Below, piece after piece: positions 1 to 64,000 of a DNA stretch of 64,000 nucleotides. Both the position numbers and the translations under genes were made by a program. The notes beneath the pieces were generated by a model. The model did not search any database, was not told where the DNA came from, and was given only the letters and a program-made list of their open reading frames with translations. Position 1 is the first letter of the stretch, and every line of letters begins with the position of its first letter. The DNA lies in the NCBI RefSeq assembly GCF_900105195.1, contig NZ_FNRX01000002.1, positions 1,302,001 through 1,366,000 of the forward strand, written 5' to 3'. The DNA is from Rhodococcus pyridinivorans (GTDB lineage: Bacteria; Actinomycetota; Actinomycetes; Mycobacteriales; Mycobacteriaceae).

Positions 1-282
1 GAAGCGATCCGGGTTCTCACCCGCACCGCCGCCTGTGAGTGGGCGGCGGACGGCATCCGCGTCAATTCGATTCTGCCGCTCGCCGATTCGGTAGCCATGC
101 AGGAGTGGGCGGAACGCGAGCCGGAAGAAGCGGCCGCGTACGCGAGTTCGATTCCGCTCGGTCGACTCGGCGATCCCGAAACCGACATCGGGCCCGCCGT
201 CGTCTTCCTGTGCAGTGAGGCCGCCCGCTACATCACGGGCCACTCACTCCCGGTGGACGGTGGTCAGGCGTTGGTGCGCTGA
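1..282 (+). CDS. SDR family oxidoreductase, C-terminal part (gene starts before the window)
   Basis: The reading frame is open from base 1 and ends at a TGA at 280-282, giving the last 93 residues of a classical short-chain dehydrogenase/reductase. The helix around WAADGIRVNSILP is the usual stretch after the catalytic Tyr-Lys, and the tail FLCSEAARYITGHSLPVDGG is the typical SDR C-terminus. The Rossmann fold and active site lie outside the window, so the substrate cannot be predicted. The gene converges on an IclR regulator and its last 19 bases overlap that gene's end. Its position next to ring-cleavage genes suggests a catabolic role, which is inference. Confidence 0.85.
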   Translation, partial: EAIRVLTRTAACEWAADGIRVNSILPLADSVAMQEWAEREPEEAAAYASSIPLGRLGDPETDIGPAVVFLCSEAARYITGHSLPVDGGQALVR

Positions 283-1046
283 CCCACCGATCGACCGAGA
301 TGTGGCCGAGAATCGCTCGGGGACAGGGCGCGCCACACCGCCCGCGCCGCGAGCCGGACCGGGGTGGCCAGGCCGACGGTGTCGACGGTGTCGACGTGAC
401 CTGTCACGGACAGTGCTCCCACGCATATCTGCCCGTTTCCGATCGGCGCCGCCACGCACGCGACACCCGGTGCCGATTCCTCGCGCTCGTGTGCGACGTG
501 CCGTTCGCGAATGCGTGCGATCTCGTTGCGGGGCAGCAGATTCTCGGCCCTCGGAGCAGCGGGGTGCGTGCATCCTGTTGCAGGAGGAGAGGCGTGTAGT
601 CGGGTGTGGGCCAGAAGGGCTTTTCCGAGTGCGGTGCGATGTGCCGGCTGCCGTCCGCCGATGCGCGAAGGGAGCACGAGGGGTCCACGTCCGATCTTGT
701 CGACGTAGCGCACGTCGCCCCCGTCGAGGACGGCCAGATGCACGACGAGACCCGTCGCCGAATGCAGGTCGTGCAGGACGGGATGGGCTGCTCGGTGCAG
801 GCGGTCGTGGTTCCGCGCCAACGCGCCCCATTCGAGGGGTGTGCGTCCGAGAGCGTAGGTCTTACCGCGCTTGCTCACCCAGCCGTGCTCGATGAGCTGG
901 GTGAGCAAGCGATGGGTGGACGAGCGTGGCAGACCCGTGCGAGTCGAGAGCTCGGAGAGGGTGAGCCGATTGCCGGTGTGGAACTCGTCCAGCAGTCCGG
1001 CCACGCGGGCGATGAAGGCGTTGGAGAACTCGTCGTCGAGTGTCAT
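264..1046 (-). CDS. IclR-family transcriptional regulator
   Basis: About 260 residues. An N-terminal winged helix-turn-helix (LTLSELSTRTGLPRSSTHRLL, here split as LTLSELSTRTG and LPRSSTHRLL) is followed by an IclR effector-binding domain with the usual segments for dimer contact (GLVVHLAVLDGGDVRYVDKIG) and ligand pocket (HRTALGKALLA). I chose the ATG at 1046, which has GAGGA five bases upstream, over the ATG at 1073, which has no ribosome site. The gene follows a second IclR gene on the same strand after 70 bases. The C-terminal tail after residue 235 is rich in Arg and Pro and not typical of the family. IclR proteins usually control adjacent catabolic operons; the effector is unknown. Confidence 0.85.
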   Translation of the reverse strand: MTLDDEFSNAFIARVAGLLDEFHTGNRLTLSELSTRTGLPRSSTHRLLTQLIEHGWVSKRGKTYALGRTPLEWGALARNHDRLHRAAHPVLHDLHSATGLVVHLAVLDGGDVRYVDKIGRGPLVLPSRIGGRQPAHRTALGKALLAHTRLHASPPATGCTHPAAPRAENLLPRNEIARIRERHVAHEREESAPGVACVAAPIGNGQICVGALSVTGHVDTVDTVGLATPVRLAARAVWRALSPSDSRPHLGRSVGQRTNA

Positions 1047-1077
1047 AGGATCCTCGCAATGCATCGAGATCATCGAC

Positions 1078-1091
1078 TGATCGATTGATCA
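1078..1091. promoter_or_regulatory. Putative operator between the two IclR genes
   Basis: TGATCGATTGATCA is symmetric at 12 of 14 positions and sits 32 bases upstream of the IclR start at 1046. It resembles the site at 1805-1824 upstream of the other IclR gene (shared TTGAT/ATCAA and GATTGATC elements), which would fit auto- or cross-regulation by the two proteins. Assignment is by symmetry and position only. Confidence 0.35.
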
Positions 1092-1116
1092 GCAGATCGG
1101 TTGACGGGGTGTGGCG

Positions 1117-1782
1117 TCACGCGGTCAAAGTCGTCTCCAGATGGTCGGCTGCCCGACGCAACCGCCGGACCGCGTCCTCCCTGCTCGCCTCGACCGGGCC
1201 GGCCAGCGACAGCGCGGCGATCTCGCCGTCGCCCGCAGCGAAGGCGGCGACGGCGTGCCGGAAGCACTCGCCCCCGTGTACGACACCGCCGACGATCGAG
1301 TGCCCGTTGCTGCCCGTCAGGGCGGGGTGGGATCCGTCGCGTCGGGCCAGCAGTGCCAGGCCGGCGACAGTGTCCTCGGCAGGGCGCCGCTGGCCCGCCC
1401 ACGTGCTGTCGGTGACCTGCGCGCCACTCACTTTCTCCAGGTAGACGACCTGATCGTTGTCGAGGACGGTCAGGTGGACGGCCAGTCCGGTCTCGCGGTG
1501 CAGCGCGTACATCGAGCGGAGAGCGGCGCTGTGGATGCGGTCGTGTGCCTGCGCGAGGGCGCCTAGCTCGACGATCTTCGGGCCGAGGTGATAGGTGGTG
1601 CCGCTGCGACGCATCCACCCGACCCGCACGAGTTGGAGAAGCATCCGATGAGCGGACGAACGGGCGAAGCCTGTCCGTCGGCACAGCTCGGTGAGGGTGA
1701 GGCCGTCCGTGTCGCGGAACGGTTCGAGCAGCAGGTCGAGGCGGTCCATGACGGATGTGGGGGTGGGGAGGACTTCGGGCAT
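1117..1782 (-). CDS. IclR-family transcriptional regulator
   Basis: 221 residues. The winged HTH covers roughly residues 10-70 (GLTLTELCRRTGFARSSAHR) and a shortened IclR ligand domain follows (GLAVHLTVLDNDQVVYLEKV, EDTVAGLALLA). It is about 30 residues shorter than a usual IclR protein, mostly in the C-terminal half. The ATG at 1782 has GGAGA six bases upstream; the open frame continues upstream to 2262 but that part is antisense to the dioxygenase gene and is not protein-like. Its similarity to the next regulator (264-1046) in the HTH and in the phrase SSTHR/SSAHR suggests an old tandem duplication. An imperfect palindrome lies just upstream at 1805-1824. Confidence 0.85.
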   Translation of the reverse strand: MPEVLPTPTSVMDRLDLLLEPFRDTDGLTLTELCRRTGFARSSAHRMLLQLVRVGWMRRSGTTYHLGPKIVELGALAQAHDRIHSAALRSMYALHRETGLAVHLTVLDNDQVVYLEKVSGAQVTDSTWAGQRRPAEDTVAGLALLARRDGSHPALTGSNGHSIVGGVVHGGECFRHAVAAFAAGDGEIAALSLAGPVEASREDAVRRLRRAADHLETTLTA

Positions 1783-1804
1783 GGTCTTCTCCGTGGCATG
1801 TTCG

Positions 1805-1824
1805 TTGATTGATCGACCGATCAA
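1805..1824. promoter_or_regulatory. Putative operator upstream of the second IclR gene
   Basis: TTGATTGATCGACCGATCAA is an imperfect inverted repeat (16 of 20 positions symmetric) ending 23 bases before the IclR start codon at 1782, where an autoregulatory IclR site would be expected. It shares TTGAT half-sites with 1078-1091. Confidence 0.4.
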
Positions 1825-1888
1825 TGAGTAGCTACGACTGTAGCGCCACTCGGAGCTTCCCGAAAGAACGAATTTCAGGAACAACGAA

Positions 1889-1919
1889 AATGCACCGCGA
1901 CCGGAAGTCGCGGTGCATT
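1889..1919 (-). terminator. Hairpin terminator after the extradiol dioxygenase gene
   Basis: Arms AATGCACCGCGAC and GTCGCGGTGCATT pair perfectly over 13 bp with a 5-base loop. It lies 22 bases past the dioxygenase stop and before the IclR promoter, so it probably separates the catabolic pair from the regulators. On the minus strand the flank is TTTTCGTTG, a short U-rich run. Confidence 0.7.
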
Positions 1920-1940
1920 CGTCGGACGGACCGAGGGGTG

Positions 1941-2852
1941 TCAGGCAGTGGGTGGCAGGAACGCCTTCAGCGGCTCGGATCCCGACTGGTCGTGGCCCCA
2001 GTACGCGTCCGCGGTGATCTCCTCGGACGTGTAGTGACGCTCGTCGACGAGCATGCCCTCGGTGCCGAACTCCAGGTCCCAGCCTCCGGGTGCACGAACG
2101 TAGAACGAGATCATCTTGTCGTTGGTGTGCCGGCCGAGCGTCGACGAGATCGAGAAGTCGAGCTTGTTCACCCGGTCGAGCGCCTGACCGACCGCGTCGA
2201 GCGTGTCGACCTCGGTCATCAGGTGCACCAGTCCGGGCTCCTCGTTCGGCGGAGCCGGGCACAGCGCGAGGCTGTGGTGCCGCTCGTTGATGCCGAGGAA
2301 TCGGACGCGCACGAGACCGTCCTCGTCGAGACGGATCGAGCCGCGCGGCAGGAAACCGAGCACCTGCGTGTAGAACTCGTACGTCTCGGCGAAGTTCGCC
2401 GTCGGCAGTACGACGTGCCCCAGGCCGAGGCCGTCGGTCACCCAGCGTCCACCGAACCGCGTCACGACCGGACTGTGGTCGAGCACCGGACCGAAGAACA
2501 CCTCGAGGCGGGTTCCGGCCGGATCCTCGAACGCGATGGCGCCCTCGGCGTCGATGTAGGTTGCTTCCTTGTGCGAGAGCACCTCGACGGTGCGTCCCGA
2601 CTTCTCTACGGCCTCACGCACGCGCTGGAGCGCGAACTCGTCACGCACCTCCCAGCCCACGGCCAGTGCCTTGTCGGAATGGCCGGGCAACACCTGGATG
2701 CGCGAGCGGCGCTCGTCGACGCGGGCGTAGAAGCCGTCGGCCTCGGGGCCCGTCCCCTCGGCCATGCCGAGCCCGTCGAGCAGCAGGGCGCGCCAGCGCG
2801 GCACGTCCTGGGTCTGGATGCGGAGGTAACCGAGACCTCTCAGTTCAGTCAT
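1941..2852 (-). CDS. Type I extradiol ring-cleavage dioxygenase (BphC/HsaC-like, VOC fold)
   Basis: 303 residues, the standard length of the BphC/HsaC class. These Fe(II) enzymes open catechols next to the diol (meta cleavage). Two glyoxalase/VOC-type halves are visible. The C-terminal half carries the expected iron ligands His146 (GLGLGHVV), His210 (GLVHLM) and Glu261 (APGGWDLEFG), plus active-site His193 or neighbour (RHHS), His242 and Tyr251. Spacing matches BphC almost residue for residue. It lies 27 bases downstream of an HsaA-like monooxygenase in one transcription unit, so hydroxylation of a phenol to a catechol followed by meta cleavage is the likely sequence. Whether the substrate is a steroid-derived catechol, a biphenyl-type catechol or another aromatic cannot be read from the sequence. 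Confidence 0.9.
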   Translation of the reverse strand: MTELRGLGYLRIQTQDVPRWRALLLDGLGMAEGTGPEADGFYARVDERRSRIQVLPGHSDKALAVGWEVRDEFALQRVREAVEKSGRTVEVLSHKEATYIDAEGAIAFEDPAGTRLEVFFGPVLDHSPVVTRFGGRWVTDGLGLGHVVLPTANFAETYEFYTQVLGFLPRGSIRLDEDGLVRVRFLGINERHHSLALCPAPPNEEPGLVHLMTEVDTLDAVGQALDRVNKLDFSISSTLGRHTNDKMISFYVRAPGGWDLEFGTEGMLVDERHYTSEEITADAYWGHDQSGSEPLKAFLPPTA

Positions 2853-2879
2853 GTCGTCGTCCTCGAATGTCGAAGGGGA

Positions 2880-4052
2880 TCAGATCATTGCGCGGTAGGG
2901 ACCCTGCGGGTCGCCGCCGAGCTGAGTGAGGGCTGCGGAGTGGTAGATCATGCCGGGCACGTGGATGGCGTGGGTCAGGCCGACGTGCGCGTCGCGCCAG
3001 AAGCGCTGCATCGGCGTCTTCAGGTGCACCGCCGCGCCACCGGCACGCGCGAAGATCTCGTCCATCGCCCGCACCGCACGCCACGCCGACGAGATCTGGG
3101 TGCGCCGGCCGATGGCGCGCTCCTCGAAGCTGATCTCCTCACCGCGGTCGGTCTTGTCCCAGAACCGGTCGACGGTCTCGAGGAGCGCGAGCCGCGACGC
3201 GGAGATCTCGGCGGCTGCCTCGCTGATCGCGAACAGGACGTACGGGTCCTCCTTGATGGGGACACCGGTGACCTGAACGCGCTCCTTCTGTGCGGCGACG
3301 TAGCAGGCCAGCGCACCCTCGGTCATGCCGATCAGCGACGAGGTGATGCCCAGCGGGAAGATGTACGAGAAGGGGAACTTGTACAGCGTCTCGTCGCGAC
3401 CCGCGTGCCGCCAGCCGTTTCCGCTCAGGACGATGTCGGCGTCGATCGTGCGGTACTCGGGCAGGAACGCGTCCTTGACGATCAGATCCTTCGACCCGGT
3501 GCCGCGCAACCCGATGACGTTCCAGCTGTCCGCGTCGATCTCGTAGTCCGAGCGGGGGAGCAGCACGTGCAGGACCTGCCCGGTGCGGTTGCCGTCCTTG
3601 TCGCCGACTGCAGCGCCGATCATGACCCAACCACAGTGGTCGGTACCCGACGAGAACGACCAGCGGCCGTTGAGGATGTAACCCCCGTCGACGGGCACCG
3701 CGACACCCATCGGTGCGTACGGCGACGCCATCCACATGTCGTTGTCGTCGCCCCAGATCTCTTCCTGGGCCTTCGTGTCGAAGAAGGTGAGCTCCCACGG
3801 GTGCACACCGACGATGCCGGCCACCCAGCCGGTCGCACCGTCGAGAGCACCGATGGACATGACGGTCTCGGCGAACTCGCGGGGGTGGGCTTCCGAGCCG
3901 CCGAACTCCTTCGGCTGCAACATGCGGATGATGCCGGAATCGCGCAGGTGCTTCGCCGAGATGTCCGACAGCCGCATCTGTTCGTCGCCGACGAGGCCTT
4001 CACTGCGGATCTCGTCCGCGTGCTGCATGATCCTGTCCAATACCTGACCCAT
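2880..4052 (-). CDS. Flavin-dependent monooxygenase, acyl-CoA dehydrogenase fold (HsaA-like oxygenase component)
   Basis: 390 residues with the acyl-CoA dehydrogenase layout: helical N-domain (1-110), a beta-domain with WSFSSGTDHCGW around 133-145, and a helical C-domain with RRTQISSAWRAVRAMDEIFARAGG. The lack of the dehydrogenase catalytic Glu and this motif set are typical of two-component FADH2-dependent hydroxylases such as HsaA and HpaH-type C2 enzymes, which ortho-hydroxylate phenols using flavin from a separate reductase. No reductase gene is present in the window. The ATG at 4052 has GGAAGAG in front. It is first in an operon with the extradiol dioxygenase and divergent from a SnoaL-like gene; two operator-like palindromes lie in the shared promoter. 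Confidence 0.85.
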   Translation of the reverse strand: MGQVLDRIMQHADEIRSEGLVGDEQMRLSDISAKHLRDSGIIRMLQPKEFGGSEAHPREFAETVMSIGALDGATGWVAGIVGVHPWELTFFDTKAQEEIWGDDNDMWMASPYAPMGVAVPVDGGYILNGRWSFSSGTDHCGWVMIGAAVGDKDGNRTGQVLHVLLPRSDYEIDADSWNVIGLRGTGSKDLIVKDAFLPEYRTIDADIVLSGNGWRHAGRDETLYKFPFSYIFPLGITSSLIGMTEGALACYVAAQKERVQVTGVPIKEDPYVLFAISEAAAEISASRLALLETVDRFWDKTDRGEEISFEERAIGRRTQISSAWRAVRAMDEIFARAGGAAVHLKTPMQRFWRDAHVGLTHAIHVPGMIYHSAALTQLGGDPQGPYRAMI

Positions 4053-4190
4053 GACGGTGACTCTTCCTGGGAATCGGCTGCTGACGAGCCGGGACTACGT
4101 GGAGGGGTGCTCCGCGAATCGGAGCGACCTGCACTGTGCAGGTGTGGCGTGTCGAACAGTCCCAGCTGTGATGTGAGCGCGCACCGGTGT

Positions 4191-4205
4191 TTCCGTTGAA
4201 CGGAA
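4191..4205. promoter_or_regulatory. 15-bp palindromic operator in the divergent catabolic promoter
   Basis: TTCCGTTGAACGGAA is a perfect 7-1-7 palindrome 139 bases upstream of the HsaA-like start and 195 bases upstream of the SnoaL-like start. A degenerate copy, TTCCGATCAACGGGA, is at 4317-4331 (11 of 15 identical). IclR proteins bind sites of this size and symmetry. The rest of 4053-4399 has no gene and no other clear signal. Confidence 0.55.
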
Positions 4206-4316
4206 CATCCTGGGCAACTCGGAGGGGGTCCCGCGCTCATGTTGACGCCGTGAAACGAGGCTTGCCCCTGCAACACGCCGCGCCGGACCCGTTTCACCGC
4301 GCGAGGATGCCGGTTG

Positions 4317-4331
4317 TTCCGATCAACGGGA
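4317..4331. promoter_or_regulatory. Second, degenerate operator copy
   Basis: TTCCGATCAACGGGA matches the perfect palindrome at 4191-4205 at 11 of 15 positions and lies about 70 bases upstream of the SnoaL-like start codon. Paired sites 126 bases apart (12 helical turns) in a divergent promoter would allow looping; that is inference. Confidence 0.4.
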
Positions 4332-4399
4332 CGTCGCAGGAGTTCCCGTCCGAGGACCGGTAGGCAGGGGAGGTGACCGCTCGCTCCGGAAAGATCGCC

Positions 4400-4942
4400 A
4401 TGACCGAGACCACGGACCGCCCGATCAGCGACCTGTCTGCGGCCGAACAGCTTCTCGCCATCCACGAGATCCAGCAGGTCTTCTCGGCCCGGCTGCGGGT
4501 GATGGACACCAAGCAGTGGGAGCAGTACCCCACCCTGCACACCGAGGACGTGGTGAGCGAGACGTGGGGCGGACTGCCCAGCGACAAGCAGCCCCGCACC
4601 GGCGAACAGCCCGGCCGTGTAGTCGGACGCGAGGCACTCACACGCGCTATCAGCAACTTCCTCGACGGACCCGTGTCGATCACCTCGGCACACCACGGCC
4701 ACTGCCCCGAGATCGTCCTCGAATCAGCCACGAGCGCGCGCGGCGTCTGGGCGATGGAGGACGAGTTGTGGTGGGACAACGACGGCGTCGAGGAGTCGCT
4801 GCACGGCTGGGGGCACTATCACGAGGAGTACCGCAAGGTCGACGGTGTCTGGCTGATCTCCTACCGCAAGCTCACGCGCCTTCGTGAGGTGCACACGCCT
4901 GGCTTCTTCAGTTTCCTGAAACGAACACCCGACCCGAGCTGA
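4400..4942 (+). CDS. SnoaL/NTF2-like protein
   Basis: About 180 residues from the ATG at 4400, which has GGAAAG eight bases upstream; an upstream GTG at 4373 touches its ribosome site and is less likely. The protein shows a helical start (AAEQLLAIHEIQQVFSARLR, split as AAEQLLAIHE and IQQVFSARLR), then alternating strands ending in GWGHYHEEYRKVDGVWLIS, the usual SnoaL/NTF2 cone with the last strands forming the pocket. Family members are hydratases, isomerases, small dioxygenase subunits or binding proteins, so a reaction cannot be assigned. It is divergent from the HsaA-like/extradiol operon and shares its operators, which suggests a role in the same pathway. Confidence 0.75.
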   Translation: MTETTDRPISDLSAAEQLLAIHEIQQVFSARLRVMDTKQWEQYPTLHTEDVVSETWGGLPSDKQPRTGEQPGRVVGREALTRAISNFLDGPVSITSAHHGHCPEIVLESATSARGVWAMEDELWWDNDGVEESLHGWGHYHEEYRKVDGVWLISYRKLTRLREVHTPGFFSFLKRTPDPS

Positions 4943-4948
4943 CGCGCC

Positions 4949-4993
4949 GAAACGAGGCTCGCGCGGGCGTGTTGCCGACGCGAGCCTCGTTTC
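4949..4993. terminator. Bidirectional terminator between convergent genes
   Basis: Arms GAAACGAGGCTCGCG and CGCGAGCCTCGTTTC form a perfect 15-bp stem with a 15-base loop, placed between the stop of the SnoaL-like gene and the stop of the MFS gene. Confidence 0.8.
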
Positions 4994-5020
4994 AGCGTGC
5001 CAATTCTCGATGAGGCGTGC

Positions 5021-6385
5021 TCAGTAGAGATCGTCGAGCTTGTCGAGATCGACACCCTTCGTCTCGCGACTGGTGGCCACGGCGATCACGGTGATCGACA
5101 TGGTGATCACCAGATAGACGATGACTGCGGTGGCACTGAAGCGGTCGACCAGCCACACCGCGATGAACGGGGCAGGAGCCCCGGCGATGATCGACGAGCC
5201 CTGGAACACCAGCGACGAACCGGCGAAGCGGTACTTGGTGGGGAAGAGTTCCGTGATCCATGCGGCTTCCGGGCCGGCGAGCATGCCGTGCAGCAGCGCG
5301 CCGACGCACACACCCACACCGAGCGCGGTCATGTTCTCGGTGTGCACCAGGGAGAAGAAGATCGGCGCCCAGATGACGAGCGACACGGCCGGGACGAGCA
5401 TGGCGATCTTGCGTCCCACCCGGTCGGACCACCATCCGCCGCCGATCATTCCGAGGAACTGGCAGACCGATGCGAAGGCGACAGTGGTGACGATCGCGCC
5501 GCGGGTGTAGTCGAAATAGGTCGTGGCGTACGCGATGACGAAGATCGTGTAGACGTAGAACGCAATGTTCTCGCCCAGGCGCATGCCGAGACCGTGGAGC
5601 AGCGGGCGCGGCTTACGCAGAGCCTCGATGATGCTGGACGATTCCTTGCGGGCAGCCTTGTCCTCGGCGGACTCGGCCTTCTCCTGCGCGGCCCGGTAGA
5701 CCGGCGATTCCTCGACACCCCGACGGATCAGGAAGCCGATGACGAGCAACGGCACGGCGAGGAGGAAGGCGACGCGCCAACCCCAGTCGTCGAATGCGTC
5801 CCCGGGGAAGACGACCGCGAGTATGCCCACCGTGACGGTGGCCAGGACGGTACCGGCCGGAGCTCCGGACTGCGGCCATGCCGCCCAGAATCCCCGGCGC
5901 TTGGGTTCGCCGTATTCGCTGACCAGGATCACTGCGGCGCCGAACTCGCCACCGAGGGCGAAGCCCTGGATCATGCGCAGGACGACCAGGGCGACGGTGG
6001 CCCAGATCCCGATCTGGCCGTAGGTGGGGAGCAGTCCGATCGCGGCGGTCGCGCCTCCCAGCATGAGGAACGTTGCAACCAGAATGGGTTTGCGTCCGAA
6101 CTTGTCACCGAGATGACCGAAGACGATGCCGCCGAGAGGACGGGCGACGAACCCAAGTCCTTGTGTCGCAAGTGCCATCAACAAGGAGGCGACCGGGTTG
6201 CCGCTGGGGAAGAACAGAGGGCCGAGGACGGTCGCGGCGAGGATGCCGTAGATCGCGAAGTCGTACCACTCGAGGACGGCGCCGGCCATGCTGCCGGCCA
6301 GAACCCGTTTGAACGGCGTTCTGGTGGTCGGTGTGCCGGAGTCCGGTGGGACGGACGGCGTACCCGACTGCTCGATGGTGGTCAT
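5021..6385 (-). CDS. MFS transporter, metabolite:H+ symporter type
   Basis: 454 residues with about 12 membrane segments. The N-terminus carries VLAGSMAGAVLEWYDFAIYG, the signature start of the metabolite:H+ symporter (MHS) group that includes ShiA, KgtP and ProP. GHLGDKFGRKPIL between helices 2 and 3 and WWSDRVGRKIAML in the second half are the paired MFS loop motifs. MHS carriers import carboxylates, aromatic acids, betaines and similar small molecules. It starts 36 bases after the P450 fusion on the same strand, so it probably imports that enzyme's substrate or a related aromatic acid. A strong hairpin follows its stop. Confidence 0.88.
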   Translation of the reverse strand: MTTIEQSGTPSVPPDSGTPTTRTPFKRVLAGSMAGAVLEWYDFAIYGILAATVLGPLFFPSGNPVASLLMALATQGLGFVARPLGGIVFGHLGDKFGRKPILVATFLMLGGATAAIGLLPTYGQIGIWATVALVVLRMIQGFALGGEFGAAVILVSEYGEPKRRGFWAAWPQSGAPAGTVLATVTVGILAVVFPGDAFDDWGWRVAFLLAVPLLVIGFLIRRGVEESPVYRAAQEKAESAEDKAARKESSSIIEALRKPRPLLHGLGMRLGENIAFYVYTIFVIAYATTYFDYTRGAIVTTVAFASVCQFLGMIGGGWWSDRVGRKIAMLVPAVSLVIWAPIFFSLVHTENMTALGVGVCVGALLHGMLAGPEAAWITELFPTKYRFAGSSLVFQGSSIIAGAPAPFIAVWLVDRFSATAVIVYLVITMSITVIAVATSRETKGVDLDKLDDLY

Positions 6386-6421
6386 GTCGTGCCTTTCGGA
6401 TCAGTTTCGAGGGTTGCTGTG

Positions 6422-8782
6422 TCACAGCTGGAGGGTCAGCTTGTCGCCGCATGCGCGGGAGCAGCAGGTCATCATGGTTTTTCCGGCTGCGCGCTCGGCC
6501 TTGGTGAGGACCAGGTCGCGGTGGTCGACCTCGCCGTCGAGGACAGGTACCTCGCATGCGCCGCAGATGCCTTCCTCACAATCGCTCTGCGCGTCGATGT
6601 TGGCGGCTCGAAGTGCCTGGAGCACTGTCTGATCGGCAGCGACCGGGACGGTGATGCCGGAATCCTTCAGCACCACCTCGAAGCCGTGCTCCTTGGAGGG
6701 ATCGAGTTCTTCGAGCGTGGAGGAGAAGTGTTCGACGTGCAGGGTGTCGTCGGGCCAATGTGCGGTGGCCTCGCCGAGTGCGGAGAGCAGACGCTCGGGA
6801 CCGCACGAGTACACCTGCGTGCCCTCTTCCGGTTCGGCGAAGAGAGCGGGAAGGTCCATGCGGGTGCCTTCGTCGCCGGGATAGAGCCGGACCCGATCGC
6901 CGTGGTCGCGTGCGAGACGGTCGAGAAACGCCATCGAGGTACGCGAGCGCCCGGCGTAGTGGATCTCGTAGTCGCCGCCGGCGGCCTTGACCTGGTCGGC
7001 CATCGCGATCACCGGGGTGATGCCGATGCCGCCGGCGACGAAGACATACCATTTCGCGTCGGGGTCGAGCTTGAAGTGGTTGCGGGGACCGCGCACGCGC
7101 AGGGTGTCGCCGACAGTGAGTTCGGTGTGGATCCACCGGGATCCGCCCCGGCTCTCGTGGTCGTGCAGGACCGCGATCTGGAAGGTGGTGCGATTGTTCG
7201 GGTCACCGCACAGCGAATATTGGCGTGAGACCGTGCCGCAGTCGAGGTCGATGTGCGATCCGGCGGACCATTTCGGAAGCGGCCGCTCGCTCGTGTCGCG
7301 CAGGGTGATCAGCAGTGTGTCGTCGGCGACGGGTTCGAGGTCGGTGACGGCCATCGTGCGAGCGATGGTGTTCTTCGACGGTTCGCCGATCTTGACCGGT
7401 TGCTGACGGGACAGCACCGTCGGATCGGCCCTTTCGGGGTTGCGTGACGGATCCCAGCGAACCCACACATGATCGGGTCCGCGGAACGAGGTGTTGGGCA
7501 GATAGGTGAATTCCTGATCCGGGACCAGTTCCATGTGGGGCAGGCGACGGGTCAGTTCTTCCAGAAAGATCTGAATCTCCATGCGCGCGAGGTTCTTTCC
7601 CATGCACTGGTGGCTGCCGTACCCGAAGGTGAGATGGTCGCTGGCGTTGTCGCGCCGGATGTCGAAGTCGTCGGCCTGGTCGAAGTGGCGTTCGTCGTGG
7701 TTCGCGGACGAGTTGACGATCAGTAGCTTCGCCCCGGCAGGAATGGCGACACCGTTGATCGTGGTGTCCGCGGTGACGAGACGCCGCCACGCCGCTACCG
7801 ATCCGGAATGACGCAGGCATTCTTCGACCGCGTTGGGGATCAGGCTCGGGTCGGCGCAGATCTCTTCCCACACGTCGCGATGTTCGAGCAACAGCCGCAA
7901 GGCATTCGCAGAGGCGTTGGCGGTCGTCTCGTGCGCGGCGACGATGCCGGCCATCATCATCGAGTGCAGGTAGGAGTCGGTGACGACGTCCGGCTGTTCC
8001 TGCTGAACGCGGATGCCGAAAGGCATCCAGCCGTGCCCGCTGGGATCCTTCCGCATCTTGTCGAGAACGGTGCCCGCGAACTGCCAGAACTTCCCGACGG
8101 CATCGGCGACGGCGACCTGCTGCTCGGGAGCCGGACGTCCCCACGTGTTGACGGTGTGTGCGATCGAGTACTCGCGCAGGGTGTCCATGTCCTCCTCGGG
8201 CACACCGAGGAAGTGCAGGGCGACGGTGAGCGGAACCTCCCAGAGCATCTCGTCGACGAGGTCGACGTGACCGGCATCGATGAAACGATCGACGTATTCG
8301 CGGGTCAGCCGGCGCACCATCGGCTCGTGGTGGGCGAGCGCGGCGGGAGTGAAGGGCTCCATCAGCGCTCGCCGTCGCGGCATGTGTGCCGGTTCGTCCT
8401 CGTTGACGAGAGTGCGGTTCATGGCATAGCCGTATCGGGCCAGAACAGCGTTCGCCTCGTCGGAGGTCGGGGTGATCTTCTCGAGAGCGATCGAAGGCGA
8501 GAAGAGTTCGTTGTCGCGGAAGACGGCTTTGACGTCTTCGTAGCGCGTGACCACCCAGTACCCGAGTTCGGGGCTGTAGAAGACTGGCTCTTCGTCACGC
8601 GACCAACGCAGAGATGCGGCGGGGTCCACCTGGTACGGCCCGGTGAAGGGATCGAACGATGCGGCGCGCGGGGAGACGGGGCAGCCGGTAGGGGAGGTGA
8701 AGGCGGTGTGGTCGATGGGGCAGCGGCTCTCCGCGGCGGGTTGCGGGGTGTCGAGGACGGTGCCGATCGACTGACTCGTCAT
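6422..8782 (-). CDS. Self-sufficient cytochrome P450 fused to FMN reductase and 2Fe-2S ferredoxin (CYP116B type)
   Basis: 786 residues from the ATG at 8782 (GGAGAG six bases upstream); an ATG at 8794 is possible. The heme domain covers about 1-440: I-helix AGIVAAHETT near 278-287, ExxR at 321-324, and FGYGSHQCMG with the heme thiolate Cys near 393. A phthalate-dioxygenase-reductase module follows: RQYSLCG for FMN (about 520) and AGGIGITP for NAD(P)H (583-590). The C-terminus is a plant-type ferredoxin with Cys in CEEGICGAC and a last Cys in MMTCCSRAC. This is the layout of P450 RhF, first described in a Rhodococcus. Electrons pass NADPH to FMN to 2Fe-2S to heme in one chain. The native substrate is unknown; adjacency to an MHS transporter and ring-cleavage genes suggests an aromatic compound. 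Confidence 0.95.
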   Translation of the reverse strand: MTSQSIGTVLDTPQPAAESRCPIDHTAFTSPTGCPVSPRAASFDPFTGPYQVDPAASLRWSRDEEPVFYSPELGYWVVTRYEDVKAVFRDNELFSPSIALEKITPTSDEANAVLARYGYAMNRTLVNEDEPAHMPRRRALMEPFTPAALAHHEPMVRRLTREYVDRFIDAGHVDLVDEMLWEVPLTVALHFLGVPEEDMDTLREYSIAHTVNTWGRPAPEQQVAVADAVGKFWQFAGTVLDKMRKDPSGHGWMPFGIRVQQEQPDVVTDSYLHSMMMAGIVAAHETTANASANALRLLLEHRDVWEEICADPSLIPNAVEECLRHSGSVAAWRRLVTADTTINGVAIPAGAKLLIVNSSANHDERHFDQADDFDIRRDNASDHLTFGYGSHQCMGKNLARMEIQIFLEELTRRLPHMELVPDQEFTYLPNTSFRGPDHVWVRWDPSRNPERADPTVLSRQQPVKIGEPSKNTIARTMAVTDLEPVADDTLLITLRDTSERPLPKWSAGSHIDLDCGTVSRQYSLCGDPNNRTTFQIAVLHDHESRGGSRWIHTELTVGDTLRVRGPRNHFKLDPDAKWYVFVAGGIGITPVIAMADQVKAAGGDYEIHYAGRSRTSMAFLDRLARDHGDRVRLYPGDEGTRMDLPALFAEPEEGTQVYSCGPERLLSALGEATAHWPDDTLHVEHFSSTLEELDPSKEHGFEVVLKDSGITVPVAADQTVLQALRAANIDAQSDCEEGICGACEVPVLDGEVDHRDLVLTKAERAAGKTMMTCCSRACGDKLTLQL

Positions 8783-8818
8783 GATGCTCTCCATCTGCGA
8801 ACTGCGAATTTACTTTTA

Positions 8819-8842
8819 TCGAACATATGTGTTCGTTGAACG
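8819..8842. promoter_or_regulatory. Putative operator of the P450-MFS operon
   Basis: CGAACA-TATG-TGTTCG is a perfect 6-bp inverted repeat (8820-8835) and overlaps CGTTGAACG (8834-8842), the same nine-base palindromic core as in the operator at 4191-4205. It lies about 40-60 bases upstream of the P450 start, suitable for an IclR site. The shared core suggests joint control of the P450 operon and the HsaA-like/extradiol operon. Confidence 0.5.
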
Positions 8843-8910
8843 CACATTCAGACGGTAACGGTGGTCACACTCGGCGTCAATGCCGGGGTTGGATCTCTGC
8901 GCTGAGGGCA

Positions 8911-8938
8911 AGAAAAGGACGCCCTCAGCGGGCGTCCT
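8911..8938 (-). terminator. Intrinsic terminator of the third IclR gene
   Basis: Read on the minus strand, AGGACGCCC-GCTGA-GGGCGTCCT is a perfect 9-bp hairpin followed directly by TTTTCTT. A second hairpin, GCCCTCAGCG with CGCTGAGGGC (8900-8930), overlaps it and excludes it. Confidence 0.85.
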
Positions 8939-8956
8939 CGAGCGCGGCTGTACTGG

Positions 8957-9637
8957 TCAGGTATCGAGCAGGCTGTTGATCCGTGCGGCGGTCGCCACAA
9001 CGGCGGTTGCCGCAGTGTCGGTATCGAGACCTTCGATCGCGACGACGCCGACGCTCGCCTCGAATCCCATGCCCTCATGGTCGACGGGAGAGCGCACGCC
9101 GGCTGCCACGCCGACAGCGCCGTGTTCGAGTTCGCCGGCGGTGATGCTGAAGCCGTCCTCGCGTGCGCGTCGGATCGCGTCGGTGTCGGACTCCGATGCG
9201 GGGCGACCGGCAAGGATGGCGATACCAGCCGCGCCCTTGGACACGGGATGTCTGGTGCCGACTCGGTAGCCCACTCGGAGGATGCCCGAATCGGGTTCGG
9301 CCACCGCGATCACTACGCACTCGTCGCCCTCGAGGGTCGACAGGAAAGCGGTGGCCGATGTCTGCTGAGCCAGGTCTCGCAGGAGCGGTTGCGTCACCTC
9401 GCGCAAGCGGGGACGGAAGCGCGAACCGAGTAGTGCGGCTCCCACTGCCAATCTGATCCGGCCGTCGTGCATTCGGGCTACGAGCGAGTGTGCTTCGAGA
9501 GTCGCGACGATTCGATAGCCGATGGCCCGAGCGACCTCCAGCTCGGCCGAGAGTTCCGCGATCGAGATTCCCCCTGGTCGCTGCGACACGATGTCCAGCG
9601 CGCGTAGACCGCGATCAAGGGTCTGGAGGGTGCTCAA
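8957..9637 (-). CDS. IclR-family transcriptional regulator
   Basis: 226 residues starting at a TTG (9637) with GAGGAGA five bases upstream. The wHTH spans about 1-65 (GISIAELSAELEVARAIGYR) and the effector domain follows (SATAFLSTLEGDECVVIAV, HPVSKGAAGIAILAG, ITAGELEHGAVGVAAGV). It lacks the DNA-recognition SxxxR serine pair seen in the two other IclR proteins here and is from a different branch. It sits directly upstream of the P450-MFS operon on the same strand but is separated by an intrinsic terminator and an operator, so it likely has its own transcript and may control the P450 promoter. Confidence 0.85.
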   Translation of the reverse strand: MSTLQTLDRGLRALDIVSQRPGGISIAELSAELEVARAIGYRIVATLEAHSLVARMHDGRIRLAVGAALLGSRFRPRLREVTQPLLRDLAQQTSATAFLSTLEGDECVVIAVAEPDSGILRVGYRVGTRHPVSKGAAGIAILAGRPASESDTDAIRRAREDGFSITAGELEHGAVGVAAGVRSPVDHEGMGFEASVGVVAIEGLDTDTAATAVVATAARINSLLDT

Positions 9638-10112
9638 CAGTTCTCCTCGGGGCTCTCGCTAGCGATACCGAAGCCTATCCCGGCCACATCTCCGGCTATC
9701 GGCATGGCGGTCGGGTTGCGCGGGCCGCGTGGTGTCCTCACCACCTGGCAGGGGGCGCTTGATGTTTCGGAAACTCGAAGTAACACTATTCGGCGCCCGG
9801 CTCTCGTCGATCTCGGGAAATCGATCGGGCCCCGGGTTGGAAAGAACGTCACATAAACGTGATTATCATCACGTCTCGTATTCCCATCGTTCGGACTACG
9901 ACCAGGTAGATGCACTCGAAGACCAAGGGATTCAACCGAACACACGACACGATCCCATGACCGGCTACCGAACAGGGTCTGGATTTCCCGGCTGATCTGC
10001 GACAAGACTTCGATTCACACGTAACGCTCAGTTATTTCTCAGGGATAGTTCGGGTAACGCTCGCTCGAGTCCGGTTCCAGCGCCGGGGCCGGATTCGTCG
10101 GGAAATAGTTTT
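9638..10112. other. Long intergenic region upstream of the first glycosylphosphotransferase
   Basis: About 475 bases without a convincing gene. A 123-codon minus-strand frame here has no family resemblance. It contains a CRP-type palindrome at 9857-9874 and two GTAACG hexamers 33 bases apart (10021 and 10054). Nothing else stands out. Confidence 0.6.
9857..9874. promoter_or_regulatory. CRP/GlxR-type binding site
   Basis: ACGTGATTATCATCACGT is a perfect 7-bp inverted repeat with a 4-base spacer and fits GTGA-N6-TCAC, the core of CRP-family (Crp/GlxR) sites in actinobacteria. It is 220 bases upstream of the IclR start at 9637 and 278 bases upstream of the glycosylphosphotransferase start, so either could be the target. 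Confidence 0.5.
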
Positions 10113-10155
10113 GTCTCGGGGAGGAGACACATTCATGGGGAGGACTGCGGGATGA
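10113..10155 (+). promoter_or_regulatory. Conserved leader, copy 1: hairpin/SD element and six-codon micro-ORF
   Basis: GTCTCGGGGAGGAGACA at 10113-10129 is an inverted repeat (GTCTC/GAGAC) whose loop and right arm hold a strong Shine-Dalgarno, GGGGAGG. Ten bases on, an ATG at 10135 opens a micro-ORF, MGRTAG, whose TGA (10153-10155) overlaps the ATG of the main gene at 10152. The identical 17-mer and the same six-codon, ATGA-overlap arrangement recur at 18349 and 26146 before two paralogues. Confidence 0.75.
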
Positions 10156-11681
10156 CGACGGTCGATGATCGAGGGCTCGACCCGTCCGACGCTCCGCGGC
10201 GCGCACCTGACCGTGCGCCCGCGGACGCGTCGCCCGGCACCGGTGTCAACCGGTGGAAGTGGCAGAACGTGTACGTGAAGAGGCTGTGCCTCACGGACGC
10301 GATCACCGTGGTCCTCTCCGTGATCCTGGCGCAGACCGTCCGCTTCGGCTACGAGGACCTACTCCGCGCCGGAGGTGGCGGTCAGCTCGATTACACGGTG
10401 GTATCTGCCGTCCTCATCGTGGCCTGGCTGGGCGCGCTGAGCGTCTTCCGTACGCGGTCGCGTCGCGTGATCGGCGCCGGCTACGACGAGTATCAGCGGG
10501 TCATCTCGGCGACGCTCGCCGTGTTCGGCACCATCGCCATCATCGCGCTCATCACCAACCAGCAGATCGCGCGCGGCTTTCTTGCTATCGCGTTGCCGGT
10601 GGGTCTTGCCGGCTTGCTGCTGTCGCGGTGGTTGTGGCGGAAGGTGATCGCGCGTAAGCGTGCTCGGGGTGAGTTCCAGACGTCGGTACTCGTGGTTGGT
10701 GGTGCGCGGGCGGTGCGGCACATGACCCGCACCTTCTCCCGGAAGGACGGGGAGGGTTACCGCGTCGTCGGTGTCTGCGTGCCCCGCTATTCGGGTGCGG
10801 CCGGGGATGTGATCGACGTCGACGGCCGGGAGATCACCGTCTACGGCGACGAACACTCGGTGGTCGAGGCCCTCAAACTCTCGGGGGCGGACACGGTGGT
10901 GGTCACTGCCACCGAGACCCTGGGCAGCGATGGTTTGCACGATCTGGTCTGGGAGCTCGAGCCGCTCGACACCGACCTGGTGGTCGCCACCGGCGTGGTC
11001 GATGTCGCGGGTCCGCGGATCGAGATGCGCCCGGTCGCCGGGTTGCCGCTCATCCACGTCGAGAAGCCGAGCTATCACGGGGCGAAGCGGTCGGGGAAGC
11101 GGATCTTCGATCTGGTCTTCGCCGGCGCGGCGCTGGTGGCCTTGGCGCCGGTGTTCGCCGTGGTCGCGCTGCTCATCAAGCTCGAGGACCGGGGTCCGGT
11201 CTTCTACAAGGCCGAGCGGATCGGTCTCGACGGTGAGCCGTTCGGGATGGTCAAGTTCCGGTCGATGGTCACCAATGCCGACAAGATGGTCGATCGGCTG
11301 CTCGCGCAGAACGAGGGTGCCGGCCCGTTGTTCAAGATGAAGGACGATCCGCGGGTTACGCGGGTGGGCAGGGTGATGCGGCGGTTCAGCATCGACGAGT
11401 TGCCGCAGTTCCTCAATGTGATTCGTGGGGAGATGAGTGTGGTGGGTCCGCGTCCGCCGTTGCGGCGTGAGGTCGAGGCCTACGACGGTCGGGTCAAGCG
11501 CCGGTTGTTGGTGCGCCCCGGCGTGACGGGTCTGTGGCAGGTCAGTGGCCGCTCGGATCTGTCGTGGGACGAGTCGGTGCGCCTGGACCTGTCGTATGTG
11601 GAGAACTGGTCGATGGTGAGCGATGTGCTGATCATCGGCAAGACCGTCAAAGCCGTGCTCGCCAGCGACGGCGCCTACTGA
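10152..11681 (+). CDS. Polyprenyl glycosylphosphotransferase (WcaJ/WbaP-like), paralogue 1
   Basis: 509 residues. It transfers a sugar-1-phosphate from a nucleotide sugar to a polyprenyl phosphate, the first membrane step of exopolysaccharide repeat-unit synthesis. The N-terminal third has four or five membrane segments (about residues 40-165). A Rossmann-like middle domain follows ([15 protein letters not shown]). The C-terminal PNPT catalytic domain starts at KRIFDLVFAGAALV and has [25 protein letters not shown] and [19 protein letters not shown], as in WcaJ. Which sugar is used is not visible. It is one of three paralogues here; from about residue 155 on its DNA is nearly the same as the copy at 26183. 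Expression probably passes through the micro-ORF leader. Confidence 0.92.
   Translation: MTTVDDRGLDPSDAPRRAPDRAPADASPGTGVNRWKWQNVYVKRLCLTDAITVVLSVILAQTVRFGYEDLLRAGGGGQLDYTVVSAVLIVAWLGALSVFRTRSRRVIGAGYDEYQRVISATLAVFGTIAIIALITNQQIARGFLAIALPVGLAGLLLSRWLWRKVIARKRARGEFQTSVLVVGGARAVRHMTRTFSRKDGEGYRVVGVCVPRYSGAAGDVIDVDGREITVYGDEHSVVEALKLSGADTVVVTATETLGSDGLHDLVWELEPLDTDLVVATGVVDVAGPRIEMRPVAGLPLIHVEKPSYHGAKRSGKRIFDLVFAGAALVALAPVFAVVALLIKLEDRGPVFYKAERIGLDGEPFGMVKFRSMVTNADKMVDRLLAQNEGAGPLFKMKDDPRVTRVGRVMRRFSIDELPQFLNVIRGEMSVVGPRPPLRREVEAYDGRVKRRLLVRPGVTGLWQVSGRSDLSWDESVRLDLSYVENWSMVSDVLIIGKTVKAVLASDGAY
10612..11680 (+). repeat. Long direct repeat, copy A (with 26643-27713)
   Basis: From the codon for the end of the last N-terminal membrane helix to the stop, this stretch is nearly identical at DNA level to 26643-27713, while the preceding 450 bases of the two genes differ clearly. 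The sharp change suggests gene conversion or a mosaic duplication. Confidence 0.7.
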
Positions 11682-11695
11682 CACAAGCTCGAGAA

Positions 11696-11731
11696 AGAAC
11701 GGCCTCGGGGTTTCGACTCCGGGGCCGTTCT
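11696..11731 (+). terminator. Hairpin terminator after glycosylphosphotransferase 1
   Basis: Arms AGAACGGCC and GGCCGTTCT pair perfectly, with further partial pairing of CGGGG and CTCCG inside. It begins 15 bases past the stop. Confidence 0.65.
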
Positions 11732-11807
11732 CGATCTCCGACACCCAACCGTGATTTGACTTTCCGCTGTGATGACCCGCACAGTATGTACGCACAGCGT
11801 TCGTGAC

Positions 11808-11822
11808 GTACGCAGTGCGTAC
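11808..11822. promoter_or_regulatory. Palindromic operator upstream of the MBL-fold lipoprotein gene
   Basis: GTACGCAGTGCGTAC is a perfect 7-1-7 palindrome 30 bases before the GTG start. A further half-site GTACGCA lies at 11788-11794, exactly 20 bases (two turns) upstream. The regulator is not identifiable from the window. Confidence 0.5.
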
Positions 11823-11851
11823 AGTTCTGATTCCCTCGGAAGGAACCTCCG

Positions 11852-12910
11852 GTGTCACGACGCTCATTCGAATTCGGCCGACTCCGCACTGCGGCAATAG
11901 TGGGGTCGGGTGTGCTTGCGCTCGCCCTCGCAGGCTGCAGCACCGGAGAATCCGCTGCTCAGGACACGGTCCAGGAAACGACGGTCTCGGACGGCTCTGC
12001 CTCGGACTCTGCCCACCCCGCGGCCGACGCTCCCGCCGAGGGAGAGATGCGCGTGACGCTGCTCGGCACGGGCAGCCCGGTGCCGAGCACCGAGCGCTAC
12101 GGCATGTCCACGCTGGTCCAGGCCAACGGTCTGAACCTCGTCTTCGATGCGGGGCGCGGAGCCACAGTCCGCCTGACGCAGGCCGGCGTTCCGGTCGGTC
12201 AGGTCGACGCCGTCTTCCTCACCCACTTCCATTCCGACCACATCAACGGTCTGTCCGACCTCTGGATGAGCAGCTACGTCCCGGCACTCGGTGGGCGCGA
12301 GGGCGCCTTCCAGCTCTACGGACCCGTCGGCGTCCGGAACATCGGCGACGGAATGCAGAGCACCTACCGCAACGACATCGACGTGCGCGTCGCGGACAAG
12401 GAAGTCGATCCCGCGACCACGCCGATCGAATCGCACGAGTTCGCAGAAGACGGCGTCGTCTTCGACCAGGACGGCGTCACCGTCACGATGTTCACCGTGG
12501 AGCACGATCCGGTCGGTGCGATCCAGCCGGCGGTCGGCTATCGCGTCGACTATGCGGGCAAGTCGGTGCTCATCAGCGGCGACACTGTTCCCACCGAGAA
12601 CGTCCTGAAGTTCGGTGAAGGCGTCGACGTGCTGGTGCACGAGGTCGCCGACTTCGAGGATCCGTCGGCGCTCCCCAGCGTGTACGCGCATCACACGAAC
12701 CCGCAGCAGGCAGGCGACATCTTCGAGCAGACCCAGCCGAAGATGGCCGTGTACAGCCACATCGTCAACGGCATCCCCGGCCGCGTCCCCGGCATCTCGG
12801 ATGAGATGCTCGTCGAACGCACCCGCGAGAACTACGACGGCCCACTGACCGTCGGCACCGACCTGATGACCTTCCTCATCACCGACGACGAAGTGCGCGT
12901 CGACAACTGA
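11852..12910 (+). CDS. Secreted lipoprotein with metallo-beta-lactamase fold hydrolase domain
   Basis: 352 residues from a GTG with GGAAGGA upstream. A signal peptide ends in the lipobox LALAGC, so Cys29 is probably lipidated and the protein sits on the outer face of the membrane. After a Ser/Ala/Asp-rich linker (30-65), the MBL domain starts at MRVTLLGTGSPVPS. The zinc motif is TH125-F-H127-S-D129-H130, with later ligands likely in TVEHD, ISGDT and YSHIVNG. Strand order and GTGSPVP resemble the RNase Z/arylsulfatase-type branch, not true beta-lactamases. The substrate is unknown. It is monocistronic, between a terminator at each side, with its own palindromic operator. Confidence 0.88.
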   Translation: MSRRSFEFGRLRTAAIVGSGVLALALAGCSTGESAAQDTVQETTVSDGSASDSAHPAADAPAEGEMRVTLLGTGSPVPSTERYGMSTLVQANGLNLVFDAGRGATVRLTQAGVPVGQVDAVFLTHFHSDHINGLSDLWMSSYVPALGGREGAFQLYGPVGVRNIGDGMQSTYRNDIDVRVADKEVDPATTPIESHEFAEDGVVFDQDGVTVTMFTVEHDPVGAIQPAVGYRVDYAGKSVLISGDTVPTENVLKFGEGVDVLVHEVADFEDPSALPSVYAHHTNPQQAGDIFEQTQPKMAVYSHIVNGIPGRVPGISDEMLVERTRENYDGPLTVGTDLMTFLITDDEVRVDN

Positions 12911-12926
12911 TCGACAGCACGGACCG

Positions 12927-12953
12927 AACCCCGCCGGCACCATCGGCGGGGTT
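12927..12953 (+). terminator. Intrinsic terminator of the MBL-fold gene
   Basis: AACCCCGCCG and CGGCGGGGTT form a 10-bp stem with a 7-base loop, followed by TTCG, 17 bases after the stop. Confidence 0.75.
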
Positions 12954-13016
12954 TCGCCGTGCGGTATCCGGGGTCATCTGGTCGATGTACCGCGTTTCCG
13001 ACGAGGAGGACCCGAC

Positions 13017-13454
13017 ATGGCGGCCAGCGTCTCCGACCGTTTCGACATCGACGCCACACCCGAGCAGGTGATGCGCGCCCTCGAGGATGTCGAGCGCATC
13101 CCCGAGTGGTCGTCGGCCCACAAGAGCGTCGAGGTGCTCACCCGGGACGACGACGGCCGGCCGCTCCGGATCCGCATGACCCTGTCGCTGCTCGGCTTCT
13201 CCGACACCCAGACCATCGAGCATTCGTGGACGGAGAGTTCGACGTCGTGGACGCTCGTCGAGAGCGGGATGCAGCGCAGCCAGGACGGGGAGTACGCCCT
13301 CGAACAGATTGCGCGCGGCACCCGGGTGCACGTCACCATGTCGCTCGAACCGAAGGTTCCGGTTCCCGGCTTCGTGCTGAAGCGCGGGCAGAAGCATGCG
13401 GTCGAAGCGGTCCGGAAGGGGCTGACCGAGTTCGTCCTGTCCAATTACGCCTGA
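13017..13454 (+). CDS. SRPBCC family protein (polyketide cyclase/dehydrase-like)
   Basis: 145 residues; ATG with GAGGAGG nine bases upstream. The START/Bet v 1-like pattern is clear: SDRFDIDATPEQVMRALEDVERIPEWS at the start (read as SDRFDIDATPEQ then VMRALEDVERIPEWS), curved strands in the middle, and a long C-terminal helix from PGFVLKRGQKHAVEAVRKGL. Such small cavity proteins bind lipids or hydrophobic ligands and are common in mycolate actinobacteria; no enzyme activity can be assigned. Its last 10 bases overlap the convergent histidine kinase gene. Confidence 0.85.
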   Translation: MAASVSDRFDIDATPEQVMRALEDVERIPEWSSAHKSVEVLTRDDDGRPLRIRMTLSLLGFSDTQTIEHSWTESSTSWTLVESGMQRSQDGEYALEQIARGTRVHVTMSLEPKVPVPGFVLKRGQKHAVEAVRKGLTEFVLSNYA

Positions 13455-14563
13455 CTCGCCGTCGGCAGTTCCAGAGTGAACCGGGCTCCGCAGCCCGGTC
13501 CCTCACTGTGCGCGTGGATGCGACCGGCGTGGGCTTCGACGAGTGCCCGCGCGATCGTCAGGCCGATGCCGCTGCCGCCGTGATTCCGGTCGCGGGCGGT
13601 GTCCGCGCGGTAGAACCGGTCGAAGAGGTGGTCGAGGTGATCGGGCGCGATGCCGGCGCCCGTGTCGGTCACGGTGATCTCCGTTCGGCCGCGGCCCAGG
13701 ATGCGAGTGGCGACGGTGACGTTTCCTCCTGCCGGTGTGTGCCGTAGGGCGTTGTCCAGCAGGTTCGCCAGCACCTGTCCGAGCCGGTCGGGATCGACCG
13801 TCACCGGCGCAGATTCGACGACCTCGGCCTGCAACGTCACGCCTTTGCCGTCGTACTGCTCGCGCACCGCGTCGACCGCCGTGGCGACGAGGGTGCTGGT
13901 GGTAGTGGGCACCCGATGGATGCGGGTGAGGTGCTCTTCCGCCCGGGAGACCGCGGTGATGTCCTGTGCCAGGCGGGTCAGCCGGTGGGTGGCGGCTCGC
14001 AGAATCTGCCGGGTGTCGTCGTCGAGAGTGCGGACGCCGTCCTCGAGTGCTTCCAGATAGGAATCGAGTGTGGCGATGGGTGTGCGCATTTCGTGCCCGA
14101 GGTCGGCGAGCATTCTGCGCCTTGTGATTTCGGTGGCTTCGAGGCGTCGTGCCAGCTCGTTGAAGCTGGTTGCCAGTTCGTCGAATTCATGGCCGAGGTC
14201 GGGGCTGGGGACGCGGGTGTCGTAGCGACCTCCGGCGATCTGCGCGGTGGAGGTGGTCACCGTGTCGAGCGAACGCTGGATCCGTCGCGCGATGTACCAA
14301 CTGACCGCCGAGGCCAACAGCACTGCGATCGCGACCGCCAGACCCCACGCGAGGACGATGGCCCAGGTGAAGGCTTCTTCGACGTGGGCGGCCTGGCTCG
14401 AATCGTGATCGATGCCCGCTTGTCCGAGATGGTCGTGGAAGATCCCGGGGGCGAGAGCGGACGCGACGAGCCATGCGCTGACGGCACATCCGACGACGAC
14501 GGCGACGAGCGCGAGGAACAGGCGGGTGCCGAAACTCGTCGTGCTGGGGGAGTGGGACGTCAT
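13445..14563 (-). CDS. Sensor histidine kinase, CopS-like
   Basis: 372 residues: two membrane segments (about 12-37 and 64-90) around a short external loop of roughly 25 residues with HDH and HEE, a HAMP domain (90-145), a HisKA box DLGHEMRTP with the phospho-acceptor His157, and an HATPase domain with NLLDNALRHTP, DTGAGI and GGSGIGL. The start ATG overlaps the response regulator stop (ATGA at 14560-14563), so the two are translationally coupled. The copper ATPase and DUF305 genes across the divergent promoter, plus a CopR-type box, suggest it senses copper; the small His-rich external loop would fit. That role is inference from context. Confidence 0.9.
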   Translation of the reverse strand: MTSHSPSTTSFGTRLFLALVAVVVGCAVSAWLVASALAPGIFHDHLGQAGIDHDSSQAAHVEEAFTWAIVLAWGLAVAIAVLLASAVSWYIARRIQRSLDTVTTSTAQIAGGRYDTRVPSPDLGHEFDELATSFNELARRLEATEITRRRMLADLGHEMRTPIATLDSYLEALEDGVRTLDDDTRQILRAATHRLTRLAQDITAVSRAEEHLTRIHRVPTTTSTLVATAVDAVREQYDGKGVTLQAEVVESAPVTVDPDRLGQVLANLLDNALRHTPAGGNVTVATRILGRGRTEITVTDTGAGIAPDHLDHLFDRFYRADTARDRNHGGSGIGLTIARALVEAHAGRIHAHSEGPGCGARFTLELPTASQA

Positions 14564-15255
14564 CGTCCTGTTCCCATCCGGTAGCCGACGCCGCGGACGG
14601 TGCGCACGAAACGTCCCTGGTTCGCGTCGTCGCCGAGTTTGCGGCGCAGATGCCCGATGTGCACATCCACGAGGTGGTCGTCACCGACCCAATTCTGCCC
14701 CCAGACGGCCGCGATGAGCTGAGCACGGGTGAACACGACTCCCGGGTCCTGCGCCAGGGCAGCGAGGACGTCGAACTCGGTGCGGGTGAGTGCGACCGGC
14801 GTGCCGCGCACGGCGACCTCCCGTCCGTCGACGTCGAGGGACAGCTCCCCGAACGTCCGCGCCTCCCGCCTCGCGGACGCTACGACCCGCGCGGTGGTCC
14901 GGGGACGACGCAGCATCGCTTGGATGCGGGCCATGAGTTCGCGCGGGCTGAACGGCTTCGTCAGGTAGTCGTCTGCCCCGACGGACAGACCGATCAGGGT
15001 GTCGACTTCCTCGGTGCGCGCGGTGAGCATCACGACGTACGCGTCGGAGAAGGTTCGCAGCTGCCGGCACACCTCGATACCGTCGAGTCCGGGTAGGCCG
15101 AGGTCGAGCACCAGGATGTCGGGGTCGACCTGCCGCGCGAGGGTCACGGCCTCGGATCCGTCGCCGGTGATCGTCACGTCGAAGCCGTCGCGTTCGAGAT
15201 ACGAACCCACGAGCTTCGCCAACGACCCCTCGTCCTCGACGACCATGGCTCGCAT
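14560..15255 (-). CDS. Response regulator, OmpR/PhoB family, CopR-like
   Basis: 231 residues from the ATG at 15255. The receiver domain has acidic residues in VVEDEG, the phosphorylation site Asp51 (LVLDLGLPG), Thr in MLTART and Lys in YLTKPFSP. A winged-helix output domain follows (LTRTEFDVLAALAQ, VDVHIGHLRRKL, VRTVRGVGYRM). In-frame ATGs at 15324 and 15336 would add 23-27 low-complexity residues; none of the starts has a strong ribosome site, so the start is uncertain. It precedes the kinase gene by an ATGA overlap. Likely regulon: the DUF305 and CopB genes, and itself, through the repeat at 15370-15389. Confidence 0.9.
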   Translation of the reverse strand: MRAMVVEDEGSLAKLVGSYLERDGFDVTITGDGSEAVTLARQVDPDILVLDLGLPGLDGIEVCRQLRTFSDAYVVMLTARTEEVDTLIGLSVGADDYLTKPFSPRELMARIQAMLRRPRTTARVVASARREARTFGELSLDVDGREVAVRGTPVALTRTEFDVLAALAQDPGVVFTRAQLIAAVWGQNWVGDDHLVDVHIGHLRRKLGDDANQGRFVRTVRGVGYRMGTGR

Positions 15256-15369
15256 CCGGGCGGTCGAGCTCGGGACGGGTGCGGATCCGCCGGAAGGTCC
15301 CGTCACACGGGCAGAAGAAGGCATGGGATCCATCATCGTCACCCGCAGAGGTGCTGACGATGCGCCCGC

Positions 15370-15389
15370 AGATCTTGAGCAAATCTTCA
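15370..15389 (-). promoter_or_regulatory. CopR-type box in the divergent copper promoter
   Basis: On the minus strand TGAAGATTT-GC-TCAAGATCT is a tandem 9-bp repeat. As I recall it, the CopR box of Corynebacterium glutamicum is TGAAGATTT-NN-TGAAGATTT; this site differs at two of 18 positions. It lies between the response regulator and the DUF305-CopB genes. Confidence 0.7.
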
Positions 15390-15436
15390 TGCGATCTCCA
15401 TCGGATCCCGGGAGTACACCCGCGAGGGTGGACATC

Positions 15437-16096
15437 ATGAACAAGAAGACTCTGGCTGCCGGTGCGATCGCGCTGGCGGTGACGTTCGCAGCGTCGGCGT
15501 GCAGTGATTCCGGTGGCGACGAAGCAACCACGGCGACCGCCACTTCGGCCCCGACATCCGCCGAGGCGAACTCCGCGCGGTTCGACCAGGACGATGTGAT
15601 GTTCTCGCGCATGATGATCCCGCACCATGCGCAGGCCATCGAGATGAGCGACATGCTGCTGGCAAAGGACGGCATCCCGGAGCCGGTGAGGGCGCTGGCC
15701 GAGCAGATCAAGGCAGAGCAACAACCCGAAATCGAGCAGTTCGAGGCATGGCTCCAGGAATGGGGCATGCCCATGCGCGGTGACGACGCTCCTGGAATGA
15801 ACGGCCACATGTCCGGCATGCCATCTGTCTCGGACATGCCGGGTATGGACGACATGCCGCACATGGACGGGATGATGAGCGAGCAGGACATGCAGGCACT
15901 GTCCGACGCGCAGGGCGTCGACGCGGCCCGCCTGTTCCTGGAGCAGATGATCGTCCACCATGAGGGAGCGATCGAGATGGCGCAGGACGAGATCGAGGAC
16001 GGGCAGTACCCCGAGACCGTCGAGCTGGCCCGCACCATCGCCGACACCCAGCAGAAGGAAATCGACACGATGCGTCAGTTGTTGACCACTCTGTAG
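15437..16096 (+). CDS. DUF305 lipoprotein, Met/His-rich, probable periplasmic copper-binding protein
   Basis: 219 residues from the ATG at 15437 (GAGGGTGG upstream). The signal peptide ends FAASAC, giving a lipidated Cys22. Two DUF305 half-repeats are visible, each with the HHxxAIEM pattern: MMIPHHAQAIEMSDM and QMIVHHEGAIEMAQDE. Between them is a Met/His/Asp-rich linker (MNGHMSG, MPGMDDMPHMDGMM) of the sort that binds Cu(I) outside the cell membrane. DUF305 proteins are often found with copper exporters and multicopper oxidases; the CopB gene follows 48 bases later. It is transcribed away from the CopRS-like genes, sharing their CopR-type box. Confidence 0.9.
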   Translation: MNKKTLAAGAIALAVTFAASACSDSGGDEATTATATSAPTSAEANSARFDQDDVMFSRMMIPHHAQAIEMSDMLLAKDGIPEPVRALAEQIKAEQQPEIEQFEAWLQEWGMPMRGDDAPGMNGHMSGMPSVSDMPGMDDMPHMDGMMSEQDMQALSDAQGVDAARLFLEQMIVHHEGAIEMAQDEIEDGQYPETVELARTIADTQQKEIDTMRQLLTTL

Positions 16097-16144
16097 CCGA
16101 TCCGCGTCGCGGGTTCGTCCCGCCGGCCGAGTCAGGAGCTGTCG

Positions 16145-18205
16145 ATGTCCCAGCAGGTGCACGAACACACCCACGAGCACGCCGGTCACGATCGTCACGC
16201 GGGGCACGGCGCCCACGGCGAGATGTTCCGGCGACGGTTCTGGGTCAGCCTGATCCTGTCGGTGCCGGTCGTGGTCTTCAGCCACATGGTCGCCGAGCTC
16301 TTCGGCTACCACCTCCCGGATGTTCCGGGCGTCGAGTGGATCCCACCGGTGCTGGGCACCGTCATCTTCTTCTACGGCGGCGTGCCGTTCCTGACCGGCG
16401 GCTGGGCCGAACTGCGTTCCCGCCGACCGGGGATGATGCTGCTCATCGCCATGGCGATCACGGTGGCCTTCGTCGCGTCGTGGGCCACGACTCTCGAGGT
16501 CGGCGGTTTCGACCTGGACTTCTGGTGGGAACTGGCGCTGCTGATCGTCATCATGCTGCTCGGTCACTGGCTCGAGATGCGGGCGCTGGGTTCGGCCTCC
16601 GGAGCACTCGAAGCACTGGCCGCGATGTTGCCGGACACCGCAGAGAAGGTCACCGACGATGGTGTCGTCGAGGTGCCGTTGCACGAAGTGTCCCTCGACG
16701 ATGTGGTGCTCGTGCGTGCCGGAGCGCGCGTGCCCGCCGACGGCACCGTCATCGACGGGACCGCCGAGGTCGACGAGTCGATGGTCACCGGTGAATCCAA
16801 GACCGTCACCCGCGACGTCGGCGACACGGTGGTCGCGGGCACCGTCGCCACCGACAGCGCGCTCCGGGTGCGGATCACGGCGGTGGGAGAGGACACCGCG
16901 TTGGCCGGCATCCAGCGCATGGTCGCCGATGCCCAGGCGTCCTCGTCCCGCGCGCAAGCGCTGGCGGATCGCGCCGCGGCCTTCCTCTTCTACTTCGCCG
17001 CGATCGCGGGTGCTCTCACCTTTGTCGTGTGGACGTTGCTCGGCAATCTCGACGAAGCGGTGGTGCGTACCGTGACCGTCTTGGTCATCGCCTGTCCCCA
17101 TGCGCTGGGTCTGGCGATCCCGCTGGTGATCGCGATCTCGACCGAGCGCGCAGCGCGCGCGGGTGTGCTCGTCAAGGATCGGCTGGCACTCGAACGCATG
17201 CGCACCGTCGACGCAGTGCTGTTCGACAAGACCGGCACCCTCACGCAGGGCAAGCATCAGGTCACCGGTGTCGTCGCGACGGCGGGAATCGACGAGGAAC
17301 ACCTACTCGCCCTGGCAGCTGCGGTCGAAGCCGACAGTGAGCACCCGGTCGCGCGAGCCATCGTCGCCGCCGCCGATGCCCGCGTCCCGTCGGCCGAGCG
17401 GATGGCGGTGACGGACTTCCGCTCGTTGCCCGGCCGCGGCGTGCGCGGACTGGTCGACGGTGTGGAGGTGACGATCGGCGGACCGTCCATGCTGTCGTCC
17501 CTGCAGTTGTCGGTGCCCGACGACGTCGCCGCAGTCACCGACGGGTGGGTGCGACGTGGTGCATCGGTGCTGCACGTTGCCTCCGACGGTCGGGTGCTCG
17601 GAGCCGTGGCGCTCGAGGACACCGTGCGCGACGAATCGCGGCAGGCCGTCGACGCCCTGCACGCGCGGGGCGTGAAGGTCGCGATGATCACCGGTGATGC
17701 CCAGCAGGTGGCCGACGCCGTGGCCGCCGATCTCGGCATCGACGAAGTGTTCGCGGAAGTGCTCCCGGAACACAAGGACGCGAAGGTCGCCGAATTGCAG
17801 AAGCGCGGGCACACCGTCGCAATGGTCGGCGACGGGGTCAACGACGCGCCTGCCCTCGCGCGAGCCGACGTCGGTATCGCGATCGGAGCGGGCACGGACG
17901 TCGCGATCGAGTCGGCCGGTGTCGTCCTCGCCGCGAACGATCCGCGAGCAGTGCTGTCGATCATCAAGCTCTCGCACGCGAGTTACCGCAAGATGTGGCA
18001 GAACCTGCTGTGGGCAACCGGATACAACGTCGTCGCCGTTCCGTTGGCGGCCGGTGTGCTGGCCTTCGCCGGTATCGCGATCTCGCCGGCCGTGGCCGCG
18101 GTGCTCATGTCGGCGTCGACGATCGTCGTCGCGCTCAACGCGCAGACGCTCAGGCGCCTCGATCTCGACCCCGGGCACGCTACCGACGGACGAGTTTCCC
18201 GATAA
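16145..18205 (+). CDS. copB: Copper-translocating P1B-type ATPase (CopB type)
   Basis: 686 residues. A short His-rich N-terminus (HEHTHEHAGHDRHAGHGAHG) replaces the usual CxxC metal-binding domains. The membrane metal site is CPH (Cys317-Pro318-His319), the mark of the CopB (P1B-3-like) branch; CopA has CPC. The phosphorylation site is DKTGT (Asp361), with TGES in the actuator domain, HP in EADSEHPVARA, and GDGVNDAPAL in the hinge. It exports copper ions from the cytoplasm using ATP. It forms a unit with the DUF305 gene and is probably induced by the CopRS-like system. CopB-type pumps have also been linked to silver, so metal range is not fixed by sequence. Confidence 0.93.
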   Translation: MSQQVHEHTHEHAGHDRHAGHGAHGEMFRRRFWVSLILSVPVVVFSHMVAELFGYHLPDVPGVEWIPPVLGTVIFFYGGVPFLTGGWAELRSRRPGMMLLIAMAITVAFVASWATTLEVGGFDLDFWWELALLIVIMLLGHWLEMRALGSASGALEALAAMLPDTAEKVTDDGVVEVPLHEVSLDDVVLVRAGARVPADGTVIDGTAEVDESMVTGESKTVTRDVGDTVVAGTVATDSALRVRITAVGEDTALAGIQRMVADAQASSSRAQALADRAAAFLFYFAAIAGALTFVVWTLLGNLDEAVVRTVTVLVIACPHALGLAIPLVIAISTERAARAGVLVKDRLALERMRTVDAVLFDKTGTLTQGKHQVTGVVATAGIDEEHLLALAAAVEADSEHPVARAIVAAADARVPSAERMAVTDFRSLPGRGVRGLVDGVEVTIGGPSMLSSLQLSVPDDVAAVTDGWVRRGASVLHVASDGRVLGAVALEDTVRDESRQAVDALHARGVKVAMITGDAQQVADAVAADLGIDEVFAEVLPEHKDAKVAELQKRGHTVAMVGDGVNDAPALARADVGIAIGAGTDVAIESAGVVLAANDPRAVLSIIKLSHASYRKMWQNLLWATGYNVVAVPLAAGVLAFAGIAISPAVAAVLMSASTIVVALNAQTLRRLDLDPGHATDGRVSR

Positions 18206-18348
18206 CTTCTCTTTTGTTGACGCGCGCGAGCGACACTTCTGTGAGACGATCTCAATCGCATAACGTATCGGAGTCGCTACGGAGGACGCGGCATCGATAT
18301 ACGGGGTTGTCGACGTCCGAGTGCAGGGAGGTGCTCGAGCGTCGAAGC

Positions 18349-18390
18349 GTCTCGGGGAGGAGACACACTATGAGGGTTCTTCCGTCATGA
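18349..18390 (+). promoter_or_regulatory. Conserved leader, copy 2: hairpin/SD element and six-codon micro-ORF
   Basis: GTCTCGGGGAGGAGACA at 18349-18365 is identical to the elements at 10113 and 26146. Nine bases after the SD an ATG at 18370 opens MRVLPS, and its TGA (18388-18390) overlaps the main ATG at 18387. Confidence 0.75.
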
Positions 18391-19913
18391 CCACAGTTCG
18401 TCACACGAACGACGATGCTGCACATGACCTTTCACTTATCGACACCAGTACCGGCGCTCCGGCCGGTACTCGGATGTCCACCAGGTGGAGCTGGCAGAAG
18501 TCCTACGTCAACACTCTGTTCGTCACCGACGCTCTGGTCGTCGTGCTTGCTATCGCGCTCGCGCATGTGATGCGGTTCGGGCAGGATTCGCTCGTCACCA
18601 TGGACGGCGTCGGAACGCTGAGTTACACGCTGATCTCCGTTGCGTTCGGCGCGGCGTGGATCGCATTTCTTTCCCTGTTCCGTACCCGCTCCAGGCGGGT
18701 CATCGGCGCCGGATTCGAGGAGTACCAGCGCGTCGTCTCTGCGACGCTCAATCTCTTCGGTCTCGTTGCCATCGTGGCGCTCATCTTCCGGATGGAGCTC
18801 GCGCGCGGCTATCTCGCCATCGCTCTGCCCGCCGGCCTCGCGGGACTGCTGTTCTTCCGGTGGGTCTGGCGACGAGCTGTCGCACGTCGTCGCCGGAAGG
18901 GTGAATTCACGACGTCGGTGCTGGTGGTGGGTGGCGCCCGCGCAGTTCGCCACATGGCCGGCACATTCCAGCGCCGCAGCGGCGAGGGTTATCGCGTGGT
19001 GGGCGTGTGCGTGCCGCGGTATTCCGGTGTGCCGGGCGAGAGCATCGATGTGGACGGACGGCAGATCCCGATCCACGGCGACGAGAACACCGTCGTCGAA
19101 GCGTTGCGTGCTTCGGGTGCCGACACCGTCGCGGTGACCGCCACCGAGACCCTCGGCCACGAGGGCATCCGCGACCTGCTGTGGCAGCTCGAACCCGAGC
19201 GCGCCGATCTGGTGGTGGCGACGGGCGTCGTCGATGTCGCTGGCCCGCGCATCGAGATGCGCCCGGTTGCCGGGTTGCCGCTGATCCATGTGGAGAAGCC
19301 GAGTTATCACGGTGCGAAGCGCAGCGGGAAACGTCTGTTCGACCTCGCCTTCTCGCTCGCCGCGCTGCTGTGTCTGGCTCCGGTCTTCGCTGTCGTAGCG
19401 CTGCTCATCAAGCTCGAGGATGGCGGCCCGATCTTCTACAAGTCCGAGCGGATCGGTATCGACGGCACCCCGTTCGGAATGATCAAGTTCCGCTCGATGG
19501 TGCAGAACGCCGACAAGATGGTCGACAAGCTGCTCGATCAGAACGAGGGCGCCGGCCTGCTCTTCAAGATGAGAGAGGATCCGCGCGTGACTCGTGTCGG
19601 CCGGGTCCTGCGCCGGTTCAGCATCGACGAGCTGCCGCAGTTCATCAACGTCGTGCGCGGCGAGATGAGCGTGGTGGGTCCGCGCCCGCCGCTGCGTCGC
19701 GAGGTCGAGAGTTATGACGGGCGGGTCAAGCGTCGTCTGCTGGTGCGTCCCGGTGTGACGGGCCTCTGGCAGGTCAGTGGCCGTTCGGATCTGTCGTGGG
19801 ACGAGTCGGTGCGTCTGGACCTGTCGTATGTGGAGAACTGGTCCATGGTCTCCGACGTGCTGATCATCATGAAGACCGTGAAGGCGGTCGTCGCCAGCGA
19901 AGGCGCGTACTGA
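18387..19913 (+). CDS. Polyprenyl glycosylphosphotransferase (WcaJ/WbaP-like), paralogue 2
   Basis: 508 residues from the ATG at 18387; a frame open from 18321 would read through the leader and is not credible. Architecture matches paralogue 1: N-terminal membrane helices (about 40-160), middle domain ([15 protein letters not shown]), PNPT domain from [14 protein letters not shown] with [25 protein letters not shown] and [14 protein letters not shown]. Conserved residues of the PNPT site are intact, so it should be active. It is more divergent from paralogues 1 and 3 than those are from each other, and shows no DNA-level conversion tract. It follows the copper genes but has its own leader and a strong terminator. 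Confidence 0.92.
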
Positions 19914-19995
19914 CTTTCGATCGAGCGATTCTCGCCCCAAGATCAACTTCACGGTAGTGTTTCAGGCTGTCGCCGTCCCCTGCATGGTGACATCG

Positions 19996-20037
19996 GACCC
20001 CGCCGGAAGGTTACTCGCATGGCCTTCCGGCGGGGTC
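19996..20037 (+). terminator. Terminator after glycosylphosphotransferase 2
   Basis: GACCCCGCCGGAAGG and CCTTCCGGCGGGGTC form a perfect 15-bp stem with a 12-base loop, about 80 bases past the stop. Confidence 0.8.
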
Positions 20038-20156
20038 TCTGCGTCTCCGGACTTTCCAGTGGGCGGGGCGCATCTCGATTGTCGAGGCGGGGTGAATTCA
20101 CGGGTGAGTTCTTACTCACGGGTAACATTTTGGTCCGGCGAACCGTTGTTCGACAT

Positions 20157-20309
20157 GTGAACTGGGTTTTTGTGCTGCTCGTCTCGTGGCTGGTGCTATC
20201 CGTCGCCGTCGCTGTGGTCTTCGGTCTGGTCGTTCGTGCCCGCGACGAACGTGAGCTCCCGCCGCCGCTCGACGAGGACGGTGAGGACGATATCCGTGAC
20301 GTCGGATAG
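20157..20309 (+). CDS. Small single-pass membrane protein
   Basis: 50 residues from the GTG at 20157. One hydrophobic segment, WVFVLLVSWLVLSVAVAVVF, is followed by a short basic stretch (VVRARDERE) and an acidic tail (DEDGEDDIRDVG), giving an N-out or N-in anchor with a cytosolic tail of mixed charge. No family recognised. Upstream are two inverted repeats (GTGAATTCAC and GTGAG-TTCTTA-CTCAC, around 20090-20118). The start is uncertain because longer in-frame versions exist, but these are basic and not protein-like. Confidence 0.5.
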   Translation: MNWVFVLLVSWLVLSVAVAVVFGLVVRARDERELPPPLDEDGEDDIRDVG

Positions 20310-20416
20310 CCGCTCGCCTCGCAGATGACCGAGTTTGCGACGGGTCCGTGACGGGAAGCCGATTTGCGACGAGCTTTCACGCAACTCGGAAACCATCGAT
20401 TCGCAGGACGGTACTC

Positions 20417-21337
20417 ATGGCTGAGCAAGACGTGCACACTAATAAGACCGATCAACTGAAGTTCCAGGACCCGACTACTCGCTATCCGTCCATCTCGCCT
20501 CCGAAGCAGGACCAGCCCGAGCCGGGCCTCGACGCCGACATGGTGCCCAAGGCCGACATCGGCGAGTTCTCGTATCGAGGCACTGGCCGGCTCGAAGGAC
20601 GTAAGGCACTGATCACCGGTGGTGACTCGGGCATCGGTGCCGCTACCGCCATCGCATTCGCGCGGGAGGGCGCCGACGTCGCGATCTCGTACCTGCCGGA
20701 TGAGGAACCTGACGCAAAGAACGTCGCTCGCATCATCAGCGAGAGTGGTCGTAAGGCGATCACGCTTCCCGGTGATCTGACGGACGCCTCGTTCTGCTCC
20801 GACGTCGTCGACCAGGCGGTCGAGCAGCTCGGCGGCCTCGACATCCTGGTCAACAATGCCGGAAAGCAGATTGCGGTCGAAGGGCTGGATGATCTGCCCG
20901 ACGATCAGCTCGAGCAGACTTTCCAGGTGAACATCCTCGCGATGTTCCGCACCACGCGCGCGGCGTTGAAGCATCTGCAGCCGGGTTCGACGATCATCAA
21001 CACCACCTCGATCGTGGCGTACCAGCCGTCGCCGGCGTTGATCGACTACTCGTCGACCAAGGCTGCGATCAACAACTTCACGAAGAACATGGCGACCCAG
21101 CTGGCGGAGAAGGGCATCCGCGTGAACGCGGTTGCGCCCGGACCGATCTGGACGCCGTTGCAGCCGTCGGACGGTCAGCCGAAGGAAGAGCTGCCCGAGT
21201 TCGGGCAGAACACTCCGCTGGGACGTGCGGGGCAGCCGACCGAACTGGCACCCGCCTACGTGTTCTTGGCGTCACCTGAGTCCAGTTATGTAGTGGGCGC
21301 GACGATCCACGTCAACGGCGGGATGCCCTCGCCGTAG
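20417..21337 (+). CDS. SDR family oxidoreductase, YhdG/YhxC-type long N-terminus
   Basis: 306 residues from the ATG at 20417 (MAEQDV). The first 50 residues are the polar, Pro-rich extension typical of the group that includes Bacillus YhdG/YhxC and E. coli YghA (DPTTRYPSISPPKQDQPEPG). The Rossmann motif is TGGDSGIGAATA, then NNAG, catalytic Ser in NTTSIVAYQ and Tyr-x3-Lys in YSSTKAA, and NGG at the end. These enzymes are often stress-induced general aldehyde/ketone or alcohol reductases; the physiological substrate is unclear. It is monocistronic and converges on a small unknown gene with a strong hairpin between. Confidence 0.9.
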   Translation: MAEQDVHTNKTDQLKFQDPTTRYPSISPPKQDQPEPGLDADMVPKADIGEFSYRGTGRLEGRKALITGGDSGIGAATAIAFAREGADVAISYLPDEEPDAKNVARIISESGRKAITLPGDLTDASFCSDVVDQAVEQLGGLDILVNNAGKQIAVEGLDDLPDDQLEQTFQVNILAMFRTTRAALKHLQPGSTIINTTSIVAYQPSPALIDYSSTKAAINNFTKNMATQLAEKGIRVNAVAPGPIWTPLQPSDGQPKEELPEFGQNTPLGRAGQPTELAPAYVFLASPESSYVVGATIHVNGGMPSP

Positions 21338-21354
21338 AACGAGCCGTAATCAAC

Positions 21355-21396
21355 GAGTCGTGCGCGCCAGTGAATCTCCACTGGCGCGCACGACTC
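21355..21396. terminator. Bidirectional terminator, 18-bp perfect stem
   Basis: GAGTCGTGCGCGCCAGTG and CACTGGCGCGCACGACTC pair perfectly around the loop AATCTC, between the convergent SDR gene and the gene at 21408. Confidence 0.85.
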
Positions 21397-21407
21397 ATTC
21401 TGGAGTT

Positions 21408-21785
21408 TCAGACTGCGCTGGATACAGCGTGCCGGTAAGTGCTTCCCCGGGCTGCCGAGATCGGCACGACAGAAGCAACGTCGGCCGAGGTTTCCGCCAG
21501 CGCGGCAAGGATCTGCTCGGGGCCGGCGCATGTGCTTGCGCACGTGATCCCTCGAGCGCGGAGCTTCTGAAGAGTGAGTGCTTCGGCGGCGGTGCAGTAG
21601 CCGTCGAGGATGTCCTCGGTGAGGATCGCGTAGTCCACCTCGCCTTCGAAAGCGGTGGTGGTCTCGATCCCCGCGAGGTCGAGGCGAGCCTGCAGTTCTG
21701 TCCACCGGTCGAGTGCGACGGTGCTGGAGGGGGTTCCGAGGAAAAGTACCCGTGCCGGTCGGTCCGAAAGTGATGATGTCGTCAC
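21408..21785 (-). CDS. Protein of unknown function, weak BRCT-like pattern
   Basis: 125 residues from a GTG with GGAG eight bases upstream. I do not recognise a family with confidence. The order RVLFLGTPSS, then LARGIET-like strand, DYAILTEDIL, AAEALTLQKLRARGITCASTCAGPEQIL resembles the alternating strands and helices of a BRCT domain (first strand, a hidden Lys/Ala helix before a GI strand, and a last helix). It is flanked by the bidirectional terminator, which supports a real gene. Downstream of position 110 the chain is low in structure. The upstream region 21786-22046 has nested hairpins, ACTCCC-GGTG-GGGAGT within AGGTGAA/TTCACCT. Confidence 0.5.
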   Translation of the reverse strand: MTTSSLSDRPARVLFLGTPSSTVALDRWTELQARLDLAGIETTTAFEGEVDYAILTEDILDGYCTAAEALTLQKLRARGITCASTCAGPEQILAALAETSADVASVVPISAARGSTYRHAVSSAV

Positions 21786-22046
21786 AGGCTGCTCCAGGGT
21801 GCGAGTAGGTCAGGTGAAACCGAATTGCCACTCCCGGTGGGGAGTTACACCTTCACCTGCGAAATGTGGTGTTTCACACTGTGTACAGGACTCGTTCACC
21901 CTCCGCTACCCGGGCAACTATCAGGAAACACGAATGTGACAGAAGTGGTTACGATTCCGCCCAGGTGTTTGGGACTTTCGTCCCGAAATTCTGGTCCAAC
22001 CACGCGAAAGCGACCAATCCTCCCGAAGCGCCGGGGCCGGAGTCGG

Positions 22047-22853
22047 CTACGACCTATGGGGAGGCCCGAGCACGACCGCGCCGGGACCGATCCCGAGCGG
22101 TAACGCAGCAAGAACCTCGATCACCGACCACGCCGTGATCGCAGACGTGCGACCGCTCGATGCCGAGTCGATCGCGTTCTCGAACGTCAGCTCGTACCGG
22201 CCGAGCGGCGACTCCCACTCGACGACGTGGCGCGTGTTTGCAGCGGCGGGGTCGGCAACGACCACCACCTCTACCCGGTCGAGCCCGAGCGTCGCGAGGG
22301 CGAGAGCCACCGACGAGTTCGAGGTTCGCGGAAAGGCCAGGGCGGCTTCTCGCGCCGATCCTCGGAAAACGGTGCGTTCTGCGTCCGGACGTTCTTCGAT
22401 GCCGAGCGCACTCGGTCGTTTGATCGTGGTGTGGGTGAGGCGTGCATCGCGGCTTCCTGCACGTGTCGCTGCGGCCAGAACATCGAAGCCGCCGATAGCG
22501 CCCGTCGGGAGCAGTACACGTCCTGGTCCGGAGCCGAACGGTTCCACATCGAAGCCGCGCTCGGCGAAGACGCCGCACGAACAGACAATGATGTCCTTAC
22601 CGCGTTTCACCACCTCGGGTATCAGGGCTCGAGCGGCGTCGACCGTGGCAGCTTCCACCACGATGTCGGCGACGTCGAATGCGGCGGAGGCCTCCTCAGG
22701 GCTGCTTCGTGAGTCCAACATGGCCGCGAGGCTCACATGCGGCACCACGTCGTCGCGCAGGGCGTCGATCACCGTCTGTCCGATCGCGCCGGTCCCGACA
22801 ACGCACACTGCTATCGGACGATGTTCGATTTCTTCGGGTGCCAGTTGCCTCAC
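22047..22853 (-). CDS. Aspartate dehydrogenase-like protein (NadX family)
   Basis: 268 residues starting at a GTG at 22853 behind GGAGG. A dinucleotide-binding start, AVCVVGTGAIGQTVIDAL, is followed by DIVVEAATVDAARALIPEVV, IVCSCGVFAE, LLPTGAIGGFDVLAAA and NSSVALALATLGLDRVEV. The GAIGGFD and NSSVA motifs belong to the L-aspartate dehydrogenase domain that makes iminoaspartate from aspartate with NAD(P), feeding NAD synthesis, or acts on related amino acids. No nad genes are near. The middle AMLDSRSSPEEASAAF is shorter than usual. Family assignment is fair; the exact substrate is not certain. Confidence 0.75.
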   Translation of the reverse strand: MRQLAPEEIEHRPIAVCVVGTGAIGQTVIDALRDDVVPHVSLAAMLDSRSSPEEASAAFDVADIVVEAATVDAARALIPEVVKRGKDIIVCSCGVFAERGFDVEPFGSGPGRVLLPTGAIGGFDVLAAATRAGSRDARLTHTTIKRPSALGIEERPDAERTVFRGSAREAALAFPRTSNSSVALALATLGLDRVEVVVVADPAAANTRHVVEWESPLGRYELTFENAIDSASSGRTSAITAWSVIEVLAALPLGIGPGAVVLGPPHRS

Positions 22854-23034
22854 GTCCTCCGCGGCATGCCGCCGCTCGTTTCCACGAAATACGGGCTCAT
22901 GGTACCGAGAGAAGGAATCGGCGATGTCTGATTCGCGACGTCGTCGTATCGCTCGTATTCCCTTTCACGGATCGGAATGTGTTGCTATGAGGGCAACTAC
23001 GGCGTCAGCGCACTACCGACAGCGGCAAGTCTGC

Positions 23035-23904
23035 TCATGCTGCCAAGAGCATCGTCTCCCGGGGCGGAGTGGCAATCCTGTGCGACGTCACTTGGCGGCA
23101 TGGGCATCGCACTGCACGTCCGAATTCGTCGTCGGGCAACCAGCCGTACTCGTCGCACCGACCGCATCGTGGCGGGAGTTTCGGGCGGGGTGGTTGCAGC
23201 GACTGCCAGAGCGGAATCCATGCAGCTGCGGAGCGAGCCGGGTCCCATGGTCGATGACGTTCGAGCGCGGCGCGGACGAGAGCATCCACGCCGTGAGTGT
23301 CGATCGATTGCTCGACGAGGGTGCGCTTCGCTGGTGTCAGGGTGTCGAACCGTGCAGACAGGCCGGCCCGGCGGCACGCCGTGGCCAATCGGTCGATGGG
23401 AAATGGCTGCTGCTCACAAGTTGCATCGCGGGTGAGATTTGTCGGGTGGGGAAGTGCAGCAGGTTCATTTCTTGGTTCAAGAACGGTTCGGGCGACCGGG
23501 GTGTCACCCCGCTCGGTCGTTCCTGTCACCCCGCGGCGCTCCGTCTTGTCACCTCGTTCAGAGCTGCGGGGTGACGACGTGTCACCCCGCTTCATCGACA
23601 GGTTGTACAGGACGGGGCGGCGGTCTTCGCGAGGAATTGTCGCCGCAATCCGCTCTTGATCGCCTTTGGAAATGAGGCCGAGAGCGGCGAGCGCTTTCAG
23701 GCAACGCTGCACCTGGCGTTCGCTGATGCGGGCGTACCCGGCGAGCTTTCGCACGGACGGATACGCATCCGCGCCATGTCGGGACGCATGATTGGCCAGG
23801 CCGAGCAGCACGACTGTCAGCGCTGGTGCCGAGGGCATGCCGGGTGGCGTGGGGGACGGAATTTCGGCGCGTTCGAGCGCCCAGGTGATCGCTTCGATGC
23901 TCAC
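23035..23904 (-). CDS. Helix-turn-helix protein with C-terminal Cys cluster, replication/plasmid-type
   Basis: 289 residues from a GTG at 23904. The N-terminal third (AYPSVRKLAGYARISERQVQRCLKALAALGLI, read as AYPSVRKLAGYAR and ISERQVQRCLKALAALGLI) is a winged HTH of the type found in phage, plasmid and ICE replication or transcription proteins. A polar linker with repeated RGD or RGVTGT motifs follows, then a helical part and a Cys cluster CGRCDEYGWL...RCPC that could bind zinc. Such genes are scattered in Rhodococcus genomes, often alone. No integrase, relaxase or attachment site is seen nearby, so it may be a remnant of a mobile element. Confidence 0.65.
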   Translation of the reverse strand: MSIEAITWALERAEIPSPTPPGMPSAPALTVVLLGLANHASRHGADAYPSVRKLAGYARISERQVQRCLKALAALGLISKGDQERIAATIPREDRRPVLYNLSMKRGDTSSPRSSERGDKTERRGVTGTTERGDTPVARTVLEPRNEPAALPHPTNLTRDATCEQQPFPIDRLATACRRAGLSARFDTLTPAKRTLVEQSIDTHGVDALVRAALERHRPWDPARSAAAWIPLWQSLQPPRPKLPPRCGRCDEYGWLPDDEFGRAVRCPCRQVTSHRIATPPRETMLLAA

Positions 23905-24212
23905 GATGTCACCTGCCCGTGGGTATGCTGACGCATGTTCGACTCCTTATCAGTCGGACATCCGGCCCGTCGCGATGCCAGTCGCGGCGGGCCATCTGTT
24001 TTGAGTTGTTCGCACGCACGTTCGGGTGTGGTTGATCATCTTGGCATCGGGACCAACGGGCGTCAACGGTCTCCGCTATGGACGACGCGTCTCAGGAAGG
24101 CGCACATTGTCCCCCGTTCGGATGAAAAACATGAGTGATTCAAGAAAGTGACGTAACGGAAGAGTCGGACGCCGCGAAGATGCAGTGTCAGTGCATCTCC
24201 GATTGGGGTTCC
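23905..24212. other. Divergent intergenic region with an orphan terminator-like hairpin
   Basis: No gene is supported in these 308 bases. The hairpin GGCCCGTCGCGA/TCGCGGCGGGCC (23964-23993, one G-T pair) is followed by ATCTGTTTT on the plus strand although no plus-strand gene precedes it. It could be an attenuator for the gene at 24213 or the end of a small RNA that starts near 23910. Confidence 0.5.
23964..24003 (+). terminator. Orphan intrinsic terminator or attenuator
   Basis: Twelve-bp stem GGCCCGTCGCGA/TCGCGGCGGGCC with loop TGCCAG, followed by a U-rich tract containing TTTT. It stands 210 bases upstream of the gene at 24213 and opposite the divergent HTH gene. Confidence 0.5.
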
Positions 24213-24548
24213 ATGAGTGAGCGTCCATTAGTCGACCATACGGCCGACACGATCCAGTTCCAGCGCGTCGATGACCGTACGTTACGTCGCCAGGCCCGTG
24301 CGTCTGTCGGGCTCGGGGTCGACGGTGACGACCGGTTGCGATCGTCGACCGGTCACCCAACTACGAAGCGGGTTGTGTTCAAGGAGAGGAATGGCCCAAA
24401 CTTGTGGCTCATTACCGCGATCGTGGCGTTGATGGCGGCAGTTGCGTTGTTTGCCGCAGGCGTGGCCGTGAATCAAGCCCGTGATTCGACACCGACGTAT
24501 CAATCGGTCTATGTCCCGGAAAACGTACTGGGCGGATCGCAGAAGTAG
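24213..24548 (+). CDS. Small membrane protein of unknown function
   Basis: 111 residues from the ATG at 24213 (GGGG six bases upstream). The N-terminal 65 residues are polar and charged (MSERPLVDHTADTIQFQRVDD), then one membrane helix (LWLITAIVALMAAVALFAAGVAV, written here in two parts: LWLITAIVALM and AAVALFAAGVAV) and a short outer tail ending LGGSQK. Single-pass topology with the N-terminus inside is predicted. No family recognised. A terminator-like hairpin follows at 24571. Confidence 0.55.
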   Translation: MSERPLVDHTADTIQFQRVDDRTLRRQARASVGLGVDGDDRLRSSTGHPTTKRVVFKERNGPNLWLITAIVALMAAVALFAAGVAVNQARDSTPTYQSVYVPENVLGGSQK

Positions 24549-24570
24549 CTGCACCGACGCGAAACGCAGT

Positions 24571-24607
24571 GAGACCCGCTGGCAGAGGGGAGGAGCCAGC
24601 GGGCCTC
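24571..24607 (+). terminator. Terminator after the small membrane protein gene
   Basis: GAGACCCGCTGGC and GCCAGCGGGCCTC form a 13-bp stem with one mismatch and an 11-base loop, 23 bases past the stop. A further small hairpin, GTGTTGC-GGGGAG-GCAACAC, lies at about 24640-24659. Confidence 0.65.
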
Positions 24608-24702
24608 AGGTGCAGCCGATTCCCGGGGAGGGAAACGGCGTGTTGCGGGGAGGCAACACACTTGAGAGTTTAACCAGAATCGGTGCCATGCGGCGCATCG
24701 AA

Positions 24703-24722
24703 GTGGGGACTTAAGTCCCCAC
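24703..24722. terminator. 20-bp perfect palindrome past the galU stop
   Basis: GTGGGGACTTAAGTCCCCAC is a perfect palindrome with no loop, between the 3-prime ends of the small membrane protein gene and galU. It may act as a terminator for galU or be a protein-binding site; there is no U tract on the galU side. Confidence 0.5.
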
Positions 24723-24741
24723 CGATGGGACTGCACCTTGT

Positions 24742-25665
24742 TCAGTCGGCGCCGGAGGTATCGAGATTCAGCCGCTCTTGAAGCCACTTCCGGAGTCCAT
24801 CGCCGTACTCCTCGCTGTCGAGTGCTGCATCGACGGCTGCGCGGAGGTAACCACCCGGGTTCCCTAGATCGTGGCGGGTGCCTCGATGTACGACGACGTG
24901 GACTGGGTGACCTTCTTCGATCAGCAGCGCAATCGCGTCGGTCAGTTGGAGTTCTCCCCCTGCGCCCGGCTCGATCCGACGTAGGGCATCAAAAATCTCG
25001 CGGTCCAGCAGATAGCGGCCGGCGGCGGCAAGTGTGGACGGAGCGTCGGCCAGAGCCGGCTTCTCGACCATGCCGCGAACGCGCAGAACATCCGGATTCG
25101 CGACGTTGGGTACTTCCTCGACCTCGAACACGCCGTATGAGCTCACCTGGCTCTTCGGAACGTCGATGGCGCACAGCACGCTTCCTCCGCGCTTGGCGCG
25201 GACGCGAGCCATCGTTTCCAGGATGCCGCTCGGTTGCACGAGATCGTCCGGGAGAAGAACGGCGATCGCGTCTTCGTCCGGCTCCAGAGCGGCTTCTGCG
25301 CAACCGACAGCATGGCCCAGGCCGAGTGGCTTCTCTTGGACAACCGATTCGACCGTGAGCAGGTTGGGCGCGCGCCGTACCTTCTCGAGCAACTTGAGCT
25401 TGCCCTTCGCTTCGAGGTGCTCCTCGAGGTCGAAGTCATCGACGAAATGCGCGACGACTCCGTCCTTTCCGGGGGCTGTCACAATAAGAAGCCGTTGAGC
25501 TCCCGAATGGGCAGCTTCCGTCGCGACGAGTTCGATGCCCGGCGTGTCGACCACCGGCAACAGCTCCTTCGGCACAGTCTTTGTGGCCGGCAGGAATCTG
25601 GTGCCCATTCCTGCCGCCGGTACCACTGCTGTGCGGAAAGCTTTGCGCACTCCTACTTCTTGCAT
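24742..25665 (-). CDS. galU: UTP-glucose-1-phosphate uridylyltransferase
   Basis: 307 residues from the ATG at 25665 with GAGGG upstream; the frame extends to 26070 but that part lacks protein character. The nucleotidyltransferase signature GMGTRFLPATKTVPKELLPV is at the start, VEKP and LLPDDLV in the middle, and LTDAIALL near the end, as in bacterial GalU. It makes UDP-glucose from UTP and glucose-1-phosphate in the cytoplasm. UDP-glucose is the substrate of the ugd product encoded 2 kb away and a likely donor for the glycosyltransferases. It is transcribed away from the third glycosylphosphotransferase gene, with a palindrome at 25745-25762 in its promoter. Confidence 0.95.
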   Translation of the reverse strand: MQEVGVRKAFRTAVVPAAGMGTRFLPATKTVPKELLPVVDTPGIELVATEAAHSGAQRLLIVTAPGKDGVVAHFVDDFDLEEHLEAKGKLKLLEKVRRAPNLLTVESVVQEKPLGLGHAVGCAEAALEPDEDAIAVLLPDDLVQPSGILETMARVRAKRGGSVLCAIDVPKSQVSSYGVFEVEEVPNVANPDVLRVRGMVEKPALADAPSTLAAAGRYLLDREIFDALRRIEPGAGGELQLTDAIALLIEEGHPVHVVVHRGTRHDLGNPGGYLRAAVDAALDSEEYGDGLRKWLQERLNLDTSGAD

Positions 25666-26145
25666 GGTTCTACCCTCGCCTCCCCTGTCGAGCGCATGAC
25701 CGCGCCGGAATACCCGCGAATGCACGGTCAAAACGTTGAGCAATGGTGAGATACATCTCACCTTCAAGATTCCGACCGTCAATCCCGCATCACGTGGGGG
25801 TCGGTAAGCGCAGTCTAGGGGCCGCCCTGCGGGTTCGCGAATCGGTGAGTGCGCCGAAAGTGCAAGATAGCAGGGAGGATTGCCTTCGCCGGGACCTGTA
25901 AACGCGGATCGCGTCGCCAAATGTAACCGCGCGGCACACTCAAGAAGCAGGTTCCATCTGGACGACTGTTCAAAGCTGCCAGATCTCGTAAGTAACGTTA
26001 CAGTCTCAACGAGCGTTTTCGCATAGGAGCGACACGCATACAACTGGAAGAACTGCGCCCGGCTGGGCACGCAACGGGCAGGTCACGCGACCGGGGAGGG
26101 TACGCGGATCGGGTCCGGCGTTGCTTGTTCGTGCGAGCAGTAGGT
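25666..26145. other. Divergent intergenic region galU / glycosylphosphotransferase 3
   Basis: About 480 bases with no supported gene. It contains the strong palindrome at 25745-25762 near galU and a short GTAACGTTAC palindrome at 25992-26001 on the other side. No riboswitch-like fold was recognised. Confidence 0.6.
25745..25762. promoter_or_regulatory. 18-bp operator-like palindrome upstream of galU
   Basis: GGTGAGAT-AC-ATCTCACC is a perfect 8-bp inverted repeat with a 2-base centre, 80 bases upstream of the galU start. The size and symmetry suit a GntR- or TetR-type dimer. No copy was seen elsewhere in the window. Confidence 0.5.
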
Positions 26146-26186
26146 GTCTCGGGGAGGAGACAACGATGTGGGTGGTTGGGCTATGA
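26146..26186 (+). promoter_or_regulatory. Conserved leader, copy 3: hairpin/SD element and six-codon micro-ORF
   Basis: GTCTCGGGGAGGAGACA at 26146-26162 is identical to the two other copies. Eight bases after the SD an ATG at 26166 opens MWVVGL; its TGA (26184-26186) overlaps the main ATG at 26183. The leader is intact although the gene behind it is frameshifted. Confidence 0.75.
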
Positions 26187-27714
26187 CCGCCGTCGGGGAG
26201 GCGAGTCACGGCGTACCCGATGCCCTCGCGGGGGACTACGCCAATTCCATTCGTGGACAGCGTCAACCGCCGGGTTCGGCGAACCGTAGAAACTGGCAGC
26301 AGTCCTACATCAGCCGATTGATCTGGTCCGACGTAATTGTCGTTGTGCTGGCCGTCGTTGTGGCACACACCGTCCGATTCGGGCAGGGCGACCTATCGAC
26401 GACGGAGCCGGTTTCCGAACTCAGCTATGCCCTCATCTCGGTGGGGCTTGCCGGTCTCTGGTTGATTACTCTCGCGCTGTTCCGCACGCGGTCACGGCGT
26501 GTCATCGGCACAGGTCATAGCGAATATCAACGTGTCGTATCGAGTACAGCTCGACTATTCGGGTTCCTCGCGATCATCGCACTCGTATTCCGCCTGGAAT
26601 TGACACGTGGATACTTGGCGCTCGCACTGCCAGTCGGTCTCGGTGGTTTGCTGCTGTCGCGGTGGGTGTGGCGGAAGGTGATCGCGCGCAAGCGTGCTCG
26701 CGGTGAGTTCCGTACCTCGGTGCTGGTCGTCGGAGGGGCGCGGGCGGTGCGGCACATGACCCGAACATTCTCCCGTAAGGACGGGGAGGGCTACCGCGTC
26801 GTCGGTGTCTGCGTGCCCCGGTACTCGGGGGCCCCCGGCGACGTCATCGACGTCGACGGCCGGAAGATCACCGTCTACGGCGACGAGCATTCGGTGGTCG
26901 ACGCATTGAAGTTGTCGGGGGCGGACACGGTGGTGGTCACCGCGACGGAGACTTTGGGCAGCGAGGGTCTGCACGATCTGGTCTGGCAGCTCGAACCGCT
27001 CGAGACGGATCTGGTGGTCGCGACGGGCGTGGTCGATGTGGCGGGTCCGCGGATCGAGATGCGTCCGGTGGTCGGTCTGCCGCTGATCCATGTGGAAAAG
27101 CCCAGCTATCACGGGGCGAAGCGGTCGGGGAAGCGGATCTTCGATCTGGTCTTCGCCGGCGCGGCGCTGGTGGCGTTGGCTCCGGTGTTCGTGGTGGTCG
27201 CCCTGCTCATCAAGCTCAAGGACCGGGGTCCGGTCTTCTACAAGGCCGAGCGGATCGGTCTCGACGGTAAGCCGTTCGGGATGGTCAAGTTCCGGTCGAT
27301 CGTCACCAACGCCGACAAGATGGTCGACACCCTGTTGGCGCAGAACGAGGGTGCCGGTCCGTTGTTCAAGATGAAGGACGACCCGCGCGTGACCCGTATC
27401 GGCAAGGTGATGCTTCGGTTCAGCATCGACGAATTGCCGCAGTTCCTCAACGTCATTCGCGGGGAGATGAGTGTGGTGGGTCCGCGTCCGCCGTTGCGGC
27501 GTGAGGTGGAGGCCTACGACGGTCGGTCAAGCGTCGGCTGTTGGTGCGTCCCGGTGTGACCGGCCTGTGGCAGGTGTCGGGTCGGTCGGATCTGTCGTGG
27601 GACGAGTCGGTGCGACTGGATCTGTCGTACGTAGAGAACTGGTCGATGATCTCGGATGTGCTGATCATCGGCAAGACCGTCAAGGCGGTCCTGGCCAGCG
27701 ACGGCGCCTACTAA
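26183..27714 (+). pseudogene. Polyprenyl glycosylphosphotransferase paralogue 3, one-base frameshift
   Basis: The frame starting at 26183 gives 458 residues and ends at 27559 with the foreign tail RSSVGCWCVPV. In paralogues 1 and 2 the same place reads GGTCGGGTCAAG (GRVK); here it is GGTCGGTCAAG, one G short near 27525. In the next frame [21 protein letters not shown] and the usual end up to DGAY continue to a TAA at 27712-27714. The N-terminal membrane part differs from paralogue 1 but the rest is nearly identical in DNA. The lost part (about 62 residues) includes the conserved RPGVTGLWQ and DLSYVENWS segments, so the shortened product is probably inactive. A sequencing error in the GGG run is the main alternative. 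It stands directly before ugd. Confidence 0.85.
26643..27713 (+). repeat. Long direct repeat, copy B (with 10612-11680)
   Basis: About 1.07 kb nearly identical to 10612-11680 in the same orientation, 16 kb away. Recombination between the copies would remove the copper genes, paralogue 2 and galU. Confidence 0.7.
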
Positions 27715-27768
27715 TCGAGAAGAAAACATAACTTGCTAGGCCCAAAGAACCCGCTAGGAAGAGATCAA

Positions 27769-29097
27769 ATGACTTGCCGCATCGTAGTATTCGGAACCGG
27801 CTACCTCGGAGCAACCCACGCCGCGTGCATGGCCGAACTCGGGCATGAGGTGCTCGGAGTAGACGTCGACCCCGCAAAATTAGCGAAACTCGAAGCCGGG
27901 GAAGTGCCGTTCTACGAACCTGGGCTTGAGGATGTTCTCCGCCGAAATGTCGACGCTGGCCGTCTTCGCTTCAGTGCTTCCTACCAGGAGGCTGCAGAAT
28001 TCGGTGATGTCTATTTTATCGGCGTAGGTACTCCCCAAAAGAAGGGTGAATTCGCCGCAGACCTTAAATATGTGGACGCAGTAATTGACACACTGGTTCC
28101 CCTTCTTACTAGAGACGCTGTAATACTTGGTAAGTCGACCGTGCCGGTAGGAACCGCCGCTCGCCTGGGTGAACGCGCCCGGAAACTCGCCCCTGCGGGT
28201 GTGAACGTTGAGGTCGCCTGGAATCCCGAATTTCTTCGTGAGGGATACGCAGTTCAGGACACGTTGGAGCCAGACCGTCTAGTGTTGGGGGTGGACGTCC
28301 AACGGGGCGGGCGAGCAGAGGAAGTCTCTCGCGAAATATACGCAAATTTGCTCGAACGCCGAGTGCCATTCTTGGTTACAGATTTAGCAACGTCAGAACT
28401 CGTAAAAACTGCGGCCAATGCCTTTCTTGCCACAAAGATTTCGTTCATCAACGCGATGGCAGAAGTGTGCGAAGCTTCGTCTGCTGACGTCACGGTACTC
28501 GCTGATGCCATTGGATATGACGCCAGGATAGGCCGCCGCTTTCTCAATGCTGGCATTGGGTTCGGGGGTGGATGTCTGCCAAAGGATATTAGAGCGTTTA
28601 TGGCACGGGCGGGAGAGCTTGGCGCCGATCAAGCACTCACTTTCTTGCGTGAGGTCGACAACATAAATATGCGCAGGCGTACGCGCATGGTTGAGCTGGC
28701 GCGAGACGCAGTTGGTGGGTCGCTTCTGGGCGCAAGAATTGCCGTCCTCGGTGCAGCATTCAAACCCGACTCAGATGACGTTCGTGATTCTCCTGCGCTG
28801 AACATTGCAGGACAGATTCAGCTGCAAGGTGCCTCAGTGAATGTTTACGACCCAAAGGCGATCGATAATTCGCGGGCGTTGTTCCCCACGCTGTCCTATG
28901 CTCCCGACATCCTAGAAGCATGTCAGGGCGCCGATGCTGTAATGGTTTTAACCGAGTGGCCTGAGTTCAGAGACCTTCGACCCTCAGTCATCCAGGAAAT
29001 CGTTCGCAGCAAGGTAGTGCTTGACGGAAGAAACTGTCTTGATCCCAACTCCTGGCGAGATGAGGGCTGGACGTACTACGGAATTGGTCGGCCTTAG
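27769..29097 (+). CDS. ugd: UDP-glucose 6-dehydrogenase
   Basis: 442 residues from the ATG at 27769 (GGAAGAG upstream). It oxidises UDP-glucose twice with NAD to UDP-glucuronate. The NAD fold starts IVVFGTGYLGATHA; Lys213 (ELVKTAANAF) and the catalytic Cys269 (GFGGGCLPKD) are present, with the C-terminal UDP domain GAAFKPDSDDVRDSPA. Length and motifs match the family fully. It is the first gene of a plus-strand run to 37135 and the first with the lower GC and AT-richer third codon positions that mark this run. With galU it supplies uronic acid for the polysaccharide. Confidence 0.95.
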   Translation: MTCRIVVFGTGYLGATHAACMAELGHEVLGVDVDPAKLAKLEAGEVPFYEPGLEDVLRRNVDAGRLRFSASYQEAAEFGDVYFIGVGTPQKKGEFAADLKYVDAVIDTLVPLLTRDAVILGKSTVPVGTAARLGERARKLAPAGVNVEVAWNPEFLREGYAVQDTLEPDRLVLGVDVQRGGRAEEVSREIYANLLERRVPFLVTDLATSELVKTAANAFLATKISFINAMAEVCEASSADVTVLADAIGYDARIGRRFLNAGIGFGGGCLPKDIRAFMARAGELGADQALTFLREVDNINMRRRTRMVELARDAVGGSLLGARIAVLGAAFKPDSDDVRDSPALNIAGQIQLQGASVNVYDPKAIDNSRALFPTLSYAPDILEACQGADAVMVLTEWPEFRDLRPSVIQEIVRSKVVLDGRNCLDPNSWRDEGWTYYGIGRP

Positions 29098-29162
29098 ACA
29101 TAAGGTGCGCCTAGCCACAAAATCGGTACCATGACGCGCAGTATTACTTATTGGAGGAACGG

Positions 29163-30311
29163 ATGAGCGGCGTAATCGTCCACGAATGGATTGAAGAAAC
29201 AGGCGGCGCAGAGAAAGTCGTCGAGTCCTTCGCGGAAATTTTTCCCGATGCGCCACTGTTATGTCTTTGGAACGATGCGCCCCGACGCTTCTCCAACTCG
29301 GTAGTTCGCGAAAGCGCTATCGCGAGAACGCCGATTCGGAAGAGTAAGGTTGCTGCTCTGCCAATAATGCCTCTCCAATGGCGGCGATGGAAGGCGGGTG
29401 ATGCAACTTGGGCGCTGGTCAGCTCGCACCTCTTTGCACACCATGTGCGGTTCCGAGATGCGCCCGATATAGAAAGATATATTTATGTTCACACGCCGGC
29501 ACGATATATTTGGTCGCCGGATCTTGATCCACGAGGCTCCTCCGCAATTGCTCGGACCGTGGCGCCAATGTTTCGGAAGCTCGACGCCCGACGCGCGAAG
29601 GAAGGCGGATGCTACGCGGCCAACAGCGACTTTGTCGCGGAGCGAGTGCGGCGGTACTGGGGTATAGAGGCGAAAACTATATATCCGCCAGTCGCCGTAA
29701 GTGCGATCCAGTCGAGGCCACGATGGGTAGAATATCTGGACCGACAGGAACTAGACATGTACGAGCGCCTACCACAAGATTTCCTTCTCGCGGCTTCCAG
29801 ACTTGTACCTTACAAAAGAATCGATGAGGCCATTAGAGCAGCAGCGCTCACCGACTTGCCTTTAGTCGTGGCTGGTGATGGTCCGGACCGAGCGAGATTG
29901 GAATCAGTAGCCGAGAGTGAAAAAATTCCGGTCTATTTTCTGGGCCGGGTAAGCGATGCTTTGTTGTTTGCGCTATACCAAAAATCGTTAGCCTACATCT
30001 TCCTCGGTGTAGAAGACTTTGGGATTATGCCCGTGGAAGCGATGGCTGCTGGTGCGAGCGTTGTTGGCAACTCCGTCGGTGGTGTAGCTGAAACCGTGAT
30101 GGACGGGATAACAGGTGCCCTTTGCGACCCTAAAGACTCAGCCCAGCTAACTGATGCGGTTCGCCGAGCAATCGACTGTCGACCGGAAAAATCAGCAGCC
30201 CACGCGCAGCAATTTGACTCAATCCAATTTATGCGGGAGATCACGAATTGGGTCGGTCCGGAGAAGGTAAACTCGCCTAGGGCTCATGTTTGGTCTGGAG
30301 ATAAGAAATGA
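29163..30311 (+). CDS. Glycosyltransferase, family 4 (GT-B)
   Basis: 382 residues; ATG at 29163 with GGAGG six bases upstream. The N-domain has HEWIEETGGAEKV and YIYVHTPARYIWSPDLDP, the C-domain FLLAASRLVPYKRIDEAI, VVAGDGPDRARLES, YFLGRVSDALL and the nucleotide-sugar binding stretch VEDFGIMPVEAMAAGASVVGN with the EX7E pattern of retaining GT4 enzymes. The HTPARYIW motif is typical of mannosyl- or rhamnosyl-type capsule transferases, but the sugar cannot be read. It overlaps the next gene by four bases (ATGA at 30308). Confidence 0.88.
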   Translation: MSGVIVHEWIEETGGAEKVVESFAEIFPDAPLLCLWNDAPRRFSNSVVRESAIARTPIRKSKVAALPIMPLQWRRWKAGDATWALVSSHLFAHHVRFRDAPDIERYIYVHTPARYIWSPDLDPRGSSAIARTVAPMFRKLDARRAKEGGCYAANSDFVAERVRRYWGIEAKTIYPPVAVSAIQSRPRWVEYLDRQELDMYERLPQDFLLAASRLVPYKRIDEAIRAAALTDLPLVVAGDGPDRARLESVAESEKIPVYFLGRVSDALLFALYQKSLAYIFLGVEDFGIMPVEAMAAGASVVGNSVGGVAETVMDGITGALCDPKDSAQLTDAVRRAIDCRPEKSAAHAQQFDSIQFMREITNWVGPEKVNSPRAHVWSGDKK

Positions 30312-31444
30312 CCCCGGGCGTAACAATTTTGTCTACGGCTGACATTGACAGTGCAGTGTGGACAAACAAGCAATACCTTGCAGTTGGACTTGCCGGTAAA
30401 ACTAAGGTTTCGTACATCGAGTCTATGGGTCTACGGGCCCCGACGTTGTCTACGTCGGACATGCGCCGCATACTGGGCAAGATCCAAACACAAAGATCCG
30501 GCTCAAAGGTCTCGCGTCCTATCCCCAGTGATCTTCAGGTAGTTTCGCCAAAGGTACTTCCATTCCACGGAAGCGGGATGTGTCGTCGAATCAATCTGCG
30601 CCTGGTTCGAGACCATCTGTTGCGCAGAATCGACGAATCGTGCCGGGATGTACTTTGGACATTTTCTCCGTTGACCTACGGGTTGGAGAAAGAATTTGAC
30701 CGCGTCGTATATCATTCGGTGGATCTCCTCCACACCCTGCCCGGTGTACCTGCGAATCTGATATTGGAATCAGAGGAGCGGCTTTGCTCAATTTCTGACT
30801 ACGTGTTGGCAAGTAGCAGCGGTGTTGCCCAGCATCTTCAACAGTACAGAGGAGATGTCAGACTTTGGCAAAATGTTGCCGACGTGGAGCGCTTCACGCG
30901 ATCCGGTGCGGCACCTCGTGAGCCGCAAGCGGTGTTTGCGGGAAACTTAACCCCGACAAAGATTGACTTCTCGCTCCTCCAACAGGTTGCTGACCTTGGT
31001 TTTACGCTAAAACTTGCGGGACCGGTCAATATCGACGGTATCGCGGGACATTCGTTCCTGGATGAGCTACTTCAACGACCGAATGTCGAGCATCTGGGTA
31101 ACCTAAGTCTTGACGAGCTTTCTGATCTATTCAACCGTTCGATGGTCGGGCTCATACCGTACCGAGCGAACGAGTACACTCAGGGCGTTTTCCCACTAAA
31201 GGTGTATGAGTACATGGCCGCGGGGATGAGTGTCGTATCTACACCTATCGCGAGCCTGGTTGCTAGCGCCCCGCCGGGAGTAATCATCACGACGTTTGGA
31301 GACTTTTCACGGGACGTGGAGCGTTCGATCCAATCGTGGTCGGAAGGGAATGCGGTGAAGCAGTCCGAGTTGGCCCAAGGCCACTCGTGGACCAATCGTA
31401 TCGAGGAGGCTTGGGATCTCCTAAGTGAGAACCCGGGTGGGTAA
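30308..31444 (+). CDS. Glycosyltransferase, GT-B fold
   Basis: 378 residues, coupled by ATGA to the gene before. The N-domain has VLWTFSPLTYGLEKEFDRVVYHSVD and the C-domain AVFAGNLTPTKIDFSLLQQVA, KLAGPV, VEHLGNLSLDELSDLFNRSMVGLIPYR and FPLKVYEYMAAGMSVVSTP (read as FPLKVYEYMAAG then MSVVSTP). This is the pattern of TuaH/GumH-like GT1/GT4 proteins, with the final KVYEYMAAG loop for donor binding. It probably adds one residue of the repeat unit at the inner face of the membrane. Its last 20 bases overlap the most likely start of the flippase gene. Confidence 0.85.
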   Translation: MTPGVTILSTADIDSAVWTNKQYLAVGLAGKTKVSYIESMGLRAPTLSTSDMRRILGKIQTQRSGSKVSRPIPSDLQVVSPKVLPFHGSGMCRRINLRLVRDHLLRRIDESCRDVLWTFSPLTYGLEKEFDRVVYHSVDLLHTLPGVPANLILESEERLCSISDYVLASSSGVAQHLQQYRGDVRLWQNVADVERFTRSGAAPREPQAVFAGNLTPTKIDFSLLQQVADLGFTLKLAGPVNIDGIAGHSFLDELLQRPNVEHLGNLSLDELSDLFNRSMVGLIPYRANEYTQGVFPLKVYEYMAAGMSVVSTPIASLVASAPPGVIITTFGDFSRDVERSIQSWSEGNAVKQSELAQGHSWTNRIEEAWDLLSENPGG

Positions 31445-32765
31445 GCACGCTCGGACACGTCGCAATTCGTTCTCGGACCGCGTATGGAGCGGCAGTAACC
31501 GCCGAGGATATGTCGCGAATCGAATTTCGGGCGATAAAATCCGTAGCATCGTCCTGTATGCGCTTGGCCCTGCCCTGGGAATATTGAGCGGGCCGATATT
31601 AGCACGAGCGATGGGGCCTGATGGGAGGGGTCAGTTTGCAAGCATTATGCAACCCATCACAATCGCGTCAGCCATCGCGAGCATCGGTATTCCGAGTGCA
31701 ATTGCCGTATATATCGCGCGAGGAAACTCCCCGCGACGCTGTTACCAGATCGGACTCACGACGGCGATGCTCCCTACGATCATAATCGTCGTTGCGATGG
31801 TGTTCTATGGCCGTGTAGTGAGTGAGCGCCAAAATATCCCGTACGCTACCATTTTGTTGTGTTGGACTGCGATAGTTCTATCCGTAGTAGTACAAATTCG
31901 AAGAGGGGCATGGCAGGGCGTCGGGCGCTGGCGCTTGCTTGATGTTGAGCGTGGGGGCGCCGCAGTTGCGCGATTCGTGTTTGTATTGATCGTGGCGCTA
32001 TTGGGGTTGCGCTCGGCGGAGTCATTCGCCGCCGGAGCATTACTCTCGTTCGTACTCGTGTCTTGCATGTTGTTCATTCCTCTTCCAAAATCAAATGGCT
32101 CCGCATCACCCGCGACCGGCGACTTCGCTCGGTTCTCGATTCTCGCTTCGGTCGGAACGATCGCAACAATCGCGAGTTCTAGGCTCGATCAGTTATTGAT
32201 GCCGATCGCTACCGACGCGTCGCAACTTGGTTTCTACGCAGTTGCAGTTACGGTCGCAGAAGTACCTCTCATCTTTGGAACGCTAGCTGCTAGAAATGCG
32301 CTACAGCTATCGGCAGCAGGAAAGAATTTGCGAACAATTGCTCGTGAGTCATCCATGTTCTTCTGGGCTGGCTCTATTTCTGCGGTAGTGATTCTTCTTT
32401 GCGCCGACTGGATTGTGCCAATTGTGTTCGGCGATGACTTCCAGCAGAGCGTCCTTGCGATAAAACTTCTTGCACTTGGAAGCATCTTTACCTGGGTAAT
32501 GCTTGTGACCTCAGCCGTGATCTCGGGTAGAGGCCGGCCAGGCCTCGGCAGTGCTATCGCATTGTCTTCACTGCTCTTCACGATTGTGGCATTTCTAATT
32601 TTCTGGACTGCGATGTCCAGTACGACAGCGGCGGCCATCGCCCTCGCCAGTTCTATTGTCGCCGCGACTTTAGGGGTCGTACTCACTGCTCGCGTCCGGG
32701 CAGTTCCTCGGCCAGACGAAAGTACATCGACGGTCGACAAGATTCTGCCCGGCCAAGCAACTTAG
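31425..32765 (+). CDS. Polysaccharide flippase, Wzx/MATE-like
   Basis: 446 residues if the GTG at 31425 is used; the first 35 residues are basic and unstructured, so a later start is possible and the start is uncertain. About 12 membrane helices follow, beginning RSIVLYALGPALGILSGPILARAMGPDGRGQFA, typical for the oligosaccharide flippase branch of the MOP superfamily (the GPxGRG loop after helix 2). It likely moves the lipid-linked repeat unit across the membrane. It sits between glycosyltransferase genes and upstream of the Wzy-like gene, which supports a Wzx/Wzy-dependent route. Confidence 0.82.
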   Translation: MRTRVGKHARTRRNSFSDRVWSGSNRRGYVANRISGDKIRSIVLYALGPALGILSGPILARAMGPDGRGQFASIMQPITIASAIASIGIPSAIAVYIARGNSPRRCYQIGLTTAMLPTIIIVVAMVFYGRVVSERQNIPYATILLCWTAIVLSVVVQIRRGAWQGVGRWRLLDVERGGAAVARFVFVLIVALLGLRSAESFAAGALLSFVLVSCMLFIPLPKSNGSASPATGDFARFSILASVGTIATIASSRLDQLLMPIATDASQLGFYAVAVTVAEVPLIFGTLAARNALQLSAAGKNLRTIARESSMFFWAGSISAVVILLCADWIVPIVFGDDFQQSVLAIKLLALGSIFTWVMLVTSAVISGRGRPGLGSAIALSSLLFTIVAFLIFWTAMSSTTAAAIALASSIVAATLGVVLTARVRAVPRPDESTSTVDKILPGQAT

Positions 32766-32780
32766 ACCTGGAGTAAAAAT

Positions 32781-33827
32781 ATGCGCGTTGCAATTGTCGT
32801 TAGTTCCGAAACTCGCGGAGGCGCAGAACAATATTTATATCGGCTTTACAGTGAGCTGAGACGCACCAAGAACGTTGAACCGATCCTTGTCGGTCGGCTA
32901 CCTGATTGGTCCGACAACATCGGGACTTCACATGCGGCAGGAGTGACCGATAAGATGACGAGGCGCAGGCCGTTGGCTAGCCAGGCCTTCTCGGCCGTTA
33001 GATCAGTGCGCGACATTGCTCAATGCGTGAACTCCATAAAGCCGGATATTGTGCACATACAGTTTTTCAAAGAAAAGCTCCTTTTGCCGAGGATGTTCAA
33101 AATTATGGGTTATCCCGTCGTGTGGACGGAGCATAGTCCCCTGCCAACGAACTTTCCTCCGGGAGGAATTACGCTACTTCGCCGCCAAGCTAAGCATGCC
33201 AACGTTATCTCTATTAGCCGGGCAGTGACCGCCTCGCTGGACAGCGCTGGGATCGCCTCGGCTCTTATTGAGAATCCCCTCCCGGCCGTCGGTAACGCTC
33301 AGGAAGTCCGAGACGCGGCGAGCCCTCGTTCGTCTCCTCAAGTGTTGTATGTAGGCCGATTACATAAGAATAAGCGAGTCGACTTAGTGGTCGAGGCCGC
33401 GAGGATGTTGCCTCACGTGCAATTTGGAATTGTGGGCGAGGGACCCGAGTATCACGCGTTGCGGATTCGTGCTGGAGAAAATGTTACATTTTACGGAAAT
33501 GTGGATGACGTTGGGCGTCTTTATAATCAATGCAAGATTGTTGTCCTACCTTCTGGACAGGCTGCACGCGAAGGTGCGCCGATGGTGATGCTGGAAGCGC
33601 GGGTTGCTGGAGCGCATGTGCTAATGGCAAATGACTGTCACGCAATCCAGGAGGCAATCTCGCTCGGATGCAAGGCATTCGATCCGGTGCCTACCTCCTT
33701 GGTAGATATGATCCAAGGCCACCTCGATTCGCCACGTACAGAGATCAGCCCCGATATCGTAAAAGAACGCTCGCCTGAGGTATGGGCGCATCGGCACTAC
33801 GAGTTCTTCTCTAGGATCAGCGGATAA
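32781..33827 (+). CDS. Glycosyltransferase, family 4 (GT-B)
   Basis: 348 residues. Starts RVAIVVSSETRGGAEQYLYRLYSEL, the GGAE loop of GT4 enzymes, followed by PDIVHIQFFKEKLL, VWTEHSPLPTNFP, VLYVGRLHKNKRVDLVVEAA, GIVGEGPEYHALR, FYGNVDDVGRLYNQCKIVVLPS and REGAPMVMLEARVAG (EX7E-like: E in REGAP and MLEA). It probably transfers one sugar of the repeat unit. It begins 16 bases after the flippase stop, and the gene belongs to the same low-GC run. Confidence 0.87.
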   Translation: MRVAIVVSSETRGGAEQYLYRLYSELRRTKNVEPILVGRLPDWSDNIGTSHAAGVTDKMTRRRPLASQAFSAVRSVRDIAQCVNSIKPDIVHIQFFKEKLLLPRMFKIMGYPVVWTEHSPLPTNFPPGGITLLRRQAKHANVISISRAVTASLDSAGIASALIENPLPAVGNAQEVRDAASPRSSPQVLYVGRLHKNKRVDLVVEAARMLPHVQFGIVGEGPEYHALRIRAGENVTFYGNVDDVGRLYNQCKIVVLPSGQAAREGAPMVMLEARVAGAHVLMANDCHAIQEAISLGCKAFDPVPTSLVDMIQGHLDSPRTEISPDIVKERSPEVWAHRHYEFFSRISG

Positions 33828-33859
33828 TGACAAGAACGAGTGCTTAAGGGGTGATGGGA

Positions 33860-35143
33860 ATGGGCGGTCAGATAGCCCTGGGTTTGGTGGTACTGGTCAT
33901 CTACGCGCGCACATTCCGTCAGTATCGTGCGCGGAATGTCCAGAACGCACTGGTATCAGGGCTTGGCGCGACTATGTACACCCTCTGCCTTTGGGTGCCA
34001 GCGAAACTGCAGGAGAGCGGAGCGCTGACGAGCAAGATTTTTCGAGCTGGCGTCGCCGCGCATCCTACAGCGTCAGAAATCGACGCGTTGTCTTGGAAAT
34101 GGGCACTCGAATTATCGATCATTCTCTTCGCAGAGCTTTTAGTCGTATATGCTTACTCCCACCACAGGCCCAAGCCTGAGAAACGACCAAGGGAACAATG
34201 GCTGCGAATATCGATCTGCCTGATACTTGTGGGTCTTGTGGCGACGATTGTTTTTCCGGCCGAGCTAGAGAGTCGTGCTGCCGAGGGGCAGGGGATATTC
34301 GTTCTCCTTCGGACGTCGCTCGTCTGCGGTTTAGCTATTCTGGCGTTCTTTAATTGCTTTTCACGAAAGTCTATGTGGTTGCTCTTGATTGGAGGAACGG
34401 CATTTTTGGTCCTAGAGAATGTCCGGAGTCCTCTCTTTGTAATACTTATCGCCTACGCGGCAGGCTTGATTGTTCGGGGCGTCATCTACAACCGTAAGGC
34501 GGTCGTCTCTATCGCAGTCGCGGTTGTTGTTGCCATCGGCTTCTCGTCTTTCATGTCGGAAATGAGAGCCAACATTACACGCAATGAGGGGTTAAGTACT
34601 TCAGATATTGTCAGCGAAATGAGCGAAGCGCCGCTTGTCGCCGCGTATAAGTCGGGGGTCGACACACTGGACGGCTATCGTTTCTCAGCTTTGGTAGCTG
34701 ACGTTGAGCCTGCTCGACCATACGATTTGCTATCACCGATTACGACGTTCATACCTCGGGCGGTGTGGGAAGACAAGCCGCCATCGATTTCGGTGGAGTT
34801 GAGCTCGAAGTACCTCGGCTATAAGGCGAGCGGGCAGTTCCTCTCGATGATTGGATTCTTAACCCTAGCCACGGGTGGTTACGGTTCCGCCCTTTTGCTC
34901 TTCGCCGTCTTCTTTCTAGTTGCGTCAGCGCTCGTTCAGGTTTTTCAACGTAGGTTTGCACTCACAATCGTTCTTGTCGTAATTTTCCGCATCTTGCTCG
35001 GTGGAAGTGCTTTCGACATCTACTATGGTTTGGTACTTACGGTAATCGTAGGAACAGGGGTTCTCGGGTACGATCTTTGGCGTTTTCTAAATCGGTCTCC
35101 ACAGTCAGAGGATAGTGTCCGTCGCTCGTACTCCTTGCGGTGA
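33860..35143 (+). CDS. Wzy-like O-antigen/oligosaccharide repeat-unit polymerase
   Basis: About 427 residues; ATG at 33860 has AAGGGG eight bases upstream, with a GTG at 33851 and an ATG at 33854 as alternatives. Around ten membrane helices are visible, with a large outside loop near 250-310 that contains DGYRFSALVADVEPARPYDLLSPITTFIPRAVWEDKPPS, read as DGYRFSALVADVEPARPYD then LLSPITTFIPRAVWEDKPP. That loop with PR and W-DKP is typical of Wzy/EpsG-type polymerases. Sequence is poorly conserved in this family, so the call rests on topology, length and position after the flippase and transferases. Confidence 0.75.
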   Translation: MGGQIALGLVVLVIYARTFRQYRARNVQNALVSGLGATMYTLCLWVPAKLQESGALTSKIFRAGVAAHPTASEIDALSWKWALELSIILFAELLVVYAYSHHRPKPEKRPREQWLRISICLILVGLVATIVFPAELESRAAEGQGIFVLLRTSLVCGLAILAFFNCFSRKSMWLLLIGGTAFLVLENVRSPLFVILIAYAAGLIVRGVIYNRKAVVSIAVAVVVAIGFSSFMSEMRANITRNEGLSTSDIVSEMSEAPLVAAYKSGVDTLDGYRFSALVADVEPARPYDLLSPITTFIPRAVWEDKPPSISVELSSKYLGYKASGQFLSMIGFLTLATGGYGSALLLFAVFFLVASALVQVFQRRFALTIVLVVIFRILLGGSAFDIYYGLVLTVIVGTGVLGYDLWRFLNRSPQSEDSVRRSYSLR

Positions 35144-35206
35144 TGCTCAGGTCGATTGCATGAGTTCGCTGAGAGTTCGTGATTGTCGAGTTCTCATCTC
35201 GTATGA

Positions 35207-37135
35207 TTGGAACGTATATTGCTTAAACGCGATGCTGTGGCTCTAGCAGACTCGATCCTGCGCGCTTCACCGCCGACAGGTCGGCCCGAAAGTCCGGACG
35301 TGGTGACTAGCAAGTGGGGCCGAGAATCCGACGCATATGAGCGGTTTTCGCGGACTCTCCTGCTTTCCGCGTTTCGGTTTTCGGGCGACGAGTGGATAGA
35401 CAGCGAGCGTAATGGTTCTCAACGTGCACTGGCGGGCGATAGCTGGTTTCCTGCACGGATCGACCATATGGCGAAGTCTGTTAATCCAAGCGCTAAGGGC
35501 GGTTGGTGGCGGCTTTCCAAGACGCCGCAGTCAATAGTGGAGACGGCAAGCTTGGCGCTTGCAATTATGCTTCGGCCCAAAGAATTGTGGGAACCTCTTG
35601 ACGATCGTTCGCAACAGCATTTGGCCGAGTGGCTTCGATTCAATTTGACTCGACCCGTATCCAATAACAATTGGGTCATATTTCCCAAACTCATCGCAGA
35701 AGCGCTTGTATCCGTTGGTGCAGCTGGCCCGGAGTGTGCGATTGCTATCGATAATTGCGAGATGAATACCGAGAGTTGGTATGTTGGCGACGGTTGGTAC
35801 ACGGACGGCCCAGGTCGAACGCTCGACTATTACAATGCCTGGGCTTTCAACTTTTATTTGCCATTATCTGCGCATATTCGCAGGGACGATGCCGAGGTAG
35901 AGCGTTATTCCTCTCGATTGAGCGAGTTTCTGTCGTCGCTCTATGGAATGGTGGATCCCAAGACCGGAGGACCGGTCTACTTCGGGCGTAGCTTGACCTA
36001 CAGGTTCGGGATCGCGGCGCCGTTCGCCCTTGCGGGCGTCCTTGAGCTTGAAGGCGAAAGTCGTCGTGCTGGACGTTGCTGGTCGCAAGTGGTTGAGCAC
36101 TTCGTCGAGCGGGGCGCGCTTAATGGTGGTGAACTCTCGATTGGGTGGTTTGGTCCTGATAGTCGGCTCCGGCAGCGATACTCTGGGCACGGCTCGCCTT
36201 ATTGGGCGTGTAAAGCGTTCGCTTCGTTGATGATTCCTCAGGAGTCGACGTTCTGGGCTGATCCGGATGGTGCGGATTGTGATTCTGATGATGACGATTT
36301 GATGCCTGCGGGGTACAGATCGCGCGCTTCGTTCCTCATCTCGAATCAGCGTGGCGTTTCGACTCTGTTCAATCACGGTACGGATCACCAAAAGAAGCAT
36401 CGAACAGGATACTTCATTGACGACCCGTTGTATGCGAGAGGTGCGTATTCTTCGCGTACCGTGCCGAATCCTAGAGGCGTCCTGCCGAACAATACGTTCG
36501 TGATTGAACGTGACGGGCGTTGGACGGAGCGCGGAGCTGTGGAACCGCTCCGCTCCGGCGATAATTGGGTTCAATCGAGAGTTCGCCCAGCACTTCAACG
36601 CCGTTTGTACGGATCGCGCGTGTTCCAGTACGGCAAGATGGACAGGTTCGGCCCTCGGATTGCTTCGCTTGATGACATTTCGGTCGTAGAGACTACCGTG
36701 ATGTTGGATTACTGGGCGGTGCAGTTTTTCTTCGTATCGGGCGGGGAAGACGACGGGTCTAACATTGTAAAATTTGGATGCTGGCCGATTCCGGACGACG
36801 GCAGTAACTCGGTTACGGCTGACAATGAGTCCTTGTCGGCGCAGGTGAAGAGCCAGGCCAGTCGTGTTCAATGTCGTGCATTATTCGGGTTCGATGCTGT
36901 TGAGAATTTACGAGTCTCGACTGTTTCCCCTCTGTCATCCCATGCGTATATGACTGTTTTCTCTGGCCAGTATAAGAAGGATGGCGTATACGGTGTTGCT
37001 GTCAACCTGTCCGATGAATCGTTCGGGACGGATGAGGGTGATTTAGTCGAAGTGGTGCGTGTCGAGGATCGAGTTGTAACCCTTAATTGTAACCGGGGGT
37101 CAATTCGAATCGACGATTCGGGCGTGTACCAATAG
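35207..37135 (+). CDS. DUF2264 domain protein, probable (alpha/alpha)6-barrel carbohydrate-active enzyme
   Basis: 642 residues from a TTG; the start is uncertain (a second TTG is at 35219 and no strong ribosome site is present). Residues about 40-340 are DUF2264-like: GDEWIDSERNGSQRALAGDSWFPAR, WWRLSKTPQSIVETASLALAIML, NNWVIFPKLIAEALVSVG, YVGDGWYTDGPGRTLDYYNAWAFNFYLPL (each cited in parts). The C-terminal half is a beta-rich domain. Proteins of this type have been assigned to a glycoside hydrolase family acting on glucuronides, as far as I recall, which would fit a glucuronate-containing polymer made with ugd. No signal peptide is visible, so the site of action is unclear. It is the last gene of the low-GC plus-strand run. 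Confidence 0.7.
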   Translation: MERILLKRDAVALADSILRASPPTGRPESPDVVTSKWGRESDAYERFSRTLLLSAFRFSGDEWIDSERNGSQRALAGDSWFPARIDHMAKSVNPSAKGGWWRLSKTPQSIVETASLALAIMLRPKELWEPLDDRSQQHLAEWLRFNLTRPVSNNNWVIFPKLIAEALVSVGAAGPECAIAIDNCEMNTESWYVGDGWYTDGPGRTLDYYNAWAFNFYLPLSAHIRRDDAEVERYSSRLSEFLSSLYGMVDPKTGGPVYFGRSLTYRFGIAAPFALAGVLELEGESRRAGRCWSQVVEHFVERGALNGGELSIGWFGPDSRLRQRYSGHGSPYWACKAFASLMIPQESTFWADPDGADCDSDDDDLMPAGYRSRASFLISNQRGVSTLFNHGTDHQKKHRTGYFIDDPLYARGAYSSRTVPNPRGVLPNNTFVIERDGRWTERGAVEPLRSGDNWVQSRVRPALQRRLYGSRVFQYGKMDRFGPRIASLDDISVVETTVMLDYWAVQFFFVSGGEDDGSNIVKFGCWPIPDDGSNSVTADNESLSAQVKSQASRVQCRALFGFDAVENLRVSTVSPLSSHAYMTVFSGQYKKDGVYGVAVNLSDESFGTDEGDLVEVVRVEDRVVTLNCNRGSIRIDDSGVYQ

Positions 37136-37445
37136 TACGTGTGCTCGCCAAGAGATCGTAGAATTCGGTTTATACGAAAATTTACCCGGTTAGGGCATTA
37201 CCGGCGGGTAGATCGATGCTCGGTTTTGGGACCTCCATGTTCGCTCGTCGGGTCGGGAGGATTGGGGTACTAACCTCGATCTTTCGTGCGGGTGACGCGC
37301 CGGCCTGAGCAGTTCAGATTGGGTGTGGAAGCCTGCGGATCCGGTGTGCGGCCACGATCGACTACCCGACACGGTCGGGTGACGCCGGGGTCCACGGCCC
37401 CGAGCTGAGTGCCCTTTCGTCTCGATAAATGAAGATACGTGCAGG
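37136..37445. other. Gene-free stretch between DUF2264 gene and IS1380 remnant
   Basis: 310 bases with no supported gene. The AT-rich first 60 bases belong with the polysaccharide run; GC rises from about 37190, so the outer end of the IS1380-type element probably lies between 37190 and 37440. I could not define its terminal repeat. Confidence 0.5.
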
Positions 37446-38168
37446 TCACGCAGGCGCAGGTAGCGCGGTGAGCCTGTTCAAGCCGGCCACGAGAACATCG
37501 ACACCCGGAGCTGTCGCGGCCAGCCGCAGTCGAACACGGCGGGCATGCTGGGCGATCTTCCCGGCGATCGACAGCACCCGCAGCCGTAGCCGTTTCGGTT
37601 CCCACCTGCGTGCAGTCACGTCGGTGAACGCGAGCATTTGCATCCACGCGGTCAGCTCGCATGCGAGTTGCACCAGCGCCAGCCAGATCCGGTTCTGGTC
37701 GTAGCCGTGCAGCGGAAGATTCTGCAGACCGGTGACTTTCGCTGCCCGGATCCGGTCCTCGCACCGAGCCCGACGCCGGTGCCGCAGCTCCAGATCGGGG
37801 AGTTGCCCACGGCGGGTGTTGGTTGCGAACGCGGTCAGGCGCAGGCCGTCACGGTCGGTGAACCGCAACTGCGCACCCGGATGCGGGCGTTCCTTCCTGA
37901 CGATCACGCGCATGCCGTTCGGCCACGTGGACAGGTCGAGCAGTCCGGTGATCTCGGTGACCCAGGCGCCGTCACGAACCTGCCCGTCCGGGTCGTAGGC
38001 CGGAGTCCATGCCTGTTCGGGGACCAGATCGAGGGCGGCGGTCATCGTGTCGGTCAACCCGAATCCGACCGAATACGAGAGCCTGCGTTTGGTCAGGTAC
38101 TCGATCAAGGAGTGGGTGCCGCCGGCACCGTCGATCCGGACCAGTACCTTCTTCCCGACCCGATGTCC
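37446..38168 (-). pseudogene. IS1380-family transposase, C-terminal fragment
   Basis: The open frame runs from the boundary at 38168 to a stop at 37446, about 240 residues against roughly 460 for a full IS1380 transposase. It begins VGKKVLVRIDGAGGTHS, which holds the first catalytic Asp region, and continues with YSVGFGLTD, RFTDRDGLRLTAFATNT and the LALVQLACELTAWMQ and W-RLRLRVLSIAGKIA end typical of the family. The N-terminal half is missing exactly where an ISL3 element starts (38169) and does not resume on its other side, so it was lost with that insertion. It cannot be functional. Confidence 0.85.
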
Positions 38169-39627
38169 GGCTCTTCGCAGTTAGCAGTGGCATTGGCGAC
38201 GGCTGGGTGCGACCCGACGTGACCGTCGAGTGCAGGCCCAGCGTACCCGGCGGCGTTGGTTCTCCGGGGTACGGAATCCGAACGCGATGCGGCCGACGTG
38301 CTTGACGATGCGGTTGTAGCCTTCACTGCGCGCATTCGACAGGCCGGTGGTGATCGCCAGGATCATCGGTTCCTGCCACGCCGAGATGGTCGTCGCCAGC
38401 TTGCCGATCTCCGGGACCCGGCACGCCGCGCAGAACGTGTAGAACCGATACAGTCTGTCCCGGATCTCATGGCGAAGGCCACCACGATCGGTGCAGCGCA
38501 ACACATCGCGCAGCAGTTCTTTGGCTATCCATGCCGCAGCGATGTCCCCGTGCGGGTCGGCGGAGGTCAGCTTCTCGAACAGTGTCGATCGTTGCTCATC
38601 GGTTAGGCGCTCCGCGGCCCGCAACGACCGTCGTCGATTGATCCATTCGACATCGCTCTTACGGCCGCGCCGACCCCGCTCGGCCTGGGTGACCCTGCGC
38701 CGGACGGTATCGACCATCTCGTTGGCCTTCTTGACCAGGTGGAACCGGTCCACCACCCGTTGTGCGTGCGGCAGTGCCTCGCGCACCGCCTTTGCGTACA
38801 CCGTCGACATGTCGATCGCGACATGGGTGATCTGTGCCTTCCACGTCTCGTCGCGGGCGTCGAACCAGTCGATCACCACCGCCGAGGTGCGTCCGTTGAC
38901 CTGCGCCAGCAACCCTTGATCGCCGGTCAGGTCGACCAGTCCGGTGTCCCACCGATCCACCCACGACCGCACACCGGTGTCCGGATCGGTTTCCCATTTC
39001 GCCTTCCCGCGGCGGGTTTCATCGATCCCGAGCACCATCACCGGCTCAGGCTCGCCGGCCAGGGCGGCGTCGGCGACCACGACGAGGTGCTCGTGGACGG
39101 TGTGCCAGGCGCACCCGTAGTCGCCGGCGACCGCGGCGACCGACCGGTACCCGTCGAGGACCGCCTCGGCCAGCAGCGCCTTCGCTCGGGGCGTGACCCG
39201 CGCCCGGGACGGCACCCCCGGCGTCGACTCGGTGAACACCTTACGGTCACAGGAGGTATTGGTGCACAACCATTTCCGTTTCCGCCACACCAACAGCGGA
39301 CGGTCGGGTCCGACCTGCACATCCCGCGGTCTGGTGGTGACCCAACCCTTCGAACGCGTGGACTTCTGCCCGCACTGCGGGCACATCCCGACCCATTCGG
39401 GTGCCGTCGCGATCTGCACGATCCGGCTGCCCTCGACCGTGCGCTGCACCGATTCGACGATGACGCCGTCGAGATCGAGCAGCAATGAACTACCGTGGTG
39501 CATGCCCGCGTTCCTTGCTGTCCTGGATGCCTGAGAACACCCAGCTCACAAGGGCGCGGGCCCTTTTTCAATCACCGACACGGCAACGGGGTCGATCGAC
39601 ACCCGCCCCTACCAACTGCGAAGAGCC
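38169..39627 (-). mobile_element. ISL3-family insertion sequence
   Basis: 1459 bp bounded by inverted repeats whose outer 14 bases, GGCTCTTCGCAGTT, are identical at both ends; inner parts differ (AGCAGTGG against GGTAGGGG). It holds one transposase gene. The 8 bp flanking each end (CGATGTCC and GCGTTTAC) do not match, so the usual ISL3 target duplication is absent, and the truncated IS1380 gene next to it points to a deletion during or after insertion. Confidence 0.88.
38181..39503 (-). CDS. ISL3-family transposase
   Basis: 440 residues. The N-terminal zinc-binding part is CPQCGQKSTR with a later CTNTSC, followed by an HTH (AVAGDYGCAWHTVHEH). The DDE core has MVLGIDETRRGKAKW, VAIDMSTVYAKAV and VVDRFHLVKKAN, and the last acidic residue near LSNARSEGYNRIVKHVGR, all ISL3 hallmarks. 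Length is full and no stop or frameshift is seen, so the element may be active. The start ATG at 39503 follows the family norm. It is transcribed opposite to the polysaccharide genes upstream of it. Confidence 0.92.
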   Translation of the reverse strand: MHHGSSLLLDLDGVIVESVQRTVEGSRIVQIATAPEWVGMCPQCGQKSTRSKGWVTTRPRDVQVGPDRPLLVWRKRKWLCTNTSCDRKVFTESTPGVPSRARVTPRAKALLAEAVLDGYRSVAAVAGDYGCAWHTVHEHLVVVADAALAGEPEPVMVLGIDETRRGKAKWETDPDTGVRSWVDRWDTGLVDLTGDQGLLAQVNGRTSAVVIDWFDARDETWKAQITHVAIDMSTVYAKAVREALPHAQRVVDRFHLVKKANEMVDTVRRRVTQAERGRRGRKSDVEWINRRRSLRAAERLTDEQRSTLFEKLTSADPHGDIAAAWIAKELLRDVLRCTDRGGLRHEIRDRLYRFYTFCAACRVPEIGKLATTISAWQEPMILAITTGLSNARSEGYNRIVKHVGRIAFGFRTPENQRRRVRWACTRRSRRVAPSRRQCHC

Positions 39628-39769
39628 GCGTTTACGTCCGTATAGACTTCAATTCAATCGGATCCCACCACACCACCGCAACGGGAGAGACATCTCGTCG
39701 TAGATCGAGGTCACGCCGGCCAACCAGGTTTTGTGCCGTAATCCCAGAACTCGATGTTCATTTGACCCA

Positions 39770-40312
39770 TCATACTGGTAGATCGCGGATCTTCCTGGCA
39801 GGGATACCGACATATAGACTGTGCGGTTCGCAGTTGGCGGTTACGAGCGCGGCGGCGCCGATGGCGCTTCCGGACCCGACCGTTACGCCGCGCAGTATGA
39901 TGGTCCCGGTGGACACGCGACATCCATCGCCAATCTCGATGGGCCCTACCACACTTTCTCCGGCGCGGCGTTCAGGGTTAGACATCTCGTGATCAGTGTC
40001 GACGAATGTTACATTCGGCCCGATCGCGACATTCTTACCGATAACTAATGGCTGTCGGGTGTCGAAAACTGTTCGGTAGCCGATGACAGTGGAGGCGCCT
40101 ACGGTTATATTGCTCGACCTGAAGAACACTTTGGGTCGCACAATAGTCTTGGGGTGAAGTTTCAAGCCCATCAAGCGTAGTAGTTGCGTTCGCACTCGAT
40201 TAGGCAATAAATGCGTGGAGAGAACGCCATTTACAATAAAATTCCATGGGATGGAGTTTGTGTCACCCGATTCTTTCCAAACAATTTCGCGAGTTTTTTC
40301 TATGAGGCTCAC
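39770..40312 (-). CDS. Hexapeptide-repeat acyltransferase, WcaF/serine acetyltransferase-like
   Basis: 180 residues. The C-terminal two thirds form a left-handed beta-helix with hexapeptide repeats: VGASTVIGYR, IGKNVAIGPNVTFVDTDHE, IGDGCRVSTGTIILRGVTVGSGSAIGAAALVTANC (cited in parts). The active-site His is in DTDHEMS and the family end SLYVGIPARKIRDL is present. Such enzymes acetylate sugars of capsules and exopolysaccharides using acetyl-CoA. It lies in minus orientation just past the ISL3 element and 40 bases after the DUF4012 gene, with the lower GC of the polysaccharide run. Likely an O-acetylase of the repeat unit; the position modified is unknown. Confidence 0.88.
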   Translation of the reverse strand: MSLIEKTREIVWKESGDTNSIPWNFIVNGVLSTHLLPNRVRTQLLRLMGLKLHPKTIVRPKVFFRSSNITVGASTVIGYRTVFDTRQPLVIGKNVAIGPNVTFVDTDHEMSNPERRAGESVVGPIEIGDGCRVSTGTIILRGVTVGSGSAIGAAALVTANCEPHSLYVGIPARKIRDLPV

Positions 40313-40351
40313 TACCTACCTCCTATGCATTCGAGTTGGGTCGTCTGGTGT

Positions 40352-42187
40352 TCAGTTTGGCGCGCATTCGGGTACGTCAATAGTGACTTTCGCGTTCCTA
40401 ATCAAGGGCTGCACAGGAACCTCGGGCTCGCCCGGCGTAGCAGGTTCTGTCATGGAGAAGACAAGTTCCACCGTTTCACCTTGCGGAATCGGTGTCTGGA
40501 CGCTATAGATGGGATGTCCGCGCTCCCGTCCGATATAGCTGAATGCTGGTTTCTCGTCGATAGTGACCTTGGTTAGAGTGGCTCCGCGTGTTGCGATTAG
40601 TGCTACATCTGCGAGGTTGGTCCCTCGTGGCGCGTCAACGGGATTTTCGAACATGGATGCGACGTAGTCAGTGTACGTTCCAACGGGAAGATTGTTCGTC
40701 AGACGCACGGTGACCTCTGAAGTCCGAGCATCGTTCTCACATGAGGCGGTGTACTGGATTTCTCTGTCCAAGTAGTAATCCAGTTTGTTTCCTCCAAGAT
40801 TGTTTACCACTATGGAGGCGTACGGTGCCTCTGTATCGGAGACTACGTTTGCCAAGCGGGTTTTCTCGATAATTTCCTGTTCGTTCGCTTGAGCGCTCCA
40901 GAGTGAAAGGCGCCCCTCGCTTACTGCTTTTCCGAGCGCCTGAAGGAGTGACTTTGGGTTTTGTACCCCTCCCGTTAGTTTCTGCACAACAAGTTTTGCA
41001 ATGGTCTGAAGGTATTCTTTTCTGGCGATCTGATCATCACCGAATCGAGCGTATGCAGTAGCTCCGGTAATCTCGACTACATTCTCGGCGGTGATTTTTT
41101 CCCCGTCAGGCATTGTGACTGGTCCGACGGCACCAAGTACGTAACTCAAAGCGACGGGATCAGTCGCGATAACTCCGTCCACGTACTCTGCGGACTCTTG
41201 ATGCCACAGTGAGCGCCATATCTCCGCAGCGTACGGAAAGTGTGGACTAACGTTGCTATTTCGAAAATCGGTAGTTGGTCGGCTGTGTCCGTATGTTAGC
41301 TCAAAATCGGGACCGAGGTCGATTGGTGTCTTATTCATACTAATTTCACGATTACTCGCCAAATCGTCAATCTGTGCTCGACCCTGGTCTGTGCGGACGA
41401 TTGCGAAGGCCCCGAGCAAGCCCCCCGTGCCGCGCGCTTCGGCATTCGTCTGGAAACCGACAAAGTAGCTGCGCGGACCCTCTGCGCCGAGCATGGCGGG
41501 AGCGACCTGCGCCGCGAGCGAGGTGTTGTTCAACAGGCCGGAGAGTTCGGATACCTGATCCTGTAGATCGACCCGCGCGTCGTCGATCAGCCCGAGCCAT
41601 GTGCTGTCTACATTCTGGGCCTGCTCATCCAGGTCGCTGATCGCTGCAGAGGTCGTCTCGAGGACGGGCGCGGCGTCGCGGAGAGCCGCAAGATTGATTC
41701 GTGCGCCGTCCAAAATCAACTGATCGGGAGACACGGCACTACCTGCGTCGACCGCGGGGAGGAGAACCTGCTCTGTGAGACCGCTCACAATGGTTGTCAT
41801 CTGACGAGTGGAATCGAACGGGTTTCCCAAGAATGGAACGGCGCCGGCAATACGCCACGGCACCGAGTCGACCGAACTCTGGGCGTCCTGGGCGTAACGA
41901 TCGGCGTCGCCCGCGACGATGCGGGCCCTGTCGGTATCGCCTGCGAGCAGTGCGTCTTTCGCCTGCGTCGCGAAGTCCTGTGCCTTCTCCAGGTTCGACT
42001 TCGCCTGCAAGCCTTCGTAACCCAGCCAGCTGATGAATCCGACGACAACGAGTGCGCCTACGCCGCAGCCGATCTGCACGCGCCGGCGCTTCCTGCGCTG
42101 AGCTGCGATCTCCTCATCCGACAGGCGCCTGCGCACCTTACGTCGACGCGGTTCGGGCGAAACTGACTCACCGGTAACATCGTTCAC
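40352..42187 (-). CDS. DUF4012 domain protein, membrane-anchored, exopolysaccharide-associated
   Basis: 611 residues from a GTG at 42187 with AAGGGGG ten bases upstream. A very basic N-terminus (PEPRRRKVRRRLSDEEIAAQRRKRRR, in two parts) precedes one membrane helix (IGCGVGALVVVGFISWLGY), so most of the protein is outside. A helical region (60-200, LEKAQDFATQAKDALLAGDTDRA) is followed by the DUF4012 core: YFVGFQTNAEARGTGGLLGAF, LTYGHSRPTTDFRNSNVSPHFP and YVDGVIATDPVALSYVLGAVG, each clear. DUF4012 proteins have no proven biochemistry but recur in actinobacterial capsule and glycosyltransferase loci, so a role in polymer assembly or anchoring is likely. The 5-prime part is GC-richer than the 3-prime part. 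Divergent from the NRPS gene. Confidence 0.85.
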   Translation of the reverse strand: MNDVTGESVSPEPRRRKVRRRLSDEEIAAQRRKRRRVQIGCGVGALVVVGFISWLGYEGLQAKSNLEKAQDFATQAKDALLAGDTDRARIVAGDADRYAQDAQSSVDSVPWRIAGAVPFLGNPFDSTRQMTTIVSGLTEQVLLPAVDAGSAVSPDQLILDGARINLAALRDAAPVLETTSAAISDLDEQAQNVDSTWLGLIDDARVDLQDQVSELSGLLNNTSLAAQVAPAMLGAEGPRSYFVGFQTNAEARGTGGLLGAFAIVRTDQGRAQIDDLASNREISMNKTPIDLGPDFELTYGHSRPTTDFRNSNVSPHFPYAAEIWRSLWHQESAEYVDGVIATDPVALSYVLGAVGPVTMPDGEKITAENVVEITGATAYARFGDDQIARKEYLQTIAKLVVQKLTGGVQNPKSLLQALGKAVSEGRLSLWSAQANEQEIIEKTRLANVVSDTEAPYASIVVNNLGGNKLDYYLDREIQYTASCENDARTSEVTVRLTNNLPVGTYTDYVASMFENPVDAPRGTNLADVALIATRGATLTKVTIDEKPAFSYIGRERGHPIYSVQTPIPQGETVELVFSMTEPATPGEPEVPVQPLIRNAKVTIDVPECAPN

Positions 42188-42264
42188 GCCGCTTGTGCCC
42201 CCTTCGTGGTTTCCGCTCGAGACGATAACCCGATTTTGATCTGGCCAACCGTTCAAGTGGTGGG

Positions 42265-42279
42265 TAACAGTGACTGTAA
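42265..42279. promoter_or_regulatory. Operator-like palindrome between DUF4012 and NRPS genes
   Basis: TAACAGTGACTGTAA pairs at six of seven positions around a central G and contains the perfect ACAGT-G-ACTGT. It is 78 bases upstream of the DUF4012 start and about 120 bases upstream of the NRPS start, so it could control both. A bulged hairpin GATCGTG/CACGATC lies nearer the NRPS start (about 42297-42342). Confidence 0.35.
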
Positions 42280-42400
42280 GTAAACTTCTGCACGGTGATC
42301 GTGACCGTGGAGTTGGGAGGCTCCGTCCACGATCGCATGACAGGGGAGGGTTCTGCACTTCCCGTGTCCTGAATTGTGTCGGGAGGACGAGGGGAGCGTG

Positions 42401-61164
<18,764 letters not shown>

Positions 61165-61165
<1 letters not shown>

Positions 61166-62916
61166 TGGAAGTACATGATTACCTGCGAATTCTGCAGGCG
61201 AGGTGGAAGATCGTCGCCGTCACGACGGTGGTGGCGGTTCTTGCCGCCCTCGGCGCCTCCCTGCTGACCACGCCCCAGTACGAAGCCAAGACACGCCTGT
61301 TCGTGTCGACCTCGTCGGGCGCGTCGGTGCAGGAGATCTATCAGGGCAACCTGTTCTCGCAGCAGCGAGTCACCTCCTACACCGAACTGCTCGAGGGCAC
61401 CACCCTCGCGCAGCGCACCCTCGACAAGCTCGGTCTCGGCGAGATGTCGGCCGTCGATCTCGCCGGCAAGGTGACCGCCTCGTCGACCCCCGACACGGTG
61501 CTCATCGACACCGCCGTCACCGACGAGTCGCCCGAGCGTGCCCGCGACCTCGCCAACGCACTGTCGGACGAGTTCGTCGTCATGGCACGCGAACTGGAGA
61601 CCCCCGAGGACGGTGGCCCGCCGACCGCCCGCGTGGTGGTCGAGCAGTACGCGGCTACGCCGTCGGCGCCGGTGACGCCGAAGACCACACGGAACGTCGC
61701 GCTGGGTCTGGCCGTCGGTGTGCTGCTCGGCATCGCCCTCGCGGTGCTGCGCGATCGCCTCGACAACACCATCAAGGACCGCAACGCCGTCGAGGAGCTC
61801 GCCGGCACCGGTGTGGTGGGTGTGATCCCGCTCGAGAAGGCCCGGCAGGAGGAGCCGGCGATCGTGTTCGCGGACGCCAACAGCGGCGACGCCGAGGCCT
61901 ACCGGGAGATGCGGACCAACCTGCAGTTCCTCGAGGTCGACAACCCGCCGCGCGCGATCGTTATCACCAGTTCCCTGCCCGGCGAGGGCAAGACCACCAC
62001 GGCGGTCAACCTGGCCCTGGTGCTCGCCGAGGCCGGTCACTCCGTCGTGCTCGTCGAAGCCGACCTGCGCCGCCCGCGTGTGACCAAGTACCTCGGCACG
62101 CTCGGCGACGCCGGCCTGTCGAACGTGCTCGCACACACGGCTGCACTCGAGGACGTGCTCCAGCCGACGCGCTTCGACGGCATGTGGGTGCTCGCGGCCG
62201 GCGGTCTGCCGCCCAACCCGTCCGAGCTGCTCGGTTCCGCGCATGCGCGGGAGGTCATCGAGGACCTGCGGTCGCGCTTCGACTACGTCATCATCGACGC
62301 GCCGCCGCTGCTGCCCGTCACCGACGCGGCGATCCTCACGAACATCGCCGACGGTGCGCTGCTCATCGCGCGTTACGGCAAGACCACCCGCGAGCAGTTC
62401 GCGCGGGCCGTCGGCAACCTGCGGGCGGTCAACGCGCCCGTGCTGGGCACGATCCTGGCGCTGACCCCGACCAAGGGACGCGGCACGGCCTACGAATACC
62501 GCTACTACTACAGCTCCGACAAGGACGGTGCTGCTCCGGCAGCCGCCCAGACGAGCACGCCGGCGACGCAGCGTGTCGGAGCGCCGGCACCGACCGCACC
62601 GGCCGCCCAGCCGGCTGCGCAGGCGCAGACGACCGCGTCGGCACCCGTCGAGGGACCGGCCCGGCCGCAGAACGGTCAGCATCATGTCGAGCCGCCGGCC
62701 ACGCAGGCCCACCCGGCGCCGAGCAACGACGCCTACCACTACCGCGCTGCGGAGCAGTTCCCGCCGGCGCCGCAGCCGGCATCGGAGCGATACGGCAGCG
62801 AGCCCTACCAGGCGCCGCAGGCGTACTCCGCCGCCGAGCCGCTGTCGCGACCCGTGGTGCACGCACCGCGACGCCCGGTGAACGACTCAGGCTCGGAGAG
62901 CGGCGAGGAGAGGTAG
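61165..62916 (+). CDS. Polysaccharide co-polymerase fused to BY-kinase (Wzz-CpsD/Wzc-like tyrosine kinase)
   Basis: 583 residues from the ATG at 61165, which overlaps the NRPS stop; its GAGGGAG ribosome site lies inside the NRPS coding end. The Wzz part starts MEVHDYLRILQARWKIVAV with a membrane helix near 16-38 and a second near 171-190 (NVALGLAVGVLLGIALAVL). The cytosolic BY-kinase has Walker A GEGKTTT (273-279), Walker A-prime VLVEADLRRPRV and Walker B YVIIDAPPLLP. A tyrosine group YEYRYYYSS follows, then about 130 residues rich in Pro, Ala and Gln with scattered Tyr. It controls chain length and export of the polysaccharide through autophosphorylation. The gene converges on its probable phosphatase and overlaps it by 30 bases. 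Confidence 0.93.
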
Positions 62917-63402
62917 CAACAGATCGGCGATCTCGGATCCGACCGTGACGAACGTCTCCTCGTCTCGGCCGATCGGGTCGACGATGTCCTCCGGCCCGGG
63001 TGCAGACATCTGCGCCCGGGCCGTCGTCAGTTCTGCGATGGTCCGCGCACCGGTGGCGTTCTGCAGCCGGGCGGCCTCGCGCAGCGTGAACGTCACCCGC
63101 ATCCTGCGCGGTGCGAGCTGGATGACCTTGGCGCGGTGCCGCTCGCTCATCGTGATGATCATGTCGGAGTCCTCCGCGATCGGCGGGGTGATCCGACGCG
63201 CAGCGAATCCGTCCGGATCGCCTCCGAGCTGCTGCAACACGAGTGCCGCGGTGGGTTCCATGCCGTAACCGACCATCGCCCGGGTGCCGGCGCTGTGCGC
63301 CGAAAGGTCCTCGCGACCGGCCTCGGCCGCGTATGCGGTGGTCAACCTCTCTGCGGTGGGTGATCGGCAGATGTTTCCGGTACACACATAGAGAATCCGC
63401 AT
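62887..63402 (-). CDS. Low-molecular-weight protein tyrosine phosphatase (Wzb-like)
   Basis: 171 residues. The P-loop VCTGNICRSP (Cys7, Arg13) is at the N-terminus as in all LMW-PTPs, and the general acid Asp is in DIVDPIGRDEE near 142. It is about 15-20 residues longer than E. coli Wzb. It most likely removes phosphate from the tyrosine tail of the BY-kinase encoded on the opposite strand; the 3-prime ends of the two genes overlap by 30 bases, so transcription through either could affect the other. Cytoplasmic. Confidence 0.92.
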   Translation of the reverse strand: MRILYVCTGNICRSPTAERLTTAYAAEAGREDLSAHSAGTRAMVGYGMEPTAALVLQQLGGDPDGFAARRITPPIAEDSDMIITMSERHRAKVIQLAPRRMRVTFTLREAARLQNATGARTIAELTTARAQMSAPGPEDIVDPIGRDEETFVTVGSEIADLLLPLLAALRA

Positions 63403-63583
63403 TCGGCGATCCTATGGGAGACGCTATCCAGGCGCTCAGGAGCCATCTCCGGGGTGCTCGGTCCCGGCGTACGTCATACGAACGGCCCTCGTGACCCGCC
63501 GGTAACGTTCTGTACCATCGTCGGTGATTTCGGGCGCCGGGGGAAGCTGACGCGGCTGGCGCATCCAACGTCGAAGGCGGCTG

Positions 63584-64000
63584 ATGAGTTCTATTCTCGG
63601 TGTGACCGTGGGGGAGAGCGCCGTTCGGGTGGTGCGGCCGGTGGATCGAACGACCCCGACGGCGGGGTTCCAGTTCCAGGTGGTCGAAACCGGTAAGGAC
63701 GATCCGGCGCGGCTGGCGGCAGGCACCCTCGGGGTGCTCTTCCAGACCGGTGTGGCGGGCGATCCGATCGAGCGGGTGGGACTGGTCTATCGCGACCAGG
63801 CCCAGGGCGAGCGCCTGCGCGCGGCAATGGCCGTCGAGCACATCGACCGTTACCTGCTCGTCTCCGAACCCGAAGCCGCCGTCACCTATCTGCAGGCCAC
63901 CGGCGAGCTCGGCAGCAACACCGCCGTCTTCTACGACCTCGGCGACGCCGGGCTCACCGTCACCGTCGTCGACCTCGTCTCCCGCGAGGTGCTCGCCGAA
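63584..64000 (+). CDS. Hsp70/actin-like ATPase family protein, N-terminal part (gene leaves the window)
   Basis: The ATG at 63584 opens a frame that runs to the end of the window (139 codons). MSSILGVTVGESAVRVVRP resembles the first phosphate-binding strand pair of the actin/Hsp70 fold, and TAVFYDLGDAGLTVTVVDL the second (DLGGG-type) phosphate loop, with Asp in place of one Gly. RYLLVSEPEAAVTYL fits the Hsp70 EPxAA motif. Similar proteins occur in mycobacteria and relatives, often as large membrane or envelope-related ATPases. Function is unknown and most of the protein is outside the window. Confidence 0.7.
   Translation, partial: MSSILGVTVGESAVRVVRPVDRTTPTAGFQFQVVETGKDDPARLAAGTLGVLFQTGVAGDPIERVGLVYRDQAQGERLRAAMAVEHIDRYLLVSEPEAAVTYLQATGELGSNTAVFYDLGDAGLTVTVVDLVSREVLAE

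Follow-up and report, generated by a model that had tools for sequence, protein, structure and literature searches.

A six-codon upstream reading frame coupled to polyprenyl glycosylphosphotransferase genes in one branch of Rhodococcus

Results

Three polyprenyl glycosylphosphotransferase genes of Rhodococcus pyridinivorans are each preceded by the same 17-nt sequence, GTCTCGGGGAGGAGACA, which carries a Shine-Dalgarno motif (SD1), and by a six-codon upstream ORF (uORF) whose stop codon overlaps the start of the gene. The arrangement is conserved in one branch of the genus and rare in the sampled part of its own genome. On the whole of the analysis, we read this leader as a natural bicistronic translation start that works by termination-reinitiation, a reading to which we assign a probability of about 0.62. 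Polyprenyl glycosylphosphotransferases commit undecaprenyl phosphate to polysaccharide synthesis, of which this is the first step.

Leaders and genes in the R. pyridinivorans window

The window is the whole stretch of DNA analysed, 64,000 nt of contig NZ_FNRX01000002.1. An initial annotation had placed identical 17-mers at three sites, and exact matches were found at all of them, 5, 4 and 3 nt from the uORF start (uATG) in copies 1, 2 and 3, respectively. Each is followed, as that annotation had described, by a six-codon ORF whose TGA forms part of the ATGA at which the gene begins (Table 1). At up to three mismatches the window holds 3 sites, against a mean of 0.35 in 100 shuffles, only one of which reached 3; in the whole genome the 17-mer occurs three times, even with two mismatches allowed.

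Table 1. Positions of the leader elements and the genes behind them in the window
Feature	Position	Strand	Remarks
17-mer copy 1, hairpin GTCTC-GGGGAG-GAGAC carrying SD1	10113..10129	+	predicted folding -8.4 kcal/mol, z -3.95
Coupled uORF MGRTAG	10135..10155	+	six codons, TGA within ATGA
SD-like GGGGAGG within uORF 1	10137..10143	+	possible SD2 for main start
Polyprenyl glycosylphosphotransferase copy 1	10152..11681	+	509 aa; PF02397, PF13727; TIGR03025
17-mer copy 2, hairpin/SD1	18349..18365	+	
Coupled uORF MRVLPS	18370..18390	+	six codons
Polyprenyl glycosylphosphotransferase copy 2	18387..19913	+	508 aa; PF02397, PF13727; TIGR03025
17-mer copy 3, hairpin/SD1	26146..26162	+	
Coupled uORF MWVVGL	26166..26186	+	six codons
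Polyprenyl glycosylphosphotransferase copy 3	26183..27559	+	458 aa; both Pfam domains; frame broken near C-terminal end

Copies 1 and 2 belong to the family by their Bac_transf and CoA_binding_3 domains and by TIGR03025 scores above the cut-off; the Bac_transf domain of copy 3 is truncated (116 of 179 positions matched). Copies 1 and 3 are near-identical across much of their length, so that exchange between copies is likely. A scan of the window with Rfam 15 at the gathering score gave no match to a known structured RNA, a scan of positions 9800-10200, around copy 1, gave no sigma-70-type promoter, and a megablast search for plasmid copies with positions 10060-10400 gave no match.

A six-codon, SD-led coupled uORF was found at the three target genes only, among 255 genes in a 464-kb sample of the same genome. 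By the genomes sampled, the 17-mer is found in one genus only: the exact sequence was absent from 283 sampled family genomes outside the genus, where two matches with one mismatch occurred (L031 and L032), and among 296 genomes sampled from the class it was present in the R. pyridinivorans genome alone.

Conservation across the genus

With at most one mismatch, the 17-mer precedes 23 polyprenyl glycosylphosphotransferase genes in 12 of 18 Rhodococcus genomes, always in a single orientation and 2-6 nt 5' of the uATG. Exactly six codons and an NTGA overlap are kept in 22 of these 23 leaders (ATGA or GTGA in 21, TTGA in one). The remaining leader, copy 1 of R. gordoniae, has a 1-nt insertion, no separate uORF, and an in-frame fusion from the uATG to the gene. 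Kept in 22/23 leaders across 12/18 genomes, the arrangement is not due to chance. The uORF starts are ATG or GTG only, and the main starts ATG, GTG or TTG only.

The view that length and stop position are conserved while the sequence varies was thus upheld by 22 of the 23 leaders, and a check for a missing or length-variable uORF in most homologues bearing the 17-mer was negative. That the peptides are unrelated is correct in so far as 13 distinct uORF sequences were found, but codon 2 is always NGG and orthologous copies have common peptides. All 13 distinct six-codon uORFs have NGG at codon 2, versus 7 of 105 SD-led starts sampled from the R. pyridinivorans genome, and AGG makes up 0.18% of the codons in the genes of those starts.

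The 23 leaders represent few independent lineages, exchange between copies being likely. At least four stand before broken genes (G000 copy 3, G008 copy 1, and G015 copies 1 and 3), so that conservation there says little, and two more, both from G003 (copies 1 and 3), run off the end of a contig. The 17-mer sites numbered 42 in all; outside the 23 were three with one mismatch (L018, L026, L029) and 16 with two. None of these 19 excluded sites lies at the listed glycosylphosphotransferase matches, the letters having been inspected for 8 of the 16 two-mismatch sites.

Changes were counted on a tree with 22 of the 23 leader rows, the short row of G015 copy 3 being left out; an earlier tree that included it was poorly resolved (branch of that row, 10) and required 4 changes of the six-codon label. 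The spacer between 17-mer and uATG changed length at least six times, whereas uORF length changed once, or twice if a five-codon form (see below) is included. Columns 1-16 of the 17-mer showed no change and column 17 two, against 1 to 8 changes in each of the 12 columns directly 5' of it. Within the uORF (21 rows), the TG of the start did not change and its first position varied between A and G only, preserving a start; the GG of codon 2 (columns 5-6) had no change, and the remaining columns before the stop had 1-4 each.

Clade boundary and homologues without the leader

All carriers lie on one side of a branch with support 88/83, and the clustering of the leader in one clade is moderately supported. 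Two loci outside the count of 23 were also placed in the tree. L052 (G010:C11), a divergent paralogue, differs in its hairpin loop; its uORF is five codons long, has an SD of only 4 bases by exact anti-SD match, and retains the ATGA coupling. In L063 (G009:C7) the 17-mer is degraded and the leader unclear. In five close relatives that fall outside the clade of carriers, an SD stands directly before the gene start, and no SD-led uORF is present.

A survey of 33 homologous loci, covering the last six candidate starts per locus, gave further short ATG uORFs ending at NTGA without a strong SD: MEVKA (g10; 5 codons), MRKGLIT (g24; 7 codons) and MGRK (L069 and L070; 4 codons). Those of sister genes are longer and have no SD match (L057, 16 codons from ATG; L056, 8 codons from GTG). 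Among the starts listed, MEVTA (L076, GTGAT) is the sole ATG uORF with an SD match of at least 5 bases. These short uORFs were not counted as the same device.

Hairpin and SD-like stretches

The initial annotation had proposed a hairpin folding over the SD. With the predicted stem GTCTC/GAGAC, most of the SD core instead falls in the loop, where it is exposed and not buried. The 5-bp arms of the stem are perfect and invariant in all 23 leaders, and the loop, GGGGAG, is a hexaloop with GGA at positions 3-5 and G as first base. Folding of the whole leader (106 nt) is ordinary (z-scores 1.19, -1.24 and -0.40), and the stem is predicted to be weak in 5 of 23 leaders (0.04-0.51). The invariance of the GTCTC arm and loop exceeds what re-initiation requires.

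Pairing of SD1 with the anti-SD was computed at -12.5 kcal/mol, and so strong an SD argues for a leadered transcript. SD-like stretches occur inside all uORF types, at raw duplex energies of -5.6 to -10.7 kcal/mol, several of them weak; in coupled pairs a motif of this kind is frequent but not a requirement. The 9-mer around GGGGAGG of uORF 1 reaches -10.7 kcal/mol, and by this modelling the MGRTAG-type stretch, which lies 8 nt from the main start, seems sufficiently strong to support initiation directly. With an SD-like stretch inside each uORF, ribosomes may start on the main gene without passing through the uORF.

Discussion

Proposed coupled re-initiation and known systems

In the proposed mechanism, SD1, exposed in the small hairpin loop of the 17-mer, would load ribosomes onto the uATG; these would translate six codons and terminate at the TGA overlapping the main start. 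The terminating ribosome, or its 30S subunit, would be held by the second purine-rich stretch inside the uORF and re-initiate at the main start codon. The peptide would be irrelevant, and distance, frame and NTGA overlap would matter. We infer translation of the uORF and re-initiation as the source of most translation of the main gene; the purpose of the leader is probably to fix or cap the output of the undecaprenyl-phosphate-committing enzyme, with clearing of structure at the main start as a further likely effect.

In comparison with published systems, the leader is best regarded as one form of the coupled small ORFs already described in mycobacteria. Those (RTGA), defined as 5-50 aa long and found on leaderless transcripts (PMC4633059, Shell et al. 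2015), are likewise unannotated short ORFs with TGA inside the RTG start of an annotated gene, and one example likewise conserves coupling and not peptide; the uORFs described here, of six codons in 22/23 leaders and five in L052, fall within that length range. Shell et al. also propose an SD lying within the upstream ORF. The Rhodococcus leaders differ in the invariant hairpin-borne SD, which would load the uORF, and in a length fixed at six codons and common to paralogues of one family. Similar in layout is uPPE2-PPE2 of Mycobacterium tuberculosis (PMC11260477), an SD-led uORF with AUGA overlap, where expression of the second gene requires that the uORF be translated, chiefly through termination-reinitiation; uPPE2 is under a B12 riboswitch, whereas the Rhodococcus window is without an Rfam match. 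The mechanism has also been measured for overlapping gene pairs (13/14; PMC6728339), and re-initiation is preferred here by analogy with these two cases. Bicistronic design cassettes (Mutalik 2013; PMC10367133) similarly have a short fore-cistron, a terminal second SD and translation that opens the start region, but they are engineered, with a 62 bp fore-cistron, whereas the leader is natural and has six codons. The leader genes of Korolev et al. 2016 (PMC4833913), short ORFs proposed as ribosome loaders, Actinobacteria included, do not overlap the structural gene, their distance peaking at 10-11 bp.

Alternative explanations

The absence of change in columns 1-16 of the 17-mer, beyond the needs of an SD or a stem alone, together with the stability of the isolated hairpin (-8.4 kcal/mol, z -3.95), would suit a regulated switch, in which an RNA-binding protein or small RNA masks SD1 and the uORF relays repression to the main gene. 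The model is RsmA at the Pseudomonas psl leader, where the SD of an exopolysaccharide operon likewise lies at a hairpin, and repression through translational coupling is named as a CsrA mechanism (PMC7652899). The GGA at loop positions 3-5 stands where it does in the ANGGAN loop described in that review; however, the first loop base is G and not A, L052 has a different loop, and psl requires RsmA/CsrA and has its SD base-paired, whereas the SD here is mostly in the loop. CsrA, to which the shape of the loop most obviously points, was rejected as binder of the 17-mer, the family being found in 0/18 genus genomes by a search whose control detected it in 3/14 known genomes. We regard such a switch, which would be compatible with coupled re-initiation, as unlikely.

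The NGG codons, invariant GG included, and the rarity of AGG could instead indicate a decoy: SD1 and the uATG would capture and waste ribosomes, and weak direct initiation from the SD-like stretch present in every uORF type (SD2) would keep the enzyme low. Early NGG has been linked to peptidyl-tRNA drop-off in E. coli, yet the title and abstract opening of the same paper tie AGG and NGG to high output of transgenes in a large-scale screen. The NGG may merely reflect the purines of SD2, and a decoy needs neither a stop exactly at the main start nor a fixed length, which makes this explanation rather improbable in our estimation. Inert inheritance, with duplicates sharing the leader by descent and an incidental uORF, would agree with the confinement of carriers to one side of a branch and with the near-identity of copies 1 and 3. 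It is largely answered by the tree counts, with many changes in the flanks and the inner uORF but none in the 17-mer, the TG of the start, the frame or the stop, and spacer length varying where uORF length hardly does; we hold it to be very unlikely. Less credible still is a DNA operator, GTCTC-N6-GAGAC, bound by a transcription factor, with the translation features secondary. The perfect, invariant arms would fit it, but the repeat contains SD1 at a constant orientation close to the uATG, and a role in RNA fits better.

Coupled re-initiation remains our preferred reading. Further refinements, namely that the hairpin is read by a Rhodococcus RNA-binding factor, that NGG meters ribosomes and that one leader sets several paralogues, are speculative and quite doubtful.

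Novelty and implications

The coupling principle is already known. We did not find the conserved six-codon form in one Rhodococcus branch described, no title or abstract opening found in the literature on such leaders mentioning it, and it is apparently new. It would be nature's counterpart to the bicistronic designs of engineers, built around a very short reading frame and repeated across paralogues and species. It is relevant to how Rhodococcus controls the step that first consumes undecaprenyl phosphate in making polysaccharides, and to the annotation of start codons in polyprenyl glycosylphosphotransferase genes. The leaders also allow testing what selection keeps, be it length, stop position, second SD or NGG codon; relatives without the device serve as natural controls, and R. 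gordoniae provides one naturally fused copy.

A leader shared by three glycosylphosphotransferase genes

The products of copies 1 to 3 carry PF02397 and PF13727, as polyprenyl glycosylphosphotransferases do, and copies 1 and 2 exceed the TIGR03025 cut-off; copy 3 is shortened by a frame break near its C-terminus, with Bac_transf incomplete. A 17-mer containing a hairpin and a Shine-Dalgarno sequence (SD1) stands before each copy, and these are its only sites in the 5.26-Mb genome, even allowing two mismatches. It is followed, after 5, 4 and 3 nt for copies 1, 2 and 3, by an ATG opening a six-codon upstream ORF (uORF), whose TGA sits within the ATGA of the main start. The architecture described in the initial annotation was found as stated. 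Between copies 1 and 3, the proteins are almost identical from about residue 155 to 440 and differ in their N-terminal part, a pattern that suggests exchange between paralogues.

Positions of the leader, the genes and neighbouring features
Feature	Position in window	Strand	Remark
17-mer GTCTCGGGGAGGAGACA	10113, 18349, 26146		one before each copy
Copy 1	10152-11681	+	
Copy 2	18387-19913	+	
Copy 3	26183-27559	+	
GTAACGCTC	10021-10029, 10054-10062		twice upstream of copy 1
AAGTAACGTTACAGTCTCAA	25990-26009		upstream of copy 3
ISL3 family transposase	38181-39503		close to polysaccharide genes
6263-aa ORF	42374-61165		

The rarity of this form was estimated on 464 kb of the same genome, with 255 genes picked by length and GC3, each open frame being searched for starts over its first 120 codons. 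Among 21 candidate SD-led uORFs (2-23 codons, NTGA on a possible start), four belonged to target genes, and the six-codon form occurred at the three target genes only. Since 17 candidates remained (14 with a GTG start), none of six codons, coupled uORFs may exist elsewhere in this genome, the six-codon coupled form not being seen at other genes of the 464-kb sample.

Distribution and conservation

In 18 Rhodococcus genomes, 42 sites were found, of which 21 matched exactly, 5 carried one mismatch and 16 carried two. Glycosylphosphotransferase genes lay downstream of all 21 exact and two of the five one-mismatch sites, in 12 genomes. The exact 17-mer was absent from a sample of 283 family genomes outside the genus, and among 296 sampled genomes of the class only R. 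pyridinivorans had it. A non-exhaustive scan with two peptide patterns matched nine loci, including near relatives (Rhodococcus sp. CH91, R. coprophilus, R. sp. 105337, R. gordoniae). Elsewhere, in genomes G012 and G002 (L026, L029), the 17-mer recurs with one mismatch on the opposite strand, about 0.7 kb off the leader and before a 20-22-codon ORF, and a two-mismatch 17-mer followed by ATGAGG (L096:3782, on G009:C29) is upstream of an open frame other than a glycosylphosphotransferase.

Six codons with NTGA on the main start were kept in 22 of 23 leaders; in the lone exception, R. gordoniae copy 1, one extra base puts the uORF start in frame with the gene. Spacers ranged from 2 to 6 nt, and start codons were ATG or GTG for the uORF and ATG, GTG or TTG for the gene. 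The uORFs encode 13 distinct peptides (MGRTAG, MGRTVG, VGRTAG, MRVLPS, VRVLSS, MRILAS, MRVNPS, MRVGAR, MRVGSR, MRVVRL, MRTKAR, MWVVGL, MWVVAL). A paralogue on G010:C11 has TGAGGG as its hairpin loop, and its ATGA-coupled uORF is five codons long; the leader on G009:C7 is degraded. Before another glycosylphosphotransferase (L069, L070; a paralogue about 50% identical, in two close species) stands a four-codon ATGA-coupled uORF, MGRK, without a strong SD.

Changes were counted on the tree described under Origin, whose rows are related and, for copies 1 and 3, likely to have exchanged sequence. Columns 1-16 of the 17-mer had none and column 17 two, against one to eight in each of the 12 columns upstream. 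Length changed six times in the spacer and once in the uORF, or twice counting the five-codon form. The uORF start TG and the GG of codon 2 were unchanged, other columns before the stop having one to four changes each; the stop TGA was also unchanged, yet its bases are shared with the main start and the codon after it. The case for selection is further weakened by four gene copies that are broken (copy 3 of R. pyridinivorans, G008 copy 1, G015 copies 1 and 3), G008 copy 1 and G015 copy 1 each being matched in two pieces, and by G003 copies 1 and 3, which are cut by contig ends. The leader is judged to be real, selected and lineage-specific, and to act in translation.

Origin

The tree was built from up to 240 N-terminal residues of 32 rows, omitting G015 copy 3, which is short and has an internal deletion; with it, resolution was poor. 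All 24 rows with the device (21 of six codons, plus one fused, one of five codons and one degraded) grouped together on the same side of a branch with support 88/83, outside which were five device-less relatives (G001, G004, G006, G014, G017) and three outgroups. In these five relatives the SD immediately precedes the start, and an SD-led uORF was found in none. The branch and the relatives' direct SD therefore suggest, with moderate support, that uORF and hairpin were acquired in a single event, coming to lie between an ancestral SD and the main start, and were afterwards duplicated along with the paralogues.

Mechanism

The most likely mechanism of the leader, at a probability of roughly 0.6, is termination-reinitiation, which would provide a steady, capped enzyme supply. 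Precedents are reported for uPPE2-PPE2 (PMC11260477), for overlapping gene pairs (13 of 14; PMC6728339) and in the bicistronic design (PMC10367133), and in mycobacterial coupled small ORFs the RTGA link is described as conserved, the peptide not (PMC4633059). As almost every position of the 17-mer is invariant, a regulator bound to it is possible, against which stands the absence of CsrA from the 18 Rhodococcus genomes. Such a regulated switch does not exclude termination-reinitiation; both can hold.

The hairpin-bearing 23-nt stretch had a predicted energy of -8.4 kcal/mol (z -3.95), the 106-nt leaders being of unexceptional predicted stability. The stem was predicted to form with a probability of 0.85 or more in 18 leaders, the remaining five of the 23 giving 0.04-0.51. 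As the SD1 core was only 0.20-0.29 paired in those 18, it is predicted to lie mostly exposed in the loop. Full SD1:anti-SD pairing (predicted -12.5 kcal/mol, with an assumed anti-SD sequence, not one taken from the genome) would still open the stem. Stretches within the uORF gave -5.6 to -10.7 kcal/mol with the same assumed sequence and without shuffled control, and the main start had a predicted pairing probability of 0.27-0.94.

Codon 2 is AGG, GGG or TGG in 13/13 distinct six-codon uORFs, versus 7/105 SD-led starts sampled in the R. pyridinivorans genome. Either these bases supply purines of a putative second SD, serving the main start, or an early NGG codon may matter in itself: one report links early NGG codons to peptidyl-tRNA drop-off, and describes a large screen where AGG also accompanied high output (PMC12204400).

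Neighbourhood

AAGTAACGTTACAGTCTCAA is common to the upstream regions of copy 3 and of a G009 gene (L053). GTAACGTTAC forms a perfect palindrome and may be part of a promoter or an operator. The 6263-aa ORF, in which a sampled 2000-aa stretch has condensation, AMP-binding and carrier domains, is by these domains a giant non-ribosomal peptide synthetase adjoining the polysaccharide genes.
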